Shown: positions 1-64,000 of the stretch, in pieces
Layout: every line of letters starts with the position of its first letter
Position numbering within the stretch: the first letter of the stretch is position 1
Assembly (NCBI GenBank): GCA_016931415.1
Contig: JAFGEW010000081.1
Location: forward strand, 1-64,000
Direction: 5' to 3'
Source of the DNA: Verrucomicrobiota bacterium
GTDB taxonomy: Bacteria; Auribacterota; JABMQX01; JAFGEW01
Length of the DNA: 64,000 bases
Translations under genes and position numbers: made by a program
Notes under the pieces: generated by a model
Databases searched by the model: none
Told to the model about the DNA's origin: nothing
Seen by the model: the letters and a program-made list of their open reading frames with translations, nothing else

Positions 1-91
1 CCCGCCATCGTGCGTCTCCTCCGCCGGTAAGATCGCAAATGGCGCGACGATACCTCGTCCGGTAAGGTCTTAGACGGCTTGATTCGCATGC

Positions 92-120
92 TTGACTTCG
101 GCAGACGTCTAGGCTAGCCT
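92..120 (+). promoter_or_regulatory. Putative sigma-70 promoter of the oxidoreductase gamma-subunit operon
   Basis: A TTGACT -35 box (92-97) is separated by 17 bp from a weak TAGCCT -10 box (115-120). Transcription would start near 127, downstream of the TTG at 121 and upstream of the GTG at 154. This supports the GTG as the start of the first gene. The -10 box is poor, so the call is tentative. Confidence 0.4.
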
Positions 121-153
121 TTGTCTTCGGTTTCACCTGAAGAAAGAGGGAAT

Positions 154-741
154 GTGAGCGGCGGAACACTGCACGAGGAGATCGTTGCTGCGGGTTTCGG
201 CGGACAGGGGATCATGCTCCTGGGCAAGCTGATCGCCATGGCCGGCATGCTCGAGGGGCGCGAGGTCACCTACATCCCGAGCTACGGCGCCGAGGTGCGC
301 GGCGGCACGGCGAACTGCAAGGTGATTGTGAGCGATACGGAGATCGCCTCGCCGCTGGCGAGCTCGCCTCACACGGCACTGGTGATGAACCACCCGTCGC
401 TGGCAAGGTTCGAGCCGCTCGTTCGGGCGGGCGGCCTGCTTGTGGTCAATACGACGCTGGCGCTCGAGACGCCGTCGCGCTCGGACATCGACGTGGCGCT
501 CGTGCCGGCCACCGAGGCGGCCGACGCGCTCGGGGCGATCCAGGTGGCCAACATGGTTATGCTCGGCGCCTACCTGGCGTGCAAGCCGATCGTCAAAGTC
601 GAGACCATTCTTGACGTGCTGCGCCAAGTGCTGCCGCAGCGGCGCCACCACCTGATCGGCCTCAACGAGCAGGCGATGCGCCGCGGCCAGGAACTGGCCG
701 CGGCAACCGACAGCCCGGCCCGCACGACCGGCACGCGCTGA
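154..741 (+). CDS. 2-oxoacid:acceptor oxidoreductase, gamma subunit (KorC/PorG-like)
   Basis: This 195-residue protein matches the gamma subunit of 2-oxoacid:ferredoxin/acceptor oxidoreductases, which convert 2-oxoacids plus CoA to acyl-CoA. Family hallmarks visible are the N-terminal GFGGQGIMLLGK nucleotide-fold motif and the downstream SYGAEVRGGTANC motif. I chose the GTG at 154 because a purine-rich AGAGGG lies just before it and the candidate promoter would start transcription after the earlier TTG at 121. The alpha and beta subunits are not in the window and may lie upstream. The next gene starts 33 bp downstream, so the gene probably heads a long operon. Substrate (oxoglutarate, pyruvate or branched-chain) cannot be told from this subunit. 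Confidence 0.85.
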   Translation: MSGGTLHEEIVAAGFGGQGIMLLGKLIAMAGMLEGREVTYIPSYGAEVRGGTANCKVIVSDTEIASPLASSPHTALVMNHPSLARFEPLVRAGGLLVVNTTLALETPSRSDIDVALVPATEAADALGAIQVANMVMLGAYLACKPIVKVETILDVLRQVLPQRRHHLIGLNEQAMRRGQELAAATDSPARTTGTR

Positions 742-774
742 CCCGCCCGGTCCGGACCTCCCGAAGGTGAACGT

Positions 775-1353
775 GTGACCACCGCGACCCGGATTACTAT
801 CGCCCGGTTCTTCTTCGCACCGCCGCTGGTGGTGGCCGTCTGCGGCGCCGTCTGGTGGCCCGAGCACGCGCTCGCCATGCGTGTTGCGGCCATGGTCCTC
901 TTCGGAGTCGGGGCGCTGACCGATTTCCTTGACGGGTTTGTCGCCCGCCGTTTCGGCCAGGAGACACGGCTCGGCGCGGCGCTCGATCCGATGGCGGACA
1001 AGGTGCTTCTGTGGGCGGCGATCTGGTCGCTCTGGGCGTGCCAGAGCGCATACAACGCGGTGCCGGCGTGGTATCCGGCGATCGTGACGCTCAACGACGC
1101 TATGCTCGGCGTGGGCTTTGTCGCCGTGCGGCGGCGCATCGACCCCGATCGGATGCGCGCCATGATCTGGGGCAAGGCGGCCACCGTAGGCCAGATCGTC
1201 GTCGTCGCGTGGCTGCTGCCACGGCTGCCGGGCGTCGGCGCGTTGGTCATTGTCGCCGGGGCGATGACGGCTTTCTCTGGCACGGCGTACGTGACGCGCG
1301 CCCTGCAACTGATGGACAGAACGACCGTACGAGTAAAGGATTCCACCGCGTGA
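775..1353 (+). CDS. CDP-alcohol phosphatidyltransferase (PgsA-like)
   Basis: This integral membrane enzyme of 192 residues transfers a phosphatidyl group from CDP-diacylglycerol to an alcohol, most likely glycerol-3-phosphate. The CDP-alcohol phosphotransferase signature is intact: DG-x2-AR-x8-G-x3-D-x3-D, seen as DGFVAR, then G and the AALDPMADK stretch. Several hydrophobic helices follow. The start is a GTG at 775. The stop overlaps the GTG of the following CutA gene (GTGA), so the two are translationally coupled. Phosphatidylglycerophosphate synthase is the likeliest identity; other CDP-alcohol transferases share the motif. Confidence 0.8.
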   Translation: MTTATRITIARFFFAPPLVVAVCGAVWWPEHALAMRVAAMVLFGVGALTDFLDGFVARRFGQETRLGAALDPMADKVLLWAAIWSLWACQSAYNAVPAWYPAIVTLNDAMLGVGFVAVRRRIDPDRMRAMIWGKAATVGQIVVVAWLLPRLPGVGALVIVAGAMTAFSGTAYVTRALQLMDRTTVRVKDSTA

Positions 1354-1685
1354 ACGACGCGATCGTCATCCAGTGCACGGCGTCGTCGAGAGACGAGGCG
1401 CGGGGGATCGCCCGCGCGTTGCTCGAGGCGAAGCGTGCCGCGTGCGTGAGCCTGGCGGGCGAGGTGGAGTCGCACTACTGGTGGCAAGGGGCGATTGAGT
1501 CGGCAACAGAGGTGCTCATGCTCATCAAGACGGCGCGCGGGCAATTCGACGCCGTGTGCGAGACGATCCTGGCGCATCACAGCTACGAGGTGCCGGAGAT
1601 CATCGCACTGCCCGTCGTGACGGGCCACGAGCCGTATCTGCGCTGGCTCGATGAGTCGGTGCGGGACCGCGGGGGCGAGTCATGA
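1350..1685 (+). CDS. cutA: CutA family divalent-cation tolerance protein
   Basis: This 111-residue cytoplasmic protein has the length and motifs of CutA1, a trimeric ferredoxin-like protein linked to copper and other divalent cation tolerance; its molecular role is unsettled. Seen are the early IVIQCTASSRDEA segment, the RAACVSL motif, the central YWWQGAIES segment and the C-terminal YEVPEIIALPV segment. The start is a GTG overlapping the previous stop. The stop overlaps the next ATG (ATGA). Position inside a lipid/metabolic operon gives no extra hint of function. Confidence 0.9.
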   Translation: MNDAIVIQCTASSRDEARGIARALLEAKRAACVSLAGEVESHYWWQGAIESATEVLMLIKTARGQFDAVCETILAHHSYEVPEIIALPVVTGHEPYLRWLDESVRDRGGES

Positions 1686-2551
1686 AAGCACACGTGGACT
1701 GTGTCCCCTGCGTGTTTGCCCAAGTCCTGCGGGCGGCCCGGCGTGTGACCGACGACGAGGCCGAGTTGTTCAGGGTTCTGTCGCGCGCGATGGAGCTGCT
1801 GCACGACCGGATCGACGGAGGCACGCCGGCAGACATCTCGACGCTCGGGCTGCGCGCGGTCGCCGAGGTCCTCGGCAACCGCGATCTCTACGCCGATGAG
1901 CGGCGCCACACAAACGCGGCGATGCTCGCGCTCGAACCCGAGCTGCGGACGCGGATCGCCGGCGCCGATGATCCCCTGCGCATGGCGCTGCGCATCGCCG
2001 CGGCGGCGAACATGATCGATTTCGGCATTACCGACGACGTGAACGTCCACACCGCGATCGAGCAGGCGATGAGTGTGCCTTTCGCCGTGGACCACAGCGA
2101 GCAGCTCATCGAGGAGCTGTCGCGAAGCAGCTCCTTGCTGTTTCTGGCCGACAACTCCGGCGAGATCGTCGCCGACAAGCTGCTGCTCGAGACAATCGGC
2201 CACCCCAACGCATGGGTCGCCGTGCGCGGGGCGCCGATGCTCAACGATGCGACCGAAGCGGACGCCGCCGCGGTCGGCTTGGACATGGTGGCGCACGTCA
2301 TCGGCAACGGGTCCGGCCGGCTCGGCACCGTCCTGGAGGACTGCAGCACAGAGCTCAGGCGCCGCTTCGACGAGGCCGACGTCATCATCTCGAAGGGCCA
2401 GGCGAATTACGAGTCGCTCGAACACGTCGAAGCCAACATCTACTTCATCTTAACGGCCAAGTGCCGGCTTGTGGCCCGCCAGCTTGGTGTCGAGCAGGGC
2501 AACCTCGTGGTGGCCCGCAGCCGCGCCGGCAACCGGAGGCAACAAGGATGA
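1682..2551 (+). CDS. DUF89 / ARMT1-like metal-dependent phosphatase
   Basis: This 289-residue protein belongs to the DUF89 family, whose characterised members are metal-dependent phosphatases proposed to remove damaged or surplus phosphometabolites. Family features are the N-terminal Cys pair (DCVPCVFAQ), the FLADNSGEIVAD motif around residues 155-166 that carries acidic and Asn ligands, and the SKGQANYESL segment near residue 240. It overlaps the preceding and following genes by 4 bp each. The physiological substrate is unknown. Confidence 0.8.
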   Translation: MKAHVDCVPCVFAQVLRAARRVTDDEAELFRVLSRAMELLHDRIDGGTPADISTLGLRAVAEVLGNRDLYADERRHTNAAMLALEPELRTRIAGADDPLRMALRIAAAANMIDFGITDDVNVHTAIEQAMSVPFAVDHSEQLIEELSRSSSLLFLADNSGEIVADKLLLETIGHPNAWVAVRGAPMLNDATEADAAAVGLDMVAHVIGNGSGRLGTVLEDCSTELRRRFDEADVIISKGQANYESLEHVEANIYFILTAKCRLVARQLGVEQGNLVVARSRAGNRRQQG

Positions 2552-3903
2552 GAGGCGTCCATTCCCTGTCGCTGGCGGCGGCGCTTATACTGGCGGCCGC
2601 CCGACCGGCTTTCGGCGATCCGTCAGGCTACCTGAAGCCGGCGGGCGACGAGCAGACCGTTGAGAGGGCGGCGCGCGCCTTCCGCGACGGCGTCCGGGCG
2701 CTCGACACCGGGGCGGCAGGCACTGCCATGGGGAGGTTCAGCCGGGCGGCATCGCTCTGTCCCGACTTTTTCGAGGCGCGGTACAACATCGCCAAGCTCG
2801 AGGGCACTCAGTACGGCCCCGATCGCGCGGTCGAGGCACTCCAGGCGCTGTGCAAGGACTTCCCCGGCAACGTTCGAGCCTACAGCGACCTGGGGCAGCT
2901 CCTCATCGCAACCGACCTGGAGGCGGCGGGCGATGCGTTCGGCACAGCGGTCGCCAACGGCGAGAAGCTTCTCCAGGATGAGGCAATCGCCGCAGCCGGC
3001 GCGGCGACAATTGCGCAGCTCAAGGTCGACCTGGCCTTCGCCTACCACAACCGCGGCGCCTGGCGTCTGGCTGAAGGCGACCACGCGAAGGCCGAGGCCG
3101 ACCTGCGCCGCTCGGTCGAACTGAACAACGAGAACTTCTTCAGTCACTACGGCCTCGGCCTCGCGCTGCTCCAGCAGGGCAAATACACCGAGGCCAAGAC
3201 GGCATTCAAACAGTCGCAGCGGCTCAAGAGCCCGTTCGCCGACTGCTCGATCGGCATGGCGCGCGCCTACCTGGGCGAGACGCCCCCCCAGCCCGCCGCC
3301 GCCCTCGTGGAACTCAGGGCCGCCGAGAAGGCCGCCGGCCGGACCGCGCAGACCGAAACGCTCTACGGCGACGCCTACACGCTGCTCGGCAAGCAGACGG
3401 CCGACGAGGGCCGTGCCGACGAGACCGCCAGGCATCTGGCCGAGGCCAAGCGGCGCTACGCCGGGGCGCTCGAGGTCGGCGCCGACGCTGCGACTATCGC
3501 GTTCAAGCTCGGCATCGTGGCGGCCAACGAGGGCGACTACGGCGCCGCGCGCGAGCGGTTGCGCGAGTGCATCGAGAACGCAGGCGAGCCGGGGCTCAAG
3601 GCCCAGGCCTTGACGCACCTCGGCGTGCTCGCCGAACGCGAGGAGCACTATGCCGAGGCCATCGTGGAGTTTCGCGCCGCGGCCGCCACGGACCCGAAGG
3701 CGTATGCCGCCCGCCTGCACCTGGGCGTCTGCCTCTTCCAGGCGGGCAAGCCGGCCGAGGCCGAGAGGGAGCTGAGCGCCGTCATCGAGGCCCTGGGCGA
3801 CACACCACCCCCGGCGCTGGCCCCCGATCTCGAGCAGGCCCGCAAACTGCTCGACAAAATCCGCCATTCCGGAGACAATCACTTACAAACTGATGCTCAT
3901 TGA
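2548..3903 (+). CDS. Secreted tetratricopeptide-repeat protein
   Basis: This 451-residue protein has an N-terminal signal peptide (residues 1-22, hydrophobic LSLAAALILAAARPAFG) followed by TPR-type helical repeats across nearly all of its length. Examples are the YNRG-like AYHNRGAWRLAEGDHAKAEA and HYGLGLALLQQGKYTEAKTA segments. It probably acts in the periplasm or on the outer membrane as a scaffold. The ATG at 2548 overlaps the previous stop, and AACAAGGATG provides only a weak ribosome site, which suggests coupling. No catalytic domain is seen. The partner is unknown. Confidence 0.75.
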   Translation: MRGVHSLSLAAALILAAARPAFGDPSGYLKPAGDEQTVERAARAFRDGVRALDTGAAGTAMGRFSRAASLCPDFFEARYNIAKLEGTQYGPDRAVEALQALCKDFPGNVRAYSDLGQLLIATDLEAAGDAFGTAVANGEKLLQDEAIAAAGAATIAQLKVDLAFAYHNRGAWRLAEGDHAKAEADLRRSVELNNENFFSHYGLGLALLQQGKYTEAKTAFKQSQRLKSPFADCSIGMARAYLGETPPQPAAALVELRAAEKAAGRTAQTETLYGDAYTLLGKQTADEGRADETARHLAEAKRRYAGALEVGADAATIAFKLGIVAANEGDYGAARERLRECIENAGEPGLKAQALTHLGVLAEREEHYAEAIVEFRAAAATDPKAYAARLHLGVCLFQAGKPAEAERELSAVIEALGDTPPPALAPDLEQARKLLDKIRHSGDNHLQTDAH

Positions 3904-3913
3904 GGATAGTGCA

Positions 3914-4066
3914 GTGTCCAGACATCCCAGCTTCGGCAAAGGAAGCAAGATCAAGCAAGACCGCAACGTGATGAAGCGCTACGAACGCGTCGACGCGCTC
4001 AAGAAGAAGGGCAAGTGGAAGGACGGCGACTCGGTCTTCAAGCTGCCAAAGACAAAAAGCGAGTAG
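3914..4066 (+). CDS. Small basic protein of PVC bacteria
   Basis: This 50-residue, Lys/Arg-rich protein starts at a GTG preceded by GAGGAT at a 6-bp spacing. It reads SRHPSFGKGSK, then RNVMKRYERVD, then a tract ending in KWKDGDSVFKLPKTK. The pattern RNV-x-KR-x-ER with WxxGDSVFxLPK closely resembles the small basic protein family I know from Chlamydiae, Verrucomicrobia and relatives. Its role is unknown, and basicity and size suggest RNA or ribosome association. It lies 10 bp after a TPR gene and 26 bp before a pseudouridine synthase, which fits an RNA link. Family assignment is from memory of the consensus. Confidence 0.8.
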   Translation: MSRHPSFGKGSKIKQDRNVMKRYERVDALKKKGKWKDGDSVFKLPKTKSE

Positions 4067-4092
4067 CGCCCAAGCCACTCGGGGAGCGCCCC

Positions 4093-4935
4093 ATGCCGGA
4101 AGCGGTCCCAAAAAAGAGAGGCGCGGGACGCCGGCCTTACGCGGCCCCTGGAAAGACACGGGCAGGACGCCCAAGCCGCACGGCCCCTGACGGGGCGCAG
4201 GCGGAAGGCCCGGCCCAGACGGCTCAGGAGCGGCTGCAGAAGTTCCTGGCGCACGCGGGGATCGCGTCGCGCCGGGCAGCCGAGTCGCTCATCGTCGAGG
4301 GCCGGGTCAAGGTCAACGGCCGGATCGTCAACGAGCTCGGCGCCAAGATCGACCCCGCGCGCGACGCGGTCAGCGTGGACGACCGGCCAGTCCATGTCGA
4401 GCGGCCCCTGCACTTTGCGTTTCACAAACCGTGCCGTGTGCTGTGCACGTGCCGGGATGCGGCGGGCCGGCCGACGGTGCTCGACTACTTCGCCAACGTC
4501 GCGCAACGCGTCTACACCGTCGGGCGGCTTGACTGGGACGCCGAGGGGCTGATCTTCGTCACCAATGATGGGGCGTTCGCCCAACGGGTGGGGCATCCGT
4601 CGAATACGGTGCCCAAGGTGTACGTCGTGGAGGTAACCGGCCGCGTTACCCGGCCCGAGATCGAGCGGATGCGTCACGGTGTGCGCCACGAGGGGGAACT
4701 CCTGCGCGCTGCGGGCGTCAAAGTACTGTCCGCGGCGGCACGGGGCTCGAGGCTCGAGGTGACGCTGCACGGCGGGCGCAACCGCCACATCAAGCGGATG
4801 TTCGAGGCACTCGGCCACGAAACCAACTCGATCGTGCGCGTCTCCATCGGCGGCGTGCGGCTCGGCACGCTTAAGCCGGGCAAACACCGCCGGCTGACAA
4901 GCACGGAGATCGAGAGCTTCGGAGGGACGACATGA
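4093..4935 (+). CDS. 23S rRNA pseudouridine synthase, RsuA/RluB family
   Basis: This 280-residue enzyme isomerises a specific uridine in rRNA. After a basic Pro/Arg-rich N-terminal extension of about 35 residues comes an S4 RNA-binding domain (ERLQKFLAHAGIASRR). The catalytic domain follows, with the GRLDWDAEGLIFVTNDG motif carrying the nucleophilic Asp, and then the GRNRHIKRMFEALGH segment near the C-terminus. I chose the ATG at 4093 because GGGGAG lies 6 bp upstream; an earlier in-frame ATG at 4015 would sit inside the small basic protein gene. The stop overlaps the next ATG. RluB (position 2605-type) is the likeliest member. Confidence 0.88.
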   Translation: MPEAVPKKRGAGRRPYAAPGKTRAGRPSRTAPDGAQAEGPAQTAQERLQKFLAHAGIASRRAAESLIVEGRVKVNGRIVNELGAKIDPARDAVSVDDRPVHVERPLHFAFHKPCRVLCTCRDAAGRPTVLDYFANVAQRVYTVGRLDWDAEGLIFVTNDGAFAQRVGHPSNTVPKVYVVEVTGRVTRPEIERMRHGVRHEGELLRAAGVKVLSAAARGSRLEVTLHGGRNRHIKRMFEALGHETNSIVRVSIGGVRLGTLKPGKHRRLTSTEIESFGGTT

Positions 4936-6005
4936 GCCGCTGGAAGCTGCTGACTCTCGCCATCGCCGTCGTCTTCGGTGCCGCCGCCGTCCTCGACGGC
5001 GCGGCGGCCGCGGGCGAGATCGTCGAGAGCGCCGACGGACTCCAGGAGTCCGCGCGCACAGGCGAGGTCAACGCTCACGAGGTCAACGTCCGCGCAGGCG
5101 CCCACCTCAACTACGAGATCCTGACCCAACTCGACAAAGGCGACCTGGTGCTCGTCACCGGCACGCGCGGCGAGTGGACACGCATCGCCATGCCCCCCGG
5201 AGTGCTCGCCTGGGTCTCGACTGACTACGTGGCCGAGGACGGGCTGGTCGAGGCGGCTAACGTCAACGTACGTAGCGGCGCCGCGCTCGACCATATCGTG
5301 CTCTGCCAGCTCCCGCGCGACGCCCAGGTGATCATCCGCACCCAGAGCGCCGACGGCAAGTGGTACGGCATCGAGCCGCCGGAGACGGCCTACGCCTGGA
5401 TCGCCTCCGAGCTGGTGGACGACAAGGGCGATGCCTCGCTCTACACCGAGTGGGCGCCGCGCAAGGCGAAGTGCCTCGCGCTGCTCGCCTCGGCCGACCG
5501 GTTCCGCAACTACGAGCTCAAGCAGCCCGAAGCGAAGATCCGCTTCGACGCCATGCTCGAGAACTACGCGCGCATCGAGACCAGCTATGCCGACATGCCC
5601 GAGGCGCGCACGGCCAAAATGCGCCTCCGCGAGATCGAGCGCATCCGCAAAGACGTCGAGCAGCGCCTCGGCGTCACGCGCACGGCTGAGCAAGCCGGGA
5701 TATCGACCGACACCACGCCAACCTCGACCGACACAGCGACGCCAACGACGGACACCACACCGCCGGAATCCGAGGTCAAGTACCTCAAGGCCACGGGCGT
5801 GCTCTATGAGATCTCGAAGGAATCGACCAGGAAGGGCCTCTACCGCATCACGAAGGATGAGCGCTGGGTCTGCATCGTCACGAGTGGCACGATCGATCTT
5901 GGCAGCTACGCGGGCAAGTCGGTCGAGGTCATCGGCACGGAAGCGCCGTCCGAAGGCTGGAGCCTGCGAACCATCAACGTCCAGCGCATCAAGCTCCTTG
6001 AGTAG
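4932..6005 (+). CDS. Exported protein with two bacterial SH3 domains
   Basis: This 357-residue protein begins with a signal peptide (about residues 1-28). Two SH3b-type domains follow, at about 42-100 and 103-165, each marked by an 'xVNVRxGxxLxxxIL' entry (VNVRAGAHLNYEIL and VNVRSGAALDHIVL). The middle is a charged helical region (about 170-245). A Thr/Pro-rich linker leads to a C-terminal domain with a GKSVEVIGTEAPSEGW segment that looks like a small beta-barrel. SH3b domains commonly bind peptidoglycan or wall peptides, so an envelope role is likely. It overlaps the upstream pseudouridine synthase by 4 bp. Confidence 0.75.
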   Translation: MSRWKLLTLAIAVVFGAAAVLDGAAAAGEIVESADGLQESARTGEVNAHEVNVRAGAHLNYEILTQLDKGDLVLVTGTRGEWTRIAMPPGVLAWVSTDYVAEDGLVEAANVNVRSGAALDHIVLCQLPRDAQVIIRTQSADGKWYGIEPPETAYAWIASELVDDKGDASLYTEWAPRKAKCLALLASADRFRNYELKQPEAKIRFDAMLENYARIETSYADMPEARTAKMRLREIERIRKDVEQRLGVTRTAEQAGISTDTTPTSTDTATPTTDTTPPESEVKYLKATGVLYEISKESTRKGLYRITKDERWVCIVTSGTIDLGSYAGKSVEVIGTEAPSEGWSLRTINVQRIKLLE

Positions 6006-6020
6006 GTGCCGGGAGCCCGT

Positions 6021-6176
6021 ATGAACGCACTCAAGAAGATCTGGGTGTCGTTCAAGACCGCCTTCCGCAAGAAGCGGTACTTGTGCGACACCTGCAAATA
6101 CGACTACGGGGACGTGTGCCGCCGGCCCGAGAGACCGAATGCCATCACGTGCCCCGACTACAAGAAACGGGTCTGA
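6021..6176 (+). CDS. Small four-cysteine protein
   Basis: This 51-residue protein starts at an ATG with GGGAG 5 bp upstream. The N-terminal 20 residues are basic and amphipathic (KKIWVSFKTAFRKKR). The rest holds four cysteines at 22, 25, 33 and 44 in CDTC, DVC and ITCPDY contexts. The spacing C-x2-C-x7-C-x10-C suggests a single zinc or iron-sulfur site. It fills the gap between the SH3 and TPR genes on the same strand. I do not recognise the family. Confidence 0.6.
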   Translation: MNALKKIWVSFKTAFRKKRYLCDTCKYDYGDVCRRPERPNAITCPDYKKRV

Positions 6177-6193
6177 GCGAGCGAGGTCGCGTC

Positions 6194-7123
6194 ATGTCTC
6201 ACACGATCACCGCCTTGTTGTTTGTCACGCTGCTCGCCGTCGGCCTTGTCGTGGCCGCCCCGGCGCGGGCGTCCGAGGACACGCCGTACGACATTCGCGA
6301 CCGGATCGCGGAGATCGAGCGCCAGAAGCTCGAGCTTGTCAAGACGCTGGCGCTCATCTACGAGGCGCGCGACGACCAGACGAAGGCGGCCGAGTATACC
6401 TACCAGGCCTTCATGCTTGACGCGACCGACGAGGTGCTCGCCGCCAAGCTCATCGACCTCATGCGCAAGAACGAGCGCTGGACCGAGATGATCGCCATCT
6501 ACGAACGCCTCATCGAGGAGCGCCCCGGCCAAAGCCAGGAGTACCTGCTCGACATGAGCACGTGCTACTTCAAGCTCGCCCAGAGCGACAAGGCTTTCGC
6601 CGTGCTCGACCAGTACAAGCGCGAGTATGCCGACTACGTCGAGACGTATCTGAAGCTGGCGACGGTCTACGCCGACGCCGGCAGCCTCGACAAGGCGGCC
6701 GGCGTGCTCCAGGAAGCGGCCGTCCACCGCGAGTTCGGCAAGCAGTACAAGGTCCATTGGCAGCTCGGCATCGTCTACGTCGAGCTCGACAAGATCGAGG
6801 AAGCCATCAGCGCCTATGAGAAGGCCCTCGACCTCGTCGAGCCGGGCAGCGACCGCAACGCGATCAACAGCCGGCTCATCGCACTCTACAAGCAGGCCGA
6901 CAAGATCGAGGACGTGATCCAGAAGCGCGAAACCGAGATTGACGAGATCGACGCCAAGCTCGTCAAGCTCTACTGGGCGGAGGCCGAGAAACACGAGCAG
7001 GCCGAGCGCTTCCTCGAGGCGATCAAGCTCTACCGCAAAATCGGGGCGCTCGCCCCGGATTCGGACAAGGGCAAGGCGGCCGCCGCCAAGATCGAGGAGC
7101 TCACGCCGAAGGTGGAAGAATGA
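6194..7123 (+). CDS. Exported tetratricopeptide-repeat protein
   Basis: This 309-residue protein has a signal peptide (ALLFVTLLAVGLVVAAPARA) followed by an early coiled-coil-like helix and about six TPR-like units. Typical segments are TKAAEYTYQAFMLDATD, WQLGIVYVELDKIEEAISAY and ERFLEAIKLYRKIGALAPDS. It is likely a periplasmic scaffold. The start at 6194 is chosen over an upstream in-frame ATG because it gives a clean signal peptide. The stop overlaps the ATG of the next gene. Confidence 0.75.
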   Translation: MSHTITALLFVTLLAVGLVVAAPARASEDTPYDIRDRIAEIERQKLELVKTLALIYEARDDQTKAAEYTYQAFMLDATDEVLAAKLIDLMRKNERWTEMIAIYERLIEERPGQSQEYLLDMSTCYFKLAQSDKAFAVLDQYKREYADYVETYLKLATVYADAGSLDKAAGVLQEAAVHREFGKQYKVHWQLGIVYVELDKIEEAISAYEKALDLVEPGSDRNAINSRLIALYKQADKIEDVIQKRETEIDEIDAKLVKLYWAEAEKHEQAERFLEAIKLYRKIGALAPDSDKGKAAAAKIEELTPKVEE

Positions 7124-7623
7124 GTGCGCTGCTCTATCGGTTGCCCCGTCCCGGCGGCGTGGCCGCCGGGCTGTGCCTTGCCGCCGTGCTGACGTGCGGT
7201 CTCGCGAGCGGCACAGCATCGAGCAACGGCCGGGCAACGGCCGCCGAGCGGAAGTTGCCCCTCTACGAATTCCTCATCAAGAGCGGCGTCTCGAAGCGGG
7301 CGCGGCCCGAAGCGGCGATCCTGAGCGGGGTAGTCACCGTCCTGCGCGACGGGCAGCAAGTGGTCACAAGCACTACGCGCCTCATCTACCGTCGCCACCT
7401 GCCCGAGCTGCTCGATGCGATTCAGACCGCCATCATCAATGGCACAGTCGTAGAGACCGACGCCGAGAGCTCCAAGGTCGGCACGCTCCAGCTCAGCTAT
7501 AGCGACGGGTCGACGTTCACCGTTATCATCTACAACGACTTCTACGAGATCACGACCGCAGCCGGCACGATCCGCTTCACGAGCGTGCCGCTCACCGAAA
7601 TCCTCCGGAAGCAGCTGGAGTAG
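7120..7623 (+). CDS. Exported protein of unknown function
   Basis: This 167-residue protein has a hydrophobic N-terminal segment (about residues 12-30) that should act as a signal peptide. A mixed alpha/beta C-terminal domain follows, with alternating strands such as TLQLSYSDGSTFTVIIYNDF. It overlaps the upstream TPR gene by 4 bp (ATGA), so the two products may work together in the periplasm. I do not recognise the family. Confidence 0.65.
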   Translation: MSALLYRLPRPGGVAAGLCLAAVLTCGLASGTASSNGRATAAERKLPLYEFLIKSGVSKRARPEAAILSGVVTVLRDGQQVVTSTTRLIYRRHLPELLDAIQTAIINGTVVETDAESSKVGTLQLSYSDGSTFTVIIYNDFYEITTAAGTIRFTSVPLTEILRKQLE

Positions 7624-7640
7624 TCGAAGGGACGGCACGC

Positions 7641-8585
7641 ATGGGAGGCAAGATCAGGCTGGCCGTCATCGGTGTCGGTGTCCATGGCGCCCGGCACGCC
7701 GAGGTTTTTGGGGCGATGCCCGACATCGAGCTCGTCGGCGTCGCCGATACCGACGAGGCGACCGCGCGCGCCGTGGCCGCCGCCCGCGGCACAACTGCGG
7801 TGACCGCGTACCACGAACTGCTCGACCGCGTTGACGCGGTGAGCATTGCCGTGCCCGCGAGTGCCCACTACGAGGTGGCCCGCGCGTGTCTCGAGCGCGA
7901 CATTCACGTCTTCCTCGAGAAGCCGATCGCGGAGACGACCGAACAGGCCACAGCGCTCATCAAGCTCGTGCGCGGCAGACCGGTCGTGTTTCAGGTCGGC
8001 CACGTCGAGCGCTTCAACCCGGCCATCACGGCGCTCGAGCGGATTGTGCACCGCCCGCGATTCATCGAGGCGCACCGGCTCTGCACCTACTCGCCGCGCA
8101 TCACCGACGTGGGCGTCGTGATGGACCTCATGATCCACGATCTCGAGGTCGTGCTCCATCTCGTACGCTCGCCGGTCATCGCCGTGTCGGCCATCGGCGT
8201 CAACGTGCTGAGCCGCACCGAGGACATCGCGAACGCGCGGCTCGAATTCGCCAACGGCTGCATCGCCAACCTCACGACGAGCCGCGTGAGCCCCGAACCG
8301 CTGCGCAAGATTCGCCTCTTCCAGGAGGACGCTTACATCTCGCTCGATTACCGCGCGCAGGAGGGGCTCATCTACCGCAAAGGCAACGGCCAGATCGTGT
8401 GCGAGCCGGTGCCGACCGAGAAGGATCAGCCGCTCATGCTCGAGCTGGCCGCGTTCGTCGAGTGCGTCCGCCGCGGCGCGGCGCCGCGCGTTGACGGCGA
8501 GCAGGCGACGCGTGCGCTCGAGCTCGCGCTCGACATTCTGGCCGACATCGCCAGGCGGGACGCATGCCTCCCCAGCGGATCCTGA
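7641..8585 (+). CDS. Gfo/Idh/MocA family NAD(P)-dependent oxidoreductase
   Basis: This 314-residue cytoplasmic sugar dehydrogenase has an N-terminal Rossmann fold (LAVIGVGVHGARHAEVF) and the family EKP motif (FLEKPIAETTEQ, near residue 92). The C-terminal half is the usual alpha/beta substrate domain. It overlaps lpxB by 22 bp. Family members beside lpxA/lpxB in other bacteria include GnnA, which oxidises UDP-GlcNAc at C3 for 2,3-diamino lipid A. No aminotransferase partner (GnnB) is visible here, so the substrate remains open. A lipid A or UDP-sugar role is inferred from position. Confidence 0.85.
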   Translation: MGGKIRLAVIGVGVHGARHAEVFGAMPDIELVGVADTDEATARAVAAARGTTAVTAYHELLDRVDAVSIAVPASAHYEVARACLERDIHVFLEKPIAETTEQATALIKLVRGRPVVFQVGHVERFNPAITALERIVHRPRFIEAHRLCTYSPRITDVGVVMDLMIHDLEVVLHLVRSPVIAVSAIGVNVLSRTEDIANARLEFANGCIANLTTSRVSPEPLRKIRLFQEDAYISLDYRAQEGLIYRKGNGQIVCEPVPTEKDQPLMLELAAFVECVRRGAAPRVDGEQATRALELALDILADIARRDACLPSGS

Positions 8586-9730
8586 TCGTCGCCGGCGAGC
8601 ATTCGGGCGACCTGCGCGGCGCCGAGCTCGTCCGGGCGCTCAAAGCAATCGAGCCTTCGCTCGAGCTGTTCGGCATCGGCGGCGAACGCATGCGGGCTGC
8701 CGGCGTCGAGCTCGTGCACGACATCACCGAGATCTCGGTGACCGGCTTCGTCGAGGTCCTCAAGGGGTTGCCTCGGTTTCGGCGCGTGTTTCGCGACATT
8801 CTGCGCAGCGCGCGCGAGCGCCGGCCCGACGCTGCCGTGCTCATCGACTTCCCGGGCTTCAACCTCAAGCTCGCGAAGAAGCTCAAGGTGCTCGGCGTGC
8901 CCGTGGTCTACTACATCAGCCCGCAGGTGTGGGCGTGGCTGCCGGGGCGCATCAGAAAGATGGTGCGCACGGTGAGCAAGATGATTGTCATTTTCCCCTT
9001 CGAGGAGGCGTTCTACCGCCGCCACGGCATGCCCGTCGAGTTCGTTGGGCATCCGCTCGTCGACGCGCTTAAGCCCAGCGTGCCGCCCGAGGCGTTTCGC
9101 GTCGAGTTCGGCATCGCGCCGGGCACCAAGATCGTGGCCTTGCTGCCCGGCAGTCGCCGGAACGAAGTCGAGTGCAACTGGCCTGTGATGCGTGCCGCCG
9201 CCGAGCTGATCGCACACGAGCTCCAAGCTCGCGAGGTGCCGGGCACGCGGTTTTTCGTGCCGGTCGCCTCGCGCCAGTTGCGCGAGCTGATCGAGGCCGA
9301 CGGCGTTGACGCGGGAATGACGCTGCTGGACGGTCGCGCGTACGACGTCATCCATGCCGCCGACGCGGCTATCGTGTGCAGCGGCTCGGCCACGCTCGAG
9401 ACCGGCTGCGCGGGCACGCCACTCGTTGTCATGTACCGGACCACCCCGCTGACGTACTGGATCGCACGCCGCCTCGTGCGTGTCGAGCACATCGGCATGA
9501 TCAACATCCTGGCCGGCGAGCGCGTCGCGCCCGAGTACATCCAGCGCGCCGCCCGACCCGAGGCGATTGCGCGCGACGTGGTTCGGGTTCTGACCGACGA
9601 GGCATACGCCGCCGCCGTCCGCGCGAGACTCCTCGCCGCCAGAGCGAAACTCGGCCTGCCCGGCGCCGCCGCCCGCGCCGCCGAAGCCGTACTCAAGGTG
9701 GTGGCCGGCCCGACGGCGGAAAAGCATTGA
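8564..9730 (+). CDS. lpxB: Lipid-A-disaccharide synthase
   Basis: This 388-residue peripheral membrane glycosyltransferase (GT19) condenses UDP-2,3-diacylglucosamine with lipid X to form the lipid A disaccharide. Recognised motifs are the N-terminal VAGEHSGDLRGAEL, the central LIDFPGFNLKLAK, the YYISPQVWAW segment, the EFVGHPLVD motif and the LLPGSRRNEV motif. The length is typical of the family. It sits between a Gfo/Idh/MocA oxidoreductase and an MsbA-like exporter, so synthesis and export of lipid A are encoded together. Confidence 0.95.
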   Translation: MPPQRILIVAGEHSGDLRGAELVRALKAIEPSLELFGIGGERMRAAGVELVHDITEISVTGFVEVLKGLPRFRRVFRDILRSARERRPDAAVLIDFPGFNLKLAKKLKVLGVPVVYYISPQVWAWLPGRIRKMVRTVSKMIVIFPFEEAFYRRHGMPVEFVGHPLVDALKPSVPPEAFRVEFGIAPGTKIVALLPGSRRNEVECNWPVMRAAAELIAHELQAREVPGTRFFVPVASRQLRELIEADGVDAGMTLLDGRAYDVIHAADAAIVCSGSATLETGCAGTPLVVMYRTTPLTYWIARRLVRVEHIGMINILAGERVAPEYIQRAARPEAIARDVVRVLTDEAYAAAVRARLLAARAKLGLPGAAARAAEAVLKVVAGPTAEKH

Positions 9731-9783
9731 GCACACCCCGGTCCTCCGGTAGCATGCGCGCGAACCCACGGTAGGCTGCACGC

Positions 9784-11613
9784 ATGGCGACACCTCATCC
9801 GCAGTCCAGCACCGACGGCTTGGAACACCGCACCGCGCGGCGCTTGTTTGGGCTGCTGCGTCCGCACGCATCGGCCATCGCGCTGGCGCTCGTATGCATC
9901 CTGTTCGCCTCGATCATCAATGGCCTGCTGCCGTTTCTCGTCATCAGCACGGCGCACACGCCGATGATCGCGAACGGCGAGACGGCCAAGAGCGAGGGGC
10001 TGGACAGCAAGCTCGACGTGTTCCGCCGGATCGCCGGCCAGTTCACCGACATCAGCCATCAACCCATCACGTTCATCATCATCACCGTCATCGTCTACTT
10101 CGCGCTCAAGGGCCTGTTCAACTACCTCCAGGCGGTGCTTATCGAGCAGGTCGGCATCCGCGCGGTGCGCGACGTGCGCAACCGGCTTTTCGGCCACGCG
10201 CTCAGGTTGTCGGCCGACTTCTATACCCGCTCGCGCACGGGCGACCTGATCTCGCGCACGACGAACGACATCCAGCTCGTGCAGGAGGCGCTGGTCCGCA
10301 CGTTCAGCGACCTGTTCCAGCAGCCGTTCAACCTCGTCGTCACCATCGCCGTCGCCTTCTGGATCGACTGGCGGCTGGCGCTTATCGCCATCGTGGCTAT
10401 CCCGACGGTGCTGTTTCCGCTGCTCACCATCGGCCGGCGCATCCGTCGGCGCACACGGCGGGTGCAGGAGAAACTCGGCGACCTCACGAGCATCCTCCAG
10501 GAGACCTTCCAGGGCATCCGGGTCGTCAAGGCGTTCAATATGGAGCCGTACGAGACCGACCGGTTCGAGCGCGAGAACAGCCGCCTCTACGGGCTGTCAG
10601 TGCGCATCGTGCGCCAGCTCCACATTGTGCGGCCCGTGATTGAGCTGCTCGGCGGGATGACGATCGCCGCGGCACTGGTGATCGGCAGCGGGGTGTTCGG
10701 CCTGGGGCTGGCGGCCATCCTCGGGTTCGCCACGGCGATTGTGCAGATGTATGAGCCGGCCAAGAAACTCGGCGCGCTCTACAACAAGGTCCAGATGAGC
10801 CTCGGCGCCGCCCAACGCGTCTTCGACGTGCTCGACATGGCGCCGAGCGTCGCCGAGCGGCCCGATGCCGGCGTGCTCCCGCCGATTCGCGACCGGATCA
10901 GCTACGAGAACGTGAGCTTCGCCTACGAGGACGAGCCGGTGCTGCGCAACGTCTCGATCAGCATCCGGCGTGGGGAAGTGCTCGCCATCGTCGGGCCGAG
11001 CGGCAGCGGCAAGACCTCGATGGTCAACCTCCTGCTGCGATTCTATGACCCGAGCGAAGGCGCGATCCGTATCGACGGCACCGACTTGCGCGAAGTGACA
11101 CTCGCCAGCCTGCGCGAACAGATCGGGCTGGTGACCCAGGACATCGTGCTGTTCAATGACACGGTGGCGGCCAATATCGCCTACGGCCGGCCCGATACGC
11201 CGCTCGAGGCCATTGTCGAGGCGGCCAAGGCGGCCAACGCGCACGACTTTGTCCGCGCACTGCCCGCGGGCTATGACACAGTCATCGGCGAGCGCGGCGT
11301 CAAACTCAGCGGCGGGCAAAAGCAGCGGCTCGCGATCGCGCGCGCGCTGCTGCGCAATCCGCCCATCCTCGTGCTCGACGAGGCGACCTCGGCGCTCGAC
11401 ACCGAGAGCGAGCGCCTCGTCCAGCAGGCCATCGACCGGCTCATGCGCGACCGCACGGCGCTCGTGATCGCCCACCGGCTCTCGACCATCCAGCACGCGG
11501 ACACGATCGTCGTGCTCAGCGAGGGCCGCATCGTCGAGAAGGGCACGCACCCCGATCTCGTCGAGGCCGGCGGCCTGTACCGGAGACTCTACGAGATGCA
11601 GTTCGCCCTGTAG
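9784..11613 (+). CDS. msbA: ABC transporter, MsbA-like lipid A exporter (permease-ATPase fusion)
   Basis: This 609-residue half-transporter combines a six-helix membrane domain (about residues 15-330) with a C-terminal ATPase. The Walker A (VGPSGSGKTS, near 400), signature (LSGGQKQR, near 508), Walker B (ILVLDEATSALD, near 528) and H-loop (IAHRLST) are all intact. It would act as a homodimer in the inner membrane and flip core-lipid A. The assignment to MsbA rather than a generic multidrug exporter rests mainly on its place between lpxB and a DUF374 acyltransferase. There is no strong Shine-Dalgarno before the ATG. Confidence 0.85.
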   Translation: MATPHPQSSTDGLEHRTARRLFGLLRPHASAIALALVCILFASIINGLLPFLVISTAHTPMIANGETAKSEGLDSKLDVFRRIAGQFTDISHQPITFIIITVIVYFALKGLFNYLQAVLIEQVGIRAVRDVRNRLFGHALRLSADFYTRSRTGDLISRTTNDIQLVQEALVRTFSDLFQQPFNLVVTIAVAFWIDWRLALIAIVAIPTVLFPLLTIGRRIRRRTRRVQEKLGDLTSILQETFQGIRVVKAFNMEPYETDRFERENSRLYGLSVRIVRQLHIVRPVIELLGGMTIAAALVIGSGVFGLGLAAILGFATAIVQMYEPAKKLGALYNKVQMSLGAAQRVFDVLDMAPSVAERPDAGVLPPIRDRISYENVSFAYEDEPVLRNVSISIRRGEVLAIVGPSGSGKTSMVNLLLRFYDPSEGAIRIDGTDLREVTLASLREQIGLVTQDIVLFNDTVAANIAYGRPDTPLEAIVEAAKAANAHDFVRALPAGYDTVIGERGVKLSGGQKQRLAIARALLRNPPILVLDEATSALDTESERLVQQAIDRLMRDRTALVIAHRLSTIQHADTIVVLSEGRIVEKGTHPDLVEAGGLYRRLYEMQFAL

Positions 11614-11620
11614 ACCCCCG

Positions 11621-12391
11621 ATGCGCAAAACGGAACCGTTCGAGGCATACCGGCCGATCAATGGGCGCGAGCACGCGTTGCGGCTCCTGGCGCCGCCGCT
11701 GGCCCATGTCCTGATCCACACCACGTCGCGCCTCCAGGGCAAGCGGGTCCATGGCCTTGCCTACGTGCGCCGCGCACTCGCTCAGCACGGCAACGCGATC
11801 TTCGCCTTCTGGCACAACCGGTCTTTCATGGGCTCGTTCTGGTGGCGCTGGCTGCTGCCCAAGGCACCCGTGTGCGCCATGATCAGCCGCAGCCTTGACG
11901 GCGAGATCCTGGCCCGCGTGCTCCGGTACATCGGAGCGAGCGCCGTGCGCGGCTCCGAGTACGATGGCGGCACCGCGGCGCTCAAGGCCGCCGCCTGCGT
12001 GCTGCGCGACGGGGTGAACCTCTGCATTACGCCCGACGGGCCGCGCGGCCCGCTCTATGCGATGAAGCCGGGCCTTGCGGCGCTCGCGAGTCTCTCGGGC
12101 AAACCCGTCATCCCGTTCGCCTACGACTGCACGCGCACATGGCGGCTCAACTCGTGGGACAGCTTCATCGTGCCGCTGCCGGGAGGGCACGCCGAGTTCG
12201 TCTTTGGCGAGCCGATCGTCGTCGACCGCTCGCGCAAGATGGAGGCATGGTCCGCGGTCATCCAGTCACGCCTTATGGACGTCACGAACCGTGCCGAGGC
12301 GCTCACCCGAGCCTGGGACCGTGGCTTGCCGCACTGCACCCGCCGCGCCGTGCTGCCCAACCCCCACCGCGGCGAACGGCCCGGATCGTAG
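11621..12391 (+). CDS. DUF374 lysophospholipid acyltransferase-like protein
   Basis: This 256-residue protein belongs to the DUF374 branch of the lysophospholipid acyltransferase superfamily. It carries the catalytic His block IFAFWHNRSFMG (near residue 62) and the TPDGPRGP motif (near 130). Relatives are thought to acylate lipid A or other lipids and may replace LpxL-type enzymes in bacteria that lack them. It starts 7 bp after msbA, so it is co-transcribed with the lipid A genes. A lipid A acylation role is inference from context. Confidence 0.8.
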   Translation: MRKTEPFEAYRPINGREHALRLLAPPLAHVLIHTTSRLQGKRVHGLAYVRRALAQHGNAIFAFWHNRSFMGSFWWRWLLPKAPVCAMISRSLDGEILARVLRYIGASAVRGSEYDGGTAALKAAACVLRDGVNLCITPDGPRGPLYAMKPGLAALASLSGKPVIPFAYDCTRTWRLNSWDSFIVPLPGGHAEFVFGEPIVVDRSRKMEAWSAVIQSRLMDVTNRAEALTRAWDRGLPHCTRRAVLPNPHRGERPGS

Positions 12392-12394
12392 CGC

Positions 12395-12423
12395 TTGCTT
12401 TCGGCCACGCGGGGTGCTATCTG
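12395..12423 (+). promoter_or_regulatory. Putative sigma-70 promoter of ald
   Basis: A TTGCTT -35 box (12395-12400) lies 17 bp from a TATCTG -10 box (12418-12423). Transcription would begin near 12430, ahead of the GAGGAGGAG ribosome site of the alanine dehydrogenase gene. Both boxes are imperfect. Confidence 0.35.
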
Positions 12424-12457
12424 ACACGGATCACCGTGAGGAGGAGGACTCGTTCGC

Positions 12458-13573
12458 ATGATCGTTGGCGCCCCCAAAGAGATCAAGGACCACGAATACC
12501 GCGTCTCGCTGCTGCCGTTCGGCGTCGAACTGCTCGTCAAGGCCGGCCACCAAGTTGTCGTCCAGACCATGGCAGGCGAAGGCTCCGGCGTCACCGATGA
12601 CGAATATGCCCGTGCTGGCGCCAAGGTCGTGAAGACGGCCCAGGAGGTGTTCAAGGCGGCCGACCTGATCGTCAAGGTCAAGGAACCACAGCCCGCCGAG
12701 TACTCCATGCTCAAGCCCGGGCAGGTGGTTTTCACATACTTCCACTTCGCGGCAAGCCGCGAACTCACCGACGGCATGGTGGACGCCAAGATCATCGCGA
12801 TCGCCTACGAGACCATCGCGCTCGATGACGGCACGTTGCCGCTCCTGACGCCGATGAGCGAAGTGGCTGGCCGCATGGCCATCCAGGAGGGCGCCAAATA
12901 CCTCGAGAAGCCGTTCAAGGGCCGCGGCATGCTGCTCGCCGGCGTGCCGGGCGTCGAGCCGGCCAGGGTGGTCATCATCGGGGGCGGCGTCGTGGGCACC
13001 AACGCGGCCAAGATGGCCGGCGGCTTGGGCGCCGACGTGACGATCCTCGACATCAGCCTGCCGCGGCTGCGCTACCTCGACGACGTGATGCCGCCCAACG
13101 TCAAGACGATGATGAGCAATCCGTGGAACCTGCGCCGTGTGGTCAAGGAGGCCGACCTGCTCGTCGGCGCCGTGCTGGTGACTGGCGACAGGGCGCCCAT
13201 ACTTGTTACCAAGGAGATGATCTCGACGATGAAGAAGGGCGCCGTCATCGTCGACGTCGCCGTCGACCAAGGCGGTTGCGTCGAGACGACGAAGCCGACC
13301 ACACACTCGGAGCCGACATTCATTGTCCACGATGTGGTCCACTACTGCGTGGCCAACATGCCCGGCGCGGTGGCCCGCACAAGCACCTACGCGCTCTGCA
13401 ACGCGACATTCCCTTACCTGCTCGAGCTGGCCAACAAGGGGTACAAGCAAGCGGCGCGCGACGACCGCGCCATCGCTCTTGGACTCAACATGGTCGAAGG
13501 CCAGGTTGTCTACCGCGAGGTCGCCCAGCTCTTCGGCCTGCCGTACGTCGAGCTCCAGAAGGTGCTCGGGTAA
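12458..13573 (+). CDS. ald: Alanine dehydrogenase
   Basis: This 371-residue cytoplasmic enzyme interconverts L-alanine and pyruvate with NAD and ammonia. The N-terminal IVGAPKEIKDHEYRVSL motif with the substrate-binding Arg, the KVKEPQPAEY motif with the catalytic Lys, and the nucleotide-binding VVIIGGGVVGTNAAKMAGGLG region are all typical. The C-terminal half holds the MPGAVARTSTYALCNAT motif. Length equals the family norm. The gene has its own ribosome site (GAGGAGGAG) and a candidate promoter and appears monocistronic. Confidence 0.95.
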   Translation: MIVGAPKEIKDHEYRVSLLPFGVELLVKAGHQVVVQTMAGEGSGVTDDEYARAGAKVVKTAQEVFKAADLIVKVKEPQPAEYSMLKPGQVVFTYFHFAASRELTDGMVDAKIIAIAYETIALDDGTLPLLTPMSEVAGRMAIQEGAKYLEKPFKGRGMLLAGVPGVEPARVVIIGGGVVGTNAAKMAGGLGADVTILDISLPRLRYLDDVMPPNVKTMMSNPWNLRRVVKEADLLVGAVLVTGDRAPILVTKEMISTMKKGAVIVDVAVDQGGCVETTKPTTHSEPTFIVHDVVHYCVANMPGAVARTSTYALCNATFPYLLELANKGYKQAARDDRAIALGLNMVEGQVVYREVAQLFGLPYVELQKVLG

Positions 13574-13683
13574 ACACGAGCTCGGATCGCGGCGCATTGC
13601 GCTGGACGACGCCGACGACGTGTCGCAGACTGCTGTGGACGCGCGTTGACTGCCGCCTTGCGACATCACGGGAAGACCGGACG

Positions 13684-13926
13684 ATGCTGCCTGAATATGT
13701 ACAGGCCTTGCTGGGCCACGCGAAGTACGAGGTCCTAGCTGACGACAGCACCTACTACGGCGAGATCCCGGACTGCAGCGGCGTCCACGCGAACGCCGCC
13801 GCTCTGGAAGCATGCCGCCGCGAACTCCAGGAAGTGCTCGAGGAGTGGATCCTGTTCCGCGTCTCGCGGCAGCTCCCCGTGCCTGCCATTGATGGGATCG
13901 AGTTGAGCGTCAAGGAAGTGGCCTGA
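13684..13926 (+). CDS. hicB: HicB family antitoxin
   Basis: This 80-residue protein is a HicB-type antitoxin with the partial RNase H-like fold. The YYGEIPDCSGVHANAA motif and the LEACRRELQEVLEEW helix match the family. It lies before hicA, with the two reading frames sharing one base (TGATG), the reverse of the classical hicAB order but common for this subfamily. It would bind and neutralise HicA and repress its own promoter through a C-terminal element. No separate DNA-binding domain is evident at this length. Confidence 0.85.
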   Translation: MLPEYVQALLGHAKYEVLADDSTYYGEIPDCSGVHANAAALEACRRELQEVLEEWILFRVSRQLPVPAIDGIELSVKEVA

Positions 13927-14144
13927 TGCCGCGGCTGGGCCCGATCAACCGGCCTCACCTGATTCGACACCTAAGGCATCTCCGTTCCGAGGGACCATTC
14001 TCCGGCCCGCGGCGACAGTTCATGGTTCGAGGTAACATCACCATCAGGATCCCGAATCCCCACTCAGGCGACATCAGCCGGGAACTCCTCACAAGGATCC
14101 TGCGTCAAGCAGGCGTCACTCTCAACGAATGGGGGTCACTGTGA
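13926..14144 (+). CDS. hicA: HicA family mRNA interferase toxin, catalytic His replaced
   Basis: This 72-residue protein has the double-stranded-RNA-binding-like fold of HicA toxins, which cleave mRNA. It shows the LIRHLRHLRSEGPFSG start, the FMVRGN strand, the IPNPHSGDIS motif and a C-terminal ILRQAG-x5-EW helix. The position that holds the catalytic histidine in family members (G-x-x-H before the FM/YM strand) reads GPRRQFM here, so His is replaced by Arg. The toxin may be inactive or use another residue. The 3' end overlaps the following hydrolase gene. Confidence 0.82.
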   Translation: MPRLGPINRPHLIRHLRHLRSEGPFSGPRRQFMVRGNITIRIPNPHSGDISRELLTRILRQAGVTLNEWGSL

Positions 14145-15349
14145 GCATCCGTTTCAGAATCATGTTGTTCGGGCTCTTCGTCCTCCTGCTCTTTCACCAG
14201 CCGCTTCACGCCCAGGAATTCCGGGCACTGTGGGTTGACTGCGAGGGGAAGAACGGGACGCTGCAGTCGAAGGCGAAGATCGTCGAGATGCTCGACGAGG
14301 CGAAGCGGATCGGCTGCACGGACCTGATTGTCCAAGTCTACCGCGGCAACCGGTCGTGGTTTCGCTCCGCCAAGGCCGACACGACGCCCTGGCGCGAGAT
14401 CAAGGAGGCCGAGGGCATCGACTGCCTCGCCTTCCTCGTCGACGAGGCGCACCAGCGCGGGCTCAAGCTCCACGCGTGGTTCAACATCTTCCGCATCACG
14501 ACGAACACCGACGCGCCGATGCTCAAGGAGCTGGGGCGCGCAATTGCGCTCATGGACAACCACGGCCGCTCGGTGCTCGACTACAAGAACTTCCGCATCC
14601 CTCCGCCCATCGGCAACACCTATGAGCTGTCGGACGAGGCGCTCATGCTCGATCCCGGCAACCTCAAGGTACACGCCTACCAGCTCGCCATCGTCAAGGA
14701 GGTGCTCGACAACTACCCCGGCGTTGACGGCGTTCACCTCGACTTCGTCCGCTATCCAAGCATCATGCCGTTTCCGCCCGGCTCGCGGTTCAGTTGGGAC
14801 ATCGACTTCGGCTACAACCCGGCGGCGCTGGAACGATTCAAGGCGCAAACCGGCCTCGATGCCCGCACAATGGAACGCTCGCGCGCCAACTGCCAGAAGT
14901 GGGACGATTTCCGCCGCGAAAACATCACCCGCTTTGTGCGCGCGACTCGCAAGCTCATCGCCGACTCGGGCAAGAGCGTCCAACTGTCGGCCGCAGGCGT
15001 GGCGTATGCCGACCGCGCCTATCTGAGCTTCTTCCAGGACTGGCGCGGCTGGTGCGAGGAGGGGCTCGTCGACTTCGTCGTCGCGATGAACTACACGGAC
15101 GACCGGCGCCTCGCGCGCTACCTCTCTCGCGGCGCCGCGACCGTCGCCGGCAAGGCTCCCGCCTACGTCGGCCTGCACGCCTTCATCAGTCCCGTCGACG
15201 CGGACGCCGTCCTGGCACAGCTCCGCGACGCGCTCGACGCGGGAACCCGAGGCATCTGCCTGTTCAGTTACGACACGATTCGGCTGCAGTGCCCCGAGCT
15301 GTTCGGCAAGCTGGCTGGCTCCAAGGGGAGGCCCTGGGGCAAAGACTAG
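14141..15349 (+). CDS. Secreted GHL10-type glycosyl hydrolase-like protein
   Basis: This 402-residue protein has a signal peptide (MLFGLFVLLLFHQPLHAQ region) and then a TIM-barrel of the glycosyl-hydrolase-like 10 (DUF187) family. Typical segments are FRALWVDCEG, LIVQVYRGNRSWF, KLHAWFNIFRI and DGVHLDFVRYP, the last with the likely catalytic Asp. It should act outside the cytoplasm on polysaccharide, possibly peptidoglycan-derived. I prefer the GTG at 14141, preceded by GGGGGT, over the in-frame ATG at 14129; both overlap hicA. Confidence 0.85.
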   Translation: MSIRFRIMLFGLFVLLLFHQPLHAQEFRALWVDCEGKNGTLQSKAKIVEMLDEAKRIGCTDLIVQVYRGNRSWFRSAKADTTPWREIKEAEGIDCLAFLVDEAHQRGLKLHAWFNIFRITTNTDAPMLKELGRAIALMDNHGRSVLDYKNFRIPPPIGNTYELSDEALMLDPGNLKVHAYQLAIVKEVLDNYPGVDGVHLDFVRYPSIMPFPPGSRFSWDIDFGYNPAALERFKAQTGLDARTMERSRANCQKWDDFRRENITRFVRATRKLIADSGKSVQLSAAGVAYADRAYLSFFQDWRGWCEEGLVDFVVAMNYTDDRRLARYLSRGAATVAGKAPAYVGLHAFISPVDADAVLAQLRDALDAGTRGICLFSYDTIRLQCPELFGKLAGSKGRPWGKD

Positions 15350-15566
15350 CGCCCGCCCCTTGGCACGGCCGGTATCCCCAGCGAATTCGCTCAGCCGTTC
15401 GATGCCCTCCGGGTCGATACCGGCTCGAGTCCGGGTCTCGGCAGTTTCCCTGTGGCGTGTCTGAGGGTAATTGTGTGGACGGGGTGGCACTGCCGCGCAG
15501 TTGCCGCAATCCCGCGCTCCTTTGGCTTCCCCTGAAAGGTGGACGGTCATATAAGGCTCGTCTTTT

Positions 15567-15599
15567 GTTCTTGACACAAGAACGGCATTGTTGTAGTCA
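15567..15599 (+). promoter_or_regulatory. Promoter with a perfect palindrome over the -35 box
   Basis: A perfect TTGACA -35 hexamer (15571-15576) lies inside a perfect inverted repeat, GTTCTTG-ACA-CAAGAAC (15567-15583). A weak TAGTCA or the adjacent TATATC could serve as -10 at 15594-15605. The palindrome has the size and position of a repressor operator. It would control the pilin-like gene at 15665. The rest of the 315-bp gap from 15350 shows nothing I recognise. Confidence 0.45.
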
Positions 15600-15664
15600 T
15601 ATATCATGGACGCGGGGATAATCTGCGCTGAGCCACGTGAGTGATGTTCAAGGGGAAAGACGAT

Positions 15665-16369
15665 ATGGTGTACCGACGCCTGTCCCGCAATTCAAACGCC
15701 TTCACGCTGATCGAGCTGCTGGTCGTGATTGCCGTGATCGCGATCCTGGCGGCCATGCTTCTACCGGCTATCCAGTCGGCCAAGGAGCGGGCGGTCAAGA
15801 TCAGCTGCTGGAACAACCTGCAGCAGATCGGCACGGCGGCACACACCTACATGACCCAGTTCGATGACTGGCTGGTCGGGCAGGCCGGAATCACAGCCCA
15901 CTGCGGCTCGTTCGGCTTCACCAACGAACCGGTCTCCACCGGCACCCTCTGGCCGTACTACACCGACAAGGCGGTGTTCCTCTGCCCCCGTGACAAGCGA
16001 GATCCGAAGGTTGATGCCTACACGTGGAGCTACTCTCTGAACGGGACAACTCAGCCCATGTCGGGCTCGATACCGGCCGGTGGCAAGGCAAGCCACAACT
16101 TCCAGCATGGGCGACACCTTGGCACGGTGGAGTCCCCCGAGACGCTGATCTTCTTCGTCGAGGAGAACACTGACAGGAGAACAAACTCGCCGGTCGGCAG
16201 CTACTGGATCATCCCCAATGACGCATGCTTCTCGAACTGCGACTACACGGGCCCGCGCCATCTGACGCGGTGCGTTGTCAACTACGTCGACAATCACGTG
16301 GGCGAGATCGACTCGATGGAGCTCTGGTTCGGTCCGGTATTCCAGAGTGAGCCGACTGACCAGTACTGA
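15665..16369 (+). CDS. Prepilin-type N-terminal cleavage/methylation protein (pseudopilin-like)
   Basis: This 234-residue protein has a class III signal: a short basic leader, then [20 protein letters not shown], which would be cut before the Phe and N-methylated by a prepilin peptidase. A region typical of planctomycete/lentisphaere secreted pilin-like proteins follows ([18 protein letters not shown]). The C-terminal head has several Cys and a late HxxGEID segment. I chose the ATG at 15665 (AAGGGG 9 bp upstream) over an in-frame ATG at 15641 because it leaves a normal-length leader. Such proteins are abundant paralogues in these phyla, and their role is unclear. Confidence 0.85.
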
Positions 16370-16406
16370 GTGGCCCAGGTCGAGGCGGGCTTACGGAGGG
16401 CGAACG

Positions 16407-16802
16407 TTGGCGCAAAAGAACCTGGTTCTTCTCGTCGTGACCGTGATCCTTCTCGGAGGTGCGGGGTACCTTCTTGCCCGGCACAGAAGCGGTGCCTCGT
16501 CGCCGAATTCGCCGGCACCCGTGGTCTGCGAGAACTGTGGGACCGAGTTTCGCGTCACGTCCAACGACAAGGAGCCGGTCTGCCCCAACTGCGGCGCTCC
16601 AGCCTCAGTCCGGCGCCTCTATTACCGGTGCACCGAGTGCGGGCATACCTTCCTCGCGTACGAGTTGGACGCCAAGAAGGACCTGATTCGTGAACCGAAC
16701 GGTGAGTGGTATTCCAGCAAGGAATGCCAGTTCGTGGTGTCCTGTCCGAAGTGCAGCGGTAGGGCTGAGTATGTGCGCGATGTGCGCACGCTGAAGAAGT
16801 AG
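16407..16802 (+). CDS. Membrane-anchored double zinc-ribbon protein
   Basis: This 131-residue protein starts at a TTG with GGAGGG 6 bp upstream. One N-terminal membrane segment (LVLLVVTVILLGGAGYLLA) is followed by four CxxC motifs: CENC (near 41), CPNC (58), CTEC (75) and CPKC (112). They would form two zinc ribbons. The function is unknown. It follows the pilin-like gene by 37 bp and is probably co-transcribed with it. Confidence 0.7.
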   Translation: MAQKNLVLLVVTVILLGGAGYLLARHRSGASSPNSPAPVVCENCGTEFRVTSNDKEPVCPNCGAPASVRRLYYRCTECGHTFLAYELDAKKDLIREPNGEWYSSKECQFVVSCPKCSGRAEYVRDVRTLKK

Positions 16803-16902
16803 AAGCCGCCGCGAATCCGGCCGTTGCTGCAGCCGAAACGGATCCTGCACTTTTCGCTTTTTTCTCTGGCGCGGGCGGCGGCCGTGTGGTATAAGAAGGA
16901 GG

Positions 16903-17002
16903 CAATGAGAGGGTGCCGGCGATAAGGGCGGTTGTTCTCCTCCTAGTGTGCCGAAGTTCCCTCATTGTTCCGAGCGTCACGCTCGCTTTCGTCGGCACCC
17001 CT
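16903..17002. repeat. Nested inverted repeats in an intergenic region
   Basis: The gap between the zinc-ribbon gene and the next converging gene holds several complementary pairs. GGGTGCCGGCGA (16911-16922) pairs with TCGTCGGCACCC (16989-17000), with one G-U wobble. CAATGAG (16903-16909) pairs with CTCATTG (16961-16967). GAGCG-tca-CGCTC (16972-16984) is a small hairpin. The first two pairings overlap in order and would compete. It could be a terminator between convergent genes or a structured RNA. No T-tract follows. Confidence 0.3.
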
Positions 17003-17124
17003 TCCTTTCTTCCCCCGTTGACCGCATAGACGCGTGGCCGAGCCTTGTTTCCGTTCCCCCGGACACAGATCCCCCGGCGGGACGCATCGTGCTACAGGGG
17101 GCCATGCGGGCGCATTGGGGCCGG

Positions 17125-19659
17125 CTACTTCTCGCGCACGCGGTAGACCCTTCGCATGAAGGCGGCGGTGGTGGCGTCGAGCCACGTGCCGACTGCGCCG
17201 ACGGGCACCTCGTGCCAAGGCTCCCCGCCGCCAGACCACTCGACCACGTAGTCCTTGCCCGGCCGGGCATTCCACTGGATCTGCACGTCGGGGCCTATCT
17301 GCGCGATCGATGTGATCCTCAGCACGTAGGCAGCGTGGTAACCCATGTCGACCGTGAACCGGTCGTCGGCCTCGTCGGTGCGCGTCGTCCTCGTGTTGAG
17401 GTCGAGAAAGGCCGCATGCGTGCTGCCGGCATCGAGGCATGGGCTGTCGGCGACCTGTCCCGCCGCCGTCTGGCTCAGGTAATAGTCGTGCTGCGGCCCG
17501 GTGACGAACAGCGGATCCTGCGAGATCGTGCCGCTGCTGCCGGCGAAGTCGCCATCGCTGATGTCGCAGTGGCTCACGCTCCAGAGAACCGAGCCGTTCA
17601 GGTCATCACCGTTGCCCCAGAGAATCGAGTCGGTGATCGTCACGGTGCCGGCGCTCCAGCAGACGACACCGCTGCCGCCGTTGCCCGCGATCGTGCTATT
17701 GCGCACGGCCAGGGTGGCCATGCCGTTGTGCCAGACGCCGTGGGCCGCATTGTCGTGCGAGAGGCAGTTGACCAGAGTCGCGCTGCCGGTCTGCTCGACG
17801 CCGAAGCCGCTGCCGCTGCCGGTGGCAACACAGTGGCGCACCACCACCGCCGAGTTGATTAGCCGCAGGGCCGTCTGCGTCGTGCCACTCGTGGTCATCG
17901 CGAACCCGTCGACAGTCACCCCGGTCACTGCGCTGCAGCGGATGGCCTCACCGGCGTTCTGCGAGTCGATGAACGTCCTGTTGGCGCCAGCGCCGATGAG
18001 CGAGATGTCGCTCGCCATGACAACGGCTTCACGGTACGTGCCGGGCCCGACGGAGACAATGGCAGGCCCAGTCGCTGCATCTATCGCGGCTTGGATTGTC
18101 GCGCACGGGTGCTCGCGGGTGCCGTCCTGCACGGGGTTGCCGGTGGCGTTGGCATCGACACAGAGAGTAACCGGGGCCGTAATCTGCACGGTGGCGAAGC
18201 CCGAGTGCCCAGGCGTCACCGTCACGGTTGGGTCGGTCGACGAGACCATGAGGTAGGTGCCGTCACCCTCGGGATCGTAGAAGAAGTCCGCGCTCGTGAT
18301 CGTGGCGTTCGATCCCGCCCCGTCGGCGAGGCTGAGCTTGACAAACACTGGCGTCGGCACGCCGGGCACGAGGCAATCGGCGCCATCGGTCAGGTCGACG
18401 GCCACGCGCCGCGAATCCTCGATGGGGATCTCGCCGTAGGCGGTCTGCCTGATCGTCTCCGGCCCAAGGAAGTCGGGTGCGACGGTGGCGCCGATGCCGC
18501 CCGTGACGGCGAGCGTGTTGCGCTTGGCGTGGCTGATGCCGGCGACGGCGTAGAGCCTCGGCCGGTAATGGGGCCGGTCGTCGTTGTAGTACATCTCCGG
18601 ATACGGCGCGTTGTCGTAGCATGGATCCGTGTAGGGCCACGGATCGTCGTACCAGCCGAACTTGCCCTCGAGAAACATGGTGTAGGCAATCCAGAAGTAG
18701 CCCTTCTCGTTGGCGGTGTTGAACCAGCCCCAATCGGGCCACGAGCTGTTGGCGACGAGAAAGGCGCCTTTGTGGGTCTTGCCGTCGCGGTGGTCAACGT
18801 AGCTCCGCTCATCGTCGTAGCCGACGACACAGAGCGAGTGCCTGGAGCGCATCTGGTCTCTCCAGTACCAGACGCGGTTGTCAATGCCGATGATGTTGTT
18901 GTCGGGATACAGGCGGAGGTTCTCGCCGATCACGCCGCGCGTCACGATGCAGTTGCCGTTGGCGAGATGCTGTCTGATCGCCTCGAGGCCGTCTTCGGTG
19001 TCGGCCCGGATGCTGTGCGGCGTGCCCGTGCGGTTGCGCAGGGCCTGGACCCAGGCCGCTTCCTCCGGCCACGTGTGGATGTCCTCGGTCAGCGAGTGGC
19101 ATGCCGCGTTGGCCGAGCCGACATCGGACACGTGCGTGATCACGTATCGCGTGCCCTCGGCGCCCCGGGCGCCCTGGTTGATGAGGGAGAACATGAAGCG
19201 GTGGCTGCAGAGGGCGTCGAGGTCGCCGGCTGAGGCGTCAAGCCCCTCGTCACACGCCTGCGTGTAGGTGTTGTAGTAGTAGACCGACGACCAGCATGTG
19301 CAGTCGCCGTGGTCCTGCACGCCGATCGGCGGGAAGTAGACCGTTGCGCTGTTGTCCACCGCCAACGGACGATCTCCAGCCACCTCGGGCGCAAGCCCCC
19401 CGGCAACCGCCTCGGACACGGCGCGCGCCTTCGAGAGCCCGTTGGCAACCACCTTGCCAGTCTCCGCGGGGCGCGAGGCCGGTGTCTCGCCCTGGGACGG
19501 TGTGGTTCGAGTACCGTGGCGCCACGGTTTCCCGGCATGGAGATCTGCGGGCGGCTCCGACAAGCCGTCAAGGACGGTGAACAGGCCCAAGAGCACAACC
19601 ATCCCGAGACGAAACAGCCCCGGATGGCGCGGTTGAGATAGGAAGATGCGTTCGGCCAT
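17125..19659 (-). CDS. Exported papain-like (C1A) peptidase fused to a parallel beta-helix
   Basis: This 844-residue protein has a signal peptide followed by a papain-type domain (about residues 95-340). The oxyanion Gln and catalytic Cys are in QDHGDCTCWSS, the catalytic His in SRHSLCVVGYDDE and the Asn in VANSSWPDWGW. A middle beta-rich region leads to a right-handed beta-helix of the DUF1565/pectate-lyase type (about 480-740), starting at TREHPCATIQAAIDAATG. The C-terminus ends in a small domain closing with FMRRVYRVREK. It is likely secreted or surface-bound, with the helix acting as binding or stalk domain. The gene stands alone on the minus strand. Confidence 0.8.
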   Translation of the reverse strand: MAERIFLSQPRHPGLFRLGMVVLLGLFTVLDGLSEPPADLHAGKPWRHGTRTTPSQGETPASRPAETGKVVANGLSKARAVSEAVAGGLAPEVAGDRPLAVDNSATVYFPPIGVQDHGDCTCWSSVYYYNTYTQACDEGLDASAGDLDALCSHRFMFSLINQGARGAEGTRYVITHVSDVGSANAACHSLTEDIHTWPEEAAWVQALRNRTGTPHSIRADTEDGLEAIRQHLANGNCIVTRGVIGENLRLYPDNNIIGIDNRVWYWRDQMRSRHSLCVVGYDDERSYVDHRDGKTHKGAFLVANSSWPDWGWFNTANEKGYFWIAYTMFLEGKFGWYDDPWPYTDPCYDNAPYPEMYYNDDRPHYRPRLYAVAGISHAKRNTLAVTGGIGATVAPDFLGPETIRQTAYGEIPIEDSRRVAVDLTDGADCLVPGVPTPVFVKLSLADGAGSNATITSADFFYDPEGDGTYLMVSSTDPTVTVTPGHSGFATVQITAPVTLCVDANATGNPVQDGTREHPCATIQAAIDAATGPAIVSVGPGTYREAVVMASDISLIGAGANRTFIDSQNAGEAIRCSAVTGVTVDGFAMTTSGTTQTALRLINSAVVVRHCVATGSGSGFGVEQTGSATLVNCLSHDNAAHGVWHNGMATLAVRNSTIAGNGGSGVVCWSAGTVTITDSILWGNGDDLNGSVLWSVSHCDISDGDFAGSSGTISQDPLFVTGPQHDYYLSQTAAGQVADSPCLDAGSTHAAFLDLNTRTTRTDEADDRFTVDMGYHAAYVLRITSIAQIGPDVQIQWNARPGKDYVVEWSGGGEPWHEVPVGAVGTWLDATTAAFMRRVYRVREK

Positions 19660-19810
19660 CGGACGTCCTCGCCAGACACCGCTCGGTCATCTCGGGCGTT
19701 GCCCGGTCCACTGACGGGCCCCTGGGTGAAACCCCATGGCTCGTCAACCCGGCGGGCGCTCCCAGTGCCTCGAACGAACATGCCCGGAAGAATGAGCTAG
19801 GACCGGTACC

Positions 19811-19840
19811 CGTATACCCGCGCGACACCGTTGTCGTCAA
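19811..19840 (-). promoter_or_regulatory. Putative sigma-70 promoter of the papain/beta-helix gene
   Basis: On the minus strand TTGACG (19840-19835) is separated by 18 bp from TATACG (19816-19811). Transcription would start near 19804 and leave a leader of about 145 nt before the ATG at 19659. The remaining divergent gap up to 20117 shows nothing else I can name. Confidence 0.5.
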
Positions 19841-20117
19841 GTCACTCGCCAGGTGGCCGTTTTTGTGCAACGGCAGATATCGGCTGCAACCTCCACTGCT
19901 TAGCACAACTACATGCTAATGCAGATCATCCGAGTAGTGATTGTTGTGCACGTGAGGACCCTCGATGCGCTCGCTTGCGGCGCATTGTAGCGCATCTCCA
20001 TCCGCAGCAGATCAGTGGAAGTGGCCATCTCGCGTGGATTAAGTCTGACAACGTCTTGGCCGTTAGCTGCCAAAAGGGGGATTGTGCTGTCTCCCGCGGG
20101 TTTGAGCGTGTTCCTTC

Positions 20118-20693
20118 ATGATGAGGGGGTTGACTCTGCGCTACAGCATCTGGATCCTTATCTCTGTCGCGTTGTGCGTCGGGGCGTTGCCTGGGTGGGT
20201 GTCGCGGGCGAGTGCCCATGACGGCTTCATCATCACGGAGTTCGCCGACTTCACGGTGAAGGAGTTCCAGCACGAGGATGAGGACCCGTTCAAGGGCCTC
20301 ATTGACCTCACGGTAACCAACACCGGCACAGAGGCTTGGGGCGATTTCCACTTCGAGATCTTCCAGATCCCGGGCTTCCCGAGCGTCGAGAACGTTGACT
20401 TCACCACAGAGGTTATCGGCCCCGACGATTTCCGCCCGCTCATGGAAGGCAACCTTGTCAGCTTCGTCGTCGACAATGACGTCGTGGGCGCCACGCTTGA
20501 CCTGTACTTCTACAGCACGCCCGTGCTTCCGAACCAGACAGTGAACTTCAAGGTTCACACCGATAACACGACCGACCAGGTGTCATTCTTCGGCCTGATG
20601 GTCTATCCGACGCCGTTCCCCGAACCGGGCACAATGGCCCTCCTCGGGCTGGGTGGTGCAGCGCTCCTGCTGCGCTGGCGCAAGAAGAAGTGA
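20118..20693 (+). CDS. PEP-CTERM sorting-domain protein
   Basis: This 191-residue exported protein begins with a signal peptide (IWILISVALCVGALPGWV region) and ends with a PEP-CTERM signal: FPEPGTMALLGLGGAALLL followed by RWRKKK. The body is a single beta-rich domain (about 30-165). In other bacteria such signals are processed by an exosortase and the protein moves to the surface or the extracellular matrix. No exosortase gene lies in this window. A strong terminator follows 27 bp downstream. Confidence 0.85.
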   Translation: MMRGLTLRYSIWILISVALCVGALPGWVSRASAHDGFIITEFADFTVKEFQHEDEDPFKGLIDLTVTNTGTEAWGDFHFEIFQIPGFPSVENVDFTTEVIGPDDFRPLMEGNLVSFVVDNDVVGATLDLYFYSTPVLPNQTVNFKVHTDNTTDQVSFFGLMVYPTPFPEPGTMALLGLGGAALLLRWRKKK

Positions 20694-20720
20694 CAGCCCG
20701 TTTCTGATCTGAAGATACGC

Positions 20721-20750
20721 AAAGGCCCAAGCCGTTGGCTTGGGCCTTTT
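20721..20750. terminator. Bidirectional rho-independent terminator
   Basis: A perfect 13-bp stem (AAAGGCCCAAGCC, loop GTT, GGCTTGGGCCTTT) spans 20721-20749 and ends in TTTT. The A-tract on the left makes it work on the minus strand too. It sits between two convergent genes, the PEP-CTERM protein and the membrane glycosyltransferase-like protein. Confidence 0.9.
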
Positions 20751-20767
20751 GTCGCGCGCAGGCACCG

Positions 20768-22528
20768 CTACTCGCCAGTCTCTTCGTGAGCGGTTCGACG
20801 GTAAAGCTTGAGGCCGTCGCTCTCATCCGCGAGCTCGAAGAGTTCCGGGTGGGTTTCGATGACGGGTTGGGCGAACGCGCGGTCATCTCGGCGGCCGAGA
20901 TCGACGATGATCCAGCGGGCCTTCCCGAAGGCGGAGAGGACCTGATCCTGGTCGCGGGTGAGCGGGAACCAGTATGCTCTGAGGCCAGTGAGGCCGCGGT
21001 ACAGGGCCGGCCGACTCGAGACGACGGCCTCGTCCGGGCTGGCGACTCGCTTGAGCGCGTCGGTGATCTGGCGGACGCGTTCGTCGCGAATGAGGAGAGG
21101 ATCCCCGTCGCCGGCGAGCGCGCGCTGTTCCTGGACCCAGATGACGGACGCGAATGTGGTCGTGTGCGCCCAGAACGCGAGCAGCAAGGCGCCACACGCC
21201 ACCAGGAACAGCACGCGTAGGCGCGCGGTCAACCCAGGCGACAAGCCCACGAGCATGCTTGCGGCAAAGGCGAGTGCGAAGAGGAGTATCTTGGGTGAGC
21301 CGAACGGGTGCTGCGGTCCGCCCAGCGGGCGGAGGCCGACGAGCTCGAGCGCCACAGGCACCAGCAGCAGCACGCCGAGGCTGTAGCTGAGCACCGCCCG
21401 TGGCCTTGACGGGAGGCGTTGCGCCAGGCCGACGAGCCACACGACGCCCTCGTAGACGTACATGAGCAGGAACGGCCCCAGCGGCAGGAAATAGCGCGAG
21501 ATCAACTGGTCGGTAAAGGGCGTGATGAACAGGACGGCCAGCATCCCGAGCGTGAACGCTTCGATCGGCCCGCGCCGCTGCACGAGCTTGGCACATAGGC
21601 CAACAAGGAACAGGCCCGTCGCGGCCCACTTGAGGCAGGTGGTGATGACCGTCGGCTGCATCGAGATCACGACGCTGCCGAGCGTGCTGAGCCAGAGGCC
21701 CAAGTTCTGCACGACGCGCCAGGCGAGCCCCAGCGGGCCAAGGTAGCCGGAGTCCCAATCCTTGTAGTCGCGCAGCAGCACCACGATAGGCATGCGCGCG
21801 TAGGCGGTCCCCGTGGTGAAACGGGCGACGTACCACAGCGCCAGTCCAGCCAATGGCAGGGCGATCAGCGGGAGCGCGGTGCGCAGCGTGGCTTTCGAGA
21901 ACCGGTCGTGGCGAAGGACCAACAACTGCACGACCACACCAACGACGATACCGATGTTGGCCATCCGCGTGGCAACCGCCAGCAGCGTGAGCACGGCCGC
22001 CAAGGCCGTCCACGCGCCAACGGCACCGCACGCATTGTGCGCGCGCTCGTTGCGCGCGCGCTCAACCCCCATGAGCGCAGCAAGCGCAAGCACGGCCATC
22101 AGCGCGCCCGGGAGGTCGGAAAGCACGTACGCGACGCGATAGACGAACTGCGTGCTCAGGCCGAACAACACCACGAGAAACAGCGCCCAACGCCAACCGG
22201 CCACCTTGCGGATCACGACGAACGAGACGGCCAGGAACGCCATCGCCGCGAGCGCCATGATAGCCCGCATCATCACCATGCTGTCGCCGAACAGCCGGAT
22301 GCCCGCTGCAAGCATCGCCGGGAAAACGGGCGGGTAGATGAAGTACGGTTCGTCGTTGTAGACGTAGCCGCGGCCCGCGGCGAGGTTACGGCCCAGCTCG
22401 ATGTAGACATGGCTGTCCGGATAGACGCACGTACACGGCACAACCTGCGCCCATAGGAGTGCCACCACAACGAGAATGGGCCAGCAAAGCGCGCCGGATC
22501 TGACCAGGTTGACGAATCGTGCGTTCAC
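20768..22528 (-). CDS. Polytopic membrane protein, ArnT/PMT-like glycosyltransferase superfamily
   Basis: This 586-residue protein has about eleven hydrophobic segments and a soluble C-terminal tail of about 120 residues. The first periplasmic loop carries YPDSHVYIELGRNLAAGRGY, a typical acidic-containing loop of GT-C enzymes that use polyprenyl-phosphate sugars, followed by the YFIYPPVFPAMLA segment. It probably transfers a sugar to a lipid or protein on the outer face of the inner membrane. I prefer the GTG at 22528, with GAGG 6 bp upstream, over an earlier ATG that would add a non-hydrophobic arginine-rich leader. Donor and acceptor are unknown. Confidence 0.7.
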   Translation of the reverse strand: MNARFVNLVRSGALCWPILVVVALLWAQVVPCTCVYPDSHVYIELGRNLAAGRGYVYNDEPYFIYPPVFPAMLAAGIRLFGDSMVMMRAIMALAAMAFLAVSFVVIRKVAGWRWALFLVVLFGLSTQFVYRVAYVLSDLPGALMAVLALAALMGVERARNERAHNACGAVGAWTALAAVLTLLAVATRMANIGIVVGVVVQLLVLRHDRFSKATLRTALPLIALPLAGLALWYVARFTTGTAYARMPIVVLLRDYKDWDSGYLGPLGLAWRVVQNLGLWLSTLGSVVISMQPTVITTCLKWAATGLFLVGLCAKLVQRRGPIEAFTLGMLAVLFITPFTDQLISRYFLPLGPFLLMYVYEGVVWLVGLAQRLPSRPRAVLSYSLGVLLLVPVALELVGLRPLGGPQHPFGSPKILLFALAFAASMLVGLSPGLTARLRVLFLVACGALLLAFWAHTTTFASVIWVQEQRALAGDGDPLLIRDERVRQITDALKRVASPDEAVVSSRPALYRGLTGLRAYWFPLTRDQDQVLSAFGKARWIIVDLGRRDDRAFAQPVIETHPELFELADESDGLKLYRRTAHEETGE

Positions 22529-22646
22529 CCGGGACCTCGGTTGTTCCTGAGGAGCAGCTCGTGCGCCACTGCGGCAACGCTCGAGTGTGCCCACTGCTAA
22601 CACACGCGGAGTGCGAGGTCAACGACGCTGCGCGCGTCGAAAGCCA

Positions 22647-22676
22647 TTGACTCGCTCCCACGCACGTCGCCATAGT
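22647..22676 (+). promoter_or_regulatory. Putative sigma-70 promoter of the Fe-S protein-mazG pair
   Basis: TTGACT (22647-22652) and CATAGT (22671-22676) are 18 bp apart. Transcription would start near 22683, just ahead of the ribosome site before the GTG at 22696. Confidence 0.4.
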
Positions 22677-22695
22677 CGAACTCTGAGGAGGCGCA

Positions 22696-23415
22696 GTGGC
22701 ACAGAAGAACGTATCGGAAGAGCTGTTCGTCGAACTGAGGGCGATCGCGCGCACGCGTGGCGCGACGTCGTTCGGTGTGGCCTCGGTCGAGGCGATGCTC
22801 GAGGCCGGGCTGAGGTGCCCAACGCCGGAGTTCGAGCGTTTCCCGAGTGCCATCTCGGTGGGGTTTCGGCTCTCGGACGCCGTCATTGAGACTCTCATCG
22901 ACCGGCCGACCAAGCTCTACGCCTACCATTACCGCGTGGTCAATGCGCAGCTTGACCGGATCGCCCTCGAGCTAACGGCCGCTCTGCAAACACGCGGCTA
23001 CGAGGCGCTCCCGCTGCCTTCGTCGCAGGTTGTTGATTGGGACACGCAGCGCGGGCAGGCGTCGCACAAGTGGGTCGCCCTGTTCGCCGGGCTTGGCTTC
23101 TTCGGGCTGAACAACCTGATCGTCCATCCCGAGTTCGGCGCCCGTCTGCGGTACGTGACGGTCTACACCGATGCGCCGCTGCCGGCGGCGAGACCGATCG
23201 AGGAGGCCTGCGGCGAGTGCCGGGCGTGCGTGGCCGCGTGCCCGTGCGGGGCCATCGGCGATACGGTCGATCATTTCAACCTCGATCGCTGCTGCGAGCA
23301 GCTCAATCTGTTCAAGAGAACGGCCGGCGTCGGCCACCACATCTGCGGACTCTGCATCAAGGCCTGCGTGGGCCGCGAAGGCCCGGCCGGCAAGGACCAA
23401 GGGAGGACGACTTGA
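22696..23415 (+). CDS. Epoxyqueuosine reductase-like double 4Fe-4S protein
   Basis: This 239-residue protein resembles the QueG-like group of iron-sulfur proteins but is shorter than QueG. The C-terminal part carries two cluster motifs: CGECRACVAACP (near residue 175) and CGLCIKACVG (near 220), with an extra Cys pair in DRCCEQLN. The LGFFGLNNLIVHPEFG segment is typical of the family. It is probably a cytoplasmic reductase of unknown substrate, since the N-terminal cobalamin-site residues of true QueG cannot be confirmed by eye. The gene starts at a GTG with GGAGG upstream and overlaps mazG by 4 bp. Confidence 0.75.
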   Translation: MAQKNVSEELFVELRAIARTRGATSFGVASVEAMLEAGLRCPTPEFERFPSAISVGFRLSDAVIETLIDRPTKLYAYHYRVVNAQLDRIALELTAALQTRGYEALPLPSSQVVDWDTQRGQASHKWVALFAGLGFFGLNNLIVHPEFGARLRYVTVYTDAPLPAARPIEEACGECRACVAACPCGAIGDTVDHFNLDRCCEQLNLFKRTAGVGHHICGLCIKACVGREGPAGKDQGRTT

Positions 23416-24245
23416 CAGAACAGACTCCAGACAAGCACGTCGGGGGGCGCGGGTTTGACGAGCTGGTCGAACTGGTGGCCAAACTGCGCGGGCCGAACGG
23501 CTGCCCGTGGGACCGCGAGCAGAAGCTGGGCGACTTGCCGAAGTACCTCGTCGAAGAGGCCTACGAGCTCGTTGATGCCGTGGCCGACGATGACACGGAC
23601 GCCATCGAGGAGGAACTCGGCGACCTGCTCTTCCTGATGGTGTTCTTTGCCCGGATCGCGCAGGAGGATGGCCGTTTCGACATCTCCTCGGCCATCGCCC
23701 GCACCTGCCACAAGATGGTGCGCCGCCACCCCCATGTGTTCGGCGACCTGAGCGCGCGCAACGCCGACGAGGTGCTCACGCACTGGTACGGCATCAAAGC
23801 TCGCGAGAAGGCCGACAACGGCGTCGCCGCCTCTGCTGTGGGCAACATCCCTCGCCACCTGCCCGCCCTGCTCAAGGCACAGAAGATCCAGCGCAATGTC
23901 TCGCGGGTCGGCTTCGACTGGGACCAAGCCGAGCAGGTGCTCGCCAAGGCCGAGGAGGAGCTGGGCGAGCTGCACGAGGCACTCGCCTCGGGCGATAAGG
24001 ACGCCGTGGCCGACGAGTTGGGCGACCTGCTTTTCTCGGTTGCCAACCTGGCGCGTTTTCTCGGTTTCGAGTCGGAAGAGGCCCTCGAGCGCACCAACCG
24101 CAAGTTCGTCCGCCGCTTCCAGACGATGGAGCAGCGCCTCGAGGCCACCGGGCGCCCCCTCAAGGACTTCACGCTCGATGAAATGAATGCCGAGTGGGAG
24201 CGCGCGAAGCAGGGCGAGAACTCCGGGACCGGCACCGAGCGTTAG
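23412..24245 (+). CDS. mazG: Nucleoside triphosphate pyrophosphohydrolase MazG
   Basis: This 277-residue cytoplasmic enzyme hydrolyses NTPs or dNTPs to the monophosphate, limiting aberrant nucleotides. Both MazG domains are present. The first has GCPWDREQKLGDLPKYLVEE with the EExxE-12-28-ExxD metal pattern (EELGDLLF). The second has KAEEELGELHEAL and a second DELGDLLFSV. The TTG start at 23412 has GGGAGG 5 bp upstream and overlaps the preceding stop as TTGA. Length is typical of two-domain MazG. Confidence 0.93.
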   Translation: MTEQTPDKHVGGRGFDELVELVAKLRGPNGCPWDREQKLGDLPKYLVEEAYELVDAVADDDTDAIEEELGDLLFLMVFFARIAQEDGRFDISSAIARTCHKMVRRHPHVFGDLSARNADEVLTHWYGIKAREKADNGVAASAVGNIPRHLPALLKAQKIQRNVSRVGFDWDQAEQVLAKAEEELGELHEALASGDKDAVADELGDLLFSVANLARFLGFESEEALERTNRKFVRRFQTMEQRLEATGRPLKDFTLDEMNAEWERAKQGENSGTGTER

Positions 24246-24299
24246 GAATGACGATCGTCCGAGTCCGATAGGAGGTGGCAAGTCGCCGTCTTCTGGTGA

Positions 24300-24319
24300 C
24301 CAGGAGCGGTCGCTCCTGG
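24300..24319 (+). terminator. Hairpin downstream of mazG
   Basis: A perfect 9-bp stem, CCAGGAGCG-gt-CGCTCCTGG, lies 55 bp after the mazG stop. There is no T-tract, so it may act as a transcript-end stabiliser or as one half of a two-hairpin terminator. Confidence 0.45.
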
Positions 24320-24338
24320 CAGAATGGGTCTTAAGCTC

Positions 24339-24366
24339 AAGGATCCTGCCATCGGGCAGGATCCTT
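24339..24366 (+). terminator. Second hairpin downstream of mazG
   Basis: A perfect 12-bp stem with a 4-nt loop, AAGGATCCTGCC-atcg-GGCAGGATCCTT, follows the first hairpin by 19 bp. Only the terminal TT acts as a T-tract. It probably ends the mazG transcript before the promoter at 24430. Confidence 0.5.
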
Positions 24367-24429
24367 CGGGGGTAACCGGGAAGGCAGGTTCATATTCGGC
24401 AAAGAAGGGGAGCTTCGTGTGCTTTTGGC

Positions 24430-24458
24430 TTGACGCGGAGCGCCTGAAGATGTAAGAA
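24430..24458 (+). promoter_or_regulatory. Putative sigma-70 promoter of the exported repeat protein
   Basis: TTGACG (24430-24435) and TAAGAA (24453-24458) are 17 bp apart. Transcription would start near 24465, giving a leader of about 38 nt before the GTG at 24503. Confidence 0.4.
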
Positions 24459-24502
24459 TACGCAGATCACAGAAGTGCAGTGCGAACCGTCTGGGAGGAA
24501 TC

Positions 24503-25333
24503 GTGGCCATGCGGCGTAGGAAACAGACTATTCAGACCGGAGCCATCCTTGCGGCGCTCCTCGCGTTGCCCGCCCTGCTGGTGCTTGTCGCACCAGGGCC
24601 GAACACCGTCTCTGCGGCGGTGTACAGCAACGAGGTGGGGTTCATAAAGGCCGAGACCAAGGACAACGGGGCGACGCTCGTCTCGGTGCCGCTTACGTTG
24701 CTCGGCGAGAGCCCGTACTACGGGCTGAACAACGAGACGCTTGACGGGCCCGCCCCGATTGGCGAGATGCTCGCCGCCGACCTCGTGGGCGCCACAACCT
24801 TCCCGAACGCCGATAAGGTGATGTACTTCGACGGCACCAACTACAGGACCGCCTGGCTGTACTACAACAGCGGCAACCCGGACGACCCGTACAACAACCT
24901 GTGGCTCGAAGGCCTTGCTGTGAGCGACCTGACGCTGGAACCGGAAAACGGTTTCTGGGTCGTGCGCGCCAACGCGAGCGATCCGGATACCGTGACTTTC
25001 CTGGGCGAGGTGCGCAGCGACCCATCGGTCGAGGTCACCTTCGGCATCGGCTGGAGGACGTTCTCCTGGCCGTACCCGACGACTGAGAGCATTCAGACCT
25101 CGTCGCTGTTCGCCGATGGGGCGTATCCGGGCGCTACATTCAATGACGCCGACCGTGTCGGCGCCTACAGCGTGGCGACTGGGTACGAATGGTCTTGGCT
25201 CTATACGGACGGAACCTGGTATACGGGCGCGAATCCCTCGACGCTGACGCTCGATCCGCAGCGCGGCTACTGGTACTACCGCCAGGCGGCCGCGGGCGGC
25301 CCGTTCACGTGGACGTGCACGAAGCCGTACTAG
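24503..25333 (+). CDS. Exported protein with two internal repeats
   Basis: This 276-residue protein starts at a GTG with GGGAGG upstream and has a signal peptide (AILAALLALPALLVLVAPG). The mature part holds two related units of roughly 110 residues. Each has an 'NADKV/DADRV' entry, a WLY core (RTAWLYYNSG and WSWLYTDGTW) and an LTLxPxxGxWxxR end (LTLEPENGFWVVR and LTLDPQRGYWYYR). The function is unknown; the fold is probably a beta-sandwich or propeller blade-like repeat. The next gene, a PEP-CTERM protein, begins 44 bp later and may be co-transcribed. Confidence 0.65.
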   Translation: MAMRRRKQTIQTGAILAALLALPALLVLVAPGPNTVSAAVYSNEVGFIKAETKDNGATLVSVPLTLLGESPYYGLNNETLDGPAPIGEMLAADLVGATTFPNADKVMYFDGTNYRTAWLYYNSGNPDDPYNNLWLEGLAVSDLTLEPENGFWVVRANASDPDTVTFLGEVRSDPSVEVTFGIGWRTFSWPYPTTESIQTSSLFADGAYPGATFNDADRVGAYSVATGYEWSWLYTDGTWYTGANPSTLTLDPQRGYWYYRQAAAGGPFTWTCTKPY

Positions 25334-25377
25334 TCAACGGCGTTTCGACATACATCTCACAGAGATAAGGGGGGAAT

Positions 25378-25953
25378 ATGATGAGGCCTTGTGCCTGCAC
25401 GGTGGTGGTCTGTGTGCTGATCTGCCTTGCCTCAGGGACCGCATCGGCAAGCATGCCGATCGGGTTCAACTGGCTCGAGCAGCTCAACCCGGCCACTGAC
25501 TCAGGCGGCGTCTTGCTCGACACGAACGCCACGGCAACAGTCATCTGGGACAAAGATGGCAGTGGCTTGGCCGGCTGGAGCCCGGGCAATCCGTTCATGG
25601 CCGGTGATGAGGTGGTCGTGGACTTCAACGATGTTGCGATGACCACCTCATTCGGCGGCGATCCGTTCAAGGGTCAACTGATCGGCAACTGGACGGCCGA
25701 CGACGATGACCAGTGGACGCAGGACGGCGAGTGGCTGTACCTGCTTGCCTATGTCCCGGCCGCGTCTAGCTTTTCCGGGACCGATGAGTACGGGGTAAGC
25801 AGTCTGGTGCTGATTGAGGGTTGGCCGAACAACGGGCCGACGCACGACATTATCGGCGGTGGGCCGATTGTTACACAGGCAGTGCCGGAGCCTGCGACGC
25901 TCGCTCTAGTCGCGGGCGGCCTGGGGCTGGTCTTCTTCCGCCGGAAGAAGTAG
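25378..25953 (+). CDS. PEP-CTERM sorting-domain protein
   Basis: This 191-residue exported protein has a short signal peptide (VVVCVLICLASGTASA) and a C-terminal PEP-CTERM signal (VPEPATLALVAGGLGLVFF then RRKK). The body is acidic and beta-rich, with a DDDDQWTQDGEWLYLLAY segment. It would be an exosortase substrate exposed at the surface. An AAGGGGGGAAT ribosome site precedes the ATG pair at 25378-25383. It is unlike the other PEP-CTERM protein in the window apart from the sorting signal. Confidence 0.8.
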   Translation: MMRPCACTVVVCVLICLASGTASASMPIGFNWLEQLNPATDSGGVLLDTNATATVIWDKDGSGLAGWSPGNPFMAGDEVVVDFNDVAMTTSFGGDPFKGQLIGNWTADDDDQWTQDGEWLYLLAYVPAASSFSGTDEYGVSSLVLIEGWPNNGPTHDIIGGGPIVTQAVPEPATLALVAGGLGLVFFRRKK

Positions 25954-26038
25954 GCTCACACCGATCAAGAGATTTTCGAGGGGCGGGCGCAAGGATGCGG
26001 CCTGCCCTTCGCTGTCTCTGCATGGGGCAAGCAACCGC

Positions 26039-26068
26039 TTGCCACCGGCGGGCCGGGCACGGTATCGT
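26039..26068 (+). promoter_or_regulatory. Putative sigma-70 promoter of the beta-helix acyltransferase gene
   Basis: TTGCCA (26039-26044) and TATCGT (26063-26068) are 18 bp apart, about 40 bp upstream of the ATG at 26110. Confidence 0.35.
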
Positions 26069-26109
26069 CCGGCAGACCGGATTGAGATCGTCTGATAGGG
26101 GTATCGCCG

Positions 26110-26802
26110 ATGGAGTTCAAGCCGGGGACGTTTTTCGACCTGTCGGAGTTCAGGGACGCCGCGCTGTTCGACGGCCTCGAGTACGTCTGGCAGGCGCTGG
26201 GCGATCGGCTGAAGCGCTACGTCGCCGAGCACGCGCAGGCCGAGGTGTTCGGCACGGTGATGGCCGGCGCATGGATCGACCCGGACAACGCCGTCTTCAT
26301 CGGCACGGGCACGATCGTCGAACCGGGCGCGATGATTAAGGGGCCAACGATCATCGGGCGCGACTGCGAGGTGCGCCAGGGCGCCTACATCCGCGGCCAC
26401 GTTCTTGTCGGCGACCACTGCGTCGTCGGCCACGCGACTGAGATGAAGGGCGCCGTCATGCTCAACCACGCCGCGGCGGGCCACTTCGCCTACATCGGCG
26501 ATACGATCGCGGGCAACCGGGTCAACTTCGGCGCCGGCACCAAGTGCGCCAACCTCAGAATGCTGCCCGGCACTGTGGCGGTCAAGACACCCGCCGGCAA
26601 GATCGACACCGGCCTGCGCAAGTTCGGCGCGATCCTCGGCGATGACGTTGAGCTCGGCTGCAACTCGGTCACGAGCCCCGGCACGATCCTGGGCCAGCGC
26701 TGCGTGGTCTATCCCTGCACAACCGTGGGCGGCGTGATCGCGGCCGACACGATCGTCAAGCACCGCCAACCGATCGAGCTCGCCCCGCGCGAACGGCATT
26801 GA
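26110..26802 (+). CDS. Left-handed beta-helix (hexapeptide) acyltransferase-like protein
   Basis: This 230-residue protein is made almost wholly of hexapeptide repeats with the [LIV]-G-x4 pattern, for example the IGTGTIVEPGAMIKGPTIIG and GDHCVVGHATEMKGAVML stretches. It resembles the C-terminal acetyltransferase half of GlmU-type proteins, including the KCANLRMLPGTVAV segment, but has no N-terminal nucleotidyltransferase domain. It would work as a trimer and modify a sugar nucleotide, or bind without catalysis. No partner nucleotidyltransferase lies next to it. Confidence 0.75.
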   Translation: MEFKPGTFFDLSEFRDAALFDGLEYVWQALGDRLKRYVAEHAQAEVFGTVMAGAWIDPDNAVFIGTGTIVEPGAMIKGPTIIGRDCEVRQGAYIRGHVLVGDHCVVGHATEMKGAVMLNHAAAGHFAYIGDTIAGNRVNFGAGTKCANLRMLPGTVAVKTPAGKIDTGLRKFGAILGDDVELGCNSVTSPGTILGQRCVVYPCTTVGGVIAADTIVKHRQPIELAPRERH

Positions 26803-27012
26803 CGCCGCGTCCGTTAGACCGTGCGCCGCTCCTTGGGTGTTTCAGACAGAGGAGCAGCTCCTATCGACCATTCAGGAGCCCGCTGCGAGTCGCCGCCGAA
26901 CGCTCAATCTCCTCCTGTGTCAGCCCGGCGCCACACCGCCGATGACGACGACGCGGTCAAGCGTCCGTTCGGCGAGATCCTGGGCAACGACCGAGCGAGC
27001 GACCGCGGCGGC

Positions 27013-27762
27013 TCAGCGCCCGGGATCGCGGCCGGGGACGTGGATGTTGAGCAAGTCGAGCAGCTCCTCTTCGCTCACGCCGAGCTCTTCGACGTTCATG
27101 TCGTCGACGTGGATCTCGACGTTCTCGTCGTCGATGAGACTGATGGGCGCCTCGTCGTGCCGGGCGACCAGCTCATCGAGCTCGGCCTCCGCCTCGTCGA
27201 AGAGCGGCTCGGGCGTGGTCATGGCAAACCGCGCCGGGACCGGTCGCGATGCGGACCCTGTGTGGGGCGTTTCAAGCGCCGCCGGGCGCGCGCGTTCCTC
27301 GACGTGGGGGAAGCGGGCGGCCACGTCGATGAGCAGGGCGATCTCGCCCTCGAACTCGACGAGGCGGTACTCGTAGACGGTCAGCTCGGTGGCGGTGAAG
27401 TAGCGCAGCACGTCGCGCAGGCGACTCTCCAGGCGCGGCACGACAAGCGCGAGGCGCGGCGGGCGCGTCAGGTCAATGTCGACGGCGGGGAAGAGCCGCT
27501 GCATGAGCGGGGCGTTGTCGATCATCCAGTGCAGGCGCCGCAGCAGCTCATCGACGACGGCGCCGGGTTCGCTCACGTGCGCCAGGACAGCGACGAGCCG
27601 GCCGTCGGGCGCCAGCGCGAGCACGTCGACGCCCTCGTCGGCGCGGAACTCGAACGAGGTGGCCAGCACCTCGTGGCGCGGCTCGGCGGCGAGGAAATGC
27701 TCGCGCAGAAACGGCAGAAGCATCGCCTTGCTCGTCAACGGCACCGGTCTGCAGAGTCTCAT
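27013..27762 (-). CDS. Protein of unknown function in the ParA-like operon
   Basis: This 249-residue cytoplasmic protein has an alpha/beta N-terminal domain (about 10-165) with the ordered segments FEFRADEGVDVLALAPDGR and LVAVLAHV. These recall the core of nuclease-like folds, but I cannot identify catalytic residues with confidence. The C-terminal 90 residues are acidic and probably disordered. They end in repeated Glu/Asp-rich short helices (ENVEIHVDDMNVEELGVSEE). The ATG overlaps the stop of the MinD-like gene (ATGA), so the two are coupled. I do not recognise the family. Confidence 0.6.
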   Translation of the reverse strand: MRLCRPVPLTSKAMLLPFLREHFLAAEPRHEVLATSFEFRADEGVDVLALAPDGRLVAVLAHVSEPGAVVDELLRRLHWMIDNAPLMQRLFPAVDIDLTRPPRLALVVPRLESRLRDVLRYFTATELTVYEYRLVEFEGEIALLIDVAARFPHVEERARPAALETPHTGSASRPVPARFAMTTPEPLFDEAEAELDELVARHDEAPISLIDDENVEIHVDDMNVEELGVSEEELLDLLNIHVPGRDPGR

Positions 27763-28520
27763 CGGTTCCTTGCTCTCCCTCCGGGCTCGAACTCCTGCGC
27801 CACGGCGGCGGCGATGCCGCGCAGCCGCGCGACGAGACATGCGTCGTCGCTGTCGACGACGGCGGGCCTGCGGCGCAACACGGACCGGCCCAGCGCGTCG
27901 CCCGCAGCGAGGAACCCGCAGTAGGCGGGAAAGACGCTGAGCCGGCGGCCGAGCACATCGAGGAACTGGTCGAACACGCCGCGGGCGGCCGCCTCGTCGG
28001 GCACGCCGGTGACCACAATACCAAGTTGAAGCGGCGAATGCCAACCCGCCGTTCGTTTGACCAGCGCGTAACCGTGGATCAGCTCGCGCGGCTCGGCCGA
28101 CAGCACGAGCAGCACGCGCGAGGCTTCCATAGGCGGCACGTCGCCTTCGAACAGCTTGGACGGCGCATTGACGAGCACGTAGTCCCAGGCCGTGCCGGGG
28201 GCCTTGGTCTCGTCGAGGGTGTCGAACAACGCCAAGGCGCCGTCAGGCACCCCGCTCATCTGGAGCCGCAGCGTAGGCTGGTTCGAGTCGGCATCGACAA
28301 CGGCGACGGTGTAGCCGACGCGGCTCAGCTCGAGGGCGACATTGCAGGTGACAACCGATTTGCTGATCACGTCGCAGCCGGAAACGACGAAGAGCACGGG
28401 GTACGGCGTCGCGGGGGCGTCGGCCGCCGCCGGCGCGTGCTGGGCCGCCGGCTGCCGTCTGGAGAGAAAGAGGTGCGATACGGAATCGATTCCTCTCCCG
28501 TGGTGTCTGCGTGCACTCAT
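27759..28520 (-). CDS. MinD/ParA-like protein with a degenerate P-loop
   Basis: This 253-residue protein has the fold pattern of MinD/ParA ATPases: a first strand and P-loop-like turn (FVVSGCDVISKSVVTCNVA), then VAVVDADSNQPTLRLQM (switch region) and WDYVLVNAPSKLF. The canonical KGGVGKT/S P-loop is replaced by GCDVISKS. The first signature Lys is lost and only the second Lys-Ser remains, so ATP binding may be altered or absent. The N-terminal 45 residues are Ser/Arg/Ala-rich. I chose the ATG at 28520, preceded by GAGAG. It lies 79 bp downstream of the ParA-glycogen-binding fusion. Confidence 0.65.
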   Translation of the reverse strand: MSARRHHGRGIDSVSHLFLSRRQPAAQHAPAAADAPATPYPVLFVVSGCDVISKSVVTCNVALELSRVGYTVAVVDADSNQPTLRLQMSGVPDGALALFDTLDETKAPGTAWDYVLVNAPSKLFEGDVPPMEASRVLLVLSAEPRELIHGYALVKRTAGWHSPLQLGIVVTGVPDEAAARGVFDQFLDVLGRRLSVFPAYCGFLAAGDALGRSVLRRRPAVVDSDDACLVARLRGIAAAVAQEFEPGGRARNR

Positions 28521-28599
28521 GCGCGCTCTCGGACCACGTGTGTGGCTCTCGATGCTGCGTGCTCCCTGGGCCACCCGGGCGCGGCGGATCGCCCCAAGC

Positions 28600-29664
28600 T
28601 CATGTGATCTCGAAGACCGAGTTGTGTCCGCCGAAGGCGTCGGCGACCTTGACGGGATTGCGCGGATCCTCGATCCATCGCCCATCGACGACAAAGCGGT
28701 ACTGGTAGGTGCCCGGCGGCAGGCTAAGGTAGCGCTCCCAGGCCTCGGACTGCTTGTCGCACGGCTCGGGCTGCCAGTCGTTGAATGTGCCGGCCAACTG
28801 GACCTGGGCGGCTTGGCCGTCCGCGTAGACGAAGCGTACGCGGTCGCCTTCGATCTCGGGCATGAGAACCTTGTTGAACGCCTCCGAAACCTGTTTCGTA
28901 TCCATCTTGGCCTCCCCCAGCAACACCTCGCTCGCCAGGGACATGTGGTCCTCGGCGGCGATGGAGGCCGGGCTATAGTCGAGCACCGACTGGCCGAACC
29001 CGGCCGCCTCGCGCACGCGCACGGTGCGGTGGATCACGGTATGGAAGCACTTCTCGCCGAAATGCTCGCGCACCTCCTCGATGACCTCGCGCGTCAGCCG
29101 CGTGCGGCGGTCGTAGATGGTGGCCAGCGCGCGCACGTCGATGTCTTGGCCGGTATGTTCCTGGACTACCTCGACAGTCTCCATGAGCTTGCTCAGGCCG
29201 TGGAGCGAAAAGAAGCTGCCCTCGATCGGCACAATGAGCTCACCGGAGGCGACCAAAGCGTTGAAAGTAAGAAGGCCGATGCTCGGCGGGCAATCGATGA
29301 TGATGTACTGGTAGCCGTGTGGGTCCAGCACACAGATCGCCTCGCGGAGCCGCTGCTCGCGACCCTCGACGCCGGCCAAGTGCTGCTCGACGGCGCTCAG
29401 GCGCACCTCGGCCGGGGCGAGATCGAGGTTGTCGCCGATGTTGCGGATGATGCTGTCGAGTGATCGCGTCTGCGCCAACACCTCGTACATCGACCCGTTG
29501 AGCCCCTCGTGCTCGACGCCGAGGGCGAGCGTAGAATGGCCTTGGGGATCGAGGTCGATGAGGAGAGTCCGCCGCCCCTTTGCGGCTAGACACGCAGCCA
29601 GATTGACAGCCGTCGTGGTCTTCCCACAGCCGCCCTTCTGGTTGGCGATGGATATAATGCGCAC
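28600..29664 (-). CDS. ParA-family ATPase fused to an AMPK-type glycogen-binding domain
   Basis: This 354-residue protein joins two domains. Residues 1-260 are a complete ParA/Soj ATPase with the deviant Walker A (QKGGCGKTTTAVNLAA), LLIDLDPQGHST and IIIDCPPSIGLLTFNAL. Residues 270-353 match the AMPK beta glycogen-binding (CBM48/E-set) domain, with AGTFNDWQPEP, GTYQYRFVVDGRW and DPRNPVKV. The two carbohydrate-stacking Trp positions (in NDW and DGRW) are kept, and the lysine after QY is Arg. No ParB gene is adjacent. The role could be polymer-surface or chromosome positioning that senses glucans; this is inference. A strong promoter lies upstream. Confidence 0.88.
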   Translation of the reverse strand: MRIISIANQKGGCGKTTTAVNLAACLAAKGRRTLLIDLDPQGHSTLALGVEHEGLNGSMYEVLAQTRSLDSIIRNIGDNLDLAPAEVRLSAVEQHLAGVEGREQRLREAICVLDPHGYQYIIIDCPPSIGLLTFNALVASGELIVPIEGSFFSLHGLSKLMETVEVVQEHTGQDIDVRALATIYDRRTRLTREVIEEVREHFGEKCFHTVIHRTVRVREAAGFGQSVLDYSPASIAAEDHMSLASEVLLGEAKMDTKQVSEAFNKVLMPEIEGDRVRFVYADGQAAQVQLAGTFNDWQPEPCDKQSEAWERYLSLPPGTYQYRFVVDGRWIEDPRNPVKVADAFGGHNSVFEIT

Positions 29665-29751
29665 CGCCGCCTCCTTATGGCTGAATCCCGCCTGGGCAAC
29701 TCGCGCACCGTGCCAGTAACGCCGCCGGAGGTGAAGGAGACGTTCCAGGTT

Positions 29752-29780
29752 ATTAGAAGGCTCTTCGCCCCTTGTGTCAA
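29752..29780 (-). promoter_or_regulatory. Strong sigma-70 promoter of the ParA-like operon
   Basis: On the minus strand a perfect TTGACA (29780-29775) lies 17 bp from TCTAAT (29757-29752), five of six matches to the -10 consensus. Transcription would start near 29745, about 80 nt before the ATG. This is the best sigma-70 promoter in the window. Confidence 0.72.
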
Positions 29781-29878
29781 GCGGTTTCTTGGCGTTTTGT
29801 CCTTTGTGTGCAGCCGGTTCGCATCCTGCAACACGGGCAAGGCGCGGACCGCCCGCGTGGACGTGGGGTCGCGCGCGC

Positions 29879-29908
29879 TTGCCCGCCGGCAGTGGCCTGC
29901 CCTATACT
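29879..29908 (+). promoter_or_regulatory. Putative sigma-70 promoter of the two-component pair
   Basis: TTGCCC (29879-29884) and TATACT (29903-29908) are 18 bp apart and diverge from the ParA promoter. Transcription would start near 29915 and leave about 41 nt before the ATG at 29956. Confidence 0.45.
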
Positions 29909-29955
29909 GCAGTGGATACGATCGGCCCACCAAGAGACCCCGCGTTGACGGGGCA

Positions 29956-31202
29956 ATGAACATGGCGACGTTTTGGGACAAGCTGATCGAACGGTTTGAG
30001 CGACTCGATCCCGAGCGGCGCGAGCGCTACCTGGCCGACTTGGCCCGGGAGCGCGGGTTCCTCCAGAGCGTGTTCGACACGATCGAGGACGCGCTCATCG
30101 TGCTCGACGCGCGGCGGCGCATTGTCTTTATCAACCGGGCTGCCAGGCACCTGCTCGGCATCGCCGCCGGCGACCCGGTGAACCGGCCGCTGCTCAAGTA
30201 CATCGCCGACGGCCGGTTGCTGGACCTGTTCGGCCGCGAGGCGCAGGATGCAATGGAGAGTCGCGTCGAGGCCCAAGGCGCGTTCAACACGGAGATCGAG
30301 GTTCGCCATCCACGCCCTATGGTGTTGCGTGTCACTGTATTGCCGCTGCGCGGCACAGGCGGCTCGCCCAGCCTGGGAACCGTCATCGTCATGCATGACG
30401 CCACTGCCGAGCGCAAACAGCGGCTCGCAGCGTTCCAGTCCGAGAAACTCGGTGCCCTTGCCACGTTGGCGGCCGGGGTGGCGCACGAGATCGGCAATCC
30501 GCTCAACTCGCTGGCGATCCACATGCAGTTGCTCGAACGCGAGATCGCCAGACTGAAGCCGGGTCGCCAGCGCAACGAGCTGGCGGCGCGGGTCGAGACG
30601 AGCCGCCAGGAGATCGAGCGGCTCGACGGGATCATCCGGCAGTTCCTCGGCGCCGTACGGCCCTCGAAGCTCGATTACCGGCCCGTGCAGATCAACGAAC
30701 TGCTTGAAGGGCTGCTCGAGTTCAACTACTACGAGATCGCCGCGCAGCAGATCGGCATCGAGAAGCACTACGACCCGGCGATCCCGCGCGTGCTCATGGA
30801 CGAGGCGCAGATCAAGCAGGCCTGTCTCAATATCATCAAGAACGCCGTGCAGGCGATGCCCAAGGGCGGGCTGCTGACCGTGACGACCACGCGCGAGCGC
30901 GATGAGATTGTCGTGCGCTTCGCCGATAGCGGGGTCGGCATGACCGAAGAGCAGATCGGGCGCATCTTCGACCCGTTCTACACGACCAAGGACCGCGGCT
31001 CGGGCCTCGGGCTGATGATCGTGCACAAAATCATCACAGATCATAATGGGCGCATCGAGGTCGAAAGCGAGCCGGGGCGCGGCACGCGGGTGACCGTCGT
31101 GCTGCCGGTGGTCGAGACGCGGCGCCGGCTCATTGAGGACGCAACGTCGAAGGCGCCGCCGTTCGAGCCCGAGGTGTCCGAACGGCCGAAACGAAAGAAC
31201 CC

Positions 31203-31206
<4 letters not shown>
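29956..31206 (+). CDS. PAS-domain sensor histidine kinase, NtrB-like
   Basis: This 416-residue soluble kinase has an N-terminal helical region, a PAS domain (about 25-150), a dimerisation helix with the phospho-accepting His in AAGVAHEIGNPLNSL (near 178), and a complete ATPase. The ATPase shows the N box (NIIKNAVQAMP), G1 (DSGVGM), F (DPFYTTK) and G2 (GSGLGL). There is no membrane segment, so it senses an internal cue through PAS. The product should phosphorylate the adjacent sigma-54 regulator, whose ATG overlaps its stop. Confidence 0.9.
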
Positions 31207-32624
<1,418 letters not shown>

Positions 32625-32632
32625 CGAGGAGG

Positions 32633-32649
32633 TGGCGCGACATTGGCTT
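32633..32649 (+). promoter_or_regulatory. Candidate sigma-54 promoter of the exported-protein cluster
   Basis: TGGCGC-N5-TGGCT spans 32633-32648, with GG (32634-32635) and GC (32646-32647) exactly 10 bp apart. It has one mismatch to TGGCAC and one to TTGCT. It begins 8 bp after the stop of the NtrC-type gene, so a 320-nt leader would precede the ATG at 32979. In that 354-bp gap I see no protein I recognise; a TTGACG at 32658 lacks a good -10. Confidence 0.45.
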
Positions 32650-32978
32650 GAATTCTCTTGACGCCTGTCCCGTCAGAATGTCATGGTGCCTGTGAGGTAT
32701 AAGTTGCCCCGCATGATGCGCGCCGTCTCAGGCCGCGCGGCGCCGGAGGGTCGTGCCGGTCCCCCCGGCAGCGAGGCCACACGGTCTTGGGAGATGGAGC
32801 CGAGTTTCGGGGCGACGGGGGAGGCCACGCCATACAGGGGAGTGAGAACCTGGGAGATCACGCTGGGGGGCGCCCGGGTAGGGCTGCCGGCCATGAACAC
32901 GGGCGCGGGGACCACGCCGCGCATGCGTCGCCACCGGGTCCCGAGCGGCTGATCGTCCCACCGCATAGGAGGGGAGCA

Positions 32979-33983
32979 ATGACTAAGCCCAACCACCTGC
33001 GTCGGACTTTCTCTGAGTGCTTTGCCATGTCATTGGACGTGCTTATCGGCGGCGTTCTGCTGGTGGTGTTGGTGTGCGGCTTCGGCACACCGGCGAGTGC
33101 TGCCACGAGCCGCACCCGCGATGGCTCGAGCACAGGCGATGTTGTCCAGATCGAACCGGTCCCGCGTTTCACCGAGAGCGAGGTGCGTGCACTGATCGAG
33201 AAGCCATCGGTGACCTTCACCGTGGACAATCCGCGCATCGCCTCGGGCGGCCAAGCCGTGTTGTCCTGGCGCGTCGAGAATGCCGACACCGCCAGCATCT
33301 CGGGCCTCGGCGGCGTGAGCCTGTCGGGCACGCGCACGGTCAAGCCGACCGAGAAGACGACGTACACGCTCAGCGCGACGAACCGCAACGGCACGGTGTC
33401 CAAGTCGGTTACGGTCGATATCTCTACGCTCGCCGTTGTGACCAATCTCAGAATCGTGGCACCGGCCCTCTTGCTCGAGAACGTCGCCTACAACTTCGTC
33501 GACGAGGCGGCCAGCGCGACATGGGCCAGCTCGGTGCCGCTAACGTTCGGCGGCGCGGGCGGCGCCAGGGGCTGGGCGCGCGTGGTGAACAGCGTGCGCG
33601 CCGAGGACAACAAGGACTACGAGAAGGTGCTCCAGGTCAGCCCGGAGAACAAGGCCGACGGGTTTGTCTACGGCGAGTACGCGGTGGCCATCCCGCCCAA
33701 CGCCAAGCTCCGGGCCACCGTGAGTTTCACGGCCGGGCACGGTTCGCCCGACGGCGCCACAGTCAGCGTGCAGGTGCGCGCACCCTCCGTCGCGCGGCGC
33801 GTCAAGCCGTCCTGGAAGCAGGTGCTGACCAAGACCATCATGCGGGACAACAAGCTCGACGCGGTCGAGGTTGACCTGTCGGCATGGGCCAACCAGAAGG
33901 TGTCGATCCGGCTGGTCGTCAATGCGCACAGCAACGCGACCGACGACCTGGTGCTGTGGATCGCGCCGCGCATCATTAAGTGA
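32979..33983 (+). CDS. Exported Ig-like protein, first gene of the YYY cluster
   Basis: This 334-residue protein starts after an excellent AGGAGGGG ribosome site. The signal peptide (DVLIGGVLLVVLVCGFGTPA) follows a basic N-terminus of about 20 residues. Residues 65-135 form an Ig-like domain (FTVDNPRIASGGQAVLSWRV to YTLSATNRNGTVSKSVTVD). The C-terminal 180 residues look like a jelly-roll carbohydrate-binding fold that ends in VLWIAPRIIK. No enzyme motif is seen. It probably lies at the surface and opens the cluster that runs to 50973. Confidence 0.7.
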   Translation: MTKPNHLRRTFSECFAMSLDVLIGGVLLVVLVCGFGTPASAATSRTRDGSSTGDVVQIEPVPRFTESEVRALIEKPSVTFTVDNPRIASGGQAVLSWRVENADTASISGLGGVSLSGTRTVKPTEKTTYTLSATNRNGTVSKSVTVDISTLAVVTNLRIVAPALLLENVAYNFVDEAASATWASSVPLTFGGAGGARGWARVVNSVRAEDNKDYEKVLQVSPENKADGFVYGEYAVAIPPNAKLRATVSFTAGHGSPDGATVSVQVRAPSVARRVKPSWKQVLTKTIMRDNKLDAVEVDLSAWANQKVSIRLVVNAHSNATDDLVLWIAPRIIK

Positions 33984-34018
33984 CGGACATGGATCGCGCT
34001 AAGATGAGGAGAGATCCC

Positions 34019-35542
34019 ATGAAGACGCGAATGATGATCGCCGGCATCGTGGCCGTCGCGGCGGCGTGCGCATGGCTGGTCCCGGCGACGGCGACCGGCA
34101 CTGCGGCGGTGGGCACGATCGGGACGCTCAAAGCCGAGCCGTTGATTGTCAGAGGTTTTGTGCTGAAGGACTCGACCCAGGCGGCCGGCGTGCCCGACGA
34201 CATCAAGACCAAGGGCGGCAAGGGGCCGAACCAGAACAAGTACGTTGACCTCTTCACCCAGTTCAGTATCCCCAACTCCGACCGCATCCTGAGCTTGAGC
34301 GACCGGATCTACTTCGACCTCGAAGAAGAATCGGGCATCTATTACTACGGACCGAAGGACTACTCGCTCGCCCACGACCCCGACTACGGCCATCTGTTCC
34401 GCATCCGCTACGGCATCGTGAGCACCGACGCAGAAAGCCCCTCGACCAACGTGGCGGTGGCGTTCACGCTCTGGGGCGGGTGGAGCCGGCAGGACTACGA
34501 TCTGCTCAAGGTCCTGCTCAACAAGTACCTCGAGCGCGAAAAGCTGCCGGCGTGCGCCGATCTCAAGGCCCTGCCATTCCATAGTTGCGGGTTCACGTTC
34601 GGGGCCGCGTCGAGCTACGGCGTGCCCGACAACCAGATCTCGGTGCCGGCGCTCAGCGACATCGCCGGGTACATGGACGTGACGCTCACCACCGACGAGC
34701 AGACCGTCGAGGGGCTCAAAGTCGGCCTCCAGGACATCCAGGGGCTCACGGGCAAGGTCCAACTCGTGACCGCCCAGACCGAGGGCGAGGGCTTCGCTAT
34801 TCCCGAGATCACGGCGCACGTAAGCCTGTGCGACACGCGGACCTATCAGCGCGAGCCGTACGTGCGCAACCAGTCGTTCACCAACCGCCACGACTTCCCG
34901 GTGCGGCTCAAGACGCTCTACTTCCTCATGGACGCCGGCGACGATGTGAAGCTGTTTGAATACGACTTGGGCAACACGCTTGTGCTGCCCGGCAAGCAAG
35001 CATCCCTCAACCACGCCCGCGTCAACACCGGGCTGGCCAACAACGCGGTGCGCGCCTGGTACGAGTACCGCCTCGCCAACGAGGGCGACACGATCCAGGA
35101 GTACTGGGACGCCGTGATGAAGCGGCTCACCGTCGGCCTGGGCAAGCGCACAGTGAAGATGCTGACCGTCGAGGTGCTCGACGAAGATATGTTCGCCGAC
35201 TACACCATCGAACTCATCAAGGTGCAGGTGCGCTCGAAGCACTTCGACCCCAACAGCAAGACCGAGCTGACGAAGAACTACAAGCTCACCGCCGATGAAG
35301 CCGCGGTCACGGGCGATGCGCTGTTCTTTATCGAGGGCGAGGAGACCGAAGGCATCTCCTACTTCGAGTACAAGATCACGATGATCAACCTCAACGGTGA
35401 CGTTAAGCGCGACACGGAGTGGCGTCAGGGCATCGAGGATGATGAAGGGATCTACATCGGCAAGAAGCACTTCGACGAGCTCATCGGACCACTCGACGGC
35501 GACGATGACGCCGGCGACGATGACGCCGGCGATGACGAGTAG
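34019..35542 (+). CDS. YYY-family exported protein, divergent member A
   Basis: This 507-residue protein has a signal peptide (MMIAGIVAVAAACAWLVPAT) and starts after AGGAGAG. It is a distant member of the family shared by the next genes. It has an IYYYGP motif near residue 108 and a GHLFRIRYG strand. A C-terminal block near residue 390 (IKVQVRSKHFDP, then a YFEYKITMI strand and a WRQGIEDDEGIYIG segment) aligns with the INYVxVxxRKKHxxG block of its paralogues. It ends in a 30-bp tandem repeat encoding an Asp-rich tail. Function is unknown. Confidence 0.65.
   Translation: MKTRMMIAGIVAVAAACAWLVPATATGTAAVGTIGTLKAEPLIVRGFVLKDSTQAAGVPDDIKTKGGKGPNQNKYVDLFTQFSIPNSDRILSLSDRIYFDLEEESGIYYYGPKDYSLAHDPDYGHLFRIRYGIVSTDAESPSTNVAVAFTLWGGWSRQDYDLLKVLLNKYLEREKLPACADLKALPFHSCGFTFGAASSYGVPDNQISVPALSDIAGYMDVTLTTDEQTVEGLKVGLQDIQGLTGKVQLVTAQTEGEGFAIPEITAHVSLCDTRTYQREPYVRNQSFTNRHDFPVRLKTLYFLMDAGDDVKLFEYDLGNTLVLPGKQASLNHARVNTGLANNAVRAWYEYRLANEGDTIQEYWDAVMKRLTVGLGKRTVKMLTVEVLDEDMFADYTIELIKVQVRSKHFDPNSKTELTKNYKLTADEAAVTGDALFFIEGEETEGISYFEYKITMINLNGDVKRDTEWRQGIEDDEGIYIGKKHFDELIGPLDGDDDAGDDDAGDDE
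35501..35530 (+). repeat. Tandem 15-bp repeat in the tail of YYY-family member A
   Basis: The 15-mer GACGATGACGCCGGC occurs twice without change at 35501-35515 and 35516-35530. It encodes the repeated Asp-Asp-Asp-Ala-Gly unit of the acidic C-terminus, which could vary in copy number by slippage. Confidence 0.85.
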
Positions 35543-35610
35543 GCGCGAAGTCGCGCGTGTCGAATAGCAGCGGGGGGAGCTGCGTCTGTTCCGCGGAGAG
35601 TGAGAGAACC

Positions 35611-36825
35611 ATGGAGCGGGACGCGAGAGTGAGGCGGTGGTGTTGGGCCGCCGGTGCATTGGGCGTGTTGGTGGTCTTGGTCTGCGCGCAAGCGGCGGCG
35701 TTGCCGCTGCTCACGCAGCGCGAGACGATCGAGGGCCTCGTCATCTACCCCGACGAGAAGGACTCGACCGTCTACTACTACGTCCCGGGCGAGGTGCGTC
35801 TCGCCATGACCGACGGCACACCGCAGTTCAGTTTCCGCCGCATGCGCTACACGGGCACGCGCCTCCTGGGTGACCAGGGCACGTTCCGCGGACGGGGCGA
35901 CATTTCGTTCACAGTCGTGTTCGCCCCGCCGGGCGACGCGGTGCGCAAGGCCCAGGACATGCTCAAGCGCCTGCGCAGCCGCCGCGCCGTGCTCCTGCCG
36001 ATCCCGGTCGAGAGCATCGAGGCCGAGCTGGTCTACACAATCATCGAGGGCGACGAGGCACAACGGGGCGAGCGGCTCGCCACAGGCCTATGGGCCGAGC
36101 CCCCGAAGGAGCCACCCAAGGAAGGCCCGAGCGCCGGGCAGTGGGGCTCGAAGAGCTTCGATATCGCGCTCAATCCGCGCACGACGCAGGTCATGTGGGA
36201 AGCCTACGAGAAGGGCGGTGTGCTGCTCTCACTCAACTACGCCGTGATCGCGCGCGGCGTGAGCGACCTCAACGTGCTGCCGGCCGAAGCGCAGCGCCGC
36301 CTCGATGCGCTCCGGCGCCAAGCCGAGGCCGAAGGCGCCGCATACGAGGAGCCGGCGGAGATCGTGCTCGAGCAGATCGCACGCACCGTCCGCGCCGATG
36401 CGCTCCAGATCCGCGTCTCCCCCACCGAGCACGAGGCCTGCTTCACGAGCGTGGATATCGACGCCGAGATGCCCGCCGGCTACGTGTTCCTGGACGTGTA
36501 CTGCTACGACTTCCAGAACGACCCGCAATCGGCGGTTGCCAAGAAGCGCGTCGAGATCCGTGGCCATGGCATCGCCGGCGGGCGGCCGAAGGTCAAGGTC
36601 GAGTTCAACCGCGGCAGACCGAGCGAGACTGTGCACGGGGTCCGTTTCGACCTCGCCGTAGACCTCGATAGGGGATTCGACTACCGCATCGTCGAGTTTG
36701 ACGACGATGGGAACGTGACGGCGGGCGACTGGATCGCCGTGCCGCAATGGAGCGGCATGCTCGACGTGAGCCGCGAGATCGAACCGCCAACGGACAACGA
36801 GACCGATGAGACCCCGGACGAGTAA
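35611..36825 (+). CDS. YYY-family exported protein, short member B
   Basis: This 404-residue protein has a signal peptide (AAGALGVLVVLVCAQAAA) and is the shortest member. It matches the N-terminal half of the family: TVYYYVPGEVRL near residue 54, FSFRRMRYTG, ISFTVVF, VEIRGHG and a VMWEAYEKGG block equal to the GAxLLWExxK block of the paralogues. A Pro/Glu-rich insert occurs near 165-180. The C-terminus resembles a shortened copy of the paralogues' second half. I chose the ATG at 35611 over an in-frame upstream codon because it gives a clean signal peptide. Confidence 0.65.
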   Translation: MERDARVRRWCWAAGALGVLVVLVCAQAAALPLLTQRETIEGLVIYPDEKDSTVYYYVPGEVRLAMTDGTPQFSFRRMRYTGTRLLGDQGTFRGRGDISFTVVFAPPGDAVRKAQDMLKRLRSRRAVLLPIPVESIEAELVYTIIEGDEAQRGERLATGLWAEPPKEPPKEGPSAGQWGSKSFDIALNPRTTQVMWEAYEKGGVLLSLNYAVIARGVSDLNVLPAEAQRRLDALRRQAEAEGAAYEEPAEIVLEQIARTVRADALQIRVSPTEHEACFTSVDIDAEMPAGYVFLDVYCYDFQNDPQSAVAKKRVEIRGHGIAGGRPKVKVEFNRGRPSETVHGVRFDLAVDLDRGFDYRIVEFDDDGNVTAGDWIAVPQWSGMLDVSREIEPPTDNETDETPDE

Positions 36826-36835
36826 GAGGTGACCT

Positions 36836-38710
36836 ATGAGACCGCTGATCGTCATTCTAGTCGCTGCATGTCTGACCGCGTTGATCGCGCAGAGCGCGAG
36901 TGCGCTCGTGCACTATGACGAGGGCCGGCGCACGGTCCTGGGCATCACGCTGCTGCAGGACACCAAGGACCCGACGATGTACTACTACATTCCTCCTTTC
37001 CCGTCGGTGTCCGTGGACGCGGACGGGCGGCCCGAGATGCTCTGTCTCGGCTTCGTCGACGCCAAGCGCAACGTGAGCGGCGGCATTCTGCACTTCCTGT
37101 GCGAGTTCAAGCTGCCCGACGAGGCGGTTGTCTTGTTGCAGAGCGCGCTTGAGAAGGAGGCGCCGGGGGCGAAAATCGCCGGCGCCGTCCCGTTGCTCGA
37201 GCCGAAGGGCGATGACGCCGTCTCGTTCGAAGTGATTTCGGCCGTGCTGAGCGACACGGCCGAGGGCGGCTTCACGCGCAAGCTCATCAGCTCGGGCCAC
37301 GCGCCGCTCACCCCGGGGAGCAAGGCGGCGGTGGCCGCCGTGCTCAACCCCAACGGGGCAACGCTGCTCTGGGAGACGCTCCAGGAGCCGACGTCGGACA
37401 TCTCGGTGGCCGTCAACGCTTACTACGAAGCGGCCGTCGACGGCTACAACGCCAAGATCACGGCGGACGTCTCGACGGTCTACACGCACTTCAGCTCGGT
37501 GCTCAACCGGCAGGAAGGCTACAAGCGGCGCGCGCTCCAGAACATCGTCGATGAGCTCGTGCGCAAGTCCGTGATCAAGGTCGAGGTGACTGAGCGTGCC
37601 GGGCTCGACATCGACACGAAGTCGATGCAGATGATTACCGACCTGGTGACCACGAGGCTCATCGAGCTCATGTTCGACGCCGAGACGGGGCTGTCGAAGA
37701 TCCCTGCCAAGGAGGTCGCCGTCGAGCACGGCCAGATCCCGGGCCGGCAGACGGCGAGCTGGCTCTCGCGCACGTTTGGGGGCGGCAGCGGCGACCAGGC
37801 CTACATCACCGACAACCAGTTCGTGATGAAACAGCGCGAGGACATCCAGACGACGACCTTCTATATCGATCTGACCAAACGCACGACGATCCGCGTCCCC
37901 GTCCACACGGCGGGCAACATGGGCGGCATCTACGAGTCGTTCAAGGACGACCAGCGCGTGTTCCGCGTCATCAACCTCGACGACCCGTCGTTCGAGATGC
38001 GCGATGTCTATTTTATGGTCGATAACGAGTACGCCACCGCGTTCCAGGACACGATTAACTTCGTCTCGGTCTCGTTCCGCAAGCAGTACCCGGAATCGCA
38101 CGACGTGACCGAGCAACTCATGTTCAACCCGACGGACATCAAGCAGGGCAGCACATCCAAGTCGGTCAAGTACCCGCGGCTCGGTATCGAGGACAGCTCG
38201 TGGCTCGACTACGAGTACCGGGTGAACTGGAGCGTGCGCGACCGCGACCCGATCACGATCCCGACAGGCAAGGACCAGTGGCTCAAGGGCAAAGACAGTA
38301 CCGTGGCCCTCGTGCCGCCGTTCACCAAGCTCGCTGTCGGCGTCGAGGTTGACGGCACTCAGGACGACTTCCTGGCCAACAACGTCTACCACGCGCGCGT
38401 CGAGATGCGCTGGCAGCTCGTCGGCAAGCAAAAGTCATCGTTCCCGGCCACGATCCGCTACAGCGACGGCGAGCCGCGCAAGGAGTTCATCCTCTACTAC
38501 GACCGCGAGACCTCGCCCGAGTATCGCGTCGTCTGGCAGCAGAAGAGCGGCAACGGCAGGATCGACGAACCGTGGCAGAAGATCCCCGCCGGCTCGAGCG
38601 AGTACGAGATCTTCCTGCCGCTCCCGACGTTCGAGACGGCCGACGCTGGAGCGTCGGACAACGCTGGAGCGTCGGGCGACAATCCAACGGTTGAGACCGA
38701 GGAGGATTGA
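36836..38710 (+). CDS. YYY-family exported protein, member C
   Basis: This 624-residue protein has a signal peptide (LIVILVAACLTALIAQSASA). The first domain holds MYYYIPPFP (near 49), VSGGILHFLCEF (near 80), GHAPLTPGSKAAVAA and GATLLWETLQEPTSDISV. A helical stretch follows (about 225-290), then the second domain with VINLDDPSFEMRDVYFMVD (near 380) and a terminal WxxR strand set. All blocks recur in members D, F and K. It has no enzymatic motif and no membrane segment after the signal peptide. It starts 10 bp after member B and ends 3 bp before D. Confidence 0.7.
   Translation: MRPLIVILVAACLTALIAQSASALVHYDEGRRTVLGITLLQDTKDPTMYYYIPPFPSVSVDADGRPEMLCLGFVDAKRNVSGGILHFLCEFKLPDEAVVLLQSALEKEAPGAKIAGAVPLLEPKGDDAVSFEVISAVLSDTAEGGFTRKLISSGHAPLTPGSKAAVAAVLNPNGATLLWETLQEPTSDISVAVNAYYEAAVDGYNAKITADVSTVYTHFSSVLNRQEGYKRRALQNIVDELVRKSVIKVEVTERAGLDIDTKSMQMITDLVTTRLIELMFDAETGLSKIPAKEVAVEHGQIPGRQTASWLSRTFGGGSGDQAYITDNQFVMKQREDIQTTTFYIDLTKRTTIRVPVHTAGNMGGIYESFKDDQRVFRVINLDDPSFEMRDVYFMVDNEYATAFQDTINFVSVSFRKQYPESHDVTEQLMFNPTDIKQGSTSKSVKYPRLGIEDSSWLDYEYRVNWSVRDRDPITIPTGKDQWLKGKDSTVALVPPFTKLAVGVEVDGTQDDFLANNVYHARVEMRWQLVGKQKSSFPATIRYSDGEPRKEFILYYDRETSPEYRVVWQQKSGNGRIDEPWQKIPAGSSEYEIFLPLPTFETADAGASDNAGASGDNPTVETEED
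38643..38675 (+). repeat. Direct repeat in the tail of YYY-family member C
   Basis: The 15-mer ACGCTGGAGCGTCGG occurs at 38643-38657 and 38661-38675, an 18-bp period. Each copy contains a small palindrome (ACGCTggaGCGT). The repeat encodes the Ala-Gly-Ala-Ser units of the disordered C-terminus. Confidence 0.8.
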
Positions 38711-38713
38711 GCT

Positions 38714-40477
38714 ATGGACGCGCGCCGTGTGATCTCGAGGCTCGGCATCGTTGCCGTTCTGCTCGGCGCGTTTATCGCGTCGTCGGCGCCCGCGCAGGAG
38801 GTGCTGCTCGACGGGTATCGGCGCGTCGAGGGGCTGATGCTCTTCCCCGCGCTGCACACGCCGAACGTCTACTACTACCTGCCGAACCGTCCGGCGGTCG
38901 CCACGGGCAAGAACGGAAAGCCCGAGTTCAGCTTCATGCGATACGCCTACACAACCGACGAGAACCGGGCATCGAGTGCGGGCGGCATCCAGGAAGCAGG
39001 TGGCGGCGGCATCCTGCACTTCCTCGTCACCTACGAGGTCCCCGAGGAGGAGATCACCAAGGCGGCGCGTAAGCTCCAGGAGGAAAACGAGGAGGCCAAG
39101 ATCGCCGGGCCGATCATTTTCAAGTCAGGCGAGTTCGCACTCGTCACCTCGTTCACCGACGAGGAGGGCAAGTTCACCAAGCGGCTCTGCGGCGTGGGCA
39201 AGGCGCCGCTCATCGAGGGCAACCGCGCCGCCGTGAGCATGGAACTGACCAAGATGGGCGCGTCGCTGCTCTGGGAGAGCTTCAAGATGGACACGCCCGA
39301 CATCTCGCTCGTGTTCACCATGGAGGTCTACGCCTACCGCCAGCCCTACGAGGCCGAGATGCGCGTCCACTGGGACAAAGTCCACCACGAGGAAGGTTTC
39401 GAGGTAGGCGCCAAGGTACTCGTGATCGGCGCCGAGATCGAGCAGATGGTGGACCGGCTCCATCAGAACGGTGCGATCGAGATCGTCACGCGCGGCGAGC
39501 ACGGCACGCTGGACGCCATCATCGAGAAGGCCAACGCGAAGCTCCTCGAGATCATGTTCGAGAAGCAACCGCCGACGGCACCGACGCCGGCGCAGGAGCC
39601 GGGCCTGGTTGACGCACTGCTCGGCGCGGTCACAGGCCGGCGCGGTGGCGGAGGGATCGGCAGCGTGTTCTCGGCGCACGCCTCGTACAAGTTCAGGCAC
39701 TTCGAGGAAACCGGCACGCTCGTCATGAACCTCAATCACTACTCGTCCGAGGTCATGACCACCGTGATGGCCGCCAACATCGGCGACCTCCACCGCCGCT
39801 ACGGCCCAGACCCGTCGATGTTCAAGACCGTCACGATCGACGACCCGCTCTATAAGCAGCGCGAGATCTACGTGACCATCGACGGCGCGACAGCCGCCGA
39901 TTTCAAGGACTACATCAACTACGTCTCGGTCAAGCTGCGCAAGAAGCACGCGAACGGCGCCACGACAATGGACGAGATCGTGCTCGACGCGGTCAAGTTC
40001 AACGAGAACAAGAACAGCTACCGCAGTGTCTACCCGTGGCGCGACGATACCGACCTCGAGCAGTGGCTCACCTACGAGTACAAGACCGTGTGGAACTACC
40101 GCGGCGGCCTGCGTTCGGAGAGCGACTGGGCGCCCGAATCCACCTCGGTGCTCGCCGTGGCGCCGACGGCCGTGAGCCGGCGTATCTCGATCGAGGGCGA
40201 CCCGGACGTGCTCGCCGAGGCCGGCGTGCGCCACGTCAAGCTCAGCTTTCGCTACACGATCTTCGGGCAGCCGAAGACCAAGCAGCTCACGATCCGCACG
40301 CGCGAGGGCTCGTTCCCGCAGACATTCGACTACATCGCCGAGGCCGCCAACCTCAACTACACCTACGACCTGACCTGGGTCATCGGCAAGGAGACCCGCA
40401 CGGTCACCAACGTGACCGACAACGCGGAAGTGATCTATATCGACGAGATCCCGGAAGCAGAGGAGACGAGCCAATGA
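38714..40477 (+). CDS. YYY-family exported protein, member D
   Basis: This 587-residue protein has a signal peptide (LGAFIASSAPAQ end). Family blocks are VYYYLPNRP (near 53), GGGGILHFLVTYEVPEEE (near 96), KAPLIEGNRAAVSMEL, GASLLWESFKMDTPDIS, TIDDPLYKQREIYVTIDG (near 373) and INYVSVKLRKKHANG (near 400). A Pro/Gly-rich linker (about 280-315) separates the halves. It is closest to member K, with near-identical LLWESFKM and KQRE segments. The stop overlaps the ATG of the small membrane protein. Confidence 0.7.
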   Translation: MDARRVISRLGIVAVLLGAFIASSAPAQEVLLDGYRRVEGLMLFPALHTPNVYYYLPNRPAVATGKNGKPEFSFMRYAYTTDENRASSAGGIQEAGGGGILHFLVTYEVPEEEITKAARKLQEENEEAKIAGPIIFKSGEFALVTSFTDEEGKFTKRLCGVGKAPLIEGNRAAVSMELTKMGASLLWESFKMDTPDISLVFTMEVYAYRQPYEAEMRVHWDKVHHEEGFEVGAKVLVIGAEIEQMVDRLHQNGAIEIVTRGEHGTLDAIIEKANAKLLEIMFEKQPPTAPTPAQEPGLVDALLGAVTGRRGGGGIGSVFSAHASYKFRHFEETGTLVMNLNHYSSEVMTTVMAANIGDLHRRYGPDPSMFKTVTIDDPLYKQREIYVTIDGATAADFKDYINYVSVKLRKKHANGATTMDEIVLDAVKFNENKNSYRSVYPWRDDTDLEQWLTYEYKTVWNYRGGLRSESDWAPESTSVLAVAPTAVSRRISIEGDPDVLAEAGVRHVKLSFRYTIFGQPKTKQLTIRTREGSFPQTFDYIAEAANLNYTYDLTWVIGKETRTVTNVTDNAEVIYIDEIPEAEETSQ

Positions 40478-40932
40478 CCGTCGGCACATACGAGAAGTGG
40501 GCGCTGCGTCAGCGCGTGCGCCGAATGGCGCTGTACGTCGGCATCGCGTTGGCGGTCTGGGCGCTGGCCTTCGGCTGCTACCTCGTGTCCAGGAAGATGG
40601 CGTGGCTGATGCAGGGCCTGCTGGTGATAGCTGGCGGATGCATCGCGTCGTCGGTTATGCACAACGTCGGGCTGTGGGCCCGACGCGGGTACCGGGCGGC
40701 GAAGCGCGACGCCAACATGAAGCCGTTCGTCTTCGCCTTGTCGCTCATGATCCTCGCGCAGGGCATCCTGATCGGCAGAGCGTCGGATGTCTGGTCGACG
40801 CCGAAGCTCGGCTTGTTCCTGTTTTGGCCGATCTTTTTCAGCCTCCTGATCTTCCCCATGGTGTACTGGAAGGAGTGGAGTACGGGTGAGTACTTCAAGC
40901 GCGCAGACGCACAACCCAAGCAAGACGCATAA
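40474..40932 (+). CDS. Four-helix membrane protein of the YYY cluster
   Basis: This 152-residue protein has about four membrane segments: ALYVGIALAVWALAFGCYLV, MAWLMQGLLVIAGGCIASSV, FVFALSLMILAQGILIG and LFLFWPIFFSLLIFPMVYW. Basic loops lie between the second and third. It is the only integral membrane protein in the cluster and is coupled to member D by a 4-bp overlap. It may anchor or export the assembly, but this is inference. I do not recognise the family. Confidence 0.7.
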   Translation: MTVGTYEKWALRQRVRRMALYVGIALAVWALAFGCYLVSRKMAWLMQGLLVIAGGCIASSVMHNVGLWARRGYRAAKRDANMKPFVFALSLMILAQGILIGRASDVWSTPKLGLFLFWPIFFSLLIFPMVYWKEWSTGEYFKRADAQPKQDA

Positions 40933-40965
40933 CGCATCAGATATGGTTCGAAGGAGACGGTGATC

Positions 40966-43080
40966 ATGGCTCGGATGATGACAGCATGGATTGCGGTGGC
41001 GGCGCTTGTAGGCGTGGCCGTGGTGGCGCCGAACGCACAGGCGCGGCCACTATACCACGAGACAACGACAATCACGCTCGACGACGGGACGATCGTCAAC
41101 CTCATTTTGGACGACAAGGGGATGCCGGACCCGCCGCCGCGCGACCAGATGCCGAAGCGCGTCAACTGGCCGCAGCAGAAAATCCTCGAGTTCCAGGCCA
41201 AGCGCGAGCCGTTCGACAACGTGAAGAAGGACGGCACGGTCGTCTCTCGGGCGCCGGTAGCCCGGCTTATGCGCGACCCGAAGGGGATGGACGCGATCCG
41301 CAACCACGCGCAGCAGAAGTTCGTCTGGGCCGCCGTGCTCCAGATCCCCCAGAAGCACTATTACTACCTGCCGCCGCCGCCGCGGGTGGCGCTCGACGAG
41401 AAGGGCCGGCCGCAGTTCCTCTTCGTCAAGTTCACGACTGAGAAGAGCGAGGAGGAAGGCGGCGTCAGCGGCGGCATCCTACACTTCCTGTGCACCTACG
41501 GACTGAACGCGGCGCAGGAAAAAGAGCTTGGCGAGAAGCTCGCCGAGAAGATCAAGGGCGCCAAGCTCATGGGCGCGCTGCCGATGGAGCTCGGCAGCGA
41601 GGACAGCTCGTTCCGCGTCATCTCGGCAACGCTGACCGACGAGGGCTTCACGCGATCGCTCATCTCGTCGGGCAAGGCGCCCATCATGCCCGGCATGAAG
41701 GTAGCCACTGCCGCCCGGCTCGACGCGCGCGGCGCCGTCCTCCTCGAGGAGACGCTCAAGAAACCGACGAGCGACATTTCGGTCGAGTTCGACCTCGCCT
41801 ACACGGCGTTTTTGCCGGCGTTCGACGGCACGATCACGGTCGAGTGGAGTAAGACGATCAGCAACTTCGAGCAGTACTCGCTCGAGTACGAGCACTGGCA
41901 GACCGAGAAAAGCCGGGGCGGCCTGTTCGGCAAGCTCGCCGACGGGCTGTTCGGGAAGGCCAAGGAGGACCACTACAAGTACGACGAGGTTCAGAGCATC
42001 TACGACTTCATGTGCGAGCAGGAGCTCGTCAACATCGAGTGGACCGAGGAGATCGTTGACGAGCGGGTCAACCTGATCCGTGAAGCCTTTATGAAGATCT
42101 TCACCGACATGTTCTTCAACCGCCAGGCGCAGGAGATGGACTTCGCCGAGGAAGACGAAGACAAGGACAAGGAGGAGGTCGACTGGAAGGAGAAGGCCAA
42201 GGGCCGCACGTTCAACGTCAACACCTACTCGATGAAGAGCAGCGAGAACTTCCGCGACGTCAAGTACCACCTCCGCACCAACCTGCCGGTCAAGGTGCCG
42301 TACACGGCCGTGGGGAACATCAGCGGCGACTGGTACCGCCGGCTCAAGGCCGAGAACCCCGACTGCTTCGCCGAGGTCAACCTGGATGATCCCTTCTTCC
42401 AGCACCGCCATATTATCTTCGGCCTCGACCTGGACGCGATCGACATGTTCGGAGACATCGTCAACAACGTCACCGTCGAGGTGCGCAAGAAGCGCACGAG
42501 CGGGCGCGACTTCACGGACTCGCTCACGTTCGACAAGGCCTATATTGGCACGAAGGGCGTCTCGGGCACGATCACCTACGCCAAGATGCGCGAGGACGAT
42601 CCGGGCGCGTTCGAGTGGAAGGCCAAGTGGAGCATGCGCGGCGGCAGGGAGTTCCCCGTCAACGCGCAGTGGCAGAAGGGCGACTGGGAGGGCATCACGC
42701 TCACGCCGCCGGTCGCGCCGATGCTCGTCGAGGTCGGTACCGATCTCGAGGACATGAAGGCGCTCGGGTTCGTGGGCGTGGTCATCCAGTTGCGCTACCG
42801 CCAGTATGGTAAGACCTACACCGACGAAGGCACGCTGCGCCTCTACGTGGATAAGGGCGAGTCGATGGCCGAGAAGCGCATCTTCGTCGACCGCGACGCG
42901 CTCAAGTACGACTACCAGATCACCTGGTACCACAAGACCGAGGGCCGCATACAGCAGCCGTGGGTGCGTGAGGCCTCGGACGGCTACATCTACTGCGTCA
43001 TGCCCGACGACCTCCGCACGCGCATCAAGAAAAAGATCGAGGAAGCGCTCGAGGAGAAGATCGAGGAGGTCATCGAGTAG
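40966..43080 (+). CDS. YYY-family exported protein, member F
   Basis: This 704-residue protein has a signal peptide (AWIAVAALVGVAVVAPNAQA) and an extra N-terminal region of about 90 residues before HYYYLPPPP (near 131). Family blocks follow: VSGGILHFLCTYGL, GKAPIMPGMKVATAA, KKPTSDISVEFDL, then LDDPFFQHRHIIFGLDLD (near 473) and VNNVTVEVRKKRTSG. An acidic Lys/Glu/Asp stretch lies in the middle (near 395-410), and the C-terminus ends in Glu/Lys helices. I chose the ATG at 40966, with AAGGAG 9 bp upstream, over the GTG at 40960. Confidence 0.7.
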   Translation: MARMMTAWIAVAALVGVAVVAPNAQARPLYHETTTITLDDGTIVNLILDDKGMPDPPPRDQMPKRVNWPQQKILEFQAKREPFDNVKKDGTVVSRAPVARLMRDPKGMDAIRNHAQQKFVWAAVLQIPQKHYYYLPPPPRVALDEKGRPQFLFVKFTTEKSEEEGGVSGGILHFLCTYGLNAAQEKELGEKLAEKIKGAKLMGALPMELGSEDSSFRVISATLTDEGFTRSLISSGKAPIMPGMKVATAARLDARGAVLLEETLKKPTSDISVEFDLAYTAFLPAFDGTITVEWSKTISNFEQYSLEYEHWQTEKSRGGLFGKLADGLFGKAKEDHYKYDEVQSIYDFMCEQELVNIEWTEEIVDERVNLIREAFMKIFTDMFFNRQAQEMDFAEEDEDKDKEEVDWKEKAKGRTFNVNTYSMKSSENFRDVKYHLRTNLPVKVPYTAVGNISGDWYRRLKAENPDCFAEVNLDDPFFQHRHIIFGLDLDAIDMFGDIVNNVTVEVRKKRTSGRDFTDSLTFDKAYIGTKGVSGTITYAKMREDDPGAFEWKAKWSMRGGREFPVNAQWQKGDWEGITLTPPVAPMLVEVGTDLEDMKALGFVGVVIQLRYRQYGKTYTDEGTLRLYVDKGESMAEKRIFVDRDALKYDYQITWYHKTEGRIQQPWVREASDGYIYCVMPDDLRTRIKKKIEEALEEKIEEVIE

Positions 43081-43258
43081 TGCCCTGTATCTGATGACAC
43101 GGGACGGTGCTACGGTGAGATCGGAGCGCAAAGGGATGTGGGACGGGGCCGCGAGGTCCTGCCCTACAACCGGGAGATGAACGCGTCCGAAGTCCAGGAT
43201 GCACTGCACGGAACCGGGTGCGTGGACATGCTGACCGGATCGCAGAGGAGGCCGACAG

Positions 43259-44521
43259 ATGAGATGGCAGACGTGGTGGCGCGTGGTGGCGTTCGGCTTG
43301 GTGGTGTTGAGCGCGGCGTCGGCGCTTGCATACGAGGGTGACCCCGAAGCGGCGCGGCCGATCAACGAGCGAGCCCGTGCCGCGTACGGGGCGGGCAACT
43401 ACGCCGAGGCGGCCCAGCTCTTCGCGCAGACCTACCAGGCCTACGGGCACCCGGAGTTCCTCTACAACCAGGCCCAGTGTTTGCGCCGCGCCGGGCAGAA
43501 CGAGGCGGCCCTTACCGCCTACCAACGCTACGTTGACGTGGGTGGCCCGGCGGCGGTGGCTCACATCCAGATCGGCGAGTGCCTCACCGTGCTCGGCCGG
43601 CGTGACGAGGCGCGCCAGGCGTTTGAGCGCTACCTCGAGCTCGAGCCGGAAGGCCCACACGCGACCCAGGCGCGCGAGGCGGTCGACTCGGGCCGGCCTC
43701 CAAGCGAGCAGGACCGGCGCGACCCCGCCCAGGCCCGCGAGGCGCAGGCGTACTACGACCGCGCCCTTGAGCAATACACGAGCTCAAACGACCTGGACGC
43801 TTTTGTCCGCGCCATGACCGAGGGCAATGAGCGCTACCACATGCCGGAGTTCCTCGCCAGCGCCGCACGGGCCTACTCTTTCGAAGAGCGTCACCAGGAT
43901 GCCGCCGCCATGTACCGGCGCTACGTCCAGACACCCGGCGCCAGCGCGGACGGCTGGTACGACCTGGGCAACGCGCTGCTCTATTGCAGCGACGATGCCG
44001 GCGCTGTGGAGGCTTGGCGCCACTACCTCCAGGTTGCACCCCAAGGGCAACACGCCGCCGAGGCGGGCGAGATGGTCCACCGCCTCTCGCAGCCGGGAGC
44101 GCGCGCGACAGGCGAGCAGGTCGGGCAGGCACGCGAGGCGGTGCGCCTGGCAAGAGAGCACTACGACGCCGGGCGTGTCGCCGAAGCGCTGCGCGAGTTC
44201 GAGCGTGCACACGGGCTCGCCAACGACCGCCAGATCTACTTCAACATCTGCATGTGTTACACGAGCCTGCGGCGCTGGCCGGCGGCTGCCCAGCACTGGG
44301 AAACATACCTCGAGTCGGGCGAGATGGGGCATGACGCCGTCGCCCATCTCTTTGCGGCCCAGGCGTTCCTTGGCCAGAACAACGCGGCGTCGGCGAGCCG
44401 CCACATCCGCCGCTACCAGGAACTGGCCGGGCAGCACGAGTTGCCGAACGAGGCAGCGAACAGCCGCTGGGCCGAGGGCATGGCGCGCGACGCAGGCCGC
44501 GGCGGCTCGGGAGGACAGTGA
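43259..44521 (+). CDS. Exported TPR protein with Asp-Arg-Arg-Asp-Pro linker, paralogue 1
   Basis: This 420-residue protein has a signal peptide (VAFGLVVLSAASALA) and three TPR modules. Module 1 (about 30-130) reads GNYAEAAQLFAQTYQAYGHP and FERYLELEPEG. A linker with SEQDRRDPAQ (near 142) follows, then module 2 with YRRYVQTPGASADGWYDLG and module 3 with YDAGRVAEALREFERAHGLA. The same three-part design recurs in the next three genes. It begins 178 bp after member F, the largest gap inside the cluster, so an internal promoter is possible. Likely a periplasmic scaffold. Confidence 0.75.
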   Translation: MRWQTWWRVVAFGLVVLSAASALAYEGDPEAARPINERARAAYGAGNYAEAAQLFAQTYQAYGHPEFLYNQAQCLRRAGQNEAALTAYQRYVDVGGPAAVAHIQIGECLTVLGRRDEARQAFERYLELEPEGPHATQAREAVDSGRPPSEQDRRDPAQAREAQAYYDRALEQYTSSNDLDAFVRAMTEGNERYHMPEFLASAARAYSFEERHQDAAAMYRRYVQTPGASADGWYDLGNALLYCSDDAGAVEAWRHYLQVAPQGQHAAEAGEMVHRLSQPGARATGEQVGQAREAVRLAREHYDAGRVAEALREFERAHGLANDRQIYFNICMCYTSLRRWPAAAQHWETYLESGEMGHDAVAHLFAAQAFLGQNNAASASRHIRRYQELAGQHELPNEAANSRWAEGMARDAGRGGSGGQ

Positions 44522-44559
44522 CTCGGACCCGGAATGGCCCGATCATCAGGGAGATCGGA

Positions 44560-45912
44560 ATGGAGTCAGCGCTCAATCGACAGATCGGCAGCGGCATTGC
44601 ACTGCTCGTGCTCCTGTTCTGGACCGGCGCCGCCGCAGGCCTCGATCCGACGGGTGAGGAAACAACTCCCCCCGCCACCGAACGCCACTACCGCGGCAGC
44701 GAGGAGGAGGGCATGCCGCTCTTCCAGCAGGCGGCGCGCGAGTACGAGGCTCACAACTACGCAGAGGCTGCGCGGCTGCTCGAGCAGGCCTACGCCGCCC
44801 ACGAGCACCCGCTTCTGGCCTACAACTTGGGACAGGCCCACCGTAACGCCGAGAACTACGAAGCGGCGCTGACCGCCTACCGCAACTACATCCAGTTGTG
44901 CCCACGCGACGAGCTCGTCAACCGGGTCTACGTCCTGATCGGCGAGTGCCTGCTCCAGCTCGACCGGCGGCAGGAGGCCAACGAGGCGTTCCAGCATTAC
45001 CTCGACCTCGAGCACGACGGCGAGTACGCCGCCCAAGCCCAGCGCGCTCTCGAGAGCGGCGAGACCCCGAGCGCCCAGGACCGCCGCGACCCGCAGGCTG
45101 TCGAGCAGGCCCGTGAGATCTGCGACCGCGCCGCGGCGCTCTGGGAGCAGGAGCAGTTCCAACAGGCGGCCGAGGTGTTCCTGCGCGGCTACGAGCGGAT
45201 GCCCGAAATGCACGAGTTCCTCTACGACGCCGGGCTCTGCTACCTCGACGCCCAGGCTTGGAACGATGCCTCGCGCACGCTGCGGCGCTACGTCGAGACA
45301 CCCGGGGCCGCTCATGACGCCTGGGCCTTCCTCGGCGAATGCTACGGGGAGATGTTCGACTTCGGCGAAGCGGTCGAAGCCTACGAACGTTACCTCGAGC
45401 TCGAACCGCGAGGCGAGTATGCCCAGGAGGCTCGCGATTTCGTCAACGACACGATGCCTTTCCCCTCCGAAACCGGGGTCCGGCGCGAGACCGGTGCAAC
45501 GCCAGGCGAGTTCGAGCGGGCCGAGGTGCACTTCAACGCGGGCCGAGAGCATTTCGACGCGGGACGATTCCAGGAGGCCATTGGAGCGTTCGAGAGCGCC
45601 TTCGAGATCGTGCCCTCGCGCGCGCTCGTCTACAACATCGGCCTGTGCCTGTCGCGCTTGGGCCAATGGCAAGAGGCGCTCACCCGCTTCGAGCAGTTCC
45701 TCGAGCGCGACGACCAGGGCATGGCCGTGATCGCCCACCTCGAGGCGGCCGAGTGCCTCATCGAGCTGCGCCGGCCACAGGATGCCGTCCGGCACCTCGA
45801 CCAGTTCGCGACGCGCGCGCAGGAGAGCGATCTCGACAACGAGGAAACCCACACGGCGCGGGCCGAGCAACTGCGGCGGCGTGCCCAGGGCGGAGGCGCA
45901 AGCACCGAGTAG
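44560..45912 (+). CDS. Exported TPR protein with Asp-Arg-Arg-Asp-Pro linker, paralogue 2
   Basis: This 450-residue protein has a signal peptide (GIALLVLLFWTGAAAG) and the same three modules as its neighbours. Shared segments are HNYAEAARLLEQAYAAHEHP, SAQDRRDPQAVEQAR, LRRYVETPGAAHDAWAFLGE and DAGRFQEAIGAFESAFEIVP. It is the longest of the four. I chose the ATG at 44560, with AGGGAG 5 bp upstream; an in-frame GTG at 44518 overlaps the previous stop and remains possible. Confidence 0.75.
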   Translation: MESALNRQIGSGIALLVLLFWTGAAAGLDPTGEETTPPATERHYRGSEEEGMPLFQQAAREYEAHNYAEAARLLEQAYAAHEHPLLAYNLGQAHRNAENYEAALTAYRNYIQLCPRDELVNRVYVLIGECLLQLDRRQEANEAFQHYLDLEHDGEYAAQAQRALESGETPSAQDRRDPQAVEQAREICDRAAALWEQEQFQQAAEVFLRGYERMPEMHEFLYDAGLCYLDAQAWNDASRTLRRYVETPGAAHDAWAFLGECYGEMFDFGEAVEAYERYLELEPRGEYAQEARDFVNDTMPFPSETGVRRETGATPGEFERAEVHFNAGREHFDAGRFQEAIGAFESAFEIVPSRALVYNIGLCLSRLGQWQEALTRFEQFLERDDQGMAVIAHLEAAECLIELRRPQDAVRHLDQFATRAQESDLDNEETHTARAEQLRRRAQGGGASTE

Positions 45913-46010
45913 AGCGTAAGCAGACAGATGGCCCGGGCACGTTGACGGCTTAAGCCACATCCGGCCGAGCCGTCAGAGCCCCCCTGATGATGGACGGAAG
46001 GAAAACGCAT

Positions 46011-47291
46011 ATGTGGCGAATTTCTTGGACCGCTGCTGTGTTGGCCGTTGTGTTCTGTCTCGCCGGCATGGCGTGGTGCGGCGAAGAAACAGGCGGATCT
46101 GAGCCTACCTACCCAGGTAACCTCGAGGAAGGCACGGCGCTCGAGCGCCAGGCCGTGGGCGCGTTCCAGGAACACCAGTACGCCGAAGCCGCACGCCTCT
46201 TCGAACAAGCGTGGGAGGCCTACCAGCATCCGCGCTACCAGTTTAATATCGGCCAGTGCTACCGTCACGCCCAGCAGTGGGCCAACGCCGTCGAGGCCTA
46301 CCAGCGCCGACTCGATCTTGAGCCCGCGCCACCCAGCTACATCTACGCCCACCTCGGCCGCTGCCTGCTCGAGGCACGCCAGCGCGAGGAGGCGAATGCC
46401 GCGCTCCGCCGCTATCTCGAGCTCGAGCCCGAGGGCGATATGGCAACGCAGGTCCAGCAAGCGCTTGACACCGGCATCTGGCCCGAGGACACCGACCGCC
46501 GGCCGCCGGAAGCGGTCCAGGCAGCACGCGCTGTGCACGACCGCGCCCAGCAACTCGCCGACCAAGGCGAGTTTGAGGAAGCCGCCGAGGCATTCATGGA
46601 AGGCTACCGGCAGCACAACCAGATCCACGAGCTCTTGCTCAACGCCGGCCTCTGCTACCTGTGGGCGAACCGTCTCGAACAGGGCATCGAGGCTCTAACA
46701 CAGTACATCGAGACCCCGGGCGCCGACATGGGCGCCCTGGCCCATCTGGCCGAGGCCCGGATGGATGAGGGCGACCTGCCCGCCGCGCGCGATCTGTATC
46801 AACGGTACTTGCAGCGCGACCCCGACGGCCAGTTCGTCCAGCAGGCGCGCCGGGTCATCCGGTTCATCGACCACCTTGACCCCGTGCCGACCAGGGCCAA
46901 CATCGCCGACGCCAAGGAGCACGTCCAACGCGCCCACACCCACGCCCAGGCGCGCCGGTACCGTCAGGCGCTTCAGGAGTATGAGACCGCCTTCGCCGTC
47001 ATCCCGTCGCCGACGACCCGCTATAACATCGGCGTGTGCCACCACCGCATGGGGCAGCCCGAGGAGGCCCTCGCCATGTTCTTGCAGTACATCGAACAGA
47101 TGGGCGACGAGGGAAGCGACGCGTCGGTCCACCTCAACGCGGCTCAGTGCCTGGCCGACCTCGGCCGCAATGACGACGCCATGGAGCACATCAACGCCTA
47201 CCGGCGCCGCGCCGACGCCGCCGAACTGCCCCAGGAGCAGCGCGAAAGAGACTGGGCCACAGAGATCGAGGAGCAGTGCAAGAACGATTAG
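46011..47291 (+). CDS. Exported TPR protein with Asp-Arg-Arg-Asp-Pro-like linker, paralogue 3
   Basis: This 426-residue protein has a signal peptide (WTAAVLAVVFCLAGMAWC, possibly a lipoprotein-like Cys at its end but without a clear lipobox). The modules match the neighbours: QYAEAARLFEQAWEAYQHP, EDTDRRPPEAVQAAR, LTQYIETPGADMGALAHLAE and ARRYRQALQEYETAFAVIP. In this copy the linker reads DRRPP. I chose the ATG at 46011, with AAGGA upstream, over ATGs at 45987 and 45990. Confidence 0.75.
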   Translation: MWRISWTAAVLAVVFCLAGMAWCGEETGGSEPTYPGNLEEGTALERQAVGAFQEHQYAEAARLFEQAWEAYQHPRYQFNIGQCYRHAQQWANAVEAYQRRLDLEPAPPSYIYAHLGRCLLEARQREEANAALRRYLELEPEGDMATQVQQALDTGIWPEDTDRRPPEAVQAARAVHDRAQQLADQGEFEEAAEAFMEGYRQHNQIHELLLNAGLCYLWANRLEQGIEALTQYIETPGADMGALAHLAEARMDEGDLPAARDLYQRYLQRDPDGQFVQQARRVIRFIDHLDPVPTRANIADAKEHVQRAHTHAQARRYRQALQEYETAFAVIPSPTTRYNIGVCHHRMGQPEEALAMFLQYIEQMGDEGSDASVHLNAAQCLADLGRNDDAMEHINAYRRRADAAELPQEQRERDWATEIEEQCKND

Positions 47292-47320
47292 CTCTCGGGA
47301 CTACCTGAGAGGAGAGGACG

Positions 47321-48670
47321 ATGAAACGATGCGCGTTTGACACGATCTTGATCGTTGCGCTCACCCTCTGGGCTGTCGGCACTGCCATCGCCGGAGAGCC
47401 GGCGGAGGGCGGTGGCGCGTCGGCCGAGTCGCGCATCCAGGGCGACCCGGCCGCCGCGCGGCCGCTGTTCCAGCAGGGGCAGACGGCCTACACGGAAGGC
47501 CGGTACGCGGATGCCGCCACCTTGTTCCAGCAGGCGTATGACGCGTGGCACCATCCGGCGTTTGCCTACAACAAGGGCCAGGCCATCATGCGCGTGAGCC
47601 GCTGGCAGGAGGCTCTCACGGCGTTCCAGCTTTACGTGTCGGGCTACCAGACCTCGGGGCTGCCGTCCTCCGAGTTCGACCCGCTCGTTCACATCCAGAT
47701 CGCCGAGTGCCAGCACCGGCTGGGCCAGCGTGATGAGGCAAGGCAAGCGCTGCAGCGCTACATCGAGGCAAACCCGCAGGGCACCCTCACGCCCGCCGTG
47801 CGCGAATGCGTCGAGGCGGGCGCCGACCCGAGCACTATCGGCGCACGCGACCCGCAAACGGTCACGGCCGCGCGCCGCGTCCATGACGAGGCCGAGGCGT
47901 TGCACCGCCAGGGACGGTACCGCGAGGCCGCCGAACGGTACCGGCAGGGCTACACCCAGCACGGAGACATCACGGAGTTTCTCTATAACGCGGCGAGCTC
48001 GTACCGGGCCGCGCGGATGTGGGCCGAGGCCATCGTCGAGTACGAGCGCTACCTGCAGACTCCGGCGCCAACTGCCGAAGCGAACATCGAGCTGGCGCAG
48101 TGCTACCATGAGCAGGCCGAATACGAGCGGGCGATCGAGGCCTACCGGCGTTACCTCCAGAGGGAGCCGACGGGCACCTTCGCCGAGGACGCACGCCAGT
48201 ACATCGAATCGATGACGACCGTGCTCGAAACGCGCCAAGGCCAGCAGCCCTCACAGGACACGATGAACCAGGCCCGCCAGCGCTTCGAGCGCGGCACCGC
48301 GCACTACGCTGCCGGGCGCTACCGCCAAGCGCTCGAGGAGTTCTCGCAGGCCCACGATCTTGTCCCGGCGCGCGCGTCGCAGTTCAACGTCGGCATGTGC
48401 TATCTCCGCATGCGCGATTGGGTGCGCGCCCTCACTCAGTTCGAGAACTGCCTGCGCGACGGCGATACCGGCCTCGCTGCGGAGACGCACCTGCGCGCTG
48501 CAGAGTGCCTCCTCGAACTGATGCGCTGGGGCGACGCGCAGAACCACATCCGCGACTACCTCCAGCGCGCCGACGAGGCCGAGCTGCCCAACGAGGAACG
48601 CGACCGCGCCCGAGCCGAGCAGCTCTCGCAGCGCGCGCGCCAGATCTCGGGGGCCGGGGGATCGAACTAG
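47321..48670 (+). CDS. Exported TPR protein with linker variant, paralogue 4
   Basis: This 449-residue protein has a signal peptide (TILIVALTLWAVGTAIAG) and the same three modules. Seen are GRYADAATLFQQAYDAWHHP, the linker STIGARDPQTVTAAR (GARDP replaces DRRDP), EYERYLQTPAPTAEANIELA and AAGRYRQALEEFSQAHDLVP. It is followed after 77 bp by YYY-family member K, so TPR and YYY genes belong to one cluster. Function is unknown beyond scaffolding. Confidence 0.75.
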   Translation: MKRCAFDTILIVALTLWAVGTAIAGEPAEGGGASAESRIQGDPAAARPLFQQGQTAYTEGRYADAATLFQQAYDAWHHPAFAYNKGQAIMRVSRWQEALTAFQLYVSGYQTSGLPSSEFDPLVHIQIAECQHRLGQRDEARQALQRYIEANPQGTLTPAVRECVEAGADPSTIGARDPQTVTAARRVHDEAEALHRQGRYREAAERYRQGYTQHGDITEFLYNAASSYRAARMWAEAIVEYERYLQTPAPTAEANIELAQCYHEQAEYERAIEAYRRYLQREPTGTFAEDARQYIESMTTVLETRQGQQPSQDTMNQARQRFERGTAHYAAGRYRQALEEFSQAHDLVPARASQFNVGMCYLRMRDWVRALTQFENCLRDGDTGLAAETHLRAAECLLELMRWGDAQNHIRDYLQRADEAELPNEERDRARAEQLSQRARQISGAGGSN

Positions 48671-48747
48671 GCAAGACGGGCCGCACGGCCCACGCGATAG
48701 CGACGAGAACACCTCACACGGAAGAATGCGATACAGGAGGAGCGACC

Positions 48748-50973
48748 ATGAGACGACAGACGCTCATAGGATTCGTGCTCGCCGTGCTGGTTTCCTACGC
48801 GGGCGGCGTGCTCGCGCAGGAGATCCTGCTCGACGAGAACATCAAGGCGGGCAAGCTGATGTGCTTCCGCGACTTCGGCGACCCGAAGAAGTACTACTAC
48901 CTGGCTGACCAGCCGCACGTGGCGCTCAAGGACAGCGGCCTGCCCGAGTTCGCCTTCATCAAGTACGTCAAGAACGTCGCGCGCGAAGGCGAAGGCGGCA
49001 TCGAAGAGGGCGAAGGCGGCGGCGTGGTGACCTGCCTGATGAGCTACGAGGTCTCCGAGGATGACCGCCGCGAGGCCGAGCGCGTGCTCCAGCAGATGGT
49101 ACCGGGCGCCAAGCTCGCCGGCCCGATCATTTACCGCTCGGGCAGCTACGCGGTGACCACGCCGCTGGCCAGCGGCGAGGACGAGGCGAGCGCGGCGTCC
49201 GGCTCCGAGACGATCAAGTTCATCAATCAGATCTTCGCCACGGGCAAGGCGCCCGTGCTCGAAGGCCACAAATGCGCCGTCGCCATGCGGCTGACCAAAG
49301 AGGGGGCGACGCTGCTCTGGGAGAGCTTCAAGATGGCCACCTCGCAGGTCAGCGTCGTCTACGAGATGGAGGTCAAGGGCTACCGCAACCCCTTCGAAGC
49401 TACCATCATCGCCGACTGGAGCAAGATCACCAAACACGACCAGCTTCAGGCCGGAGTCAAGGCGGCCTGGTTCGGCGCCGACCTCGACATGCTCTGGCAG
49501 GAGCTGCGGCAGAACGGCTCGGTGCAGATTATCCAGAAAGGCGAGGACGCCAACATGGAGAAGATCCTCGCCGAGGCCCAGCGCATCATCATGGAGCGCA
49601 TCTTCGACAAACAGGAGATGCCCGATCTGGCCACCATGGCGAGCCAGGCCGGCGGGCAGAACGCGTTCTCCACGCTCGACCGCGCCGTGCGCTACATGCA
49701 GGACGACGAGAACCGCCGCCGCAGCCGCGCCAGCGGCACGCGCGAGGGGCGGACAACGTCGACCGAGCAGTACCTGCGTTGGCCCATACTCGTCGAGCTC
49801 GACCCGTCGGATCCGAGCTTCTATCTCATCGCTGCCAGCGAGCCGGACGACGAAACCACGACCAGCACCGGTGGGGGGACAACCGGTGGAGAGACCGAGG
49901 GCGAACGCACCACGAGCACCGGCGGTGAGGGCTCCGGCGGCGAACTGCGGCGTTCTCCGCTGCTGGGTGGCGGCTCGTCGAACACCGAGGACCGTCGCTC
50001 GCGCCTCATCCGCCCAGGCGACCGCTCGCCCGCGGCTGAAGAGCGCGACGCGTTGCGTTCTCCGTACAACGAGGGCGGCGCCAACGGCGGCTCGGGCGGG
50101 GCGAGCGGCCGGGACGGCGAAGGCGGCCGGGATACCACGGCCGAGCGCGAGGAACGCACCTCGAACATCTCGATGCTCGTCTCCTACAAGATGCGCCGGA
50201 TCAAGGTCTCCGGCCGCCAGGAGATCTCGCTCAAGAAGTACACGCTCGATACCCAGCCGTTCGTGTTCACCGCGAACATCGGCGGCCTGCGCAACCACAT
50301 GAACAACGAGGCGGTTTTCAAGGCCGTCAACCTCGACGACCCGGTGTTCAAGCAGCGCGAGGTGCTCGTGGCCCTCGACGGCCAGGACGCCGACGACTTC
50401 GACAAGTTCATCAACTACGTCACGGTACAGATCCGCAAGAAACACCAGAACGGCGAGATCACGCCAGACGAGATCAAGATCGACAAGACCAACTTCCAGC
50501 AGAGCGCCAACTACTTCCGCATGGTCTACGGCTGGAAGGGCGACAACGACCGCGCCAAGTGGCTCGAGTTCGAGTACCGCGCGCGCTGGAGCTTCCACGG
50601 CGGGGCGACCTACGAGACGCCCTGGATCAAGACGGACGACTTCATGATCACGGTCAGTCCGCCGACCGACTACCGCACGATCCGGCTCGAAGCCGATCCC
50701 GAGATGCTCAAAGGGCAGAGAATCCGCCACGTCGAGGCGACGGTCAACTACACGCTCTTCGACACGCCGTTCTCCAAGAAGGTCACGCTCAGCTCGACCG
50801 AAGAGGCGCCCGCCAAGGAGATCGAGTACGTCCACGAGCGCGGCGACTACAACTACGGCTACGAGCTCGCTTGGCGCCTGCTCGGCAACAAATGGGTCCG
50901 CACCGGCCCGCAGCAGGCCGAGGACACGGTCATCTACTGCGACGAGCTGCCCGAGGAAACCGGGAAGCCATAG
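48748..50973 (+). CDS. YYY-family exported protein, member K
   Basis: This 741-residue protein is the largest member and the last gene of the cluster. It has a CAGGAGGAG ribosome site and a signal peptide (FVLAVLVSYAGGVLAQ). Blocks are KYYYLADQPHVAL (near 48), GGGVVTCLMSYEVSEDD, GKAPVLEGHKCAVAM, GATLLWESFKMATSQVS, VNLDDPVFKQREVLVALDG (near 528) and INYVTVQIRKKHQNG. A low-complexity Thr/Gly/Ser/Arg linker (about 368-470) separates the two halves. It lies beyond the TPR quartet although it is most like member D. A strong terminator follows 34 bp after the stop. Confidence 0.7.
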   Translation: MRRQTLIGFVLAVLVSYAGGVLAQEILLDENIKAGKLMCFRDFGDPKKYYYLADQPHVALKDSGLPEFAFIKYVKNVAREGEGGIEEGEGGGVVTCLMSYEVSEDDRREAERVLQQMVPGAKLAGPIIYRSGSYAVTTPLASGEDEASAASGSETIKFINQIFATGKAPVLEGHKCAVAMRLTKEGATLLWESFKMATSQVSVVYEMEVKGYRNPFEATIIADWSKITKHDQLQAGVKAAWFGADLDMLWQELRQNGSVQIIQKGEDANMEKILAEAQRIIMERIFDKQEMPDLATMASQAGGQNAFSTLDRAVRYMQDDENRRRSRASGTREGRTTSTEQYLRWPILVELDPSDPSFYLIAASEPDDETTTSTGGGTTGGETEGERTTSTGGEGSGGELRRSPLLGGGSSNTEDRRSRLIRPGDRSPAAEERDALRSPYNEGGANGGSGGASGRDGEGGRDTTAEREERTSNISMLVSYKMRRIKVSGRQEISLKKYTLDTQPFVFTANIGGLRNHMNNEAVFKAVNLDDPVFKQREVLVALDGQDADDFDKFINYVTVQIRKKHQNGEITPDEIKIDKTNFQQSANYFRMVYGWKGDNDRAKWLEFEYRARWSFHGGATYETPWIKTDDFMITVSPPTDYRTIRLEADPEMLKGQRIRHVEATVNYTLFDTPFSKKVTLSSTEEAPAKEIEYVHERGDYNYGYELAWRLLGNKWVRTGPQQAEDTVIYCDELPEETGKP

Positions 50974-51007
50974 GCCGGACGCTCGTCTCGAACAGATAAA
51001 GCACACG

Positions 51008-51040
51008 GGCCGGGCGCGACGGGATGTCGCGCCCGGCCTT
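51008..51040 (+). terminator. Terminator of the YYY/TPR cluster
   Basis: A perfect 13-bp stem, GGCCGGGCGCGAC-gggat-GTCGCGCCCGGCC, is followed by TT. It lies 34 bp after member K and marks the end of the transcription unit. Confidence 0.75.
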
Positions 51041-51091
51041 GCTCATCTTGGAGCCCGCAGCCCGCTGAAGCTGTGCGCGCGATTTCGCTTG

Positions 51092-51150
51092 CACCTTGGC
51101 CAAGTGCAGGTTACAGTTGCGCACCGTTGGACGTACACTTGGCAAAGGTG
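51092..51150. repeat. 15-bp imperfect inverted repeat
   Basis: CACCTTGGCCAAGTG (51092-51106) and CACTTGGCAAAGGTG (51136-51150) are complementary at 14 of 15 positions across a 29-bp spacer. They lie in the 350-bp gap between the cluster terminator and the next gene. They could be a binding site pair for a regulator or a recombination scar. Otherwise the gap shows nothing I recognise. Confidence 0.5.
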
Positions 51151-51325
51151 TGGGTGTCCCGACTGGCGGGCGTGTTGTGCGTGTTGGCTTTTCACGTGTC
51201 TCCAAGCAGCCGTGCTACGCCCTGGACCACGGCCGCATCCTGCCACAACGGCCTGACCCTCGCGTGATCCCCGGTGAGAAGGCCCTCGCCTGAGGGCGGC
51301 GTCGAGACGGTGAGGAGGTCTTGCC

Positions 51326-53659
51326 ATGCGTCTGCGTTTCGCCAGGCTGCGTCTGTGGCATTGGCCTGTGCCCGCATTGCTCCTGGCCGGCTTGGTCGTT
51401 TTCACGCTGGGCCTGGAAGAGAATTGGCTCGCTTCGGCGACCATGCGTTTTGTGCCGGTGCTCGTCGCCGTCGTCGCAATTGGTGGCTGGATCGCGCTGA
51501 GCCGCACGCGCGCGCGGTGGTGGCCGGGGCTGCTCGGGCGACTCGAGGAGCACACGGACGCGGTTGACGCGGTGTCGGCTCGCCATATTGGGCTGTGGAT
51601 CGCGCTGGCCGCGGCGCTGAGCCTGTACCTCGAGCTGATGATCATCCGGTGGCACTCGTCGTGCTTCCAGGTCTTCGCCTACTTCAAGAACGTCAGTCTG
51701 CTCGCGTGCTTCCTCGGCTTGGGCATCGGCTACGCCTACAGCGGCAAGCGACCGCTGACAACGCCGTTGGTGCTGCCGGCGCTCGCGGTGCAGTTCGCCG
51801 TGCTCTATGCCCTGCGCTTCACGTCGCTCCAGGTGCAGCTCAACAACCCGATTAGCGAGGAGCAGACGCTTGGGCTCGAGACGGGCCACACCTTCCGGCA
51901 GCTCGCGATCGTCTACGGCTTCCTCATCGTTCTGTTCGTGTTCAACACGCTGTGTTTCGTCCCGTTGGGCCACTTGGCGGGCCGGTTCATGCTGAGGGCG
52001 CGCCGCCTGATCGCCTATAGCTGGAACCTCGTCGGGAGCCTCGCAGGTATCGCGCTGTTCACGGGGCTGTCGTTTCTTTGGGCGCCACCGGCGGTGTGGC
52101 TGCTCCTCGGCGCCGCGGGGGTGATGGCCTTCCTGTGGCGCGGGAGCCGTCCCATGCTCATCCCCTCTCTCGCCTCAGTTGCGGTGGCGCTCGCCGTGCT
52201 GTCGGTCTCGTTCGACCCGACGCTTATCGACACCTACTCGCCCTACCAGATCATCTCGTGCAAGATGATGCCCGAAGAGCCGGCGCGCTTGCAGGTCAAC
52301 CACGTCTACTACCAGCGGATGATCGACCTGAGCGGCCGTACGCGGCTCGACTACTTCCGCGGCAAGGACGCGGCGTTCCACTACAACTTCCCCTACTGGC
52401 TCATGCCCGCGCCCAAGGATGTGCTCGTCGTCGGTGCGGGCACCGGCAACGACGTCGCCGCCGGGTTGCGCAACGGCGCGCAGCACGAGGACGCCGTCGA
52501 GATCGACCCGGCGATTCTGCGCTACGGCCGGCGCCTGCACCCCGAGCAGCCGTATTCCGACGAGCGCGTGCACCCGATCATCAACGACGCGCGCACCTTC
52601 ATGCGTCACACCGACAAGCGCTACGACCTGATCGTCTACGGGCTGCTCGATTCGCACACGCTGCTCTCGACGGTGTCCAACGTGCGGCTCGACAGCTTCA
52701 TCTATACTGTCGAGGCACTCCGCGAGGCACGCGCGCTGCTCAAGGACGACGGAATGCTCGCGCTGACGTTCTGCATGTTGTCGGACGCGACGGCCAAGAA
52801 ATTCTATCTCATGGTCAGGGAGGCGTTCGACGGCCAAGAGCCGCGCGTGTTCCGCGCCCACTACGACGGCGGCTACACGTACCTCGACGGGCCGTACGTG
52901 ACCCACCTCGATCTGCCTCCTGAGATCGCCCAGCGCGAGATCACCGCGACGCTCCGCGAAAGCCCTGTGCGTGCTGACGTGTCGACCGACGACTGGCCCT
53001 TCCTCTACATGCCCCTGCGCCAGTACCCGGTCTCGTATGTCCTGATGGTGAGCGTGCTGCTGGTTGTCTCGCTGCTCCTCGTGCGCCAGCTCATGCCGGC
53101 GGCGGGACGCGGGTTCTCGCCGGTCTCCTTCTTCCTCGGCGCGGGCTTCATGCTCGTAGAAACCAAAGGGATCACCGAGCTCGGGCTCACCTTCGGCAAC
53201 ACGTGGCAGGTCATCGCCGTGGTGATCGCCGGCATCCTGCTCATGGCGTTTCTGGCCAACCTCCTGCGGATGCGCATCAAGCGGGTGAACATGGCGCTCA
53301 ACTACGGGCTGCTCGCCGGTGTGCTCGTGCTCGGCTTTCTGTTGCCCGAGCGGACGTTCGGCTCGATGCCGCCGGTGCTGGCCAAGGTGGCGCGGACGGC
53401 CCTGCTCACGCTGCCGATGTTCTTCTCCGGGCTGGCGTTTTCCAGCGAACTGGCGGCATTTGTCGGCGTCGACATCGCGCTCGCGTGGAACATGCTCGGC
53501 TCGATGGCCGGCGGCCTGATCGAGTACAACTCAATGTACTTCGGCTTCCGCAAGCTCTACCTGTTCGCGCTCGGCTTCTACGCGCTCGCGTTCGCCGCCG
53601 TCCTGGTCCGCCGCCTCGTCAAGCGCACGACGGCGACGGCGCAGGACGCCGGCAGGTAA
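51326..53659 (+). CDS. Membrane-embedded spermidine synthase-like protein
   Basis: This 777-residue protein has about seven N-terminal membrane segments (1-285), a soluble Rossmann domain (about 290-555) and about six C-terminal membrane segments (575-765). The soluble part resembles the spermidine-synthase methyltransferase fold: DVLVVGAGTGNDVAAGL, AVEIDPAILRYGR, INDARTFMRHTDKRYDLIVYG and STDDWPFLYM. Relatives in many environmental bacteria have the same layout but no proven activity. GTG-like and upstream context give no substrate hint. It probably makes or senses an aminopropyl or methyl compound at the membrane. Confidence 0.75.
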   Translation: MRLRFARLRLWHWPVPALLLAGLVVFTLGLEENWLASATMRFVPVLVAVVAIGGWIALSRTRARWWPGLLGRLEEHTDAVDAVSARHIGLWIALAAALSLYLELMIIRWHSSCFQVFAYFKNVSLLACFLGLGIGYAYSGKRPLTTPLVLPALAVQFAVLYALRFTSLQVQLNNPISEEQTLGLETGHTFRQLAIVYGFLIVLFVFNTLCFVPLGHLAGRFMLRARRLIAYSWNLVGSLAGIALFTGLSFLWAPPAVWLLLGAAGVMAFLWRGSRPMLIPSLASVAVALAVLSVSFDPTLIDTYSPYQIISCKMMPEEPARLQVNHVYYQRMIDLSGRTRLDYFRGKDAAFHYNFPYWLMPAPKDVLVVGAGTGNDVAAGLRNGAQHEDAVEIDPAILRYGRRLHPEQPYSDERVHPIINDARTFMRHTDKRYDLIVYGLLDSHTLLSTVSNVRLDSFIYTVEALREARALLKDDGMLALTFCMLSDATAKKFYLMVREAFDGQEPRVFRAHYDGGYTYLDGPYVTHLDLPPEIAQREITATLRESPVRADVSTDDWPFLYMPLRQYPVSYVLMVSVLLVVSLLLVRQLMPAAGRGFSPVSFFLGAGFMLVETKGITELGLTFGNTWQVIAVVIAGILLMAFLANLLRMRIKRVNMALNYGLLAGVLVLGFLLPERTFGSMPPVLAKVARTALLTLPMFFSGLAFSSELAAFVGVDIALAWNMLGSMAGGLIEYNSMYFGFRKLYLFALGFYALAFAAVLVRRLVKRTTATAQDAGR

Positions 53660-53791
53660 TCCCAGGAGGCCTCGTCGTAAACGCGCCGGGTCGGAAGCCC
53701 GTGGCGCCTGAGCACTTCGCGGGCAGTTCGCCACACGCCACACTCGCAGCGCAAGAACTCGCCGGGTGCCCATAAGGACTGGAATGCCCTG

Positions 53792-53969
53792 ATGGATTGG
53801 CGTCGCGTGCTCATCGCGATCGTTGTAGTGGGAGCCACCGCGTTCCTGTTGCATAGGGCCATGCGCGAAAGCGCCAAGCGCGGCGGCCTTCGCCCAGATG
53901 GCGAAGGCCTACCGGAAGACCGGGGACGAGGCCAAGGCCGCCGAGCACGAGGCGCACGCGAAACGGTAG
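53792..53969 (+). pseudogene. Possible frameshifted remnant of a membrane-anchored TPR gene
   Basis: An ATG near 53792 opens a frame encoding a membrane segment (VLIAIVVVGATAFLL). In the next frame the bases up to the TAG at 53967-53969 encode AFAQMAKAYRKTGDEAKAAE, a typical C-terminal TPR helix. One frame change near 53870 would join them into a short anchored TPR protein. Alternatively only the tail of a lost gene remains. The surrounding 390-bp gap (53660-54050) holds no other gene I support. Confidence 0.35.
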
Positions 53970-54050
53970 TGGCGTGGGCGTTCCGCCCATCGGGCGGCAA
54001 CGGGTGGCCGTCGAGGAGCTCACGGCAAAGATGGCCGTGCCACTTCGCGC

Positions 54051-55154
54051 TCACAGGACGAGGATGTCCTCGCGCTGAACGGTCTGGTCCTGGTGCTCGA
54101 CCTCGATCATGGGCCAGTCGGCCGAAAGCGAGAGCCACTCGATGCCTCTCTCCGTCACGAGGATCGTGTCTTCGGACTTCGTGCCCGTGATCGAGGGGTT
54201 CCACGAAAACGCCTGATTGGCGACAACGCGCGTCTTCTCGTCGGGCGTGGCGACGACGTCGCGCGGTCCGTAGCCGGCCGACCCGCCCTGGTGGTGCAGG
54301 CGCCACTCGTCAGGGAAACCGGCTTCGGCGTACTCGATCTGGCCGGCGCGGAACACGTCGCCGAGGGTCGCGCCGACGGTCGTGCTTACGTTCAGCGCAG
54401 CATCGATCTTGACCACCGCGTTGTGACGCCGCTGCAGCTCGGCGGGCAGCGGCCCGAAGTGCACAATGCGCGTGCACGAGAGGACAAGGCCTGACCGCCG
54501 CGCGCACTCGACGAGCATGACGCAGCGCTCGACCTTCTTGTCCGTGGCGATCGGGTGGCGGTACTGCTCGATGCGCTCGTCGGCGGCGATGAGCAGCACG
54601 ACGGGCGCAATGCCTTTCGCGTAGAGCGACTCGGCGAGCCGGCCGGCGATCTCGTGTTCGGTCAAACCCGGCTTGAGGCTCTTACAGACGGCGTTCATGC
54701 TCGCCTCGGCGTCCAGCCCCAGCCGGCGATACTTGCCCATCTCCTCGGGCGTGAGTGAAAAGCGGAGCTCCGCGATGCGGCGCACCTCGAGCGTCGAGCC
54801 GGCCACGCCCGTGTCAGACGCCACAACGAGGTCGCGCAGCAGCCGCTCGATCTCGCCCTCGACGCCGCCGAGGCCGAACCAGTTCACCACACGCGGCTCA
54901 AAGCCGAGCGAGGCGACCTCCTCGGTCATGATCCGGTCGGCCTCGTTGTTCTTCGTGACGATGTACTTCGCGTCCCGCGTGATCACCGCCGAGGCGACAC
55001 CCGCGTCCGTGGCGAGCACGACGTGATTGTCGCCGCCGCCCGTGACCCAGGCGAAGTTCGCCTGCGTCGTCAGCACAAGCGCGTCGTAGCCGGCCTCATT
55101 CAGAAACGCGCGCACCCGCGCGTCCTTGATCCTGACCTCGTCCTGCACGCTCAT
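54051..55154 (-). CDS. Divergent M24 family peptidase (Xaa-Pro aminopeptidase-like)
   Basis: This 367-residue protein has the two-domain creatinase/prolidase layout: an N-terminal domain (ALVLTTQANFAWVTGGGDN) and a C-terminal pita-bread domain from about residue 150. The conserved late segment HHQGGSAGYGPRD keeps one His ligand, and KSEDTILVTERG keeps one Glu. The usual paired Asp motif (DxGxxxxGxxxD) reads KIDAALNVSTTVGA, and the other Glu position reads WNPSITGT. Some metal ligands are therefore missing by eye, and the protein may be a non-classical or metal-free member. A GGAGGAGGGG ribosome site supports the start. Confidence 0.75.
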   Translation of the reverse strand: MSVQDEVRIKDARVRAFLNEAGYDALVLTTQANFAWVTGGGDNHVVLATDAGVASAVITRDAKYIVTKNNEADRIMTEEVASLGFEPRVVNWFGLGGVEGEIERLLRDLVVASDTGVAGSTLEVRRIAELRFSLTPEEMGKYRRLGLDAEASMNAVCKSLKPGLTEHEIAGRLAESLYAKGIAPVVLLIAADERIEQYRHPIATDKKVERCVMLVECARRSGLVLSCTRIVHFGPLPAELQRRHNAVVKIDAALNVSTTVGATLGDVFRAGQIEYAEAGFPDEWRLHHQGGSAGYGPRDVVATPDEKTRVVANQAFSWNPSITGTKSEDTILVTERGIEWLSLSADWPMIEVEHQDQTVQREDILVL

Positions 55155-55252
55155 CGCTTTCCCCTCCTCCGTCTGTCCATGGGGCAAGGCCTGTTGCCGT
55201 CGGCAACTCGGATGTGGCTCCGGAAGTCCCGCCGCTGCTCGCTCCACGATGA

Positions 55253-55389
55253 GCCCCGCGCCTCGCGGGGCGATTGGCAGTAGCCCCGGGCACAAGCCTG
55301 TGGAACCGCTGAAGGGGCTCTCGTCATCGTGTGTGCGCCCAATGCCACGGGCTCGCGCCCGTGCCTGCTCCCAGACGCCCCTTCGGGGC
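55253..55389. repeat. Cluster of three hairpins between tyrS and the M24 gene
   Basis: Three perfect stems lie in this gap: GCCCCGCG-cct-CGCGGGGC (55253-55271), CACGGGC-tcgc-GCCCGTG (55346-55363) and GCCCC-ttc-GGGGC (55377-55389). The last two lie just past the stop of tyrS on its own strand and may terminate its transcript. None has a T-tract. Confidence 0.45.
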
Positions 55390-55407
55390 TCCGGCTCTCT
55401 TCAACGC

Positions 55408-56655
55408 TTACGCTCGCACCAGGATGCGGGCGAAGCGGCGCTTGCCCACCTGGAGCACGGTGCCGTCGGCGGGCCGCCATTTGAGATCGACGTCGTCGAC
55501 GCGTGCGTCGCCCAGCCGCACGCCGCCGCCTTGAACAAGGCGCCGCGCCTCGCTGCTCGTCTTGGCCATGCTGGCCTTGACGAGCAGGTGAACGATCCAG
55601 ATCGCGCCGTCGCTCAGGTCGCCGGGCTCAAGCACAACGTCCTGCATCTCATCGGGCACCTGCTTCTGCTTGAACACCCGTTCGAACTCCTCGCCGGCGG
55701 CTTGGGCGGCCGCGTCGCCGTGAAAGCGCGCGACGAGGCGGCGCGCGAGCGCGAACTTGAGGTCGCGCGGGTTGACCGACTTCTCGTCGAGCTTGCGCCT
55801 CACGTCGGCGAGTTCCGCGAGCGAGCAGTCGGTGGCAAACTCGTAATAGTTGGCGATGATGGTGTCCGGGATCGACATGACCTTGCCGAACTTCTCGTTG
55901 GGCGGATCGCCCACGGCGATCGTGTTGCCCAGGCTCTTGCTCATCTTGTTCACGCCGTCGGTACCGACCAGGATCGGGTTGAGAATGGCCACCTGCGGCT
56001 CCTGGCCGACGAAGCGCTGGAGGTCGCGCCCGCACAGGATGTTGAACTTCTGCTCGGTGGCGCCCAGCTCGACATCGGCGCGCACGGCAACCGAGTCGTA
56101 GGCCTGGAGCACGGGGTACATGAGCTCGTGCAGCGACAGCGGCAGCCCCTGTTCGAGGCGGCGTCGGAACGTGTCGTGCGCCATGAGCTGGGCGAAGGTG
56201 AACTTGGCCTGGAGCTCGATGACGTCTTGGAGCGTCATCGGGCCAAACCATTCGGTCTGGGAGTGAACCTCGAGGTGCGCCTCGTCAAGGAGAAGCACAG
56301 AACCGAGCTGTTCGACGTAACGCTCGGCGTTCGCTTTGACCTTGGCGGGCGTGAGCGCCTCGCGCGATTCGTCGCGCCCCGTCGGGTCGCCGATCTGGGC
56401 CGTGTAGTCGCCGATGATGAGCACGGCGACGTGGCCGAGGTCCTGGAAGGTGCGCATCTTCTGCACAGGCACGAGGTGGCCGATGTGCACGTCGGGCGTT
56501 GTCGGGTCGATGCCGTACTTGACGCGCAGCGGCTTGCCTGTGGCCGCCGCCTTGCGGAGCTTCTTCTCCATCTCCTCGAACGGCACGACCTCGTCTGCGC
56601 CGCGCTTGATCATCTCGAGCTGCCGGGCGATGTCTGTCGGATTGCTCTCAGCCAT
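55408..56655 (-). CDS. tyrS: Tyrosyl-tRNA synthetase
   Basis: This 415-residue class I synthetase charges tRNA-Tyr. The HIGH motif reads DVHIGHL (near 56), and the KMSKS motif is exact in NKMSKSLGN (near 240). The QAYDSVAVRADVELGATEQKF region matches TyrRS tyrosine and tRNA recognition helices. The C-terminus has an S4-type RNA-binding domain (ARRLVQGGGVRLGDARVD). The overall shape resembles the shorter TyrRS type found in PVC and proteobacteria. A promoter with a perfect -10 lies upstream. Confidence 0.93.
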   Translation of the reverse strand: MAESNPTDIARQLEMIKRGADEVVPFEEMEKKLRKAAATGKPLRVKYGIDPTTPDVHIGHLVPVQKMRTFQDLGHVAVLIIGDYTAQIGDPTGRDESREALTPAKVKANAERYVEQLGSVLLLDEAHLEVHSQTEWFGPMTLQDVIELQAKFTFAQLMAHDTFRRRLEQGLPLSLHELMYPVLQAYDSVAVRADVELGATEQKFNILCGRDLQRFVGQEPQVAILNPILVGTDGVNKMSKSLGNTIAVGDPPNEKFGKVMSIPDTIIANYYEFATDCSLAELADVRRKLDEKSVNPRDLKFALARRLVARFHGDAAAQAAGEEFERVFKQKQVPDEMQDVVLEPGDLSDGAIWIVHLLVKASMAKTSSEARRLVQGGGVRLGDARVDDVDLKWRPADGTVLQVGKRRFARILVRA

Positions 56656-56695
56656 AGTCGGTTGCGATGACCCCCAGTATGAGCAAGTTCCACGC

Positions 56696-56724
56696 ATTAT
56701 ACGCACCCGCCGCGTGGCGCCGAA
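56696..56724 (-). promoter_or_regulatory. Putative sigma-70 promoter of tyrS
   Basis: On the minus strand a perfect TATAAT (56701-56696) lies 17 bp from a weak TTCGGC (56724-56719). Transcription would start near 56689, giving a leader of about 34 nt. Confidence 0.5.
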
Positions 56725-56902
56725 GGGATTTCCGAGACACCTGCAGCCCGCCTGCACGACGCGCTCCTGGTTGCGGCCGGGGCGGCGCTCGGGTATGCTC
56801 CACACGGCGTCCGGGCCACGTGCTGGGCCGGGGTTTCGCCCGAAGGCGCTTGGCACGAAACGTGTTCTCAGGCAGACAATCACTCTCGAGAGGGACCCTT
56901 CA

Positions 56903-57160
56903 ATGGACAAGCGGATCGCGATCAGCATGATGGCAGCGCTGCTGCTGCTCGTCGTCACAGCGGCCTATGCGCCCAACCTGGGCACAACGACCGACACCGA
57001 GACGGCTGGCGACGACCAGACAACGCTCCAGACCCTCGACAAGAAGCTCAACACGGTTCTCGAGAACCAGAAGCTCATCCTCGAGCAGATCAAGGGGCTC
57101 AAGACCGCCCAGGACGACCTGACCAAGGACGTGACCTACATCAGGTCGAAGACGCACTAA
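56903..57160 (+). CDS. Small exported coiled-coil protein
   Basis: This 85-residue protein has a signal peptide or N-terminal anchor (ISMMAALLLLVVTAAYA) and a C-terminal helix with heptad hydrophobics (LQTLDKKLNTVLENQKLILE and onward). It resembles small Lpp-like or hook-type coiled coils, but I do not recognise the family. AGAGGGA lies 8 bp before the ATG. It stands alone on the plus strand, divergent from tyrS. Confidence 0.6.
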   Translation: MDKRIAISMMAALLLLVVTAAYAPNLGTTTDTETAGDDQTTLQTLDKKLNTVLENQKLILEQIKGLKTAQDDLTKDVTYIRSKTH

Positions 57161-57345
57161 CCGCGCGCCGGCGACCCGCCTCGCCGCGCGGTCCCAGCAG
57201 GATGCCCGACACTGTGCGCCGCCATGCGGCTGTAGGACAGGGTCTCCCGGCCCCGCCACGGCTGGAGAGGCGGCGTGCTCGCGGCATATCGCCGGGGCCG
57301 GGAGGCCACGCCCCACGGGACCTGCGGCACGACAGAACCGTACCT

Positions 57346-58185
57346 ATGACGACCGACGCGCTCGAGACGAAATCCCAACGGTTGCGCGAGGTGCTGCGCG
57401 GCTACGGCTCGCTGCTCGTGGCCTTTTCGGGCGGCGTCGACAGCACGCTGCTGCTCAAGGTCGCCCACGACGTGCTCGGCAACCGCGTGCTCGCGGTCAC
57501 GGCGACGTCCCCGACGTATCCGGCCCGCGAACGCGAACGCGCCGTCGCCCTGGCCGCCGGGTTCGGGGTGCGTCAGATCCTCCTCGACACCGACGAGCTT
57601 GCCATCGCCGGCTTTGCTGAGAACCCGCCCGAGCGCTGCTACTTCTGCAAGAGGGGGCTGTTCGGCGAGCTGATCGGGATCGCCCGGCGCGAGGGCCTCG
57701 CCCACGTCGCCGACGGCGCGAACGCCGACGATGTGGGCGACTGGCGCCCCGGAATGCAGGCCGCACGCGAGCTTGGTGTGGTCAGCCCGCTGCTCGAGGC
57801 CGGGCTGACCAAGGACGACGTACGCGCGCTGTCCAAGCAACTCGGGCTGCCGACGTGGAACCTGCCGTCCTTCGCATGTCTCGCCTCGCGCATCCCGTAC
57901 GGCGAGACGATCACGGAGGCCAAGCTGCGCATGATCGAGGCGGCTGAGAGCTGGCTGCACACGCTCGGATTCGGCCAGGTGCGCGTGCGCCACCACGGCG
58001 AGATCGCCCGCATCGAGGTCGAACCCGACGAGATCGAACGCTTCGCCGCACGCGGCGTGCGCGACCAGGTGACAAAGAAACTCAAGAAAATCGGCTACCG
58101 TTACATCACTCTCGACTGCGTCGGCTACCGCACCGGCAGCCTCAACGAGGTTTTGCCCGAGCGCCCGCGAGGCCGAGGGAAGTGA
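57346..58185 (+). CDS. larE: ATP-dependent sulfur transferase LarE, three-cysteine type
   Basis: This 279-residue PP-loop enzyme makes the sulfur-bearing groups of the nickel-pincer cofactor used by lactate racemase and related enzymes. The PP-loop reads VAFSGGVDSTL (near 28). Cysteines sit at 98, 101 (ERCYFCKRG) and 178 (PSFACLASRIPYG). The last aligns with the sacrificial Cys of the Lactobacillus enzyme. The CxxC pair is a feature of the iron-sulfur type, which may act catalytically rather than by self-sacrifice. LarB and LarC are not in the window. The start at 57346 has no strong ribosome site. Confidence 0.88.
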   Translation: MTTDALETKSQRLREVLRGYGSLLVAFSGGVDSTLLLKVAHDVLGNRVLAVTATSPTYPARERERAVALAAGFGVRQILLDTDELAIAGFAENPPERCYFCKRGLFGELIGIARREGLAHVADGANADDVGDWRPGMQAARELGVVSPLLEAGLTKDDVRALSKQLGLPTWNLPSFACLASRIPYGETITEAKLRMIEAAESWLHTLGFGQVRVRHHGEIARIEVEPDEIERFAARGVRDQVTKKLKKIGYRYITLDCVGYRTGSLNEVLPERPRGRGK

Positions 58186-58408
58186 ACGCCGCCATGCCCG
58201 ACCGCATCGCGAACGCGTTGACTCGCACGTCGGATACCGGCGTGAACACCGCCGATGGAAGGCGGGGTCTCGCAGTCCAGTTGAAGCGCCGAGGACGCGA
58301 CATGGCTGTACCCCATGACTTTGCTCACCCCCCCTCAGACAGGGCTGTGGTGGGACCGGAAGGTCTCACCGTGCAGTGGCGTAGAGTCGGCGCGGACAGA
58401 CAGGCGAC

Positions 58409-59479
58409 ATGATGATGGACAACTCGCGAAACAACGATGGACTGACCGAACGCCGCCCCGTCGACGAGCATGGCCGGCCCATCACCGCGCTCGCACTCAT
58501 GAGCGGCGGGCTCGACAGCCGGCTCGCCGCCGCGCTCATGCTCGAGCAGGGCCTGCGCGTCATCGCGCTGAACTTCGACTCGGTGTTTTGCCACGCGCCC
58601 GCAGCCGGGACGCGTCCCGAGGCCGAGAAGGCGTGCGCCGCGCTCGGCATCGAGTTGGTGCGCGTGCCGTTCAGCGACGAGCTCATCCCGCTCGTCAAGG
58701 ACCCGCCGCACGGCCATGGCAAGCGCATGAACCCGTGCATCGACTGCCGCATCGCCCAGTTCCGCCTCGCCCGCCGCACCATGGACAGGCTCGGCGCGCA
58801 GTTCTTCGTCACCGGCGAGGTGGTCGGCCAGCGTCCGATGAGCCAGCGGCTCGCGGCCATGCGCCTCATCGAGCGCGAGGCCGGCGTCGAGGGCACCGTG
58901 CTGCGCCCGCTATCTGCCAAGCTCTTGCCGCCCACGATCCCCGAGCAGAAGGGCTGGGTGGACCGCGACAAGCTGCATGCCATCACCGGCCGCTCGCGCA
59001 AGTGTCAGATCGAGCTGGCCCGGCGTCTGGGCATCACCGACTATCCCGCCTCGGCTGGCGGTTGCCTCTTGACAGATGAGGGATTTGCGTGTAGAGTATA
59101 TGAGTTAATTGTGCATACCCCTGAAGCGAACGAGCGGGATTTCGAGCTCCTCAAGCTCGGCCGCCACTTCCGGCTGCCGACTGGAGCCAAGGCGATCGTC
59201 GGACGCAACGAGGCGGAGAACACCCGGCTCGAAGCCATCGCCCAAGCCGGCGACGTCCTATTGGAGCGAAGTGAGACTGTCGGCCCGACCGTGCTCGTAT
59301 GCGGCGCGCGCGGCGTTGAAGACCGGACCGTAGCCGCGCGCCTGTGCGTTGCACACTCCAAGCGAGGTCAGTCCGCCTCCGGTGCAGTGCGGTACCGCGT
59401 GAAAGGCGGCGAGCCGGCCGAAGACGTGGCGCAGGTCGGGGCGCTGGACCAGGCGGCTCTCGACGCAATGCGGATCTAG
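58409..59479 (+). CDS. PP-loop tRNA thiolation-like protein
   Basis: This 356-residue protein has an N-terminal PP-loop ATPase (ALMSGGLDSRLAAALM, near 30), a NPCIDCRIAQF motif (near 112) and VGQRPMSQRLAAM. These match the ThiI/MnmA-related group often annotated as tRNA thiouridylases. The C-terminal third (LKLGRHFRLPTGAKAIVGRN) is typical of a stand-alone subgroup and lacks the THUMP domain of ThiI. It may thiolate tRNA or another sulfur acceptor. It lies 223 bp after larE, so two PP-loop sulfur enzymes are neighbours. The tail of the gap before it shows nothing I recognise. Confidence 0.72.
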   Translation: MMMDNSRNNDGLTERRPVDEHGRPITALALMSGGLDSRLAAALMLEQGLRVIALNFDSVFCHAPAAGTRPEAEKACAALGIELVRVPFSDELIPLVKDPPHGHGKRMNPCIDCRIAQFRLARRTMDRLGAQFFVTGEVVGQRPMSQRLAAMRLIEREAGVEGTVLRPLSAKLLPPTIPEQKGWVDRDKLHAITGRSRKCQIELARRLGITDYPASAGGCLLTDEGFACRVYELIVHTPEANERDFELLKLGRHFRLPTGAKAIVGRNEAENTRLEAIAQAGDVLLERSETVGPTVLVCGARGVEDRTVAARLCVAHSKRGQSASGAVRYRVKGGEPAEDVAQVGALDQAALDAMRI

Positions 59480-59497
59480 GCAAGGAGACAGCCCGCA

Positions 59498-60295
59498 ATG
59501 GGGTTTGAACCGAACGAGACGGCCTCAACGAATACACGGACCGGGCGCGTGCTGTACGTGGCGCGTCCGGCCCGGTGGATAGACCGATCGCTCCGCTCGA
59601 GGCGGAGGTACGCGTGGATCATCGGCTCGCTCGGCGCGCTCATCGCCGCCGAGCTCATCTACCTGCTCGCTGCCGGCACGGCGGCAGGCGACCGCCCCAC
59701 CGAGTTGCGGATCGGCCCGCTCGAACACCCGGCCGAGGAAGTCTATGGCTTCGACCTGCTCGAGACCGGCGACACGCTGCTCTCGGCCCCCATGCAACGC
59801 GCCGAGGAGATGCTCCTGGGCGTCGTGCGCCGCGCGCCCGACCTGATCGACGAGCAGCAGCGCATCCCGTGGGGCCAGCCGTGCTCGCTCGAGCGCGGCT
59901 GGGTCTCGTCGCCTTACGGCATGCGCGTGCACCCGACCCAGGGCTCCCGCAAGATGCACAAGGGCATCGATCTTGCCGTCGATACCGGCACGCCCGTGCA
60001 CGCCACGGCGCGCGGCGTAATCGTCGTGGCCAATCCAGGCTACAACGGCGGCTACGGCCAGGTCATCTATATCGACCACGGCAACGGGATCGTGACGCGC
60101 TACGCGCACTTGTCACGCATCGACGTCGAGGTTGGCCACCATGTCGAGCGCGGCGAGCGCGTCGGGCTCTCGGGCGCCACGGGCAACGTCACCGGCGCCC
60201 ACCTGCACTACGAGATCCGCGTCAACGGCGACCCCACTGACCCGGCCGCCTACCTGCCGAAGAACCTCCCGACCACACGGCCGGAAGGGGTCTAG
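59498..60295 (+). CDS. M23 family metallopeptidase (LytM-like)
   Basis: This 265-residue protein has one N-terminal membrane segment (IIGSLGALIAAELIYLLAAG) after about 40 basic residues and a periplasmic M23 domain (about 130-255). The zinc motifs are HKGIDLAVD and HLHYEI, with GNGIVTRYAHLS between them. It would cut peptidoglycan cross-bridges or act as an activator of amidases. It starts 18 bp after the PP-loop gene and is probably co-transcribed. Confidence 0.88.
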   Translation: MGFEPNETASTNTRTGRVLYVARPARWIDRSLRSRRRYAWIIGSLGALIAAELIYLLAAGTAAGDRPTELRIGPLEHPAEEVYGFDLLETGDTLLSAPMQRAEEMLLGVVRRAPDLIDEQQRIPWGQPCSLERGWVSSPYGMRVHPTQGSRKMHKGIDLAVDTGTPVHATARGVIVVANPGYNGGYGQVIYIDHGNGIVTRYAHLSRIDVEVGHHVERGERVGLSGATGNVTGAHLHYEIRVNGDPTDPAAYLPKNLPTTRPEGV

Positions 60296-60343
60296 GCCCA
60301 CCCCCCGGGACAGGTCGCATTTGCGAACGGCTCGAGCGCGCCA

Positions 60344-60372
60344 TTGCGCGCCCCCGGCTGTGTCCCTATACT
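60344..60372 (+). promoter_or_regulatory. Putative sigma-70 promoter of der
   Basis: TTGCGC (60344-60349) and TATACT (60367-60372) are 17 bp apart. Transcription would start near 60379, with a leader of about 93 nt that contains the hairpin at 60437-60453. Confidence 0.5.
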
Positions 60373-60436
60373 TCCCGCACACAGGTCGCCCCGCCTGAGG
60401 TGCGGTCTACACGACAAAATCTCCGGGTTTATCCAC

Positions 60437-60453
60437 GCGGCGCGAAGCGCCGC
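60437..60453 (+). other. Hairpin in the der leader
   Basis: GCGGCGC-gaa-GCGCCGC is a perfect 7-bp stem with a 3-nt loop, ending 18 bp before the der ATG. It could affect translation or message stability. Confidence 0.4.
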
Positions 60454-60471
60454 CCTCGACGAAGGATCAGC

Positions 60472-61776
60472 ATGGCAGGCACAGTGGCAATCGTGGGCCG
60501 GCCCAACGTCGGCAAGTCGGCGCTCTTTAACCGGCTCATCGGGCGACGGCTCGCCATCGTCGATTCGGTCGCCGGCATCACGCGCGACCGGCTCGGCGCC
60601 GAGGCCGAGTGGCATGGCGTGCGCTTTACGCTCACCGACACCGGCGGCATCGTGCCCGACCCCCGCGAGCCGCTCGTCGAGCAGGTGCGCCTCCAGGCCG
60701 AGGTGGCCATCGCCGAGTCCGACGTGCTCCTGTTCGTCTGCGACGCCATGGACGGCATCACACCGCTTGACGAAGAGGTCGCCGCACTGCTCCGGCCCGC
60801 GGCGGCGCGCGTGGTCTGCGTCGCCAACAAGTGCGACAACGAGCGCCTGACCGGGATGCGCCACGAGTTCGCCCGGTTCGGCTTCAGCGACGTCTACGGC
60901 GTCAGCGCGCTCCACGGCCTGCGCATCGACGTACTGCTCGACGAAATCGTGCGGCGGCTGCCCGCCGCGGCCGAGGCGCCCGTCCAGGAGCGCGCCGTGC
61001 GCGTCGCCATCGTGGGCAAGCCGAACGTGGGCAAATCGAGCTTCGTCAACGCGCTGCTCCAGACTAACCGGCTCGTCGTCGATTCGACGCCCGGCACGAC
61101 GCGCGACGCCGTCGACGTCGCCTACACCGGCCCCCACGGCGAACGGTTCGTGCTCGTCGACACCGCCGGCATCAAGCGCAAAAAGAGCACGACGGTCGCC
61201 GTCGACAAGTACAGCGCGCTGCGCAGCCAGGAGGCCGTCGCCCGCTGCGACGTGGCGATGCTGATGATCGACGCGTCGGCCGGTCTGACCAGCACCGACG
61301 CGAAGATCGCCCACCTCATCGACACGCACAGGAAAGGCTGCGTGATCGTCGTCAACAAGTGGGATCTCGTCGACGACATGAAGCAGAAGGACTACACCCG
61401 GGACCTGCTCGAACGGCTGCCGTTTCTCGCCCATTGCCCGGTGCTCTACACCGTGGCCATCACCGCCACCAACGTGGGCCGCGCGCTTGGCCGGGCGCGC
61501 AAGGTCTTCGAAGGCGGCGCCGTTACCCTCGGCACCGGGCGCGTCAACGATATCATCGTCAAGGCGCTCCAGGCGCACCAGCCGCCCATCGCGCGCAACC
61601 GGCGGCTCAAGGTCTACTACGCCACGCAGACGCGCGGCAATCCGCCCACGTTTCTGCTGTTCGTCAACGACCCCAAGCTCGCCAAGGCCGACTACCTCGC
61701 CTACCTCGTCAACCGCGTCCGCAAAGTCGAGCCGTACGAAGGCAACCCCGTCGTGCTGCGCCTGCGGCAGCGCTGA
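60472..61776 (+). CDS. der: Ribosome-assembly GTPase Der (EngA)
   Basis: This 434-residue protein has the two tandem GTPase domains unique to Der/EngA, which acts in 50S subunit assembly. Domain 1 has GRPNVGKSALFNRL (near 9), DTGG and NKCD. Domain 2 has GKPNVGKSSFVNALL (near 181), DTAGIKRK and NKWDLVDD. The C-terminal KH-like domain follows (RNRRLKVYYATQ near 375). All G1-G4 motifs are intact. An AAGGATCAGC site precedes the ATG. Confidence 0.96.
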   Translation: MAGTVAIVGRPNVGKSALFNRLIGRRLAIVDSVAGITRDRLGAEAEWHGVRFTLTDTGGIVPDPREPLVEQVRLQAEVAIAESDVLLFVCDAMDGITPLDEEVAALLRPAAARVVCVANKCDNERLTGMRHEFARFGFSDVYGVSALHGLRIDVLLDEIVRRLPAAAEAPVQERAVRVAIVGKPNVGKSSFVNALLQTNRLVVDSTPGTTRDAVDVAYTGPHGERFVLVDTAGIKRKKSTTVAVDKYSALRSQEAVARCDVAMLMIDASAGLTSTDAKIAHLIDTHRKGCVIVVNKWDLVDDMKQKDYTRDLLERLPFLAHCPVLYTVAITATNVGRALGRARKVFEGGAVTLGTGRVNDIIVKALQAHQPPIARNRRLKVYYATQTRGNPPTFLLFVNDPKLAKADYLAYLVNRVRKVEPYEGNPVVLRLRQR

Positions 61777-61980
61777 GCGCCGTCGTGGGGTCGCGTAGGG
61801 GAGTCGTACGGGCAATCCTGCCACCTGCACGACTGCAGAACACGGGCTGACGGACAGCATGCGGACAGCCACCCGTCGACAAGGGGGATCGCCTCGTGAT
61901 GGTGTCGGAGTGCGGCACGGCCTAGCCATTGCCGCGTCGGGATGGCGGCCCCGGCTGGGCAGGCGGCGTGCGGACGGGGT

Positions 61981-62298
61981 TCAGACGGTCGGCGTGCTCT
62001 CGAGCTCGGACACGCGCATCTTCATGATGCGGCCGGGCTTGAAATCGGCCACCCATTTCTCCGGAATCCGAACTTCCACACTCGGGTTGTTCGGATTGCG
62101 GCCGATGCGCGCCTTCCGCTTGACCGGCTTGAAGATGCCGAAGTTCCGCAACTCGACGGTGTGGCCGGCGGCCAGCGCGTCGATGACCATGTCGAGCACG
62201 CGCTGGACGACTTCCTTGACCTCGAGCTGGGTCATACGCGGCCCGAGATCTTTCTGCACCTTGATGACAATGTCGCGTTTGGTGATCGTTTCACTCAT
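61981..62298 (-). CDS. HU/IHF family DNA-binding protein
   Basis: This 105-residue nucleoid protein binds and bends DNA as a dimer. The HU signature is visible in VELRNFGIFKPVKRKARIGR with GRNPNNPSVEVRIPEK, the DNA-contacting arm that carries the key Pro. An N-terminal TKRDIVIKVQ and a middle VVQRVLDMVIDAL helix complete the fold. It is slightly longer than 90-residue HU because of a C-terminal tail. It converges with der across a 204-bp gap where I see no feature. Confidence 0.92.
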   Translation of the reverse strand: MSETITKRDIVIKVQKDLGPRMTQLEVKEVVQRVLDMVIDALAAGHTVELRNFGIFKPVKRKARIGRNPNNPSVEVRIPEKWVADFKPGRIMKMRVSELESTPTV

Positions 62299-62437
62299 GG
62301 CCCACGATCCTTCCCTTAGGCCGCGCCACGCGCAGCCCCATGAGCGCCCCGTTTAGTCTGCACCCAAGCTGCTGCTCCGCAGCAACTCCGTTTCGCAGCA
62401 GTAGCTCGGCTGATGCACCAGCATCGCCCGGCCATTC

Positions 62438-62920
62438 TCACATGAGCGCCAGCACCAGAAGCACGAGCGCCCCAATCAGGATCAGCAGCACGAAGGGATT
62501 GAACACCAGGCGCCTGAGCCTGAGATTCACCACGCTCAGCGCGTCAAGCCGCTCCTTGCGCATCTTGAGCCGGCCCTGCACGGCATACAGCCCCAAGTAA
62601 TAGCGATGCCACTGATCGTAGAGCTTGCGCTTGTCCAGGTCGGTGAACCGAATCACCGCCGGCAGCGCGCTGACTCCGCCGAAGAGCTTCTCGGCGTTGC
62701 CAGCCAGACGCTCGGCCTCGGCCTCGGGCAGCCCGACCTCGTGCTGGAACTGCACCGACAGCTCGGGCAGCGTCTTGCGCAGCTCCTCGAAGCGCGTCTC
62801 ATGCTCAGGCACCACGACCTCGGTCATGATGGTCGCTTGCGTGATATCGCGAAACGCCTTCGCCTCGCCCATGAGCGAGCGAAGCAGCGCCATCTCATGT
62901 TCCAGCCTCAGATCGCGCAT
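62438..62920 (-). CDS. Tail-anchored helical protein of unknown function
   Basis: This 160-residue protein is mainly alpha-helical with charged amphipathic segments and ends in a single membrane segment (NPFVLLILIGALVLLVLALM). It would sit in the inner membrane with the bulk in the cytoplasm. I chose the ATG at 62920 because a good promoter lies 100 bp upstream and the earlier in-frame start has no ribosome site. I do not recognise the family. It is upstream of the HU gene on the same strand. Confidence 0.6.
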   Translation of the reverse strand: MRDLRLEHEMALLRSLMGEAKAFRDITQATIMTEVVVPEHETRFEELRKTLPELSVQFQHEVGLPEAEAERLAGNAEKLFGGVSALPAVIRFTDLDKRKLYDQWHRYYLGLYAVQGRLKMRKERLDALSVVNLRLRRLVFNPFVLLILIGALVLLVLALM

Positions 62921-63019
62921 GCTGTCGCTCCCGCGTGCCCCTGAGATGCTTGGCCAATGTGCCCGGCGTCGAGACACGCCTGTGCGCCGTCGCCTTAAGT
63001 GCCTACACCGCTTGATGCT

Positions 63020-63048
63020 ATACTAGCCCGCACAGTGGTGAGCGTCAA
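63020..63048 (-). promoter_or_regulatory. Putative sigma-70 promoter of the tail-anchored protein gene
   Basis: On the minus strand TTGACG (63048-63043) lies 17 bp from TAGTAT (63025-63020). Transcription would start near 63013, about 93 nt before the ATG at 62920, and could continue into the HU gene. Confidence 0.55.
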
Positions 63049-63148
63049 GCGGAAACCGCAGGAAAAATCACCGGAAATTTCGTCCCCGCACAGAGTAGCG
63101 AACGCGTCCCCGGTGCGGGCAACCGGCTGGGAGGACCTCCAGGCCGCC

Positions 63149-64000
63149 CTACTGGTACTCCGACATCGCCTTCTCGACGGCGAGCACGGCGGGGACGGTG
63201 CCGAGTTCGTTCAGCAGCGCGTCGTCGGGCCGCACGCGCGTGGCCGTGCGCAGCAGGCCGGCGGTGGTGGCGCCGGCGTCGCTCGTAAAGGCGAGCACGA
63301 CGGGCAGGTCGCCGGGCGCCGCCTCAAACAGCGCGTTGAGCCGCTCGAGCGTCTCCCCGGTGGCGGCGGGGTGGTCGATGGTGATGCGCAACGCCCTCGG
63401 CTGTGGGGTGTTGTTCACAGGTGCTTGGCCGTTGCCGGGCCGATAGCGGCGCGGGCCGTTGCTTCCGCTGGGACGCTGGGCCTCGAACGCGCGGTTGATT
63501 ACCTCGATGCCCTCGCGTTCAGCCTGATCGAGCGGCACGAGCGAATCGACGATGAGCTTGGGCCATTCGTCGCGCCGGTCCACATTGGCGATGACCACCA
63601 CGGGCAAGTCCTTCTCGATCACGGCGCCACATTCCTGGAACGCGCGCGGGAACACGACGGCCTCGACCGTTTGCCTGCCGTCATCGAGATCGAGCACGGC
63701 CATCCGCTCGTTGCCCTTGCGCGTGAGCCGGTTGCGCACCCCGGCGATGATGGCCGCCACCTTGACCCGCGTGCGATTCTCGACCCCCTCCAGCTCGTCG
63801 ATGGCCGCGCACTGGATCCGCTCGATCAGCTCGCGGTAGTCGCTCAGCGGATGGCCCGTCACGTAGAAGCCAAGCAGCTCCTTCTCGCGCGCCAGCCGCT
63901 CGCGCAGGGGAAACTCCTCGGTCTCCGGCCGCGGCGTCTGCAATGCCGCGAGCGCCTCGCCGCCGCCGAGCTGCTCGAACAGCCCGACCTGGCCGCTGAG
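63149..64000 (-). CDS. dnaE: DNA polymerase III alpha subunit, C-terminal part (runs off the window)
   Basis: The frame is open to the last base, so only the C-terminal 283 residues are seen. It starts with the typical SGQVGLFEQ stretch, then LAREKELLGFYVTGHPLSDY, which marks the end of the DnaE fingers/HhH region. An OB-fold domain follows (VKVAAIIAGVRNRLTRKGNE, MAVLDLDDGRQTVEAVVFP). The last 80 residues form the tau-binding-like tail. The catalytic PHP and palm domains lie beyond position 64000. DnaE makes both strands in the replisome. Confidence 0.92.
   Translation of the reverse strand, partial: LSGQVGLFEQLGGGEALAALQTPRPETEEFPLRERLAREKELLGFYVTGHPLSDYRELIERIQCAAIDELEGVENRTRVKVAAIIAGVRNRLTRKGNERMAVLDLDDGRQTVEAVVFPRAFQECGAVIEKDLPVVVIANVDRRDEWPKLIVDSLVPLDQAEREGIEVINRAFEAQRPSGSNGPRRYRPGNGQAPVNNTPQPRALRITIDHPAATGETLERLNALFEAAPGDLPVVLAFTSDAGATTAGLLRTATRVRPDDALLNELGTVPAVLAVEKAMSEYQ

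Follow-up and report, generated by a model that had tools for sequence, protein, structure and literature searches.

We observe that a single gene of the window (the whole stretch of 64,000 nucleotides that was analysed) joins a catalytically complete ParA ATPase and an AMPK-type CBM48 domain in one reading frame, and that this fusion, gene A, is the first member of a three-gene operon, A-B-C. The best reading of this arrangement is an uncharacterised positioning system of the ParA/MinD type, in which gene B would replace ParB and an α-glucan would be the cargo, the anchor or the signal. A first-pass annotation of the same DNA had recognised the fusion, but overlooked that it represents a widespread family and that it heads an operon. 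The relevant features are:

29677-32624, plus strand: pair of a PAS-histidine kinase and an NtrC-type sigma-54 response regulator, oriented divergently to the ParA-CBM48 operon
29670..29676, minus strand: Shine-Dalgarno sequence AAGGAGG of gene A, 5 nt upstream of the GTG (from the sequence)
28600..29664, minus strand: gene A, ParA-CBM48 fusion; intact frame of 354 aa, GTG start at 29664, stop at 28600-28602
28921..29664, minus strand: ParA/Soj ATPase domain of gene A, residues 1-248 (Pfam AAA_31 and conservation)
29614..29640, minus strand: deviant Walker A motif QKGGCGKTT, residues 9-17, invariant in the fusion alignment
28819..28920, minus strand: linker of gene A, residues 249-282
28606..28818, minus strand: AMPK-type CBM48, residues 283-353, with W297, R323, W330 and N348 (Pfam AMPK1_CBM, PDB 4yef/1z0n, conservation)
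27759..28520, minus strand: gene B, 253 aa, ATG at 28520, 79 bp after gene A; ParB-like N-terminal peptide and a MinD/FlhG/FleN-fold body without the P-loop lysine
28461..28499, minus strand: putative docking peptide GRGIDSVSHLFLS of gene B, residues 8-20 (sequence and model, helix 11-18)
27013..27762, minus strand: gene C, 249 aa, its ATG at 27762 overlapping the gene B stop (ATGA); EndoMS/NucS-like PD-(D/E)XK fold, catalytic Lys missing
27043..27072, minus strand: C-terminal helix of gene C, residues 231-240, a short 'LTxEE..F..L'-like end

The fusion gene and its two domains

Pfam assigns AAA_31 to residues 1-176 of gene A (E 4.4e-53, 180 bits, cut-off 27) and AMPK1_CBM to residues 283-353 (E 3.9e-14, 53 bits, cut-off 26.8); the latter domain occurs only once in the window's genome. 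The nearest solved structures are Soj/ParA 8ray and 1wcv for the ParA half and the AMPK beta-1 glycogen-binding domain (4yef, 1z0n, E 4e-12) for the CBM half. The intact frame and both Pfam matches bear out the initial claim of a complete ParA joined in frame to a CBM48-like domain. The domain-architecture search that had been proposed as a check was carried out by scanning named genomes with only the CBM as query, and ParA and CBM share one frame in 73 of the 80 loci obtained. Residue conservation was counted over 65 complete fusions.

In the ParA half, K10, C13, K15, T16, D37, D39 and D124 are identical in 65/65 fusions, which carry the motifs of a ParA/Soj Walker-type ATPase, namely KGGxGKT(T) with the signature lysine, the D-x-D motif 2 and the Walker B Asp. 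Residues 216/218 are basic, with K/R in most members of the 65-fusion alignment, and may mediate non-specific DNA binding. From the conserved residues we infer a working ParA that would undergo ATP-driven dimerisation and bind the nucleoid. In ParA of M. xanthus, Y81 and E117 form the pocket for the arginine of ParB (PMC12462528). According to our own mapping, they correspond to Y60 (59/65) and E93 (61/65) of the fusions, where the pocket appears to be kept. Compared with Soj/ParA of ParABS, the fusion has the deviant Walker A, motif 2 and Walker B complete, Y60/E93 matching the ParB-arginine pocket, and a partner peptide resembling the ParB N-terminus; it differs in its C-terminal CBM48, in a His within D-x-D-P-Q-x-N (64/65) and in forming a distinct branch. 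This His stands in place of the usual Asn, also in the window's fusion, while a second Auribacterota subgroup (L015, L024, L025) retains the Asn. L055 denotes the gene also listed as L024, and it is not accompanied by a gene B.

In the CBM half, W330 (W133 in AMPK) is found in 65/65 fusions, as is W297 (W100 in AMPK), the latter count being biased because W297 was part of the scan pattern. Both tryptophans named in the first-pass annotation as glucan-stacking positions are hence indeed kept. Position 323 (AMPK K126) is R/K in 65/65 and R in gene A, and N348 (AMPK N150) is conserved in 61/65. The equivalent of T148 is not kept (G346 in gene A), and the position of L146 mostly holds a hydrophobic residue instead. 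In AMPK, mutations of W100, K126, W133, L146 and T148 each lowered glycogen binding (PMC2642990). The fusion CBM thus shares fold family, Trp pair and Lys/Arg126 with the AMPK beta-subunit domain (CBM48, 1z0n, 4yef), but it is attached to a ParA, has no kinase and has lost T148; its glycogen binding is a prediction.

Gene B and its ParB-like peptide

The N-terminus of gene B reads MSARRHHGRGIDSVSHLFLS. In 29 of 31 non-Phycisphaerae loci, the gene that immediately follows the fusion begins with a peptide of this kind, whose consensus-like form is (L)GRGLEDISHLFLS (26 recognised by pattern, and L031, L079 and the window on reading the sequences; of the other two, L034 is a doubtful case and L055 lacks the peptide). 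Its strict form occurs in 20 of the 31 downstream-adjacent genes versus 7 of 7266 other ORFs. Within the window's genome, SHLFLS of gene B is the sole in-frame instance of its kind, and a broader search for the docking peptide there gave no ORF with the exact motif beyond gene B. The first half of the peptide resembles the ParA-binding ParB N-terminus of the same genomes: the window's own ParB has ALGKGLEALI (MARKALGKGLEALI), and in Zixibacteria ALGRGIGAII of ParB compares with KRLGKGLEDISHLFLS / RLGKGLEDISHLFLS of gene B. For partners of ParA/MinD ATPases, a positively charged N-terminus has been described as the acting part (PMC10241942). Judged by sequence, a partner with such a charged N-terminal peptide accompanies the fusion in the 29 of 31 non-Phycisphaerae loci, and gene B probably encodes a ParA-activating partner.

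The first-pass statement that no ParB gene is adjacent stands, since the only ParB_N match of the genome lies on contig C29; neither gene B nor gene C has a Pfam ParB match, and unlike ParABS the system is without ParB or parS. The impression of a ParA without a partner was nevertheless wrong in substance, because the operon holds gene B, a likely activator, and gene C. An otherwise orphan ParA thereby gains a likely partner.

Behind the peptide, gene B has a MinD-fold body (predicted model pLDDT 80; Foldseek FlhG 4rz3, E 9e-13, probability 1.00), with BcsQ also among the fold matches; the peptide itself is modelled as a helix over residues 11-18 with low confidence. The protein is very divergent (13-24% identity). 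Its P-loop site reads SGCDVISKS in the window, and KGGxGKT is found in 0 of 16 homologues. It resembles FlhG/FleN in fold (4rz3, E 9e-13), but lacks the P-loop lysine, carries the ParB-like peptide in place of the FlhG N-terminus, and is 21% identical.

The body behind the peptide varies between loci. It is the gene C fold in Rokuibacteriota, a response regulator in L094, and an HTH-coiled coil protein in L043, L089 and L091, the one in L089 also having TM and RodZ_C; in L031, B and C are merged into one protein of 563 aa. A peptide that is kept while the bodies change is the pattern expected of a docking element, and here at least four different bodies carry one putative ParB-like activation peptide.

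In Phycisphaerae, gene B is missing beside the fusion, and a search with the L045 partner gave no gene B homologue elsewhere in the Phycisphaerae genomes covered. The linkers of these fusions (e.g., L042, L050, L082) contain a conserved segment, LADQLESISATADELL / QQRHEFVNSLADQLESISATADELL, which bears a faint likeness to the LExIS core of the partner peptide; that it acts in cis is a guess. The conserved neighbours of Phycisphaerae fusions are mostly antisense shadows and unrelated genes, with nothing constant among them.

Gene C

Gene C has no Pfam match. In its predicted model (pLDDT 78, pTM 0.60), the core adopts a PD-(D/E)XK fold as in the mismatch endonuclease EndoMS/NucS, aligning with 2vld (Z 10.9, 107 aligned, rmsd 2.5) and 5gke (Z 10.7; Foldseek E 8e-5). 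In contrast to EndoMS/NucS, the catalytic ExK is replaced (e.g., by VLAH, IDVA or ISLS), though the Asp is often kept in the 13 sequences inspected, and the nuclease fold looks catalytically dead. Further differences are the location in an operon with ParA and an extra C-terminal helix peptide; many gene C homologues share this short helix-forming 'LTxEE..F..L'-like end.

Proposed function of the operon

We assign a probability of roughly 0.45 to the operon being a spatial organiser in which A cycles on ATP, its CBM48 holds an alpha-glucan and B substitutes for ParB. A would alternate between a nucleoid-bound ATP dimer and ADP forms, while its C-terminal CBM48 would hold the glucan, most likely intracellular glycogen. 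The basic amphipathic N-terminal peptide of B may dock at the ParA dimer interface and stimulate ATP hydrolysis; the inactive MinD-fold body of B, together with gene C, would then connect to whatever holds B. Through repeated ATP binding and hydrolysis, the latter triggered by B, glycogen could be distributed or partitioned along the nucleoid, or the B/C complex could be brought to glycogen. Glycogen might accordingly be carried along the nucleoid, provide the surface where A recruits B/C, or gate the cycle as in AMPK. With moderate confidence, we regard the first of these as the best single reading. Points that weigh against it are the loss of the T148 equivalent, the strong divergence of B, the missing gene B in Phycisphaerae, a ligand domain placed on the ATPase, and the partial co-occurrence with glycogen genes, none of which neighbours the fusion in the loci read. 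The broader proposal, that a ParA-driven machine disperses or partitions glycogen in many phyla, with the cargo domain on the ATPase and a complex of pseudo-MinD and nuclease folds in place of ParB, is tentative and somewhat unlikely. If true, it would be the first case of a storage polysaccharide being actively segregated.

The cargoes of known ParA/MinD systems are DNA, carboxysomes, chemotaxis arrays and flagella; to our knowledge, no such system handles a storage polysaccharide. The papers searched gave no description of a ParA joined to CBM48, as the first-pass annotation had supposed for this layout, nor of a ParA system for glycogen. We class the fusion system as a variant of the ParA/MinD positioning kind. 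With McdAB and the other systems for carboxysomes, chemotaxis and flagella (PMC10241942) it has in common that a dedicated ParA-family ATPase is paired with a neighbouring partner, which probably activates it through a basic N-terminus. Unlike in the known systems, the ligand domain resides on the ATPase and not on the partner; moreover, the partner body is a degenerate MinD fold, a third protein with a nuclease fold is present, and an alpha-glucan is the putative ligand.

A possible link to glycogen

Standalone CBM48 proteins with 56-58% identity to a fused CBM of Phycisphaerales are encoded in operons with a GT5-like synthase, GH57, alpha-glucan phosphorylase (DUF3417) and GH77 4-alpha-glucanotransferase. 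These close relatives, together with the conserved Trp and basic residues, make glucan binding by the fusion CBM likely. Given that the nearest standalone CBM48 proteins belong to operons for glycogen metabolism, the earlier idea of glycogen positioning or sensing gains indirect support and is plausible, as is a dedicated glycogen-handling role of the fusion. In the loci read, no convincing glycogen genes stand beside the fusion.

Across genomes, the fusion co-occurs with glycogen genes in part. In the window's phylum, GlgA occurs in 6 of 6 fusion-bearing genomes, the window's own included, versus 17 of 38 without the fusion, by a hand count uncorrected for kinship. In the class of genome G059, hand counts at E < 1e-12 give a GT5-type synthase match in about 49 of 125 fusion-bearing genomes versus 11 of 73 without fusion, while phosphorylase is absent from 4 of 20 tested fusion-bearing genomes versus 0 of 20 without fusion. 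In Phycisphaerae, the link to the GT5-type synthase is partial and a link to phosphorylase is absent; these counts do not support strict co-occurrence with glycogen there.

Small CBM48 proteins were seen in several settings. Those of about 125 aa in Phycisphaerales glycogen operons (L121:4359-4745 and L122:3917-4282, both minus strand) are possible scaffold or priming subunits of glycogen. Others have lysine-rich N-terminal tails (e.g., MKKKTTKKVVKKAVKKAV) and occur in Auribacterota (L020, L022, L023) as well as about 1 kb upstream of the fusion in L043, L089 and L091; their sequences suggest that they could link glucan to nucleic acid.

When csrA is mutated in E. coli, glycogen accumulates at the old poles, where it has been proposed to keep out the chromosome (PMC4836754). 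The spatial handling of glycogen by cells is a question that the fusion family makes directly testable.

Possible sensing and other cargo

AMPK employs the same CBM as a glycogen sensor (PMC2642990), and the operon might likewise be a glycogen-responsive switch, in which glucan on the CBM alters the ATPase or dimer state of A and thereby controls B and C, e.g., by holding back a transcription activator or a signalling protein in the manner of FleN. The FlhG/FleN fold of gene B, the NtrB/NtrC-like pair with its sigma-54 activator divergent from A (29677-32624), the response regulator headed by the peptide in L094 and response regulators near several loci fit such a switch. The NtrBC pair, however, is not conserved as a neighbour, gene B is without the P-loop lysine that FleN has, and A retains all ATPase and ParB-pocket residues, as befits a cycling ParA. 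We consider the switch unlikely.

It is less probable still that A positions envelope, polysaccharide or cell-shape machinery, with the CBM binding proteins or a different, extracellular-type glucan. The HTH-coiled coil bodies in L043, L089 and L091, the TM and RodZ_C of L089, and the glycosyltransferase or nucleotide-sugar epimerase genes near L030, L061 and L090 would suit such a cargo, as would the match of gene B to BcsQ, a ParA relative in cellulose secretion. Against it, the sugar-binding residues are kept in 65/65 fusions, close relatives of the CBM belong to cytoplasmic glycogen operons, and no secretion gene is a constant neighbour. Positioning with an α-glucan as ligand remains our preferred reading.

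Anti-phage defence was also considered and rejected; PADLOC gave weak P-loop matches for A only and none for B or C.

Spread and descent of the fusion family

Seven full-length homologues with 40-47% identity were found in five other genomes of the window's phylum. The fusion layout extends to at least nine phyla, with members in Planctomycetota (mostly Phycisphaerae), Auribacterota, Zixibacteria, Gemmatimonadota, Rokuibacteriota, Myxococcota, Thermodesulfobacteriota, Omnitrophota and Acidobacteriota, and in Thiogranum (Pseudomonadota). In a class-wide sample around L042, a hand count gave a fusion-sized frame with CBM in about 120 of 198 genomes. The linker measures 31-48 aa in most non-planctomycete fusions and 75-245 aa in Planctomycetota, including Phycisphaerae.

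In the ParA-domain tree, a branch of support 99 separates the 65 fusions from 14 Soj-like ParAs of the same genomes, a small set picked by similarity. This bears on whether gene A is a normal ParA for chromosome or plasmid partition whose C-terminal domain is incidental. The complete ParA domain, 42% identical to the housekeeping Soj, speaks for that view. Separate Soj and ParB proteins are nevertheless present in the same genomes (Soj of the window's genome on contig C124), which argues that chromosome segregation is not the fusion's job; the fusions branch apart, and no ParB is adjacent. A plasmid or phage origin found no support either: phages gave no CBM match and plasmids four weak ones, which coincide with annotated hydrolases or glycogen-binding proteins or with no annotated feature. 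A partition role is very improbable. The local assembly artefact that the first-pass annotation named as a possible refutation, i.e., a joining of two genes by assembly or annotation, can be set aside in practice, for although the window comes from a fragmented MAG of 134 contigs, the same fusion occurs in 73 independent loci, several in chromosome-titled records (L042, L043, L085, L094).

Two further ParA frames were seen. A Zixibacteria genome has a second fusion-sized ParA frame (L125, G065:C210:3313-4080) of 408 aa and 54% identity, which may be a paralogue. In Phycisphaerales, a Soj-like ParA (L147, G059:C1:2734855-2735613) is part of a frame of about 1182 aa, which continues into cadherin/Ig-like repeats.

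Follow-up and report, generated by a model that had tools for sequence, protein, structure and literature searches.

The window, that is, the whole 64,000-nucleotide stretch of DNA analysed here, spans nearly all of a 64,093-base contig from a 4.06-Mb draft genome (98.9% complete, 4.5% estimated contamination). The region from 32979 to 50973, with the boundaries first noted in the original prediction, contained 12 complete open reading frames in an operon-like run of 18 kb, all on the forward strand and with ATG starts (Table 1). The frames were GC-periodic, with a third-position GC of 83–92% across the 12 genes; intergenic distances lay between −4 and 178 bases, and most genes were preceded by a Shine-Dalgarno-like sequence. 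A signal-like hydrophobic N-terminus was present in 11 of the 12 proteins, export status being assigned here and below by hydropathy rather than by a trained signal-peptide predictor. Both the reading frames and the hydropathy profiles agreed with the original prediction of 12 same-strand genes for 11 signal-peptide proteins and one four-helix membrane protein. The genome is that of a diderm, since Omp85 and secretin genes were found in it.

Table 1. Genes of the cluster and three neighbouring features of the window. Letters in brackets denote the paralogue types used for gene order; P0005 and P0012 share one letter.
Feature	Position	Strand	Predicted product and remarks
P0001 (A)	32979–33983	+	Exported; Ig-like part and C-terminal beta domain of ~165 aa
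P0002 (B)	34019–35542	+	Exported, remote family member; full-length homologues in 42 loci
P0003 (C)	35611–36825	+	Exported, short family member; follows B in most loci
P0004 (D)	36836–38710	+	Exported core paralogue; clade of 35 rows, one per locus (35 loci), support 99
P0005 (E)	38714–40477	+	Exported core paralogue; clade of 69 rows in 41 loci, common to P0012, support 99
P0006	40474–40932	+	152 aa, four predicted membrane helices (hydropathy); overlaps the P0005 stop by 4 bases
P0007 (G)	40966–43080	+	Exported core paralogue; clade of 40 rows in 39 loci, support 99
P0008	43259–44521	+	Exported TPR protein; Pfam TPR_2, E 6e-16
P0009	44560–45912	+	Exported TPR protein; Pfam TPR_2, E 3.5e-29; 37% identity to P0008
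P0010	45987–47291	+	Exported TPR protein; 32–38% identity to the other three TPR paralogues
P0011	47321–48670	+	Exported TPR protein; 34–37% identity to the other three TPR paralogues
P0012 (E, hub type)	48748–50973	+	Insert of about 150–200 aa between N- and C-terminal modules
Upstream, opposite strand	28600–29664	−	ParA-like ATPase, C-terminus resembling a glycogen-binding (CBM48/AMPK1-type) domain; unusual fusion, by eye only
Just upstream	29677–32624	+	Sensor histidine kinase and NtrC-type regulator genes; could regulate the cluster
Directly downstream	51326–53659	+	Multi-helix membrane protein with spermidine-synthase-like soluble domain

Sequence blocks, folds and library searches

The six large proteins P0002–P0005, P0007 and P0012 had been predicted to share an ordered series of sequence blocks. 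This held for P0004, P0005, P0007 and P0012, which contained every listed block in order when conservative changes were allowed, and which could be aligned end to end. In P0002 and P0003, however, YYYxP was the only one of these blocks literally present, and several blocks, as typed, were confined to two or three of the large proteins. P0003 is a clear family member by BLASTP (E about 3e-10 to P0005), and the link of P0002 to the family is remote, being based on iterated HMMs and a C-terminal profile match (hhalign probability 92, E 7e-7). The four TPR proteins proved to be paralogues as predicted (32–38% identity), but they form a single block before P0012 and are not interspersed with the large genes. 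The cluster as first observed is real, and its description was confirmed in part.

The statement that the blocks match no described family stood for every library searched, both by sequence and by the AF2 fold of P0005. For the core proteins, no relevant match was obtained in Pfam, NCBIfam, PHROGs or PADLOC, and none exceeded a curated cut-off; sets of 60 and 80 homologues, scanned singly, were likewise without a real library match. A PDB sequence search gave nothing relevant for the family. Chance-level or generic matches from these five sources were discarded as indications of family identity. When the AF2 model of P0005 (pLDDT 85) was compared as a whole chain using Foldseek, generic Ig/FN3 sandwiches dominated, with a TM by query of at most 0.14. 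Its C-terminal domains resemble generic FN3/Ig beta-sandwich proteins through weak matches, unlike the whole chain, which had no match, and they also showed weak fold matches to macroglobulin-type proteins. The N-terminal domain alone (AF2, pLDDT 86) gave no match at E<0.001 in PDB or BFVD. The family architecture consists of an N-terminal alpha/beta domain, for which no structural relative was found, and C-terminal Ig/FN3-like beta-sandwiches. Relatives on complete plasmids are annotated as 'hypothetical protein' in RefSeq, and no description of the system was found by searching the literature on DUF7452, astacin/C70 clusters, NPCBM and TPR neighbourhoods and tyrosinase/astacin toxins. The exported protein set is undescribed with respect to all libraries searched.

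Distribution and co-inheritance of the paralogues

A single scan of genome contigs yielded 64 loci, in which genes were called by the longest open frame and several of which are short or draft contigs. The loci belong to Bacteroidota, Acidobacteriota/Aminicenantota, Desulfobacterota, Myxococcota, Planctomycetota, Campylobacterota and Nitrotoga, and the team of exported proteins is retained in at least seven phyla. Prevalence was about 1–3% of sampled genomes, normally with one locus per genome: matches were found in 8 of 301 genomes of the Tenacibaculum family and in 6/247, 3/247 and 3/399 genomes of three phyla, with query genomes and more distant relatives counted in. Matches were confined to one locus in 11 of 12 genomes searched whole, and the remaining genome had a further family member about 20 kb away. 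No relatives of the family were found in the 58 genomes nearest in relationship to that of the window, or in viral contigs and phage records. At two Flavobacteria loci (L080, 5041–9890; L081, 5105–10841), a single distant exported member adjoins a conserved exported protein of ~670 aa and a probable Amidase_2 gene.

The conserved core comprises P0001-P0002-P0003 together with the P0004, P0005/P0012 and P0007 types. Using the letters of Table 1, with P0001–P0003 of the window assigned from their own sequences, the gene order was A-B-C-D-E-G-E in the window, A-B-C-E-D-G in Desulfobacterota and B-C-D-E-G-E in Muriicola, whereas Flavobacteria had D-E-G-E and then B-C. When 218 N-terminal domains were placed in one tree, clades followed paralogue type across phyla and not genome (Table 1). 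The nearest kin of P0007 were from Holophagae (L014) and Acidobacteria (L062). Because the types group across phyla, the duplications predate the spread between phyla. Tree distances of the P0004 and P0007 types were correlated with r=0.93 in 32 loci, with a permutation maximum of 0.29 (2000 permutations), and such mirror trees could follow from co-transfer alone.

A domain homologous to P0001 was present in 26 other loci, and in Aminicenantota it is fused to a P0002-type protein. One P0001 homologue (locus L047) matched the NPCBM/NEW2 carbohydrate-binding module (Pfam PF08305) just above the curated cut-off (24.5 bits vs 23.9), whereas P0001 itself had no PF08305 match and is unmatched in Pfam. 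In PHROGs, the Ig part of P0001 had a match to a virion protein. Together with an NPCBM-related protein, five to seven ancient paralogues form a fixed set that is inherited across phyla.

TPR modules, neighbouring enzymes and a signal-less branch

The original prediction had further combined the family with the TPR genes and the membrane protein, and this partnership did not hold as stated. P0006 had no homologue in any related locus and was rejected as a conserved component. Separate TPR genes of the P0008–P0011 type flank the cluster only in the window, among related loci, and were also rejected in that role, with the TPR link being kept as a fusion inside P0012-type homologues. TPR repeats occurred within at least 15 of the 29 family members that reach 760 aa, mainly of P0012 type, and in 0 of 80 shorter members (at E 0.001). 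The P0012 insert in the window is low-complexity and Gly/Ser/Thr-rich, and lies in the same place as the TPR insert of long homologues, with the four TPR genes as direct upstream neighbours of P0012. That modules are fused in one lineage and adjacent in another is a standard argument for joint action; as TPR and P0012-type modules are fused elsewhere and adjacent in the window, their joint action is suggested. P0008–P0011 are themselves ordinary TPR proteins, like other TPR scaffold proteins, without a match above the curated cut-off to a named TPR equivalog, and their link to the present family is new.

Elsewhere, enzymes that cleave protein or cell wall are often encoded beside the core. The neighbours included tyrosinase, Amidase_2, astacin with C70 protease, M43, subtilase, and SprT-like or other HExxH proteins. 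In the window, in Aminicenantota and in most Desulfobacterota loci, none of these enzymes was recognised next to the core. The enzyme neighbours shared the export status of the family, with 21/21 exported beside the signal-bearing branch vs 0/11 beside the signal-less branch described below, a split made post hoc from an enzyme list picked by eye after the neighbours had been inspected. Module swapping was seen among them: three Nitrotoga neighbours (L013, 9959–15062) have a common N-terminal module of 150–177 aa (59–72% identity) and differing C-termini, and the partner of the C70 domain is astacin in several loci but M43 in another. The C-termini of the Nitrotoga trio include a tyrosinase and CxxCH motifs.

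Distant signal-less relatives were found in Flavobacteria, Acidobacteriota, Desulfobacterota, and Pararhizobium and Paracoccus plasmids. Based on hydropathy, signal-like N-termini were present in 260/279 members of the window's branch vs 0/39 members of the signal-less branch; the window's genome had no separate signal-less copy, the search returning the same operon genes. The signal-less branch adjoins CHAP/PG-binding, Amidase_3, Nal1-type protease and trypsin-like genes, and one signal-less hub-type member of 1521 aa (L085, 10851–15413) carries a C-terminal trypsin domain (Pfam). A mid-protein region of the same member resembles, by eye, an OmpA-type domain. The Paracoccus cluster lies directly after trypsin-like, EAD1 and ATP-binding genes; on plasmid pNSM5TCa (L087, 1993–27845), it stands beside phospholipase D-like and tyrosinase genes in addition to these three. 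The tyrosinase, found later, has a Tat-like N-terminus, so the export match between neighbour and family is not absolute.

In two studies, EAD1 is a marker of predicted conflict systems (PMC7159879, PMC8195603). Like the EAD-linked NTP-dependent conflict systems as presented there (Kaur et al, 2020; PMC7159879), the loci studied here combine a constant core with variable enzymes, and the Paracoccus cluster adjoins EAD1, trypsin-like and ATP-binding genes. Unlike those systems, the window operon contains no EAD domain, NTPase or peptidase, a combination found only beside the distant Paracoccus cluster, and the window's branch is exported. The family is not named in the available parts of PMC7159879.

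A proposed exported assembly and its alternatives

We give even credence to the reading that the operon encodes an exported hetero-oligomeric envelope or extracellular scaffold, in which a P0012-type hub organises TPR and enzyme modules. A physical complex is suggested because the paralogues are co-inherited as a set; each would occupy its own set position within a single hetero-oligomeric, pseudo-symmetric assembly, located in the periplasm or at the cell surface. P0001 may touch a surface of glycan or cell wall. The variable hub would be the P0012-type subunit, its insert holding a TPR arm in many lineages, and the window version would have four separate TPR proteins beside a P0012 whose insert is flexible. 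The TPR arm would recruit client enzymes, elsewhere those encoded beside the core (proteases, amidases, tyrosinase) and in the window presumably one encoded outside the operon. Remodelling, digestion or attack are candidate final tasks.

The assembly reading draws on the family spread, conserved order, tree by type and mirror-tree correlation, on the signal-like N-termini, enzyme export match, Omp85 and secretins, and on the TPR and trypsin fusions, module swapping and NPCBM match of the P0001 homologue. Counting against it are the lack of an adjacent enzyme in the window, Aminicenantota and most Desulfobacterota loci, the co-transfer explanation of the mirror trees, the hydropathy-based export, the post hoc enzyme split, the L087 tyrosinase, and the draft state and estimated contamination of the genome. 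The interpretation in the original prediction was partly supported: the paralogue set kept across phyla, the near-universal signal-like N-termini and the diderm genome favour a dedicated envelope or extracellular assembly, but the partnership with TPR and membrane genes did not hold as stated.

The chief competing reading is a device for antagonism or defence, in which the scaffold deploys lytic enzymes on other cells and the exported branch is an externalised intracellular conflict system. The EAD1 link and the lytic neighbours of the signal-less branch favour it, as do the variable enzymes and patchy distribution; these first two points rest on distant relatives, and EAD1 was found in one distant cluster only. 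Moreover, no immunity gene was recognised, PADLOC was empty, the window operon has no enzyme and the enzymes are also ordinary secreted hydrolases, and we regard this device as rather unlikely. An extracellular catabolic apparatus, cellulosome-like in role and holding hydrolases for polymer use, would fit the NPCBM-like domain, the FN3/Ig-like modules and the secreted proteases of marine Flavobacteria. The scanned clusters, however, had no recognised glycoside hydrolase, TonB/Sus gene or dockerin/cohesin, the window proteins having no Pfam cohesin/dockerin match in contrast to a cellulosome-like scaffold; nitrifiers and sulfate reducers are among the carriers and tyrosinase is no nutrient hydrolase, which makes such an apparatus distinctly unlikely.

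That the paralogues act separately as secreted adhesins or inhibitors, and are merely linked, is consistent with their Ig/FN3-like folds and the weak macroglobulin-type matches. We consider this very unlikely, given that paralogue identities are non-exchangeable and kept across phyla, and that fusions with TPR and trypsin occur. A phage-tail-like or contractile particle in disguise, suggested by the PHROG match of P0001 and the CHAP/PG-binding gene of signal-less clusters, is barely credible: none of the sheath, tube or baseplate families was found, phages and viral contigs gave no match, BFVD gave none by fold, and the signal-like N-termini of 260/279 members differ from the cytoplasmic assembly of eCIS/tailocin. 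The idea was rejected, its matches being accounted for by the CHAP and Ig domains.

Beyond the exported scaffold itself, a tentative and somewhat doubtful extension is a previously unrecognised superfamily whose members form hetero-oligomeric, enzyme-carrying machines at two cellular addresses. One branch would be intracellular and allied to conflict-system signalling; the other, exported and including the window's proteins, would display or deliver exchangeable proteases, amidases and oxidases at the cell surface. If true, bacteria would possess an effector-bearing assembly of a new class. Five to seven large exported proteins that keep their order in at least seven phyla form a machine-like pattern, unnamed in the databases searched, and the fused TPR and trypsin domains and co-localised enzymes offer concrete partner hypotheses. 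As cultivated Flavobacteria (Tenacibaculum, Aquimarina, Hyunsoonleella, Muriicola) are carriers, the system is testable now. The operon suggests a so far unnamed bacterial machine at the cell surface or outside the cell.
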